Shown: positions 1 to 34,243, counted from the first letter of the stretch. The stretch: DNA of 34,243 nt from Chitinophaga pinensis (GCA_945867505.1 CAMBIM010000009.1:1-34243), one strand, 5' to 3'. A program made the numbers and translations. The notes: generated by a model not told the origin, from the letters alone.

Positions 1-159
1 GATGGAGTTATTGAAGCAGTGGAGTGGAAAGAAAAAGAAGGCGAAGCATGGATGTTGGCAGTTCAATGGCATCCGGAAAGAATGAAAGACAGGGAAACAA
101 ATCCTACGTCAAAAAATATCAGAGAAGCATTTTTAAAAGCAATAAAACATAAGGCATAA
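1..159 (+). CDS. C-terminal fragment of gamma-glutamyl-GABA hydrolase-like (peptidase C26 / class I glutamine amidotransferase-like) protein
   Basis: Frame 1 open from the window edge: DGVIEAVEWKEKEGEAWMLAVQWHPERMKDRETNPTSKNIREAFLKAIKHKA*; the DGVIEA...VQWHPE motif is typical of the family. TAA directly abuts the next ATG. Confidence 0.7.
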   Translation, partial: DGVIEAVEWKEKEGEAWMLAVQWHPERMKDRETNPTSKNIREAFLKAIKHKA

Positions 160-1524
160 ATGAAAGTTGTAAATCCTGCTACGGAACAAGTAATCGCTGA
201 TTTGAAAGAAGATAATACTGCCTCCCTAAAGAAAAAATTGAACTTGCTTCAAGCAGGTCAGAAGAAGTGGAACGCCTTACCTTTAAAAAAACGCATTGCT
301 ATTCTTCAAAAATTTTCTGCTCTGCTAAAAGCTAATATTGAAGAATGTGCCGGTATACTTACCAGCGAGGTTGGCAAACCATTACAGCAAAGCCGCAATG
401 AGATAAATGGTGCAGGCAATCGCATTAAATGGTTAACAGAAAATGCTGAAAAGGTTTTGAGCGATGAAGTAATGAGTCAGGAAGGCAATATGAAAGAGGT
501 AATCAGCTATGAACCTCTGGGCGTGGTTTGTAATATCTCTGCCTGGAATTATCCGTACCTGGTTGGCACAAACGTTTTTGTTCCCGCATTGCTTGCCGGC
601 AATTCTGTATTGTATAAACCTTCGGAATTTTCAACGCTCACCGGTTTGCAAATTGAAAAATATTTAAAACAAGCCGGAGTGCCTAATGATGCTTTTCAAG
701 TTGCCGTTGGCGCGCGTGAAGTTGGTGCCGCTTTGCTTGACATGAATTTTGACGGCTACTTCTTCACCGGTTCTTATGCTACTGGTAAATTTATTTACGA
801 GAAGGTGGCGCCTAAAATGGTTCCATGCGGGTTAGAACTTGGAGGCAAAGACCCATTGTATGTCGCTTCTGACGTGAAAGATGTAAAAGGTATTGCTGCG
901 GGAACTGCTGATGGCGCTTTCTATAACAACGGACAAAGCTGTTGCAGTGTGGAACGCATTTATGTGCACGAAAAGGTTTACAACAAATACGTTGAAGAAT
1001 TTGTACGCGAAGTGAAAAGCTACAAACTCGGTTCGCCAACAGAAGATGGTGTTTATATAGGTGCACTAACGCGTGAAGCACAACTGAAAGTGGTAGATGC
1101 TCAAGTGAAAGATGCTGTAAAAAAAGGCGCTAAGGTCCTAACCGGTGGCAAGAAGCCTACCGGCAAGGGTAACTTCTACGAACCAACAGTTTTAGTAAAC
1201 GTGAACCACAAAATGAAAGTGATGCGCGATGAAAGTTTTGGGCCGGTTATCGGACTTCAAAAAGTAAAAAGTGATGAAGAAGCATTGCAGTTAATGAACG
1301 ATACTGAGTACGGATTGACTGCCGCAGTTTACTCTTTGTCTAAATCCCGCGCTAAAAAATTGCTTGCACAAACAAATTCAGGAACTGGTTATTGGAACTG
1401 TTGCGACCGTGTAAGTGCCGCTTTGCCGTGGAGCGGACGCAAACATTCCGGCTTTGGCTCAACGCTTTCTCATGTTGGGCTGCGCGCATTTACGAAACCT
1501 AAAGGATTGCATTTAAGAGGATAG
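160..1524 (+). CDS. NAD(P)-dependent aldehyde dehydrogenase
   Basis: 454 aa; contains EPLGVVCNISAWNYP, ELGGKDPLYVASDVKD, GQSCCSVERIYV catalytic Cys region and ESFGPVIG. Confidence 0.93.
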   Translation: MKVVNPATEQVIADLKEDNTASLKKKLNLLQAGQKKWNALPLKKRIAILQKFSALLKANIEECAGILTSEVGKPLQQSRNEINGAGNRIKWLTENAEKVLSDEVMSQEGNMKEVISYEPLGVVCNISAWNYPYLVGTNVFVPALLAGNSVLYKPSEFSTLTGLQIEKYLKQAGVPNDAFQVAVGAREVGAALLDMNFDGYFFTGSYATGKFIYEKVAPKMVPCGLELGGKDPLYVASDVKDVKGIAAGTADGAFYNNGQSCCSVERIYVHEKVYNKYVEEFVREVKSYKLGSPTEDGVYIGALTREAQLKVVDAQVKDAVKKGAKVLTGGKKPTGKGNFYEPTVLVNVNHKMKVMRDESFGPVIGLQKVKSDEEALQLMNDTEYGLTAAVYSLSKSRAKKLLAQTNSGTGYWNCCDRVSAALPWSGRKHSGFGSTLSHVGLRAFTKPKGLHLRG

Positions 1525-1532
1525 TTTTTGCT

Positions 1533-3584
1533 TTATCGCAACAACTTTTTAGTGCAATAAGAGTTTTCATTTTCAAGACGAAGAAAGTATGCGCCTTGTG
1601 GAAGCACAGAAACATCTATGCTTTCATTGCTCATGACATTGGTTTTCTTAAAAACTTCTCTGCCGTTTACGTCAAGCATTATCAAGTTCATTGCATCAAA
1701 GTCGCCTGTTATCCTAAAAACTCCGTTAGTTGGGTTTGGAACTACTTCAATATTCGTAAGTAAAAGCTTTTCTATATCGTTATACGCTGCCGGATTCAAG
1801 TTGATGTTGTCAATGTAAAACGCATTGGTGTAATAGCTTGTGTATTCAATACGAAACATAAAGTTGGCGGTAGTTTGATTTCCTCCAACACTAAAGCTGT
1901 ATGTTTTCCATTGAGTAGAATCTACAGGAATCCAATTAGTATCGGTTTGACCAGTTGTTACAGTTTGAAGATTTGAACCAAAACGCTTTCCTTTCGATAG
2001 CCATGTTTTACCGCAATCGGTAGAAATAAAAACTTCCAATGCATCATCGCTGTTTAGTTTTTTCTGACTGCATGCATACTTAAAACTAAAGAGAGGCGTT
2101 CCCGTGCTACTTAAATTTATTGTGGGCGAAATAAGAGTTGTGCGTCCGGTGTAGCTAATAGTGTCAGCCATTCGTATTGCAATGGACTTCGCACTATTAA
2201 AGCCCGCACTATTCGACAAGGCAAATTTCAATTTCGCGTTATCTGTATTGTTCAATAAATGCGACTGCTCTAATTGAGTAATGCTTTCAAATCCTTCAAC
2301 AAAATACGGATTTGGATTCGGGTCATTTACACGAACTAGAAACGAATCGCTGGTTAGAGATGTTGAATTTTTTGAAGCAGTGAGTGTTACATAATAATCT
2401 CCAGGCAAGGCAAAAGCGTGTGAAGGGTTCTGTATATTATCTGTTGCGCCATCTCCAAAGTTCCAAAGCCAAGTGTCCGGGGTTGTAATACTATTATCGG
2501 TAAAGCGAACGGTATCACCATAACAAATGATATTTCTATCCGCCACAAAATCTGCTTTGCAAATCGCATCCAAATTCACACCGGTTGCCGCTAAATTGTT
2601 GGCCGTAATTAAATTGTTTCTATCGGCAATTGGCGAGTTAAGTGAAGCGCGCATACGTTGGCGTTGCCCTTGGGTAAACATAAAATTGCAGTAACTATAA
2701 TCCATGGCGTTCTGCACGTTATCAACGGTATTGCTGCACGATGCACTAATTAAATTGCAGCTACTCCAGCCAATAGTTTCGGGAGTATCCTGCACATCAT
2801 CACCAATGCCGCAATTTGCCTGTTGACCAACCGGCTGATAAAAATAGCCAGGCACATTATTGCCCCCCCAAATATGAAACAGGTTTAAATAATGCCCCGT
2901 TTCGTGCGCCATAACCACCGATGTTAACTCGCTTGATGTTCCAATATTTCCGAGATAGCTATCATCAATTACTATTCCATCCCATTCAGGTTTTGCAGCC
3001 GCCTGGTCGGGCATTAAACAATGACCGGCAAGATTGGGAATACCTTTTACCACATATACATTCAAATATTTTGACGGATCCCAATGAATTAAATTCTTTA
3101 CGCTGTGGTCACCAAATTTGGTGAGGGGAGATGCAATACGATTTATACCACTAGTGCAATTTCCATTTGGATCAAGATGCGCGAGTTTGAACTGAATTTC
3201 GCAATCGGCAGCAATGGACTTAAACGCGGCTGCAATATTTGCGCTATCAGGGTTTTGGTTGCTAAAGTTTCTGTTCAATACAGATAGCCCGCTCTTCACC
3301 TGTTCATCAGTTACATTTTCGTTTCCGTAAATATGAATGACATGAAACACCACCGGCACGGTATATATAGAATCAGGATTACCTCTACTTGCCTGATTGG
3401 CGATGTACTGCTGCGTAAAATTTTTCAAATATGTACGATTACTTTCCATTAACCCTTGCAAGGAAGGATTGTCCCGGTATAATTGATATGACATTTCATC
3501 GGTGCCGCACATTTGAATTGTTTGCGCATAGATGCTTGAAACAAAAAGTACAGAAAGTGTAACAAGAAAGTAAATGTGTTTCAT
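1533..3584 (-). CDS. Secreted M43-family (pappalysin-like) zinc metalloprotease with PKD domain and T9SS type A C-terminal sorting domain
   Basis: ORF 1533..3593 begins at TTG; internal ATG at 3584 gives signal peptide MKHIYFLVTLSVLFVSSIYAQ. Zinc motif HETGHYLNLFHIWGG, PKD motif WNFGDGATDNIQNPSHAF, C-terminal VVPNPTNGVFRI...GAYFLRLENENSYCTKKLLR. Confidence 0.9.
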   Translation of the reverse strand: MKHIYFLVTLSVLFVSSIYAQTIQMCGTDEMSYQLYRDNPSLQGLMESNRTYLKNFTQQYIANQASRGNPDSIYTVPVVFHVIHIYGNENVTDEQVKSGLSVLNRNFSNQNPDSANIAAAFKSIAADCEIQFKLAHLDPNGNCTSGINRIASPLTKFGDHSVKNLIHWDPSKYLNVYVVKGIPNLAGHCLMPDQAAAKPEWDGIVIDDSYLGNIGTSSELTSVVMAHETGHYLNLFHIWGGNNVPGYFYQPVGQQANCGIGDDVQDTPETIGWSSCNLISASCSNTVDNVQNAMDYSYCNFMFTQGQRQRMRASLNSPIADRNNLITANNLAATGVNLDAICKADFVADRNIICYGDTVRFTDNSITTPDTWLWNFGDGATDNIQNPSHAFALPGDYYVTLTASKNSTSLTSDSFLVRVNDPNPNPYFVEGFESITQLEQSHLLNNTDNAKLKFALSNSAGFNSAKSIAIRMADTISYTGRTTLISPTINLSSTGTPLFSFKYACSQKKLNSDDALEVFISTDCGKTWLSKGKRFGSNLQTVTTGQTDTNWIPVDSTQWKTYSFSVGGNQTTANFMFRIEYTSYYTNAFYIDNINLNPAAYNDIEKLLLTNIEVVPNPTNGVFRITGDFDAMNLIMLDVNGREVFKKTNVMSNESIDVSVLPQGAYFLRLENENSYCTKKLLR

Positions 3585-3687
3585 AAGGTTCAAATATAAA
3601 GTTGTAAGCAGCTTTTTAGAAGTTTGATTTCAATCAGCCATCTAATCCTTCAAACTTTTCATATTTACTTACACAAAAAATAAAATT

Positions 3688-4719
3688 ATGAAAGACGGAG
3701 TTTACTATAGCGACTACCTGCAACTCGATAAAATACTTGGCGCACAACAATTAGAAAGCGACAAACTTAATGCACACGCACACGATGAAATGCTTTTCAT
3801 CGTTATCCATCAGAGCTATGAACTTTGGTTTAAGCAAATTTTGTATGAAGTGAGTTCTGTAATGGAAATTTTAAGCCAACCTTCAATTGCCGATAGCTCA
3901 CCAGATCTGTTTACAGTAAACCATCGTCTGAATCGAGTGGTTACCATTCTTAACGTCTTGGTGCAAAAAGTTGATATTCTTGAAACCATGACCTCGCTCG
4001 ATTTTCTTGATTTCAGAAATATGCTTCGCCCGGCTTCGGGTTTTCAAAGTATTCAATTTAAAGTTTTAGAAGCCAATTTGGGATTGCGTATGCAAAACCG
4101 CCATGGCAAAGAATATTACACCAGTCAGCTTAGACCCGAAGATAAAAAAATTATTGAGGATGTAGAAAAAGTAAAACCGCTCATTGATTTGGTAAACGAT
4201 TGGTTGGAGCGTATGCCGTTTTTCGACAAAGCGGAGTATTGGGATGGCGCGGAAGCGAAAGATGGCATTCATCCGTTTTGGAAAAAATATTCGGAAGCCT
4301 ATAACAATAGTTTGACTGATGCAGAGAAGAACAATTTTTCGCGCTTTGAAAAACTATTCATTGCCAATGAAAAAAATGAAGAATTGAGTTTGTCGCCAAA
4401 GGCAAGACGCGCGGCACTTTTTATTGTCATGTATCGCGATTACCCGTTGTTGCAATTGCCTTTCAACCTTATCAATAACTTACTGGAAATTGATAACAAA
4501 CTTTCAGCCTGGCGTTTCCGCCACATCAACATGGTTCACCGCATGATTGGCACACGAACCGGCACGGGCGGAAGCACCGGTAAAGATTATTTGCAAGGCG
4601 CACTCAACAGTCATTATATTTTTAAAGAGTTTGCTGAACTTACTTCGTTTATGATTGAACGACATAAACTTCCCGAACTTTCTACAACACTTCGCCAGCG
4701 ATTGGGGTTTGATATATAA
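3688..4719 (+). CDS. kynA: Tryptophan 2,3-dioxygenase
   Basis: 343 aa; HDEMLFIVIHQSYELWFKQIL, FRNMLRPASGFQS, GTRTGTGGSTGKDYL motifs. Confidence 0.93.
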   Translation: MKDGVYYSDYLQLDKILGAQQLESDKLNAHAHDEMLFIVIHQSYELWFKQILYEVSSVMEILSQPSIADSSPDLFTVNHRLNRVVTILNVLVQKVDILETMTSLDFLDFRNMLRPASGFQSIQFKVLEANLGLRMQNRHGKEYYTSQLRPEDKKIIEDVEKVKPLIDLVNDWLERMPFFDKAEYWDGAEAKDGIHPFWKKYSEAYNNSLTDAEKNNFSRFEKLFIANEKNEELSLSPKARRAALFIVMYRDYPLLQLPFNLINNLLEIDNKLSAWRFRHINMVHRMIGTRTGTGGSTGKDYLQGALNSHYIFKEFAELTSFMIERHKLPELSTTLRQRLGFDI

Positions 4720-4721
4720 GA

Positions 4722-5264
4722 CTAATCTTTTCCACCCGCACCTTTAAACTGGTCGGTAGTGTTTTTGAAAAGAATATTGAACGTAGTCAACGAGCCGTAG
4801 ATACGGGTAATGTATTGCTGCAAATCAACTTTGTCTTCATCTGTCAAAATTTTGTGGGAATTGATGTTTTGTTCCAACACACGCAACCTATCGCGCAGCA
4901 TCACAATTTTATGGAAGAATGTTTCAATCGGAATTTCCTTTGCCTGAATACTGGCATCGGCAGATTTTATAATCAGCGTTCCTTCATTCCAACGGTTGGC
5001 CAGTGGCACAATTTCCTGCAAGTCGCTTTTCTCATCCACCACTTCGAGAATAGCCCGTTTGATATCCTCTAATGTAATTGGCACTACATCGGCTTCGCTT
5101 TTCTCTCTTACAGTTAAACCTTCAAAATCGCGGGCAATGCCACGCGTTGAGTTTCCGTCTTTAAACCAAATGGAATAGAATTCAGTATCCATATCTACCA
5201 CTACTCCTTTCCCGTATTTTGGATGTTCAATACGTGAACCAACTCCAAGATTATAATCGCTCAT
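4722..5264 (-). CDS. Conserved hypothetical protein with N-terminal Tudor/CarD-like (UvrD/PcrA C-terminal-like) domain
   Basis: 180 aa; VGSRIEHPKYGKGVVVDMDTEFYSIWFKDGN resembles the PcrA/CarD small beta-barrel; remainder helical. Confidence 0.6.
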   Translation of the reverse strand: MSDYNLGVGSRIEHPKYGKGVVVDMDTEFYSIWFKDGNSTRGIARDFEGLTVREKSEADVVPITLEDIKRAILEVVDEKSDLQEIVPLANRWNEGTLIIKSADASIQAKEIPIETFFHKIVMLRDRLRVLEQNINSHKILTDEDKVDLQQYITRIYGSLTTFNILFKNTTDQFKGAGGKD

Positions 5265-5311
5265 GATATTCTATTTTTGATTTAGATAATTACGAAATAG
5301 CTGATTCAATC

Positions 5312-6295
5312 TTACTTTTTCAAAAACGCGTCAATGCGTTTTTTCACATTCTGCCGTATATCGTACCAAAATAAATTGTAATCGGCAATGTGCAGCACAT
5401 CCATTCCGCTTATAATAGGCAAACTGTTCTCTACCCACAAGTAGTTGTCGTGAATTTCGGTGCAAACATTATTCGTGTATTTTTTGTTGAAGTTTAAAAG
5501 TATGGCTCCTTTACTGCAGACCTTAGCAGCCGGCTCAAGTGAACTTGTCCAGGTTAGGGGGTTTACACAAATATTTCCAAATAAATCAAGGCCTTCGGGC
5601 ACATACCCCTTTTTAAAGGAAGCCCAGGTAATGTAACAACCGGTTTCCGTTTCGTTTCGGCACGGCTCAAGCACTTTATACATAGCAGTATCAATAGAAT
5701 AGCCAATTACATAGGCGGCTACCATACGCTTCCTCAAATTGGTAGAGTCAATCATTTCTTTCAGTAATCTGCGTGCATGATATGTACCCTGGCTATGCGA
5801 GGCGATAATGAACGGTCGGCCATGGTTGTAGTTATCGATATAATATTGAAAGGCCTTCTTTACATCTTCGTAAGCATATGCCAATGATTTTGGCCCATTC
5901 TCTTTATCGTAAAATGCTTTGATAATAGATTGGCGATAACGCGGAGCATAAACCTGACAACTGGCATTGAATACACTTGCCTGGTACTGTACCGGTTTAG
6001 AATCAATTTTTTTGTTAAGTTTTTTATTGGCTAAATCAGCATTCCAGGTTTTGCCTTTCATGTAAAGAGTAGGATAAATATAAAATACATCTACCGGTTT
6101 CAACGAATCGTTCACCCACTTTTCATCGTTAGGGATTTTATCAGCCGCATCTTTTCTGAACGGCAAAGCACTCCAGTTTTTTTCTAACGAATAATCCGGT
6201 GCGGCCGGTTGGTCGTTCGGGTTAAAAGTTGAAGGCAGTTGTGCAGAAACAGTTGCAGCGAATAACATAATTGCAGAAACACATAAACTTCTCAT
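5312..6295 (-). CDS. DUF3089-like secreted alpha/beta-hydrolase family protein
   Basis: 327 aa; signal peptide, VDVFYIYPTLY, nucleophile-type motif PFIIASHSQGTYHARRLL. Confidence 0.75.
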   Translation of the reverse strand: MRSLCVSAIMLFAATVSAQLPSTFNPNDQPAAPDYSLEKNWSALPFRKDAADKIPNDEKWVNDSLKPVDVFYIYPTLYMKGKTWNADLANKKLNKKIDSKPVQYQASVFNASCQVYAPRYRQSIIKAFYDKENGPKSLAYAYEDVKKAFQYYIDNYNHGRPFIIASHSQGTYHARRLLKEMIDSTNLRKRMVAAYVIGYSIDTAMYKVLEPCRNETETGCYITWASFKKGYVPEGLDLFGNICVNPLTWTSSLEPAAKVCSKGAILLNFNKKYTNNVCTEIHDNYLWVENSLPIISGMDVLHIADYNLFWYDIRQNVKKRIDAFLKK

Positions 6296-6342
6296 GGCAG
6301 ATTGGATGGTTGTTTTATTTTCGTTTTAAAAACAAGTTGAAA

Positions 6343-6870
6343 ATGAAAGTTCAGATTGCAAAAATATTTTTAGTTGCCGCATTGCTTATAGCAATTTCAT
6401 CCTGCGACAGACAAAGTTGCAAAGATGTTGCCTGCCCACTTGGGCAAGGCTGTGTAAATGGCCAATGCTACTGTGCCGATGGTTATGAAGGAGCTGATTG
6501 TAATACAGAAAGCTACTTGAAGTATACGTCCGGCACTCCCGGTGGTTCCGGCATTAAATCATGGAATGTAATTGAGTCATGCTATAGCGGCTCTAATTTC
6601 CCTAGCTATACAGCTTTCATTACACACAATTCAACTTCGCCCCGCGAAATAGAAATAAATAATTTTTTAGGAGGAAGCGGCACTGTGTATGCCACTATCA
6701 GAACCGACCAAAACAATCAGGGAAACATTGTGGAGATAAATAGCCAAAACTGCGGTGGAATTGTGGTAAGCGGACAAGGCACTTACGATGTAAACTACAA
6801 CCGAATTACTTTCCAATTAAACTACACTTATAACTTTACAAGCTATCAGTGCACGCACACTTTCTATTAA
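6343..6870 (+). CDS. Lipoprotein with EGF-like domain
   Basis: Likely start at MKVQIAKIFLVAALLIAISSC (lipobox) within ORF 6271..6870; EGF-like CKDVACPLGQGCVNGQCYCADGYEGADC. Confidence 0.75.
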   Translation: MKVQIAKIFLVAALLIAISSCDRQSCKDVACPLGQGCVNGQCYCADGYEGADCNTESYLKYTSGTPGGSGIKSWNVIESCYSGSNFPSYTAFITHNSTSPREIEINNFLGGSGTVYATIRTDQNNQGNIVEINSQNCGGIVVSGQGTYDVNYNRITFQLNYTYNFTSYQCTHTFY

Positions 6871-6933
6871 AAATAAGTTTGAGAACGGTTGAATCTTTAT
6901 TCGCCTTGAAAATTTTATTTACGTTTGGCGAAG

Positions 6934-7938
6934 ATGAAGATTGACATCCACACCCACATTATACCCGAACACATGCCGCGCTGGAGCGAAAAATTTGGCT
7001 ATGGCGGCTTCATTCATCTCGACCATCACAAACCCTGTTGCGCGCGCATGATGAAGGATGATGAATTCTTCCGCGAAATACAAAGTAATTGCTGGGATGC
7101 TGACGAACGAATTAAAGATTGCAAACACACGTATGTAGATGTTCAGGTGCTTTCTACCATTCCGGTGCTGTTTAATTACTGGGCAAAGCCGGAACACTGC
7201 TATGAAATTTCACGTTTCTTAAACGACCACATTGCTGAAGTAGTAGATCGTTACCCGAAAAAATTTATAGGGCTTGGGACGGTGCCAATGCAAAATGCCG
7301 ATGTGGCCATTAAAGAATTAGAGCGTTGTAAAAAAATAGGATTAGTTGGTGTTGAAATTGGCAGCAACGTAAATGATATTAATCTGAACGAGCCGCAATT
7401 CTTCCCTATTTACGAAGCAGCACAGGAATTAGACTTAGCGCTCTTTGTTCATCCGTGGAATATGATGGGCACCAAACAAATGAGCAAATATTGGTTGCCA
7501 TGGTTAGTAGGTATGCCTGCCGAAACATCGCGCGCTATTTGCTCTATGATTTTTGGTGGCGTGTTTGCCAGATTTCCGAAACTGCGAATTGCGTTTGCGC
7601 ATGGTGGTGGTTCTTTCCCCAGCACCATTGGCAGAATTGAGCAGGGCTTTAATGTGCGGCCCGATTTAACTGCGCTTGACAATAACGTGACCCCACGCGA
7701 GTATCTTGGGCATTTTTATGTTGACTCGCTGATTCACGATACTAAGTTTCTTCAATACGTAATTGATTTAATTGGAGAAGATAAAATTTGCTGCGGCAGC
7801 GATTATCCTTTCCCTTTGGGTGAAGCCGTTCCCGGTACCGAAATTGAAGCACTTGATGTTTCGAAAAAAATAAAAGACAAACTGCTTTATAAAAACGCCT
7901 TAAACTGGTTGCAGTTGGACAAGGAAAAATTTGCTTAA
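6934..7938 (+). CDS. 2-amino-3-carboxymuconate-6-semialdehyde decarboxylase (ACMSD), amidohydrolase family
   Basis: MKIDIHTHIIPEHMP, VQVLSTIPVLFNYWAKPEH, VHPWNMMG, AHGGGSFPSTIGRIEQGF, CCGSDYPFPLGE; adjacent to kynU. ORF-track start at 6925 is a TTG. Confidence 0.88.
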   Translation: MKIDIHTHIIPEHMPRWSEKFGYGGFIHLDHHKPCCARMMKDDEFFREIQSNCWDADERIKDCKHTYVDVQVLSTIPVLFNYWAKPEHCYEISRFLNDHIAEVVDRYPKKFIGLGTVPMQNADVAIKELERCKKIGLVGVEIGSNVNDINLNEPQFFPIYEAAQELDLALFVHPWNMMGTKQMSKYWLPWLVGMPAETSRAICSMIFGGVFARFPKLRIAFAHGGGSFPSTIGRIEQGFNVRPDLTALDNNVTPREYLGHFYVDSLIHDTKFLQYVIDLIGEDKICCGSDYPFPLGEAVPGTEIEALDVSKKIKDKLLYKNALNWLQLDKEKFA

Positions 7939-9207
7939 ATGAAATTCGAAAATTCGCTTGCCTTTGCCTGCTCGCTTGATAAACAAGACCCGCTAAAAGA
8001 TTATCGCAAACTGTTCCACATTCCTAAAGTGAACGGCAAAGAAGCTATTTACTTATGCGGCAACTCGCTGGGACTTCAACCCAAAGCGGTAGAAAAACAT
8101 TTAAAGGTTGAATTGGAAGATTGGAAGAACCTGGGTGTAGAAGGACATATACATGGAGAGAACCCATGGCTTTATTATCATCATTTCTTTTCCAAATCAA
8201 TTTCGAAACTGGTTGGAGCGAAAGAAAGCGAAGTGGTAGTAATGAATCAGCTTACGGTTAATTTAAATCTGATGCTGATTTCGTTTTATCGCCCTTCGGG
8301 TAAGCGGAATAAAATTCTGATTGAAGCCAACGAATTTCCTTCTGACTACTACGCCATTGAGCAACAGATAAAACTGCACGGCTTAAATCCGAAAGATTGT
8401 ATAGTTGAAGTAATGCCGCGTAAAGGCGAATTTACTTTGCGCACCGAGGACATTATTTCAAAAATTGCGGAACATAAAAATGAACTGGCATTAGTGATGT
8501 TAAGCGCGGTGAATTATTACACCGGACAGTTTTTTGAAATAAAGAAGATTGCAGATGCCTGCTGCCACCACAAAATAACTTTTGGTGTTGACCTTGCCCA
8601 CGCCATTGGTAATGTGCAGTTGAAACTGCACGAATGGAATGTCGACTTTGCTACCTGGTGCAGTTATAAATACATGAACAGCGGCCCCGGTGGTGTAAGC
8701 GGGGTGTATGTGCATGAGCATCATGCTAAGAATTTTTCATTGCCGCGCTTGGCCGGTTGGTGGGGCAACGATGAAAAAACAAGATTTGAAATGCGCAAGC
8801 ATTTTGTGCCGCAGCCGGGCGCTGCCGGTTGGCAAATTTCCAACGCACCGGTTCTTTCTATGGCTGCTCATAAAGCCTCGCTTGAAATATTTGACAAGGC
8901 AGGAATGAAAGCGTTGAGAAAAAAGAGTGGGTTGCTTACAGGATATTTGGAATGGCTGCTAACAGATAACAGGCAACAGACAACAGACAACAGCGAATAC
9001 AAAATAATTACCCCCAAAGATAAAACCCAACGCGGAGCGCAGCTTTCTATTCAAACAAAAAAGGACGGCAAAAAGCTGTTTCAGAAAATTACCAAATCCG
9101 GAGTAATTGCAGATTGGCGCGAACCGGATGTAATTCGTGTAGCACCGGTGCCGCTTTATAATAAGTTTGAAGAGGTGTGGGAATTTGCGCAGTTGCTTAG
9201 CAAGTAA
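7939..9207 (+). CDS. kynU: Kynureninase
   Basis: 422 aa; YLCGNSLGLQPK, WCSYKYMNSGPGGVSGVYVHE (PLP Lys), RFEMRKHFVPQPGAAGWQISNAPVLSMA, ITPKDKTQRGAQLSI. Confidence 0.95.
   Translation: MKFENSLAFACSLDKQDPLKDYRKLFHIPKVNGKEAIYLCGNSLGLQPKAVEKHLKVELEDWKNLGVEGHIHGENPWLYYHHFFSKSISKLVGAKESEVVVMNQLTVNLNLMLISFYRPSGKRNKILIEANEFPSDYYAIEQQIKLHGLNPKDCIVEVMPRKGEFTLRTEDIISKIAEHKNELALVMLSAVNYYTGQFFEIKKIADACCHHKITFGVDLAHAIGNVQLKLHEWNVDFATWCSYKYMNSGPGGVSGVYVHEHHAKNFSLPRLAGWWGNDEKTRFEMRKHFVPQPGAAGWQISNAPVLSMAAHKASLEIFDKAGMKALRKKSGLLTGYLEWLLTDNRQQTTDNSEYKIITPKDKTQRGAQLSIQTKKDGKKLFQKITKSGVIADWREPDVIRVAPVPLYNKFEEVWEFAQLLSK
8961..8995 (+). repeat. Heptameric tandem repeat AACAGAY x5 inside kynU
   Basis: AACAGAT AACAGGC AACAGAC AACAGAC AACAGCG; encodes LTDNRQQTTDNS. 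Confidence 0.9.
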
Positions 9208-9271
9208 TTGTTAAAAACTAAATGGTATGAATACTTCTAAATAATGCACAAAGCAATTCAACAGAGTTGAG

Positions 9272-10390
9272 TTAGACCTTTTTATAAACATACATCATCT
9301 TCTCTGCAATTGTTTTGCCCGTCATCGTATTTGCATGTGCATAGCCGGCCTCTATCATTTGTGTTTTTAGAGATTCGTTATTCAACACTTTCAATAGTGC
9401 ATCTGCAATTTCTTGTGTAGAAACTGGATTGATGTAAAGAGAGTTTTTGCCACCGGCTTCTTCAAAGCATCCGCCCTTTGTAGCGATAACGGGCACTTTG
9501 CTAAACAGGGCTTCAACAATTGGCATACCAAAGCCTTCGTATAAGCTTGGGAAAACAAACGCACTTGCTGATTTATACAGAGAAGGCAAATCTTCATTCG
9601 ATACATCGGAAAGAATTTTTACGCGTGTTTGTAGATTCTTTTTTACAATCAATGCTTCAATTTCATTCTTCATATTTCCTGCACCGCCAACTAAAACCAA
9701 ATCTTCCTCTATTTTATTTTTAATCCTATCAAATGCATCAATGAGTGTCCGTTGATTTTTACGTGTAAAGAACGAACCGACATTCAAAATATACTTGGCG
9801 GGCAAATTGTATTTCTTTATTTCCGTTGTCTGTTGTGTCCAGTCTGTCGTCTGAAACAAAACATCTACAATTGGGTAAATTACTTCAATTCTCTCTTCCT
9901 TCACTCCATACAACTCCATCAAATCATTTTTCGTTTGGTGGCTTACTGCAATTATTTTATGGGCATGTTTTGTAGCATACTTTGTTTTCAGTTTATAAAT
10001 CTGTCTATCGGCAAACGGATATTGTTCGGTGTGTTTGATAAAGATGAGGTCGTGAATAGTAACAACAGTAGCAAGCGGTGAGTGGTGAGTGGTGAGTGGT
10101 AGTTCATTTGAAAGTCCATGGTAAAAATCAACGCGGTGTTTCTGTAAATCATTTTTTATGCCGAACGAACGCCAAATCGGATGAAACGATTTTTGAAGAT
10201 TTGTTTCAGGCAAAGCAATTTTAAATTGACCGTTTAACTGATTAAAAAATTCCTCTTTTACTTTTGGAGAGAAGAGCAAATATTCTTCGTTCGGAAAGTG
10301 CTGCATGAGCGCATTAAGCAAGTTCCGGGAGTAGTTACCTAAACCCGAACCATTGTTTAACGCCCGTTTAGCATCGAAACCTATCGTCAC
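9272..10390 (-). CDS. Glycosyltransferase family 1 (GT4-type)
   Basis: 372 aa; IGFDAKRALNNGSGLGNYSRNLL, TVVTIHDLIF, KYILNVGSFFTRKNQRTLIDAF, SLYEGFGMPIVEAL. Confidence 0.9.
   Translation of the reverse strand: MTIGFDAKRALNNGSGLGNYSRNLLNALMQHFPNEEYLLFSPKVKEEFFNQLNGQFKIALPETNLQKSFHPIWRSFGIKNDLQKHRVDFYHGLSNELPLTTHHSPLATVVTIHDLIFIKHTEQYPFADRQIYKLKTKYATKHAHKIIAVSHQTKNDLMELYGVKEERIEVIYPIVDVLFQTTDWTQQTTEIKKYNLPAKYILNVGSFFTRKNQRTLIDAFDRIKNKIEEDLVLVGGAGNMKNEIEALIVKKNLQTRVKILSDVSNEDLPSLYKSASAFVFPSLYEGFGMPIVEALFSKVPVIATKGGCFEEAGGKNSLYINPVSTQEIADALLKVLNNESLKTQMIEAGYAHANTMTGKTIAEKMMYVYKKV
9825..9852 (+). repeat. Degenerate heptameric repeat inside the GT1 gene
   Basis: Plus strand GTTGTCT GTTGTGT CCAGTCT GTCGTCT; on the coding strand this is an AGACAAC-type tract, encoding QTTDWTQQTTE. 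Confidence 0.6.
10077..10103 (+). repeat. Heptameric tandem repeat GGTGAGT x3-4 inside the GT1 gene
   Basis: GGTGAGT GGTGAGT GGTGAGT GGTAGT; coding strand ACTCACC, encoding LPLTTHHSPLA. Confidence 0.9.
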
Positions 10391-11139
10391 GAATATTTGA
10401 ATTTAATGGCGCGAAAGTATTTGAGAAATACTTCGCGGCTTAGGTGAAAGCAAATAGTAAAACCAACAGCACCCTCCGTAAAACCAAGCAACAAAAAGTA
10501 AGTACGGATAAACTTAAACGGTGCGCTGAAAATTAATTTGAGCAGCAGCACAAAAACATTTTTGCTTTTTAAATGCTGAGCGCTGATAGTGGCAAACTTC
10601 TCGCGTTGGGCTAAAAACGATTTGTGCGTTGGATAGGTGTTGTGCAAAATATCTCCGGCTAGGTTTTTAATAACTGCTCCTTCGATTAGCTCAAATTTAT
10701 CGTGTGGGTTAATGCCTGTCCAAGCGCCTTTGGTTCTATCCCAAAGGCGAAGTTTTTTATCGGGATACCAACCGCAGGTTTTTATTGGTTTGCCACCGAA
10801 AAAGTTCAATCGATTCATAGCATATCCATCTACATCAAAACTTTGCTTTGCCTTTAAAATTGATTGTGTCAATTCATCGTTTAAAGTTTCATCTGCATCG
10901 ACAGAAAGCACCCAATCGTGATTTGCTTGTGCTTTGGCAAAATTCTTCTGTTGAATATGTCCCTCAAATATATGTTGAATTACCCGCGCACCTTTTGTCA
11001 TTGCAATTTCGATTGTTTTATCTGTAGAAAACGAATCAACCACAATCACTTCATCAGCAACTTGGCGCACAGAATCAATGCATTTGCCGATGTTCTCTGC
11101 CTCATTAAAAGTGATAATGACCACCGAAAGTTTATTCAT
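10387..11139 (-). CDS. Glycosyltransferase family 2 (lipopolysaccharide core WaaE/KdtX-like)
   Basis: 250 aa; VVIITFNEAENIGKCIDSV, VIVVDSFSTDKT, WVLSVDADETL; overlaps GT1 by 4 bp. Confidence 0.88.
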   Translation of the reverse strand: MNKLSVVIITFNEAENIGKCIDSVRQVADEVIVVDSFSTDKTIEIAMTKGARVIQHIFEGHIQQKNFAKAQANHDWVLSVDADETLNDELTQSILKAKQSFDVDGYAMNRLNFFGGKPIKTCGWYPDKKLRLWDRTKGAWTGINPHDKFELIEGAVIKNLAGDILHNTYPTHKSFLAQREKFATISAQHLKSKNVFVLLLKLIFSAPFKFIRTYFLLLGFTEGAVGFTICFHLSREVFLKYFRAIKFKYS

Positions 11140-12376
11140 GCCGGAATTGATTCATTAATACTAAAAGGAAGGTAAGATAAAAGCCTGTGCCTATTTGTTC
11201 TTCTAAAGTTGCTTCTGTGAAAAAGGAGGAAAATAGAATGAGATGAAACACAACGAACATCCAGTTTTTATAATTGCCATTTATCAATAGCGGGAACGAA
11301 AACGCAAAAAGAAAAAGCGCTAAACCGATAATACCTGTAGTTGCCAAAACCCAAATGAGTTGATTATGTGGAAGCTTGTGATCGATATCTTCCAACTGCG
11401 GATAATATTTGCGGTAAAATTTATTCATCTCTGTTTTCAAATCTCCTGCACCAACACCCAGCCAAAAATTTTGTTTCGCAATTTCCAATCCGCCTTGCAT
11501 AGAAACAACTCTTACCCCATCTGAAAGATGGCTGATTTCACCATTCTTAAAAGTATGATAGTCGTATTTCATGTATTCTATTTTATTTTTTAAGCTGGGT
11601 ATAAACTCATACGCGCTATAAGGAAGAGCAACGAACAGCATCATCAAAACAGCGCCCCATAGAAACTTCTTCTGCACAAAAATAAAGCGCAGCAGTAAAA
11701 AAAGCACACCTACATAAAGTGCTAGCAAACTGCTGCGAACAGAAAGTATGTGCAGCACAACAAATAGAAAAACAAGGAGGAAAAGTTGTAGCCATTTTTC
11801 ATTCACACTGAAAAGAAAATATTTCTTCTCCCATAAAAACCAGGAGCAGAAAAATGCGAACGCTATCATAAGCGTATAGCGGATATGGCTGTAGGGCATT
11901 GGTATAGCATTGCCTCGTAAAAACGATTCGGTTATGATGATGTAATTGAAAAAGTAATTAGTGAGAACAACGGCAACACTGATAAAAAGTGTAACAACAA
12001 AACCATAAAGCAGTGCGATGAATTTCCGTTCTTCTAGTTTTTTGATGGAAGCAAAAGCTATTGGCAGGACGAGATAAGGAAGTTTAATGCGCACCCAGTT
12101 CATCCAACTTGTTTTATCTTCTGAATAAATGCCGGAGAGAAAAACTATCAGGAAGAATAAGGGAAGAACTAATAATTCCTTTCGTTGAAAATATTTTTTG
12201 AATGTTTCGCCCGAACCATTATACAAAAGAGATAAAACCAATAGCGCAAACATACCTACGCTTGCTATTGCCCGCGAACAAACAAAACCAACGAAAACAA
12301 GCGTGCAACAAATAACAATCAGCCATTGAAAGTTATCTTCACTCAAAAATCTTTTTATCGTCACGTCTTTGCTCAC
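11132..12376 (-). CDS. O-antigen ligase-like polytopic membrane protein
   Basis: 414 aa with many TM segments and FWLGVGAGDLKTEMNKFY...LPHNQLIWVLATTGIIGLALFL (Wzy/WaaL signature). Confidence 0.85.
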   Translation of the reverse strand: MSKDVTIKRFLSEDNFQWLIVICCTLVFVGFVCSRAIASVGMFALLVLSLLYNGSGETFKKYFQRKELLVLPLFFLIVFLSGIYSEDKTSWMNWVRIKLPYLVLPIAFASIKKLEERKFIALLYGFVVTLFISVAVVLTNYFFNYIIITESFLRGNAIPMPYSHIRYTLMIAFAFFCSWFLWEKKYFLFSVNEKWLQLFLLVFLFVVLHILSVRSSLLALYVGVLFLLLRFIFVQKKFLWGAVLMMLFVALPYSAYEFIPSLKNKIEYMKYDYHTFKNGEISHLSDGVRVVSMQGGLEIAKQNFWLGVGAGDLKTEMNKFYRKYYPQLEDIDHKLPHNQLIWVLATTGIIGLALFLFAFSFPLLINGNYKNWMFVVFHLILFSSFFTEATLEEQIGTGFYLTFLLVLMNQFRHE

Positions 12377-12425
12377 AATTGGCTTTGAAAAAGGATTTTA
12401 ATTTTAAAGCATAAACATAAAACTC

Positions 12426-13304
12426 TTGTCCAACAAAAATTCCATCATCGATTTTAAAACACTTGCCCGCACTATTTCGCTGGTTGAAAACGAAGCAGAA
12501 AATTTTGAAACCATTCTGCAACAACTTCAGCCCCACGATATTCCTGTAATTGGCTTTACCGGTCCACCGGGGGCGGGTAAAAGCACGCTGCTAAACGCTG
12601 TGATTGGTGTTTTATTGGATGAAAAGAAAAAGATAGGTCTTGTTTTAGTTGACCCTTCTTCGCCCTTCAATCTCGGAGCTTTGCTAGGCGACCGCCTGCG
12701 TATGAGCACTCATTTTACTAACGAGAATCTTTTTATCCGTTCGGTAGCCAGTCGCGGTTCGCTGGGTGGATTGAGCGATAAGATAATTGAAGTGTTAGAA
12801 GTAATGCGCAGCTATGAATTTGATTACATTTTTATTGAAACCGTTGGGGTGGGACAAAGCGAAGTGGAAATTGCGGGGCTTGCCGATACCACCGTTGTTG
12901 TTCTTGTTCCGGAATCGGGAGATTCTGTTCAAGCTATGAAGGCCGGACTGATGGAAATTGCTGATGTGTTTGTCATCAACAAAGCCGACCGTGCAGATGC
13001 AGAGGCGTTAGCAAACTCACTCCAGCATCAATTGCATATTAGTGGAAGAGTAAACATTCCGGTTCTAAAAACTGTGGCAGTAGAAGCAAAAGGAGTGAAA
13101 GAATTGATTGCTGAAATTTCTGTGCGAAAAGAATCAATGGAAAACGCCAACAGAAAATCTATTCTGCTTACCGAAAAGGCGTTGCGCATCATCTCTAAAA
13201 GTAAAATGAAGAATTTTGACAAAGCTGAATTGAGGGCTATATTGACCAGGGAGATGAATGACCCGCACTTTAATCTTTACAGTTTTGTGAAGCAATATTT
13301 ATAG
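12426..13304 (+). CDS. meaB: Methylmalonyl-CoA mutase-associated GTPase MeaB (ArgK family); TTG start
   Basis: GFTGPPGAGKSTLLNAV, LVLVDPSSPFNLGALLGDRLRM, IETVGVGQSEVE, VINKADRADA. No in-frame ATG upstream before a stop. Confidence 0.88.
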   Translation: MSNKNSIIDFKTLARTISLVENEAENFETILQQLQPHDIPVIGFTGPPGAGKSTLLNAVIGVLLDEKKKIGLVLVDPSSPFNLGALLGDRLRMSTHFTNENLFIRSVASRGSLGGLSDKIIEVLEVMRSYEFDYIFIETVGVGQSEVEIAGLADTTVVVLVPESGDSVQAMKAGLMEIADVFVINKADRADAEALANSLQHQLHISGRVNIPVLKTVAVEAKGVKELIAEISVRKESMENANRKSILLTEKALRIISKSKMKNFDKAELRAILTREMNDPHFNLYSFVKQYL

Positions 13305-13343
13305 GTTTCAAACGACTTACCACCAAAGTAAATTTCAGAATCA

Positions 13344-14189
13344 ATGAAGGACAGGAACATAATTATTACTGGTGGCAACGCAGGGATAGGCCTAGCAACT
13401 TCTATTGCTTTGGCAAAACAAGGTGCAAATATCTATATCGTGTCGCGCAATAACGACAAGGCAGAGGAGGCAGTAAAAACCATTGTTGCTGAAAGCGGGA
13501 ACAAGAGTGTAAAATATTTTGTTGCCAATCTTTCTTCGCAAAAATCGGTTCGCAAACTGACTTCAGAAATTAAGAATGAGATGAGTGTGGTGGATGTGCT
13601 CATCAACAATGCCGGTGGAACTTTTTGTGATTTTACTTTGAGCGAAGATGGTTTGGAAATGACCATTGCCACTAATCATTTTGCTTATTTCCTGCTAACC
13701 AATCTTCTACTTGAACTGATTAAAAAATCTGACTTTGCTCGTATAATAAACGTTGCCTCTGGTTCGCATTACAAAGGCAAGATGGATTTTGAGTCATTTA
13801 CCAAAAAGAAAAATTACTTCATTATGAAGGCTTACGAACAAAGCAAACTGGCTAATGTGCTTTTTACTAATGAACTTGCCGAGAGATTAAAAGGAACAAA
13901 CGTTAGCGTAAACAGTTTGCACCCGGGTTTTGTAAAAACACATATCGGGAATAAAAACGCAACTTGGTATTCAGATTTGTTCTGGTCTGTAGCAACAACA
14001 CTTGGAGCAATAAGTGTTGAAGACGGAGCGAAAACATCTGTGTATTTAGCTTCATCACCCGAAGTGAAAAACGTTACGGGAAAATACTTTGACAAGTGCA
14101 AAGAGAAAAAACCTGCCCCGCTGGCATTAGATAAAGAACTGGGCAAACAACTCTGGAAAAAGAGCGAGCAACTCTGCCCGATTGCTTAG
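13344..14189 (+). CDS. Short-chain dehydrogenase/reductase (SDR) family
   Basis: IIITGGNAGIGLATSIAL (TGxxxGIG), LINNAGG, YEQSKLANVLFT (YxxxK). Confidence 0.9.
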   Translation: MKDRNIIITGGNAGIGLATSIALAKQGANIYIVSRNNDKAEEAVKTIVAESGNKSVKYFVANLSSQKSVRKLTSEIKNEMSVVDVLINNAGGTFCDFTLSEDGLEMTIATNHFAYFLLTNLLLELIKKSDFARIINVASGSHYKGKMDFESFTKKKNYFIMKAYEQSKLANVLFTNELAERLKGTNVSVNSLHPGFVKTHIGNKNATWYSDLFWSVATTLGAISVEDGAKTSVYLASSPEVKNVTGKYFDKCKEKKPAPLALDKELGKQLWKKSEQLCPIA

Positions 14190-14195
14190 CGCAAA

Positions 14196-14225
14196 TTTGA
14201 TTTCTAAAGAATAATTCTACTTTTG
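14196..14225 (+). promoter_or_regulatory. Putative Bacteroidota-type promoter (-33 TTTG / -7 TACTTTTG) for the SlyD-like gene
   Basis: TTTG at 14196-14199, 18-bp spacer, TACTTTTG at 14218-14225, matching the known Bacteroidota TTTG...TAnnTTTG consensus. Confidence 0.55.
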
Positions 14226-14303
14226 ATTTTGTTAGAGAACGAACGTTTTCACTGCTGAAATCTTCTCTCCTCTCACGTATTTTATCATTCCAAAAACAAA
14301 AAG

Positions 14304-14810
14304 ATGAAGGCAGCGCCAAATACAGTTGTAAAACTAACTTATGAATTAAGAAACGAGCCGAACGGACAGGTAATGGACGCTGCGGACAAAGAAAGTCCGT
14401 TTGCGTTTTTGTTCGGACACGGAAATGTCTTAGATAAATTTGAAAAAAATCTTGAAGGTTTAATTGCGGGAAACCAATTCAATTTTGAATTGAGTGCCGA
14501 AGATGGCTATGGCGAATACGATGAACAAGCTGTAATTCAATTAGACAAAAATGTTTTTGCTGTTGATGGTAAAGTGCAGGACGAAATGTTGTTCGTAGGT
14601 AACGTAGTTCCTTTACAAGACCAAAACGGAAATCCTTTTCAAGGAAGAATTGTAAATATCATTTTAGATAAAGTAACTGTTGATTTGAATCATCCATTTG
14701 CCGGCAAGACGCTTTTATTCAGCGGAGAAGTTGTTGAAGTGCGGGAAGCACATCCGGTGGAGTTAGAGCATGGTCATGTTCACGAGCATGGAGATCACTC
14801 TCATCATTAA
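14304..14810 (+). CDS. slyD: FKBP-type peptidyl-prolyl cis-trans isomerase, SlyD-like
   Basis: 168 aa; FLFGHGNVLDKFEKNLEGL, DVNHPFAGKTL-like VDLNHPFAGKTL, His-rich tail HGHVHEHGDHSHH. Confidence 0.88.
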   Translation: MKAAPNTVVKLTYELRNEPNGQVMDAADKESPFAFLFGHGNVLDKFEKNLEGLIAGNQFNFELSAEDGYGEYDEQAVIQLDKNVFAVDGKVQDEMLFVGNVVPLQDQNGNPFQGRIVNIILDKVTVDLNHPFAGKTLLFSGEVVEVREAHPVELEHGHVHEHGDHSHH

Positions 14811-14812
14811 TC

Positions 14813-14844
14813 GTCTCTCCTAAATCCTATCCGAAGGAGAGGAC
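14813..14844. terminator. Hairpin between convergent slyD-like gene and hisIE; possible bidirectional terminator
   Basis: GTCTCTCCT...AGGAGAGGAC (7 bp perfect CTCTCCT/AGGAGAG plus a bulge) in a convergent intergenic gap. Confidence 0.5.
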
Positions 14845-14856
14845 TTTAAATAAAAA

Positions 14857-15453
14857 TCACTTTTTACGGGCTTCAAGTTTTGCAATTACGTCCTGCAACT
14901 TGAAGCCTTTTGCTTGAATTAATATCAAGTAATGAAAGAGTAAGTCTGCCGATTCATTTAGAAATAAATCATTGTTGCTGTCTTTCGATTCTATAACCAT
15001 TTCTATTGCCTCTTCACCAACTTTTTGCGCAACCTTATTAATGCCTTCTGCAAAGAGCTTTGAAGTATATGAGTCTTGAGCAGGAGAATTTTTCCGAATT
15101 TCAATAGTTTGCTCTAACTCCAAAAGAAAACGCAATTCATCCTTTCCATTTTTTTCATTCCAGCATGTTTCAGCACCAGTATGGCAAACTGCACCAACCG
15201 GATTTACCTTAATGAGAAGCGTGTCATTGTCGCAATCTATGTGCATAGAAACTACATTCAGATAGTTGCCGCTTTCTTCGCCCTTCGTCCATAAACGATT
15301 TTTTGTTCGGCTGAAAAAAGTAATGCACCTTTCGTTCTGTGTCTTCTGAAAAGCTTCTTCGTTCATAAAGCCCAACATCAAAACTTTATTGGTTATAGCA
15401 TCTTGAATAATGGCAGGAACGAGTCCGTTCCCTTTGGCAAAATCTATCTTCAT
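14857..15453 (-). CDS. hisIE: Bifunctional phosphoribosyl-AMP cyclohydrolase / phosphoribosyl-ATP pyrophosphatase
   Basis: [10 protein letters not shown]...[35 protein letters not shown], then [14 protein letters not shown]...[10 protein letters not shown]. Confidence 0.95.
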
Positions 15454-16202
15454 AATCTTACTGTTATTCCTTTTTGATGTAAATAGTTTTTCAAATTGTT
15501 GATTCCGATTTCTTTAAAATGAAAAATGCTGGCAGCTAAAGCCGCATCTGCTTTTCCATAGGTAAACGTATTATAGAAATGCTCCATCGTTCCAGCGCCA
15601 CCAGAAGCAATAACCGGTATATTGACCGTTTCTGAAAGTTGCTGCAAAGCTTCATTCGCAAAACCATTTTTTGTTCCATCATGGTTCATAGAAGTAAAGA
15701 GAATTTCACCAGCTCCGCGTTGCTCTCCTTCTTTTGCCCATTCAAACAAAACTAGTTCAGTTTCTAATCTTCCTCCGTTTAAATACACTTTCCAATTCGT
15801 TGTTTGTTTCGCGTCTATAGCCAACACCAAACATTGACTCCCAAATTTCTCAGCAATGTCCGAAATCAATTTCGGATTTCGGACTGCTGCCGAATTCAAA
15901 GAAATTTTATCTGCCCCACTTTGAAGTAAAGCATAGACGTCTTCTACAGTCGAAATTCCACCGCCAACAGTAAAGGGAATATTGATGGTGGCAGCTATCC
16001 GTTCCACTAAAGCAACAAGCGTTTTTCTTTTTTCGTGTGTAGCCGTAATATCCAAAAACACTAACTCGTCTGCCCCTTCATCTGTATATATTTTTGAAAG
16101 CTCCACCGGGTCACCGGCATCGCGCAGGTTTTCAAAGTTCACACCCTTTACGGTGCGCCCGTCTTTAATATCTAAGCATGGAATAATTCGTTTGGCTAAC
16201 AC
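15450..16202 (-). CDS. hisF: Imidazole glycerol phosphate synthase subunit HisF
   Basis: [52 protein letters not shown]. Confidence 0.96.
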
Positions 16203-16919
16203 TCAATTAAATTTTGACAAATCTACCAATGAAATTCTCCCTTCATAAATCGCCTTCCCGATAATTGCTCCGTGTAAACCGGTTTCGCTCAAAACATTCA
16301 ATTCATTTAAATCACTTACTCCACCACTTGCAATTAATTTTAGAGATGGAAATTGTTGAAGAATTTTTTTATAGAGAGAAATCGAAGAGCCTTGCAACAT
16401 TCCATCTTTTGCTATGTCGGTGCAGATGACATACTGAATTCCATGAGCCACATAATCTTTCAAAAATCCGAAGAGATTGATGCTGCTGTTTTCCTGCCAT
16501 CCACTCACTGCTATCATTTCATCTTTTACATCGGCTCCCAGAATAATTTTTTCTGCTCCGTATTTATCTAGCCAACGCAAAACAGTGTAGCGCGATTTAA
16601 CAGCAATACTTCCCGCAGTAATTTGTTGTGCACCTGAATCGAAAGCGATTTTTATATCCTCATCGGTTTTTATTCCTCCACCAAAATCTATCTTGAGTTT
16701 TGTTTGCGAACTGATTGTTTGCAAAGTTTTATAGTTAACAATATGACTTGCCTTTGCTCCGTCTAAATCTACCAAGTGCAATCGTTGTAAACCGGCTGCT
16801 TCAAATTGTTTGGCAACCTCCAATGGATTCTCATTGTAAATGATCTTCTGCGCGTAATCGCCCTGTGAAAGGCGCACACATTTTCCGTCTATAATGTCTA
16901 TGGCAGGAATTATTTCCAT
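16203..16919 (-). CDS. hisA: Phosphoribosylformimino-5-aminoimidazole carboxamide ribotide isomerase
   Basis: [54 protein letters not shown]. Confidence 0.96.
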
Positions 16920-17470
16920 TACGCTTCAATAAATTTTTTCAAAAAATCTTCTCCGGCCTGGCCACTTTTTTCAGGATGAAATTGAACCGCAGAAAAATTC
17001 TCTTTTTGAATAGCCGCAGAAAATTGGGTGATGTAGTTGCAACTCAATGTGGTGAATTCATTTTGAGGCACATAATAGCTGTGAACAAAATAATACCAGT
17101 CATCATTGCCATCTGTTTTGTTCCAGCCTATATGCGGTACTTTCAACTTTGGTTCAAATAGCTTTACACTTTCATTGAAGATACCCAGACAATCTACATT
17201 GCCTTCTTCACTAAACTTACACATCAACTGCATACCTAAACAAATTCCAAGCACCGGTTGCTTTAATTGTGGAATTAAAACATGCAAACCCTTTTCTCGC
17301 AACACTTCCATTGCCGCTTTTGCATGACCAACTCCCGGGAAAATAATTTTATCGGCTGAAAGAATTTCTTCTCTACTATCCGATAAAACAGGAGTAATGC
17401 CTAACCGCTGAAAAGCAAACTTTACCGATTGCGTATTACCTGCACCGTAATTGATAACAACCAGTTTCAT
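16919..17470 (-). CDS. hisH: Imidazole glycerol phosphate synthase subunit HisH
   Basis: [56 protein letters not shown]. Confidence 0.95.
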
Positions 17471-18603
17471 TAAAGCACTCCTTTAGTAGAGGGAAGTTGA
17501 AGGTTGTTCAAGTCGCGTTTTACTGCCATTTTAATTGCCTTAGCAAATGCCTTAAAAACGGCTTCTATTTTATGATGCTCGTTTTCACCTTCTGCTTTAA
17601 TATTCAAATTGCATTTGGCAGTATCGCTGAACGACTTAAAGAAATGAAAGAACATTTCGGTAGGAACATCACCTACTTTTTCGCGTTTAAATTCTGCCTT
17701 CCATTCAATCCAGTTTCTTCCACTAAAGTCAATGGCCACTTGTGCCAAAGCATCATCCATTGGTAAACAAAATCCGTAACGTTCAATTCCCTTTTTATCT
17801 CCTAACGCAAATGCAAATGCTTCACCTAGTGTTATGGCGGTGTCTTCTATTGTATGGTGTTCGTCAATTTGTAAATCGCCTTTAGCAGAAATTTTCAAAT
17901 CAATATTGCCGTGCTTTGCAATTTGTTCCAGCATGTGGTTTAAAAAATTCAGACCGGTAGAGATTTCTGCTTTCCCAGTTCCATCCAAATTCAGTTCAAC
18001 GGTTATTTGCGTCTCTTTCGTATTTCTTGAATGAGTGGCTTGCCGAGGTCCGCCTTTTAAGTAATTATAAATCTGCTCCCAGTCGCGGGTTTCAAGAGCA
18101 ATAGATTTTTTCAATTCCTCTTGGCTGTCTTTCACTTCAGCAGCACCAAGACCTCTATCATCGTTTAAGTAAAGACATTTTGCACCAAGATTTTTTGCTA
18201 ACTGCACGTCAGTAATTCTGTCGCCAATTACAAATGAGTTTTTCAAATCGTAATCAGCAGAAAAATATTTGGTGAGCATACCAGTGCCCGGTTTGCGTGT
18301 AGGTAGGTTTTCGTGCGGAAAAGATTTATCGATGCATACATCGGGGAAAGGAATGCCCTCATCTTTGAATGTTTTGACAATAAAATTTTGCACCGGCCAA
18401 AAATCTTCCCCTAAAAAATCAGGAGTTCCCAAACCATCTTGATTAGTGACCATCACCAATTCATAATCTAACTCGCGGGCAATTTTACCAAGCCAGTAAA
18501 AAACTCGCGGATAGAAAACCAGCTTTTCAAATTTTTCAATTTTGAAATCATCGGTTTCCAAAATTAAGGTACCATCACGATCAATGAATAAAACTTTTTT
18601 CAT
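17470..18603 (-). CDS. hisB: Bifunctional histidinol-phosphatase / imidazoleglycerol-phosphate dehydratase
   Basis: N-terminal HAD phosphatase [12 protein letters not shown]...; C-terminal [50 protein letters not shown]. Confidence 0.96.
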
Positions 18604-19649
18604 GCTTGAAATTTATTTAGCGCTGTTACTAAAGCGCGGTTTTCAGATTCTGCTCCTACGGTTATTCTTAAACATCCTTCGCACAAAGATACTTTACTTC
18701 GGTCGCGCACAATAATACCCAGGGATACAAGATAGTCATAAGTAGCCTGTGGATTTTTCACTTTTACTAAAACGAAATTTGCATCTGAAGCATAAATTTT
18801 TTCAACTAAAGAAATTTGTTGAAGTGCATCTTCCAGCTTTTTCCTTTCAGCAATAGTTTCGCGAATATGCTGATTCACCCAATCTATATTGTCAAGTGCT
18901 GTTGTAGCAAGTCGCTGTGTTGCCTGATTGATATTATATGGAGGCTTCACCTTGTTCATGTAATCAATAATAATTTGCGGAGCGAAAGCCATACCTAACC
19001 TTATAGCAGCCAAGCCCCATGCTTTGGAAAAGGTTTGCAATACAACCATGTTTTCATATTCTGTAAGAAACCGAATAGCCGATTTTTGTTTGGAGTAATT
19101 GATGTAGGCTTCATCAACAACCACAATGCCAGGAAATTTTTGAATTAATACTTCTATATCAAGCGCATGAAAGGAATTTGCCGTTGGGTTGTTAGGCGAA
19201 CAGATGAAAAGCAACTTTGAATGTTTGTCGCAGCTCTCCAGAATTCCTTCTACATCTAACTCAAAAGATGGAAGCAAATTTATTTTCCGCACTTCTACAT
19301 CATTAATGTTCGCGCTCACCTCATACATACCATAAGTGGGCGGACAGATAATTACGTTGTCCGTTTTCGGTTCGCAGAAAATGCGAAACAGCACATCAAT
19401 AGCTTCATCGCTGCCATTACCCAAAAAAATATTTTGAGATGGAACGCCTTTTATACTACTGATTTTCTCTTTCAGCTTTTTCTGTAATGGGTCAGGATAG
19501 CGGTTGTAGTTTTCCGTAAGCGGAGAACCAAAACTGTTTTCGTTAGCATCTAAAAAAACAGAAGCCTCTCCTTTAAACTCATCGCGGGCAGATGAATAAG
19601 GTTTTAGGTTCAGAACGTTCTGACGAATAATAGTTTCTACATCAAACAT
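18600..19649 (-). CDS. hisC: Histidinol-phosphate aminotransferase
   Basis: [54 protein letters not shown]. Confidence 0.95.
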
Positions 19650-20938
19650 TACTTGCTCTTTAATTTTTTCAAACGAATGCTTACCGCGTTTTTATGCGCT
19701 GACAAATTTTCGGCTTCTGCCATTACCTCAATCACACTTCCTATATTCTTAATTCCCTTCGGTGAAATTTTCTGATAGGTAACTTTCTTTACAAAAGAAT
19801 TTAACGATACTCCCCCGTAAACTCTTGCATAACCATTAGTTGGCAAAGTGTGATTAGTGCCGCTGGCATAATCTCCGGCACTTTCGGGGGTATAATTGCC
19901 AATGAAAACCGAACCGGCATTCACCACATTTTTTATAAAATAATTTTCATCCTTAACTGCTAATATCAAATGCTCCGGTGCGTATTGATTTATAATTTCA
20001 ACCGCTTCATGCTTGTTCTTAACCAAAATTATTTTTGAGTGCAGAAGGGCTTGCGCTGCAATATCTTTGCGAGGCAATTCTTTTAACTGATGAGCAACTT
20101 CATCCTTCACCTTTGTTATAATACTTTCTTTTATCGCAACAAATATTACCTGCGAATCTGCGCCATGTTCTGCCTGCGAAAGCAAATCGGCTGCCACAAA
20201 AGAAGGCTCGCAACTTTCATCGCCTACCACTAAAACTTCTGACGGTCCTGCGGGCATATCAATAGCCACACCTTCTTTTTGTATTAACTGCTTAGCAACA
20301 GTTACATATTGATTTCCAGGTCCAAAAATCTTATCAATTTTCGCAATAGTTTTTGTTCCGTATGCCATTGCAGCTATTGCTTGCGCTCCACCTGTTTTAT
20401 ATATTTCACGAACGCCACAAAGTTGCGCAGCAAACAAAATAGCTGGATGAATTGTTCCTTCCCCATTAGGTGGTGTGCACAGCACAATTCTTTTGCAGCC
20501 TGCAATACTTGCAGGTGTAGCCAACATTAAAACAGTGGAGAACAAAGGCGCACTTCCCCCGGGTATATACAAACCTACATTTTGTATAGCTCTGCTTTCG
20601 CGCCAGCAAACAACACCCTTAGTGGTTTCAATTTTCTTCTCTTTCAGATGCTGTGCCTGATGAAATTTTTTGATGTTGCTGTATGCTCTTTCAATTGCCT
20701 GCTTCAACTTTTTATCGATTAACCCTTGCGCTTGTTTTATTTCTTTAGCTGATACCCCAAGTTCTTTCACAAATGCTTTATCAAACTTCAGTGCATAACT
20801 TCTTAACGCAGCATCGCCATTCTTTTTCACCTCATTCAGAATTTGCTGCACTGTTTTTTCAATAGCCGCGCTATCTGCCGAAGGCCGCTTCAACAATTTT
20901 TCTAAATCTTTTTGCTTTGGATATTTTACAATTTGCAT
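19649..20938 (-). CDS. hisD: Histidinol dehydrogenase
   Basis: VGLYIPGGSAPLFSTVLMLATPA, IFGPGNQYVTVAKQ, DMPAGPSEVLV, AEHGADSQ, SAGDYASGTNHTLPT. Confidence 0.96.
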   Translation of the reverse strand: MQIVKYPKQKDLEKLLKRPSADSAAIEKTVQQILNEVKKNGDAALRSYALKFDKAFVKELGVSAKEIKQAQGLIDKKLKQAIERAYSNIKKFHQAQHLKEKKIETTKGVVCWRESRAIQNVGLYIPGGSAPLFSTVLMLATPASIAGCKRIVLCTPPNGEGTIHPAILFAAQLCGVREIYKTGGAQAIAAMAYGTKTIAKIDKIFGPGNQYVTVAKQLIQKEGVAIDMPAGPSEVLVVGDESCEPSFVAADLLSQAEHGADSQVIFVAIKESIITKVKDEVAHQLKELPRKDIAAQALLHSKIILVKNKHEAVEIINQYAPEHLILAVKDENYFIKNVVNAGSVFIGNYTPESAGDYASGTNHTLPTNGYARVYGGVSLNSFVKKVTYQKISPKGIKNIGSVIEVMAEAENLSAHKNAVSIRLKKLKSK

Positions 20939-20948
20939 CTCTGTATTT

Positions 20949-20974
20949 AAGTCCCCTTTAAGGAATTTAGGGGT
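20949..20974. repeat. Short palindromic element AAGTCCCCTTTAAGGAATTTAGGGGT in the hisG-hisD gap
   Basis: CCCCT/AGGGG stem; resembles in sequence the hairpin at 14813-14844 (AAGTCCTCTCCTTCGGATAGGATTTAGGAGAG on the other strand). Confidence 0.5.
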
Positions 20975-21838
20975 TTACATCACCATTTTTTCAATAGGCA
21001 CCACTAAAATTCCCTGAGCGCCCAGTTTTTTTAATCCATCAATCTTATCCCAAAATTCGTTTTCGCTTATAACCGAATGCAAGGAACTCCAGCCTTCTTC
21101 TGCCAAAGGAAGAATGGTTGGGCTTTTCATTCCCGGCAGCAAGGCAATTATCTCCTGCAATTTATTGTTGGGCGCATTCAGCAAAATGTATTTGTTGTTA
21201 CGTGCCGACAAAACTGCGTTTATTCGGAACAATAATTTATCGAACAAGTTCTTAGCCTCTGCACTTAAATTCTTGCCGGTAATTAAAACTGCTTCTGACT
21301 GAAACAAAACCTCCACTTCTTTCAAACCGTTTTTAAAAAGAGTAGACCCCGTACTTACTATATCGCAAATGCCATCTGCCAAACCAATGTTCGGAGCAAT
21401 TTCCACCGAACCTGAAATTTCATGAATCTCTGCACTCAGGTTATTCTTCTTCAAAAACTGCTGAAGTGTATTCGGATAAGAAGTTGCCAGTTTCTTTCCA
21501 TCAAAATAATTCAACCCGTTATAATTTTCGTTCTTAGGTATAGCCAGCGAAACTTTGCATTTACTAAAACCTAAACGTTGAATCACTTTTACTTCATGCG
21601 GTTTTTCAATCAGCAGGTTTTCGCCAATAATGGCAATGTCCGCCACACCATCTTCTATGTATTGAGGAATATCGCTGTTGCGCAAAAAGAAAAGTTCCAA
21701 GGGAAAATTTCTTGCGGTTACTTTCAATTGGTCTTCGCCATTATCAATGGCAATGCCACAATCTTTAATCAGCTTGAGCGAATCTTCATTCAACCGCCCC
21801 GATTTTTGAACAGCTATTCTTAGTTTTTTATCTGCCAT
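20975..21838 (-). CDS. hisG: ATP phosphoribosyltransferase
   Basis: Likely start MADKKLRIAVQKSGRLNEDSL within ORF 20975..21916; EDGVADIAIIGENLL, DGICDIVSTGSTL. Confidence 0.95.
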   Translation of the reverse strand: MADKKLRIAVQKSGRLNEDSLKLIKDCGIAIDNGEDQLKVTARNFPLELFFLRNSDIPQYIEDGVADIAIIGENLLIEKPHEVKVIQRLGFSKCKVSLAIPKNENYNGLNYFDGKKLATSYPNTLQQFLKKNNLSAEIHEISGSVEIAPNIGLADGICDIVSTGSTLFKNGLKEVEVLFQSEAVLITGKNLSAEAKNLFDKLLFRINAVLSARNNKYILLNAPNNKLQEIIALLPGMKSPTILPLAEEGWSSLHSVISENEFWDKIDGLKKLGAQGILVVPIEKMVM

Positions 21839-22053
21839 AATTGTTTTGTATCGTTCAAAAAAGGTTGACTGATGTAGTAAAAGTAAATATTTAAAGAATC
21901 TCGAGAGTTGATACATCTTTAGGCTCTTTTCCCATAATTTTGCAGATATAATATGATAGCCTATTACTTTCTTCCTGTAGGAGCTAAATTCCTATCCCTT
22001 GCATGGAGAAGAAAGAATGGTCAATTCGTTCTTGATTATTTGACTTTATTTAA

Positions 22054-22070
22054 TAAGCAATAGTTGCTTA
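22054..22070. other. Perfect inverted repeat TAAGCAA-TAG-TTGCTTA overlapping the rng stop codon
   Basis: 7-bp arms, 3-nt loop; the rng stop (minus strand TAA) lies within the right arm. Confidence 0.6.
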
Positions 22071-23618
22071 GTCAATCTTTATCTCCTCATCGTTATCATC
22101 AAAAAACTTGTAATCGGTGATTCCCAGTGTTTCGCTTGGGTTAATCGAAATCCATTTTTTGTGTTTAAAGAACCACTTGGTGCGCAGCGAAGGGAATCCT
22201 TTACGAAGGTAAGCACCAACTATCGGGTGGCAATACAAGGTCAATTTTGCATGCGTTGTCAACAGGTGCGTTAAATCACTTTCAATAGTATCTAATAACA
22301 AGAGCGATGAAGTAATTTCTCCGGTGCCGCCACAGGTAGGGCAGCTTTCGGTGGTAGCAATATTTATTTCGGGGCGCACACGTTCGCGCGTAATCTGCAT
22401 AAGGTTGAACTTCGAAAGTGGAAGAATGGTATGTGTAGCGCGATCGCTATCCATAATCTCTTTCATTTTATTTTGCAAGTCCTTCTTGTTATCCTGATTT
22501 TTCATGTCGATAAAATCGATAACAATAATGCCACCCAAATCGCGCAGACGAAGTTGCCGTCCAATTTCTTCAGCCGCCTCCATGTTTACTTTCAGCGCAT
22601 TGGTTTCCTGCGTGCCATCTACACTGGTGCGGTGACCGCTGTTTACATCAATTACGTGGCAGGCCTCAGTCTTCTCTATAATAATATAACTGCCATTAGG
22701 CATGTTCACCGTTTTGCCGAACGAAGCTTTAATCTGTTTGGTAATTCCGTAATGGTCGAAAATAGGCGCAGTGCCGTTATAGCGTTGAACAATATCTTTT
22801 TTCTCGGGTGCGTTTAGTGTAATGTAATCTTCAATTTCCTTAGCCAGTTTTACATCGTTGGTTACAATTTTGTTGAATTGCGGAGAAAGCAAATCGCGGA
22901 GAATACCCGTGGTTTTGTTCATCTCGCTTAGCACTTTAGTAACCGGCACAGCCCCCTTCAGGTTGCGCATCATTTCCTGCCACTTGTTTTGCAGTTGCAA
23001 TAAATCCTGATGAAGCTCTGCCGCATTTTTACCAGCAGCCACGGTTCTTACAATTACACCAAAGTTCTTAGGCTTCAGGCTTTCTACCAACACCTTCAAT
23101 CGTTTGCGCTCTTCTGCCGAATCAATTTTTTTAGAAACCCCCACCGAATCGTTGAAAGGAACAAGAACCAAAAACCGTCCTGCCAAAGAAATCTCGCAAG
23201 TCAATCGCGGGCCTTTGGTAGATATCGGTTCTTTAAGAATTTGCACCAATAAATGGTTCTTGCTTTGCAACACCTCCTTTACGTTACCGGTTTTTACAAT
23301 TTCTTTCTGCATGTCAAACCCGTTCAGCATTTGCTCGGGTGAAACGTTTCCCGCCACACATTGTGTGGTAAATTTCATTACCGAACGAATATCGGGGCTC
23401 AAATCGGTGTAGTGCAAAAAGGCATCTTTTTCGTGCCCTACCTCAATAAATGCCGCGTTTAAGCCGGGCATTATCTTCTTAATCTTTCCAAGGTAAATAT
23501 CACCAACCGTAAATTGGTTGCTGCTTCTGTCCTGATGCAGTTCGGTCAGGTACTTGTTTTCTAACAAAGCAATATCAATCCCCTCGGGGCTTGAATCAAT
23601 AATCAGTTCTTTGTTCAC
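22068..23618 (-). CDS. rng: Ribonuclease E/G family protein
   Basis: 516 aa; VGDIYLGKIKKIMPGLNAAFIEVGHEKDAFLHYTDLS (S1), VIDVNSGHRTSVDG, GGIIVIDFIDMK, CPTCGGTGEI. Confidence 0.94.
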   Translation of the reverse strand: MNKELIIDSSPEGIDIALLENKYLTELHQDRSSNQFTVGDIYLGKIKKIMPGLNAAFIEVGHEKDAFLHYTDLSPDIRSVMKFTTQCVAGNVSPEQMLNGFDMQKEIVKTGNVKEVLQSKNHLLVQILKEPISTKGPRLTCEISLAGRFLVLVPFNDSVGVSKKIDSAEERKRLKVLVESLKPKNFGVIVRTVAAGKNAAELHQDLLQLQNKWQEMMRNLKGAVPVTKVLSEMNKTTGILRDLLSPQFNKIVTNDVKLAKEIEDYITLNAPEKKDIVQRYNGTAPIFDHYGITKQIKASFGKTVNMPNGSYIIIEKTEACHVIDVNSGHRTSVDGTQETNALKVNMEAAEEIGRQLRLRDLGGIIVIDFIDMKNQDNKKDLQNKMKEIMDSDRATHTILPLSKFNLMQITRERVRPEINIATTESCPTCGGTGEITSSLLLLDTIESDLTHLLTTHAKLTLYCHPIVGAYLRKGFPSLRTKWFFKHKKWISINPSETLGITDYKFFDDNDEEIKID

Positions 23619-23698
23619 AATAAATAATTTAATCCCGCACAGGGCAGGATGTTGAAAAATTCGGTAAGGTAGGTCCGAGTAAAGTAAAGGAATGAAGT

Positions 23699-23745
23699 GC
23701 GTTAGCGATACGCGGGATGAGTGAAGGCACCCCGCGCATCAACGC
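23699..23745 (-). other. Strong RNA hairpin in the gap between the 29-aa ORF and rng
   Basis: Inner stem 23707-23716/23731-23740 (10 bp with one G-U on the minus strand), outer stem GCGTT 23699-23703 / AACGC 23741-23745, 3-nt bulge 23704-23706; no U-tract after it. Confidence 0.65.
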
Positions 23746-23751
23746 GAAGAA

Positions 23752-23841
23752 TTACTTCTTCTTGTGACGGTTCTTTCTCAAACGTTTTTTGCGTTTGTGG
23801 GTAGCAATCTTATGACGTTTTCTCTTTTTTCCGCAAGGCAT
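23752..23841 (-). CDS. 29-aa highly basic micro-protein (candidate ribosome-associated protein)
   Basis: Translation MPCGKKRKRHKIATHKRKKRLRKNRHKKK*; below the ORF-track size cutoff; located between the TPR gene and rng on the same strand. Confidence 0.75.
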   Translation of the reverse strand: MPCGKKRKRHKIATHKRKKRLRKNRHKKK

Positions 23842-23868
23842 GGCTCGTGTTTTATTGTTTCTAAATGG

Positions 23869-24705
23869 TTAGCCGTTAGGCTTTTTAATACTCTGTATGT
23901 AATTCTCAATTTCCTTCTTCGCCTTAGGGTCGCTAACTGTTTTTTTGCAGCGTTCCAGCATTTCTACTGCCTTTGTCTTGTTTCCCTGTCCGTTGTAAGC
24001 TTCTGCTAACATCAGTAGCGCTTCGGAATTTTGAGGTCGCAAATATAAAATTTTTTCTAAGCGCGCAATGGCTTTATCATACTGCCCTGAAATTATCCCG
24101 AATCTGCCCAGCATTAACAGGGCATCTACATTGGTAGAATCCTGCCTAACAATTTCCAGCAAAATAGAAACTCCCTGCATGGGCGCACCGCCATTTTCCA
24201 TAAAAGCACCTGCCAAACGTATTTTGTTGTTGGTATTAGTAGAGTCTAAATCAACTGCTTTTTGGTAGCACGAAACCGCGTTGCTGCTCAAAAAATTCTT
24301 GGCTTTTTCGTCAGGTGCGGTTTGCATGAGCATGGTGTTGTAATCGCCAGCACCTATATAAGAATCTGCGGTGTTTTCCTTTTCTGCCAGCTTAATGGCA
24401 TAGTAAGCAATGGCAATAGGCTTGTCCAGTTTCTGATACTCTGTAATTACTTCTTTATAAGAACCCGCTTGAAGTAGCTTCTCGATTTTTGCCTGTGTTG
24501 CCTTATCAGCAATTTTGGAGTTGGTCTCCCTTATATATTGTTCAATATCTAAACTTTCGTGAGCGTGTTGTTCCTCTTGCTTCATAGCAGGTTGTGTGCC
24601 ATCGGCTGTTTTTTCGGGTTTAGTCTTTTTAGTATCAGCAAAAAGATATATGCCAAAGCAAAGCACGGCACAAAGGGAAACGACAATGATTTGATTTCTA
24701 GTCAT
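23869..24705 (-). CDS. Tetratricopeptide repeat protein with N-terminal membrane anchor
   Basis: 278 aa; IIVVSLCAVLCFGIYLFA anchor; TPR-like VDALLMLGRFGIISGQYDKAIARLEKILYLRPQNSEALLMLAEAYNGQGNKTKAVEMLERC. Confidence 0.85.
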   Translation of the reverse strand: MTRNQIIVVSLCAVLCFGIYLFADTKKTKPEKTADGTQPAMKQEEQHAHESLDIEQYIRETNSKIADKATQAKIEKLLQAGSYKEVITEYQKLDKPIAIAYYAIKLAEKENTADSYIGAGDYNTMLMQTAPDEKAKNFLSSNAVSCYQKAVDLDSTNTNNKIRLAGAFMENGGAPMQGVSILLEIVRQDSTNVDALLMLGRFGIISGQYDKAIARLEKILYLRPQNSEALLMLAEAYNGQGNKTKAVEMLERCKKTVSDPKAKKEIENYIQSIKKPNG

Positions 24706-24718
24706 AATATAAAACGAA

Positions 24719-24749
24719 AATAGGTTTACGAACTTGCCGCAAACCTATT
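24719..24749 (-). terminator. Hairpin downstream of the HU gene
   Basis: AATAGGTTT (24719-24727) / AAACCTATT (24741-24749), 9-bp perfect stem, 13-nt loop; followed on the minus strand by TTCGTTTTATATT. Confidence 0.5.
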
Positions 24750-24773
24750 CCTAAATTTGTATTGACGAAAAAT

Positions 24774-25103
24774 TTATTCCCCTTCTTCGGGTTGACCTTG
24801 CGGATGCGGCTCTTGACCGGGTATTAAGTGTTTTTTAACCTGATCCATAAAAATTTGTGCTGGCTTAAAGGCAGGAATGTAATGCTCAGGGATAACTACC
24901 GTTTCGTTTCGGGTTATAATTCTGCCTAACTTTTGTGCGCGTTTTTTAGGAATAAAACTTCCAAAGCCTCTTACGTATACACTCTCCCCGCTTTTTACTT
25001 GATTCTTTACTTCCTTAAAAAATGCTTCTAAGGTTATTAGTACATCGGTTTTAGGAACACCTGTTACATCTGCGATTTTACTTACTATGTCAACTTTTCT
25101 CAT
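24774..25103 (-). CDS. HU/IHF family DNA-binding protein
   Basis: MRKVDIVSKIADVTGVPKTDV...GESVYVRGFGSFIPKKRAQKLGRIITRNETVVIPEHYIPAFKPA. Confidence 0.93.
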   Translation of the reverse strand: MRKVDIVSKIADVTGVPKTDVLITLEAFFKEVKNQVKSGESVYVRGFGSFIPKKRAQKLGRIITRNETVVIPEHYIPAFKPAQIFMDQVKKHLIPGQEPHPQGQPEEGE

Positions 25104-25198
25104 ACGCTTGGGTTTAGATTTAGTGCAAATTATAATTCTTGTATAAAGGTGGCAAATATTTTTTCAAACAAAAACTTTCTTCTTTGCTACACAATTTG

Positions 25199-26257
25199 AT
25201 GAAAAACAAATCTTTCGCTACAATCTTACTTAACTGGCATAAAGAAGAAAACACGCGTGAGATGCCGTGGAAGGGAGAAAAAAATCCGTATTACATCTGG
25301 TTGAGCGAAATTATTTTGCAGCAAACGAGGGTGGAGCAGGGCTTGCCTTATTTTTTGCGCTTCAAACAAAAATACCCTACTGTAAAAGATTTGGCGAACG
25401 CTAAAGAAGATGATGTAATGAAGTTGTGGCAAGGCTTGGGTTATTATTCTCGCGCTAGAAATTTGCATGAAACGGCTAAGAACGTTCAGCAGAATTTTAA
25501 AGGAAAATTTCCGGAAACATTTGATGAATTGAAGACGCTAAAAGGCGTGGGCGATTATACTGCCGCTGCCATTGCCTCGTTTGCGTTTGGCGAAAACAAG
25601 GCAGTGGTAGATGGAAATGTAATTCGCGTGTTGGCTCGCGTGTTAGGGGTTGAAACTGCGTTTGATACGACCGAAGGCAAAAAGAAATTTGCGCAACTGG
25701 CGCGAGAGTTAATTGACGAAAAAAATCCTGCTGCATACAATCAAGCCATCATGGATTTTGGCGGAGTGGTTTGCTCGCCCAAAAATCCGAAGTGTGAAGA
25801 TTGTCCGTTTACGAGAATTTGTGTGGCAAAAAATCATGAGTTGATTGAACAACTTCCGTATAGGGAGAAGCGAACAAAAATCACCAACCGCTACTTTAAT
25901 TATCTATTAATAAAGAGCGATAAGGAAATTGTAATTAGAAAAAGAACGGGAAACGATATTTGGCAAAACCTTTACGAATTGCCGATGATTGAAACGCCAA
26001 AAACCTTGAAGAAGGGTTTTGCAGAAGCCATTGTCAAGCAGCTTGGCACAAAACAATTTGCTATTAAATCGTATTCGGAAGAAACTACTCAACTGCTTTC
26101 ACACCGCAAAATTCATTTTCGATTTATTGAAGTGGAGTTGACTGATTTTAAATCATTCTCATTGGCAAATGCTCAGAAAGTAAAGCTGAACGCACTTTCT
26201 AAATTCGCCTTTCCAAAAACACTACACTTGTATTTACTTGAAAAGTCCTTATTTTAG
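25199..26257 (+). CDS. mutY: A/G-specific adenine glycosylase
   Basis: Likely start MKNKSFATILLNWH within ORF 25139..26257; MPWKGEKNPYYIWLSEIILQQTRVEQGLPYF, GVGDYTAAAIASFAF, VVDGNVIRVLARVLG, Fe-S CxxxxxxCxxCxxxxxC. Confidence 0.95.
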   Translation: MKNKSFATILLNWHKEENTREMPWKGEKNPYYIWLSEIILQQTRVEQGLPYFLRFKQKYPTVKDLANAKEDDVMKLWQGLGYYSRARNLHETAKNVQQNFKGKFPETFDELKTLKGVGDYTAAAIASFAFGENKAVVDGNVIRVLARVLGVETAFDTTEGKKKFAQLARELIDEKNPAAYNQAIMDFGGVVCSPKNPKCEDCPFTRICVAKNHELIEQLPYREKRTKITNRYFNYLLIKSDKEIVIRKRTGNDIWQNLYELPMIETPKTLKKGFAEAIVKQLGTKQFAIKSYSEETTQLLSHRKIHFRFIEVELTDFKSFSLANAQKVKLNALSKFAFPKTLHLYLLEKSLF

Positions 26258-26293
26258 ACTTCTACAAATTATATCACAACAAAATTCAGAGTC

Positions 26294-26728
26294 ATGGTTA
26301 ACAAAGTATTTCTTATAGGCAGATTGGGCAAAGACCCGGTTGTAAAACATTTCGATAACGGTGGCGCAATTGCCGAATTTACCGTTGCTACGGATGATAG
26401 TTACAAAGACAAACAAGGCAACAAAGTAGAGCAGACTGATTGGCACAACGTAAAAATTCCTACACCTAAGTTAGCCGAGGTAGCAGAAAAATATTTGAAG
26501 AAAGGCAGCTTGGTTCACATAGAAGGCAAAATAAAAACGCGTTCTTATGATGATAAAGACGGCAACAAACGCTACGTAACCGAAGTAGTTTGCGAAGGCT
26601 TTAAAATGCTCGATAGCAAAAAAGATTCTGCCGGTGGTGGAAATTATTCTTCATCATCTAACACTTCATCCTCCAATCAGGAAGCTCCGGCAACTACATC
26701 TGCTGCCGATGACGATTTACCTTTTTAA
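26294..26728 (+). CDS. ssb: Single-stranded DNA-binding protein
   Basis: MVNKVFLIGRLGKDPVVKHF...IEGKIKTRSY, acidic C-terminal tip DDDLPF. Confidence 0.95.
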   Translation: MVNKVFLIGRLGKDPVVKHFDNGGAIAEFTVATDDSYKDKQGNKVEQTDWHNVKIPTPKLAEVAEKYLKKGSLVHIEGKIKTRSYDDKDGNKRYVTEVVCEGFKMLDSKKDSAGGGNYSSSSNTSSSNQEAPATTSAADDDLPF

Positions 26729-26738
26729 TTTTTTAGCC

Positions 26739-26778
26739 AATACCAAGTGGTGAGAAATATTTCTCACCACTTGGTATT
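26739..26778. terminator. Perfect 40-bp palindrome between ssb and gldE
   Basis: AATACCAAGTGGTGAGAAAT|ATTTCTCACCACTTGGTATT, 20-bp arms, no mismatches and no spacer. Confidence 0.8.
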
Positions 26779-26792
26779 TACCACTCTCCAAT

Positions 26793-28139
26793 ATGGACTC
26801 TCCCGTCAGTTTGCAAATTATTCATCAGGCGCTTTTAAACGCGCCCACTACTTCTGTTTTTGTTGCCAACGGTATTATTCTGGTTATGATTTTTTGCTCA
26901 GCAGTAATGTCTGCCACTGAAATTGCTTACTTCTCGTTGAGCAATGTAGAAGTAGATTCGCTACGCGAAAGCGAAGATGCAGCGGATAACCGCGTGGGCA
27001 AGTTGCTGGATAATTCGCGGTATCTGCTTTCAACAATTCTTATCAGCAATAACTTGGTGAACATTGGCGTGGTGGTTACTTCTTATTATGTAACCAAGCG
27101 CATGTTCAACTTTCAGGATTTTGCTTTCGGCACTTTTCTACTTCCCGGTTACGCCATCGAATTTATTTGGAACGTTTTGATTGTTACTTTTTTCCTGGTG
27201 CTGTTTGGCGAAGCCACACCAAAAGTTTATGCCACACACAACAAAGTAAAAATTGCGCGAGCCATGAGCGGCTTTTTAAACATACTGGTAAAAGTGATGC
27301 AACCGGTAAACTTTCTTTTAGTTGGCGGAACGCAATCCATAGAAAAGCGATTAAAACGCCACAATGCAGAAATTGATATTGAAGAAATAAATAAGGCTAT
27401 TGAAATTACGGTAGAGAAAAAAGAATCTAAGCAAGATGCCAAGTTGTTGAAAGGAATAGTTCACTTCGGAAACATTATGGTGAAGCAGGTCATGCGCCCG
27501 CGCACCGATGTAATTTCGCTCGATTATGATTTCAACTTTAACGAGCTAATGGCTTTTGTAAGAGAGAATGGCTATTCGCGTTATCCGGTTTTTAAAGAAA
27601 ATCCCGATAACGTAGTGGGCGTGCTGAACATAAAAGATTTGATTGAGCATTTGAATCAAGATGAAAGTTTTGGTTGGCAGAGTATGGTGCGCGAACCTTT
27701 CTTTGTGCCGGAAACAAAAAAGATTGATGACTTGTTGCGCGAAATTCAACAGAACAGAAAACACTTGGCGGTGGTGGTAGATGAATACGGTGGCACCTGC
27801 GGCATTATTACGCTGGAAGATATTGTAGAAGAAGTAGTGGGCGATATTACCGATGAGTTTGATGAAGCAACTGAAACCGGTTTCCGAAAAATTGATGACA
27901 AGAATTTTTTGTTTGATGGAAAAACTCCGTTGACCGATGCTTGCCGCTTAATGGAAATAGAACTTGATACGTTTGAAGAAATAAAAGGCGAATCGGAATC
28001 CCTTGCAGGTTTAATACTTGAAATTGCCGGACGCATTCCTAAAAATGGCGAAGAGTTGCGAATGAATAATTACAAATTCGCCATCATATCGGTGTTGAAT
28101 AATAGAATTGAAAAAGTGAAAATCACGAATGAGGTATAG
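26793..28139 (+). CDS. gldE: GldE, CNNM/HlyC-type transporter family (DUF21 + CBS pair + CorC domain)
   Basis: 448 aa; MSATEIAYFSLSNVE, VKQVMRPRTDVISLD, AVVVDEYGGTCGIITLEDIVEEVVGDI; located ssb-gldE-gldD. Confidence 0.88.
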   Translation: MDSPVSLQIIHQALLNAPTTSVFVANGIILVMIFCSAVMSATEIAYFSLSNVEVDSLRESEDAADNRVGKLLDNSRYLLSTILISNNLVNIGVVVTSYYVTKRMFNFQDFAFGTFLLPGYAIEFIWNVLIVTFFLVLFGEATPKVYATHNKVKIARAMSGFLNILVKVMQPVNFLLVGGTQSIEKRLKRHNAEIDIEEINKAIEITVEKKESKQDAKLLKGIVHFGNIMVKQVMRPRTDVISLDYDFNFNELMAFVRENGYSRYPVFKENPDNVVGVLNIKDLIEHLNQDESFGWQSMVREPFFVPETKKIDDLLREIQQNRKHLAVVVDEYGGTCGIITLEDIVEEVVGDITDEFDEATETGFRKIDDKNFLFDGKTPLTDACRLMEIELDTFEEIKGESESLAGLILEIAGRIPKNGEELRMNNYKFAIISVLNNRIEKVKITNEV

Positions 28140-28770
28140 AAATACAAGTTGGCAGTTGGCAGCTGACAGTTGGCAAAGATTTGTTGCTTGTATTTTATTG
28201 CCTATTGCGTATTGCCTATTGCTTACTGGCTGCCATGGCGATTACTCTCCTAAACAAAAAGCATATCCTCGAGTAATTTATCCTGAACGGGAATACGAAA
28301 TGTATGATCCCGCCGAATGTCCGTTTAAATTTGAAAAGCCGGTTTACGCGCAAGTAGCTCGGGACACCACTTACCTTGGCAAAAGATTGACCAGCGACCA
28401 GTGTTGGTTGAACGTTTATTTTCCTGCACTTAACGGAGTGGTGAATCTTACTTATAAAGACATTAATGACACAATGAATCTGGAACGCTTGGTAGAAGAT
28501 GCACACAAAATGGCTTTTAAGCACACCAAAAAAGCAAACTACATTGATGAGATAAAAATTGATAACGCGCATGGCGTTGGAGGAATACTTTACGATTTAG
28601 GTGGAGATGCTGCCAGCAATGTTCAGTTTTTCTTGACCGATAGCAATCGTCACTTTATACGTGGTGCACTTTACTTTTACAGTCCGCCAAATGCCGACAG
28701 CATGGCACCCGTTCTTGATTTTGTAAAAGCTGATGTAAAACAAATGCTGAAAACGTTTGAGTGGAAGTAG
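28129..28770 (+). CDS. gldD: Gliding motility-associated lipoprotein GldD
   Basis: 213 aa; lipobox LLLTGC, YSPKQKAYPRVIYPEREYEMYDPAECPFKFEKPVYAQV, follows gldE with an 11-bp overlap. Confidence 0.88.
   Translation: MRYRNTSWQLAADSWQRFVACILLPIAYCLLLTGCHGDYSPKQKAYPRVIYPEREYEMYDPAECPFKFEKPVYAQVARDTTYLGKRLTSDQCWLNVYFPALNGVVNLTYKDINDTMNLERLVEDAHKMAFKHTKKANYIDEIKIDNAHGVGGILYDLGGDAASNVQFFLTDSNRHFIRGALYFYSPPNADSMAPVLDFVKADVKQMLKTFEWK
28147..28174 (+). repeat. Heptameric tandem repeat AGTTGGC x4 at the 5' end of gldD
   Basis: AGTTGGC AGTTGGC AGCTGAC AGTTGGC; encodes part of SWQLAADSWQR. Confidence 0.9.
28196..28230 (+). repeat. Heptameric tandem repeat TATTGCC x5 encoding the GldD signal-peptide core
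   Basis: TATTGCC TATTGCG TATTGCC TATTGCT TACTGGC; encodes LPIAYCLLLTG of the lipoprotein signal peptide. Confidence 0.9.
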
Positions 28771-28809
28771 ACAGATGTTTGCAGCAATAGAAGTAAATCA
28801 ATTCGACTA

Positions 28810-29199
28810 ATGCTAGGTAAATTTGCCTTAAATTCTAAGTTGCTATTTCTCATAGACAGTTTAGGTGCATTTGTTACAGCAGTTCTTGTTGGTTCTGTTT
28901 TAACAAGGCTTGAAGATTCTTTTGGAATGCCGAAAAAAGCACTCAACTATTTATCCTTAGTTGCTTACCTGTTTTCTACTTACTCAATTTCTTGTTATTT
29001 CTTTAGTGGTAAAAATTGGCAACCCTATCTAAAAGCAATTGCAGTTGCGAATATTATTTATTGCATTGTTACCATTGGACTTGTATGTTACTTCTACCCA
29101 ATATTGACAGTTTTAGATTTGATTTATTTTGGAACCGAACTGGTAATAGTAGGTAGTTTAGTAGCTATAGAGTTAAAGGTAGCGACTAGTAAATTTTAA
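28810..29199 (+). CDS. Hypothetical small integral membrane protein
   Basis: 129 aa with about four hydrophobic segments; no recognised family. Confidence 0.6.
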   Translation: MLGKFALNSKLLFLIDSLGAFVTAVLVGSVLTRLEDSFGMPKKALNYLSLVAYLFSTYSISCYFFSGKNWQPYLKAIAVANIIYCIVTIGLVCYFYPILTVLDLIYFGTELVIVGSLVAIELKVATSKF

Positions 29200-29229
29200 G
29201 AATAGCTTCAGGGCGCTTTAACTTATAAC

Positions 29230-30348
29230 CTATTCCTCTATAAAAAGCGAAGCCGCAATAGAATCGGCAAACAACTTTCCTTCTTCAGTCAATTTCAAAA
29301 TATCGTTTTCGAGTAAGTAATGAGAGGAGTCAATTCCTTTCATACTCTCTAGTATTTCATTCCTAATTCCTACTTCATAATTCATAATTCCCAACCCCCA
29401 TTGAGTGCGGAGCGAAGTCATTATTTTCTCATTCACTTTTTGCACTTCGGTCAATACCTCTTCCTCAAACAAAATTTTGCCAGCGTTAATGCTCTTGATG
29501 TAGTTTACATTGTTCGCAACATTCCATCTTCTTGAATTCCCATCAAAAGAATGTGCTGATGGGCCAAGCCCTAAATATTTTTTACTGAGCCAGTAGTTGG
29601 TGTTGTGAACTGCATACATTCCATTACAAGCAAAGTTGGAGATTTCGTATTGCTCAAAATTATGCGCGCGCATTTCGTTCATCAGCATTTTTAACTGCCC
29701 TGCCGATTGCACCTCATCAACAGCTTTTGATTCGCCTTTTCCAATTCGCTTTTCTAAAGATGTTTTTGCTTCTACCGTTAAAGCATATGAGGAAATATGC
29801 GGAACGCTTAATGAGAAAGCCGTGTCCAAATTCTGCTTCCATTTATCATCGTTCATGGTTGGTGTGCCGTAAATTAAATCTATAGTTATGTTTTCAAAAC
29901 CGGCATCCTGCACACGCTTAACAGACGAAAGTGCTTCATCGGAGTTATGCGCGCGGTTCATGTATCTCAAATCTTCATCGAAAAAAGATTGGATTCCGAT
30001 AGAAAAACGGTTTACACCCAGCGTTCCTATTTGCTTAATGAGTTCCGCATCTTTTAGATCATCTGGATTGGTTTCGATGGTAAATTCTCTAAGTTCATTC
30101 AAATCATAAACTGATAGAAGTTTCGCTGTTATCAATCTTAAATCTTCAATTTTTAAATGCGAAGGAGTTCCTCCACCCAAATAGATGGTTTCAATTTTTT
30201 CACCCGCTAAGTAATCTTTACTCAATTCTATTTCTTTCAGCAATGCTTTAATGAAATTGTCTTTATTGCCCAGTGAAGTGCTGAAATAGAAATTGCAATA
30301 ATGGCAAGCCTGCTTACAAAAAGGGATATGAATATAAATGCCTGCCAT
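29230..30348 (-). CDS. hemW: HemW-like radical SAM protein (coproporphyrinogen III oxidase-like / heme chaperone)
   Basis: Likely start MAGIYIHIPFCKQACHYCNFYFSTSL within ORF 29230..30414; CxxxCxxC, IETIYLGGGTPS, IGIQSF, YEISNFA, YLGLGPSAHSF. Confidence 0.93.
   Translation of the reverse strand: MAGIYIHIPFCKQACHYCNFYFSTSLGNKDNFIKALLKEIELSKDYLAGEKIETIYLGGGTPSHLKIEDLRLITAKLLSVYDLNELREFTIETNPDDLKDAELIKQIGTLGVNRFSIGIQSFFDEDLRYMNRAHNSDEALSSVKRVQDAGFENITIDLIYGTPTMNDDKWKQNLDTAFSLSVPHISSYALTVEAKTSLEKRIGKGESKAVDEVQSAGQLKMLMNEMRAHNFEQYEISNFACNGMYAVHNTNYWLSKKYLGLGPSAHSFDGNSRRWNVANNVNYIKSINAGKILFEEEVLTEVQKVNEKIMTSLRTQWGLGIMNYEVGIRNEILESMKGIDSSHYLLENDILKLTEEGKLFADSIAASLFIEE
29359..29393 (+). repeat. Heptameric tandem repeat (ATTCCTA/ATTCATA) x5 inside hemW
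   Basis: ATTCCTA ATTCCTA CTTCATA ATTCATA ATTCCCA; coding strand encodes LGIMNYEVGIRNE. Confidence 0.9.
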
Positions 30349-30419
30349 TAGAATTTGCGAAGTAAGGACTACAAAGTGAAATACAAAATGCACTTTCACG
30401 TTATCTTCGTTCAATAGTA

Positions 30420-32192
30420 ATGCGATTTACGTCAACCATCTTCCTTTTGTTCCTGCTGAAATTTTGTTTCAGTCAGAATAGTTATTCGCTGCAAGTGGTT
30501 GGTGCCGATAAGCCAAAAGATTTTTTCACCAAGAAGTTTTCTTATAAAAACCATTTTAAAGATTCGTTACAGGCAAATGCCGAAGCCAAAGATTTGTTCA
30601 ACAAAATTTGTTCGTTCGGCTATCTCGCTTCTTCTATTGACAGCACGGTAAGCGACAGCGCCCAAACTGTCATATATATATATGTAGGCGATAAGTTTGA
30701 AGACATTGTTTTGCAAAATGGGAATGTTGACCCTTCCCTACTGGCAAGTGCGGGAGTGAAAAGTTCGGTGTTGAACGGAAAGAAAATTCCGATTGGCGAT
30801 GCAGAAGTGGTGAAAGCAAAAATTATTCAGCAGTGTGAAAACACTGGCTATCCATTTGCCAGTATAAGGCTCGACAGCTTTATTGCGTTTCAAAATTCCT
30901 ATTCAGCAAAAATTTATTTGCAGAAGAACGAACTGATAGTTTACGACTCCATTCAAATACTTGGCAAAACAAAAACCAAGAAAATGTTCTTACGCAATTA
31001 CTTGGGTATAAAAGTTGGCAAGCCGTATAACGAATCGAACGTTAGAAAAATTCAACAGCGAATTAACGAGTTGCAGTTTGCGGAATCTATTCAGCCGCGC
31101 ACGGTAGCCTTTCAAAACGGAAAAGCGAAAGTCAATTTATATTTAAAGGATAAGAAGTCAAGCCAGTTTGATTTTCTTCTTGGATTACTTCCCGGTTCAA
31201 GCGGACAAAAACTTTTAATAACCGGAGAAGCGCGTATTCATCTGTTCAGTTTATTTGGTGTGGGCGAAGAGTTTTACTTACAATGGAAAAAACTACAACC
31301 CAAAACGCAGGAGCTTGATGTGCGTTTAGTTTATCCTTACCTGATCGGTTTGCCTCTTGGCATTAATGCGCAGTTTAAACTTTACAAACGTGATACTTCT
31401 TATGTAGATATTGATGGCGATTACGGAGTGCAGTACCAGTTTGTAGGAAGCAACTATTTAAAAGCTTCATTGCGGCAAAAAATTTCCATCATCACCAATG
31501 TTGATACAGCATACATCCGTCAAACACGCTCACTACCTAAAAATTTGGATATCAGCACCAACGAGTTTGCATTGGAATATTTTTTGCAAAAATTGAATTA
31601 CCGATTCAACCCTGTAGACGGTTATGTTCTAAAAGTAAGCGGTTCTGCCGGAGTCAAAAAAATAAAACGCAACAACAACATAGTTGGATTATATGATGAA
31701 GTAGCACAAAAAAGCTTTGACTATTTATATGATAATGCGCGTTTGAAAACATTTCAATTTAGTATTGCACTAGCGTTTGACAAGTATTGGAAACTTGCAT
31801 CGCGCCACACCATCAAAACTTCGTTTGAAGGAAAATATTTTTATAGTCGTAACATTTATGATAACGAAAAATACAGATTAGGCGGAGTAAACACTTTGCG
31901 CGGTTTCGATGACCAATCTATTTTTACTCCGTATTACGCTATGGCGAATGTGGAGTATCGTTTTCTGCTTTCTAAGAATTCATACTTTAGCACTTTCTTC
32001 AATGCGGCAGTGGTAGAGGATGCAAGAGTTGGAAAAGGACCGGTTGATTTTCCTTTCGGCTTTGGTGCAGGAGCGGCAATTGAAACTAAAGTTGGCATAT
32101 TTGGAATTACATATGCCATGGGAAAACAGTTAGATAATAAGTTAACCATTAAATCAGCGAAGATTCATATAGGCTACGTCAATTATTTTTAG
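30420..32192 (+). CDS. Omp85/BamA-like outer membrane protein (POTRA + surface antigen beta-barrel)
   Basis: 590 aa; signal peptide; POTRA-like NESNVRKIQQRINELQF; barrel motif YRLGGVNTLRGFDDQSIFTPYYAMANVEYRF. Confidence 0.87.
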   Translation: MRFTSTIFLLFLLKFCFSQNSYSLQVVGADKPKDFFTKKFSYKNHFKDSLQANAEAKDLFNKICSFGYLASSIDSTVSDSAQTVIYIYVGDKFEDIVLQNGNVDPSLLASAGVKSSVLNGKKIPIGDAEVVKAKIIQQCENTGYPFASIRLDSFIAFQNSYSAKIYLQKNELIVYDSIQILGKTKTKKMFLRNYLGIKVGKPYNESNVRKIQQRINELQFAESIQPRTVAFQNGKAKVNLYLKDKKSSQFDFLLGLLPGSSGQKLLITGEARIHLFSLFGVGEEFYLQWKKLQPKTQELDVRLVYPYLIGLPLGINAQFKLYKRDTSYVDIDGDYGVQYQFVGSNYLKASLRQKISIITNVDTAYIRQTRSLPKNLDISTNEFALEYFLQKLNYRFNPVDGYVLKVSGSAGVKKIKRNNNIVGLYDEVAQKSFDYLYDNARLKTFQFSIALAFDKYWKLASRHTIKTSFEGKYFYSRNIYDNEKYRLGGVNTLRGFDDQSIFTPYYAMANVEYRFLLSKNSYFSTFFNAAVVEDARVGKGPVDFPFGFGAGAAIETKVGIFGITYAMGKQLDNKLTIKSAKIHIGYVNYF

Positions 32193-33073
32193 TGCTCAAG
32201 AAATTTCTCTCCACTCTTTTTTTATTTCTCTTCATTGCCATAAGCGGATTTTCGCAAACAGATTCTGTTTATTTAAAGCACGAAGCTGATTCTATTTCAG
32301 CAGCGAAGTGTCCTTCGATTGATTCAATTATCAATCACACGTATGCTGACTATTCCAATTACCAATCGTTTTTAGCGGAAGAAAACAAACCTGTGCTAAA
32401 TGATATTCAGCAATTCAATTCAGCTCAACGCAACGGATTCATCTTTGTAATGCTGATGTTGTTATTAGCCGCGCTTACCTATGTAAAAACGGCTTTCAGC
32501 AAATACTTAGAAGAGATGTTGCAATCGGTGTTCAATCAAAACTTATCACAACAAATTTTCAGAACACAATCCGGTGAACTTTCCTTTGCAGATATTTTAC
32601 TGAATGCAAATTTTATAGTCGCCATAAGTTTGTACGCACGTTTTTTTTTAATGAAGTATGTTCATGTTTTATCGCTAGAAAGTTTTTCTTCTGTACTTTT
32701 TTTAATCTTTTTATTCACATTTTTTTACATCGGGAAAATTATCGTTGTTCAATTCATTGGTAAAATATTTGAACTGCAACAAGTGTGCGATGAATACATT
32801 TTCAACTTCACTACACTATGCAAAACATTAGGATTGACGCTGCTTCCAGCGTTATTTATTTTTTATGTAGCACCGGTTAAGTTTTTCAATTTTATTTTCA
32901 TCATCACCATTTTATTTTTTGTCGTGTTCGCATTAATTTTTATTTGGCGAGCGTTATCCACAGCATACAAATTGCTGTACAGAAGCGTATATCACTTTTT
33001 TATTTACGTTTGTGTTGTAGAGATATCGTTGATGTTTCTATTTATCAAATTGTTAACCAAAACAATTATCTAA
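32192..33073 (+). CDS. DUF4271-like polytopic membrane protein; GTG start overlapping the upstream stop
   Basis: 293 aa; signal peptide then several TM helices; position directly upstream of hemD. Confidence 0.75.
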   Translation: MLKKFLSTLFLFLFIAISGFSQTDSVYLKHEADSISAAKCPSIDSIINHTYADYSNYQSFLAEENKPVLNDIQQFNSAQRNGFIFVMLMLLLAALTYVKTAFSKYLEEMLQSVFNQNLSQQIFRTQSGELSFADILLNANFIVAISLYARFFLMKYVHVLSLESFSSVLFLIFLFTFFYIGKIIVVQFIGKIFELQQVCDEYIFNFTTLCKTLGLTLLPALFIFYVAPVKFFNFIFIITILFFVVFALIFIWRALSTAYKLLYRSVYHFFIYVCVVEISLMFLFIKLLTKTII

Positions 33074-33076
33074 ACC

Positions 33077-33157
33077 ATGGCAACAAAAAAGAAAGCTGCT
33101 AAGAAAGCGGCTAAGCCTGCTAAGAAAGCAGCTAAGAAAGCAGCAAAAAAAAAGTAA
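33077..33157 (+). CDS. 26-aa K/A-rich histone-H1-like micro-ORF; probably the 5' part of hemD in another frame
   Basis: MATKKKAAKKAAKPAKKAAKKAAKKK*; ends at an A9 run followed by G TAA; the following frame continues VIKKIAAKKTAAEKPARKTKR into hemD. Confidence 0.6.
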   Translation: MATKKKAAKKAAKPAKKAAKKAAKKK

Positions 33158-33273
33158 TTAAAAAAATTGCTGCAAAAAAAACTGCTGCCGAAAAACCCGC
33201 TCGCAAAACGAAACGTGTCTTAGTAAGCAGCAAAACATCCAACAGTAGTAGCACTCTAAAACGGAAGGCTGAT

Positions 33274-34149
33274 GTGATATCACCTGACAAGAGTGCTACT
33301 TCTTTTTTAGCCAAGCCCGAAAAGCCCGCCAAGCCGATAATCATCATTCCTCAACGTCTTGAGAAGAACTACGCGGAACTACTCTCTAAAGAGCCCAAAA
33401 CTAAAGTTAAACACATACTGATTGCGCAACCGCAACCGGAAGGCCCTAAATCTCCTTACTTCGATTTAGCTGAAAAGTATAAACTGAAAATTACGTTTTC
33501 GCCTTTTGTAAAAGTGGAAGGTGTTGCCGGAAAAGATTTTAGAAAGCAACGTATTTCGTTAAATGATTACAGCGGGATTATTTTTACCAGCCGCAACGCT
33601 ATTGATCACTTCTTCCGCATTTGCGATGAGCTACGCGTGAAGATGAGTCAGGAAACAAAATTCTTTTGCACCAGCGAAGCCATTGCACTTTACTTACAGA
33701 AATATACGCAATACAGAAAACGCAAAGTGTTTTATGGCGACATGAACAATAACAAAGAATTGCGTACGCTCTTAATCAAACATCGTGATGCAACACGCTT
33801 CTTATACATTTGTGCGGAAGTTCGCAAGGATGAAATTCCTGCATTTATGGCGGCTAACAATTTCAATTATGCCGAAGGCACCATGTATCGCACAGTGCCG
33901 AACGATTTAAAAACCGTGAAGCCATCGGAATACGATATGCTGATATTTTTTAGCCCGAGTGGTATTCATTCATTGTTCAACAGCTTTCCGAAATTTAAAC
34001 AGGAGAAATTGAAAATTGGTGCGTATGGAAAAACTACTGCCGATGCCGTGCTTGATAAAGGATTGAAACTTCATATTATGGCTCCTCTTGGAACAACCCC
34101 TACTATTTTAGTTGCCCTTGACCAATACCTGAAAGACATTCACAAGTAA
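33274..34149 (+). CDS. hemD: Uroporphyrinogen-III synthase
   Basis: VKHILIAQPQPEGPKSPYFDLAEKYKLKITFSPFVKVEGV, IIFTSRNAIDHFFRI, DMLIFFSPSGIHSLFNSFP, KIGAYGKTTADAVLDKG. The open frame extends upstream to about 33136. Confidence 0.88.
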   Translation: MISPDKSATSFLAKPEKPAKPIIIIPQRLEKNYAELLSKEPKTKVKHILIAQPQPEGPKSPYFDLAEKYKLKITFSPFVKVEGVAGKDFRKQRISLNDYSGIIFTSRNAIDHFFRICDELRVKMSQETKFFCTSEAIALYLQKYTQYRKRKVFYGDMNNNKELRTLLIKHRDATRFLYICAEVRKDEIPAFMAANNFNYAEGTMYRTVPNDLKTVKPSEYDMLIFFSPSGIHSLFNSFPKFKQEKLKIGAYGKTTADAVLDKGLKLHIMAPLGTTPTILVALDQYLKDIHK

Positions 34150-34157
34150 ATTCAGAT

Positions 34158-34211
34158 ATTACATAAAACAGAAAGGCTCGTTTAATAACGAGCCTTTCTG
34201 TTTTATGTAAT
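34158..34211. terminator. Long perfect inverted repeat after hemD, probable bidirectional terminator
   Basis: ATTACATAAAACAGAAAGGCTCGTT / AACGAGCCTTTCTGTTTTATGTAAT, 25-bp perfect arms, loop TAAT, then TGGTTTTTT. Confidence 0.85.
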
Positions 34212-34218
34212 TGGTTTT

Positions 34219-34243
34219 TTAGATAATCTCCAAATACCTCTTC
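34219..34243 (-). CDS. Possible 3' end of a convergent minus-strand gene (KRYLEII*)
   Basis: Open frame from the window edge to TAA at 34219-34221 with a convergent hairpin beside it; too short to identify. Confidence 0.3.

Follow-up and report, generated by a model that had tools for sequence, protein, structure and literature searches.

Why should the genes of a bacterium carry tandem repeats with a unit of seven nucleotides, a length whose gain or loss shifts the reading frame, and why should the unit differ from one gene to the next? The question is raised by the window (the whole 34,243-nt stretch of Chitinophaga pinensis DNA analysed here), in which a reading made from the sequence alone (hereafter the sequence-only reading) had noted six such tracts with different units. 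As delimited in the present analysis, they are:

8961..8995, plus strand: kynU tract, AACAGAY, in ORF 7939-9207 (plus); codes for TDNRQQTTDN in the KYNU_C domain; called by Tandem Repeats Finder.
9825..9852, minus strand: decayed, AACAGAC-like tract of a GT4-type glycosyltransferase, in ORF 9272-10390 (minus); inter-domain linker, residues ~186-196.
10074..10103, minus strand: glycosyltransferase tract ACTCACC (coding strand; GT site A); residues 97-106, LPLTTHHSPL; called by Tandem Repeats Finder.
28147..28175, plus strand: GldD tract AGTTGGC, in ORF 28129-28770 (plus); n-region of the lipoprotein signal peptide; called by Tandem Repeats Finder.
28196..28230, plus strand: GldD tract TATTGCC; hydrophobic core of the same signal peptide, LLPIAYCLLLTGC; called by Tandem Repeats Finder.
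29359..29393, minus strand: hemW tract AATTATG/AATTAGG (coding strand), in ORF 29230-30414 (minus); residues 342-352; called by Tandem Repeats Finder.

All six are present where they had been placed and, as had also been claimed, none creates a stop. Five are solid, with lag-7 identities of 23/28 in kynU, 17/20 at GT site A (from 10077), 23/28 in hemW, and 17/21 and 22/28 in the two gldD tracts. The sixth, at 9825-9852, is weak, with 13/21 and no call from Tandem Repeats Finder, and is taken as a decayed tract because the sister genome G016 holds a near-perfect ACAACGG array at the orthologous codons; G015 and G014 display GAAGTCC at this site. The gene identities proposed earlier stand for kynU, whose product has a kynureninase C-terminal domain, and for gldD, which encodes the GldD lipoprotein; the "GT1" product, on the other hand, combines Glyco_transf_4 and Glycos_transf_1 domains and is a GT4-type enzyme. 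The product of ORF 29230-30414 is a radical-SAM protein by Pfam, which, following the sequence-only reading and general knowledge, we take to be HemW. In an AlphaFold model of the glycosyltransferase, built on just eight sequences, the 9825-9852 tract is predicted to lie in a low-confidence linker (pLDDT 59 in block 181-190) and that of GT site A at a short helix and loop.

The preference for a period of seven extends well beyond these genes. The window contains 4 period-7 runs against 0.0 in shuffles, with none at periods 2-6 and 8-11, and 812 kb sampled from the 2.94-Mb genome contain 44, bearing out a genome-wide family of tracts with differing units; periods that are not multiples of 7 yield 0-5 runs in the same sample, while periods 14 and 21, also present, are multiples of 7. 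The sequence-only reading had named as its refutation a frequency no higher than in shuffled controls, and the count goes against this: at detection thresholds chosen after inspection of the data, 655 predicted genes hold 33 period-7 tracts, compared with a mean of 0.5 (maximum 2) after synonymous-codon reshuffling and 0 after shuffling of codon order. Similarly, heptad-rich genomes are strongly enriched for period 7 (and 14) only. The period-7 excess is real and beyond chance.

Comparison with relatives reveals that the position of a tract is shared while its unit is not. At GT site A, six same-genus relatives carry units other than the ACTCACC of the window, including ACTCAGC (G017), ATTCCGA (G003), CTTCGGA (G015), ACTCGTC (G014), and CATCGGA (G009) on the coding strand, at equal length save for a single added codon in G014; in more distant relatives the period is lacking and the length is unchanged. 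In hemW, the same codons, read in one register and of equal length, hold AATTATG/AATTAGG in the window, GGAATGC in G003, GATTTCG in G011 and G004, and GGTTGCA in G007. The kynU tract is not private to the window genome, since AAATCAG (G015) and AAGTCCG (G014) occupy the place of AACAGAC with lengths equal. In the n-region of GldD (28147-28175), AGTTGGC recurs in the G012 ortholog and CAAAGTT is found in G003. HisS (17 genomes compared) and NadE (18 genomes compared) each exhibit different heptads at one shared site, the latter varying in length too. The sequence-only reading had anticipated clean insertions relative to tract-free orthologs; the alignments show instead that, at most compared sites, the presence of a tract alters ortholog length little or not at all, and that relatives carry another unit. 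Clean insertion as a general rule is rejected for GT site A and hemW, where length is unchanged versus tract-free orthologs.

The units of a tract change together. With registers set by hand, lag-7 identity within tracts averages 0.74-0.83 at three sites, against 0.13-0.35 at other lags and 0.44-0.56 for the same columns between species. The closely related trio G003/G014/G015 (DNA ~87% identical) provides a scale for this turnover: fourfold-degenerate sites differ by 0.33-0.37 and codon positions 1 and 2 by 0.04-0.06, and the two clearest tracts differ by 0.38-0.39 between species and by 0-0.15 internally. Since tract divergence equals that of fourfold sites, with units near-identical inside each tract, neutral drift combined with homogenisation at 7-nt spacing is suggested; units would drift at about the neutral rate, yet be homogenised faster than they diverge. 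Two other tracts of the trio, with divergences of 0.47 and 0.82 and larger internal divergence, look more like replacement than drift. Mixed tracts, such as the glycosyltransferase tract of G003 (two GGAATGC units, then two GGAATTC) and hemW of the window, would represent a half-converted state. Length differences within the trio, from few independent pairs, are mostly 0 or ±3 nt for coding pairs, in line with the frame compensation proposed earlier, and exactly 7 in two non-coding pairs.

Overall, we consider it rather probable that these patterns derive from 7-nt misalignment copying with frame selection, acting on mostly old, vertically inherited unit-7 microsatellites. Under such a model, tract sites would be protein stretches that tolerate nearly any sequence of suitable character (surface loops, linkers, and signal peptides); point mutations would arrive at about the neutral rate, and misalignment by exactly one 7-nt step, linked to replication or repair, would copy a mutation from one unit into those adjacent to it, such that all units of a tract change jointly. 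In coding sequence the survivors would be those whose length is unchanged overall or altered in frame, and in non-coding sequence ±7 changes would persist too. Direct support exists for the excess, the period, the shared sites, the concerted turnover at near-constant length, the strand sorting, and the patchiness; the homogenising step would be slippage or misaligned-template copying acting without a frameshifted intermediate. The 7-nt unit has been equated with the length of DNA gripped by the polymerase (an idea of Mrazek 2007, as relayed in PMC4692102 and PMC4679880), with which a 7-nt step would agree. More tentatively, and as one possibility among several, a fixed 7-nt-step replication or repair process may overwrite DNA in place with length kept, tuned by a genetic factor between close species, and with inter-locus copying giving rise to unit dialects.

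The genes concerned bear directly on how homogenisation may proceed. Tracts occur in HisS (residues 85-95 of 473), NadE (residues 250-260 of 546), PanC (two tracts), LpxB, RimP, and lipoate ligase, as well as in PDH E2, an LpxH-like protein, and LolA1. HisS and NadE are normally essential. Both HisS and full-length NadE occupy one locus per genome, with frames open in every genome; paired HisS matches are pieces of a single locus, and weak second NadE matches are a different, shorter amidase-like protein. Ordinary ±7 slippage through transient OFF alleles, where gain of a unit frameshifts, later loss of another restores the frame and the cycling homogenises, is unlikely in our judgement: in the apparently single-copy, normally essential HisS, NadE, and LpxB a frameshift should be lethal, and neither the HisS or NadE matches nor the between-species comparisons (trio, HisS, and NadE, at species level) revealed a tract allele with a shifted frame. 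Stable ±7 intermediates are hard to reconcile with HisS and NadE being apparently single-copy and normally essential, although polyploidy could hide them. Such cycling does agree with the ±7 differences of non-coding tracts and with the NadE of G017, exactly 21 nt shorter than that of the window genome (G000), and heptanucleotide phase variation is known in the HMW adhesins of Haemophilus (PMC8262952 and PMC2424069).

Units also recur across loci. The window genome has 18 locus pairs with an identical unit, against 0.9 expected; overall, 2.3% of comparisons between unrelated loci are identical versus 0.25-0.34% for random heptamers, and the share is 3.8% within genomes and 1.6% between them (permutation p = 0.001), 6 to 15 times random. 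Of 396 Bacteroidota genomes, only 4 have an array of three AACAGAC units, which lies at nine places in the window genome, and G015 shares one unit between both glycosyltransferase sites on opposite strands. These identical units at unrelated loci, partly genome-specific, count against local slippage alone, from which their recurrence would not follow. A mobile micro-repeat, one of the processes offered by the sequence-only reading, may or may not be involved. Template switching, ectopic conversion, or a dedicated enzyme, acting in trans to rewrite a tract from another heptad locus and creating a unit dialect, would explain the recurrence; yet the loci have no flanking sequence in common to direct replacement at equal length, mean unit distance is alike within and between genomes (2.81 vs. 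2.82), and a lineage-specific mutational preference yields an identical signal. We hold such copying to be quite improbable as the main process, while the recurrence of units may reflect either it or the mutational preference. Avoidance of hairpins was rejected as a general unit rule: folding is weaker than in shuffled units inside the genus, a difference that other phyla do not show.

Selection on protein repeats, by which a functional 7-residue peptide period maintains that of the DNA, has in its favour that period-7 DNA always encodes a 7-residue peptide period and that strand orientation tracks hydropathy. In a set of 65 coding tracts from five genomes, those at the N terminus are generally rich in pyrimidines and hydrophobic (mean hydropathy 0.91), and those at internal positions are generally rich in purines and hydrophilic (mean -1.13; p ~1e-4); reading the opposite strand would invert the pattern. 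For instance, GTCTGTT is translated as LSVVCCLL in signal peptides, and loops contain TDNRQQTT, encoded by its complement AACAGAC. Nonetheless, peptides differ among orthologs, and outgroup orthologs of the glycosyltransferase and HemW have the same length without the DNA period. Furthermore, the periodicity spans reading frames and vanishes on synonymous reshuffling, so protein selection cannot be its creator; as a cause it is rejected by the reshuffling result, and we regard this explanation as highly improbable. The sorting of strands according to protein context seems to reflect selection filtering a mutational product, and the tracts do fall, in support of the sequence-only reading, in tolerant parts of proteins (surface loops, linkers, and signal peptides). 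Chance, assembly artefact, or a by-product of codon usage has next to no probability, for although the source genome is a fragmented draft metagenome assembly (309 contigs, 74% complete; relatives also draft), many independent assemblies share the sites with different units and shuffles contain almost no tracts.

With coding sequences called by a simple longest-ORF rule, 34 of the 36 tracts of the window genome (threshold 13) are within predicted genes, and the trio has 24 coding and 11 non-coding tracts. Density per Mb is 33 intergenic and 45 coding in the window genome, and 186 and 38, respectively, in the trio; the higher intergenic density of the trio, reversed in the window genome, was counted against misalignment copying with frame selection. 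The distribution among genomes is patchy. Samples of 100 kb contain 10 tracts in G017 and 0 in each of the same-genus G008, G006, and G004; two family members have 0, G031 has 1, and G047 has 5 (several long arrays). Counts of AACRGAC dimers separate G000, G003, G011, G014, G015, G016, and G017 from the remaining genus members, the reversed pattern being a rotation of the AACRGAC-type repeat itself and thus invalid as a search control. The heptad-poor members of the genus (G004-G006, G008, G010, G012, and G013) are not devoid of tracts, as illustrated by a perfect GAAATTC array in HisS of G008. Period-7 arrays are also found in contigs of Chloroflexi, Desulfuromonadales, and Patescibacteria. 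MutS, DinB/IMS, and reverse transcriptase were rejected as determinants, their presence not tracking heptad abundance. Among named relatives, the nearest are MAGs of uncultured Bacteroidetes, for which isolate names would lead us to guess a freshwater habitat.

The sequence-only reading knew of no described function or mechanism for such repeats in Bacteroidota, and none was found in the literature searched; a heptanucleotide excess in bacteria, on the other hand, has already been published (PMC4692102, PMC4679880). As described there, Mrazek et al. (2007) identified 7 as the commonest long unit in many prokaryote genomes and proposed polymerase-linked slippage (PMC4679880, PMC4692102). The present tracts resemble those long repeats in having tandem 7-nt units longer than chance and a scattered phylogeny; in that work, however, coding repeats favour unit lengths divisible by three, unlike here, where 34 of the 36 period-7 tracts of the window genome are coding; the present tracts are mostly genic, including essential genes, and show concerted unit turnover at near-constant ortholog length. 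The likeness to the STRR sequences of filamentous cyanobacteria (Calothrix; cited in PMC4692102), drawn by the sequence-only reading, stands for the 7-nt unit and for nothing beyond its length; the sources consulted give STRR a heptameric tandem unit and several unit families per genome, and do not describe the coding location and orthologous turnover present here. TAACTGA repeats of Beggiatoaceae, cyanobacteria, and five Bacteroidetes (PMC4679880) are likewise tandem 7-nt units of patchy occurrence, missing from close relatives of two of the Bacteroidetes and, when coding, mostly at protein peripheries (PMC4679880); yet they have a single dominant unit, lie mostly just upstream of start codons, and their related units are rarely repeated (PMC4679880), whereas here units differ and tracts are mostly inside genes, which places them outside that family (MacGregor 2015). 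The GGGAATC and GGGGAYT repeats of Xanthomonas and Nostoc share places in close relatives, with extensive variation in length and sequence, but are G-rich, quadruplex-forming, and strongly non-coding (PMC4692102). Borg tandem repeats are fast-evolving, inside reading frames, and often yield disordered protein regions; the units in their genes, however, all have lengths that are multiples of three and are nearly unique (PMC9879509), and a unit of 7 sets the present tracts apart. The heptanucleotide elements of Geobacter metallireducens, which lie within and between genes (PMC2700814), and the (GATAGRA)n of Chloroflexus (PMC6749651) similarly place one 7-nt unit at many loci, but are single-unit families with no orthologous unit turnover shown. 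Finally, unlike phase-variable contingency loci, the tracts are not concentrated in surface or virulence genes, occurring in HisS, NadE, PanC, LpxB, RimP, and PDH E2. As far as we found, in a search mostly limited to open papers, the concentration in coding sequence and the length-neutral concerted turnover at orthologous sites are new.

Our findings make the favoured 7-base bacterial microsatellite, long a curiosity, testable through many orthologous sites in close species, and a genus with both heptad-rich and heptad-poor members enables genetic comparison. In essential genes, simple frameshifting slippage of such tracts should be lethal. A mutational process can supply protein loops and signal peptides, with selection picking only the strand.

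Heptamer arrays are very long in G047, an order-level relative, reaching about 130 nt within the 100-kb sample (loci L245-L249), and those of the window genome are far shorter. Extreme richness in period-7 tracts is also seen in a Desulfuromonadales contig, with 7 tracts in 21 kb, and in the unclassified bacterium AUK048, with 12 in 21 kb (both covered by loci L099 and L092). The window itself carries other repeats:

Window 33089-33208: repeats of lysine/alanine-rich type, with periods of 12, 15, and 21, all multiples of three.
Window 15869-15883: ATTTCGG repeat in two copies, within a hisF-like ORF (15450-16202).

The former bear no relation to the heptads; the latter is possibly an early or lost heptad.

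In the related genome G015, a REP-like hairpin element of 27 nt (TCCCG...CGGGATGAAACA) has been inserted adjoining heptad tracts:

L313, inside nadE: in-frame insertion of the element, one case.
L267, about 15510-15540: the element, adjoining a heptad tract.

At the places corresponding to these two loci, the element is absent from G014 and G003, close relatives of G015.

Finally, the hisS loop falls into two length classes, 111 versus 117 nt (loci L288-L304). Given that both are scattered within the genus, their distribution suggests either allele exchange or an old polymorphism.
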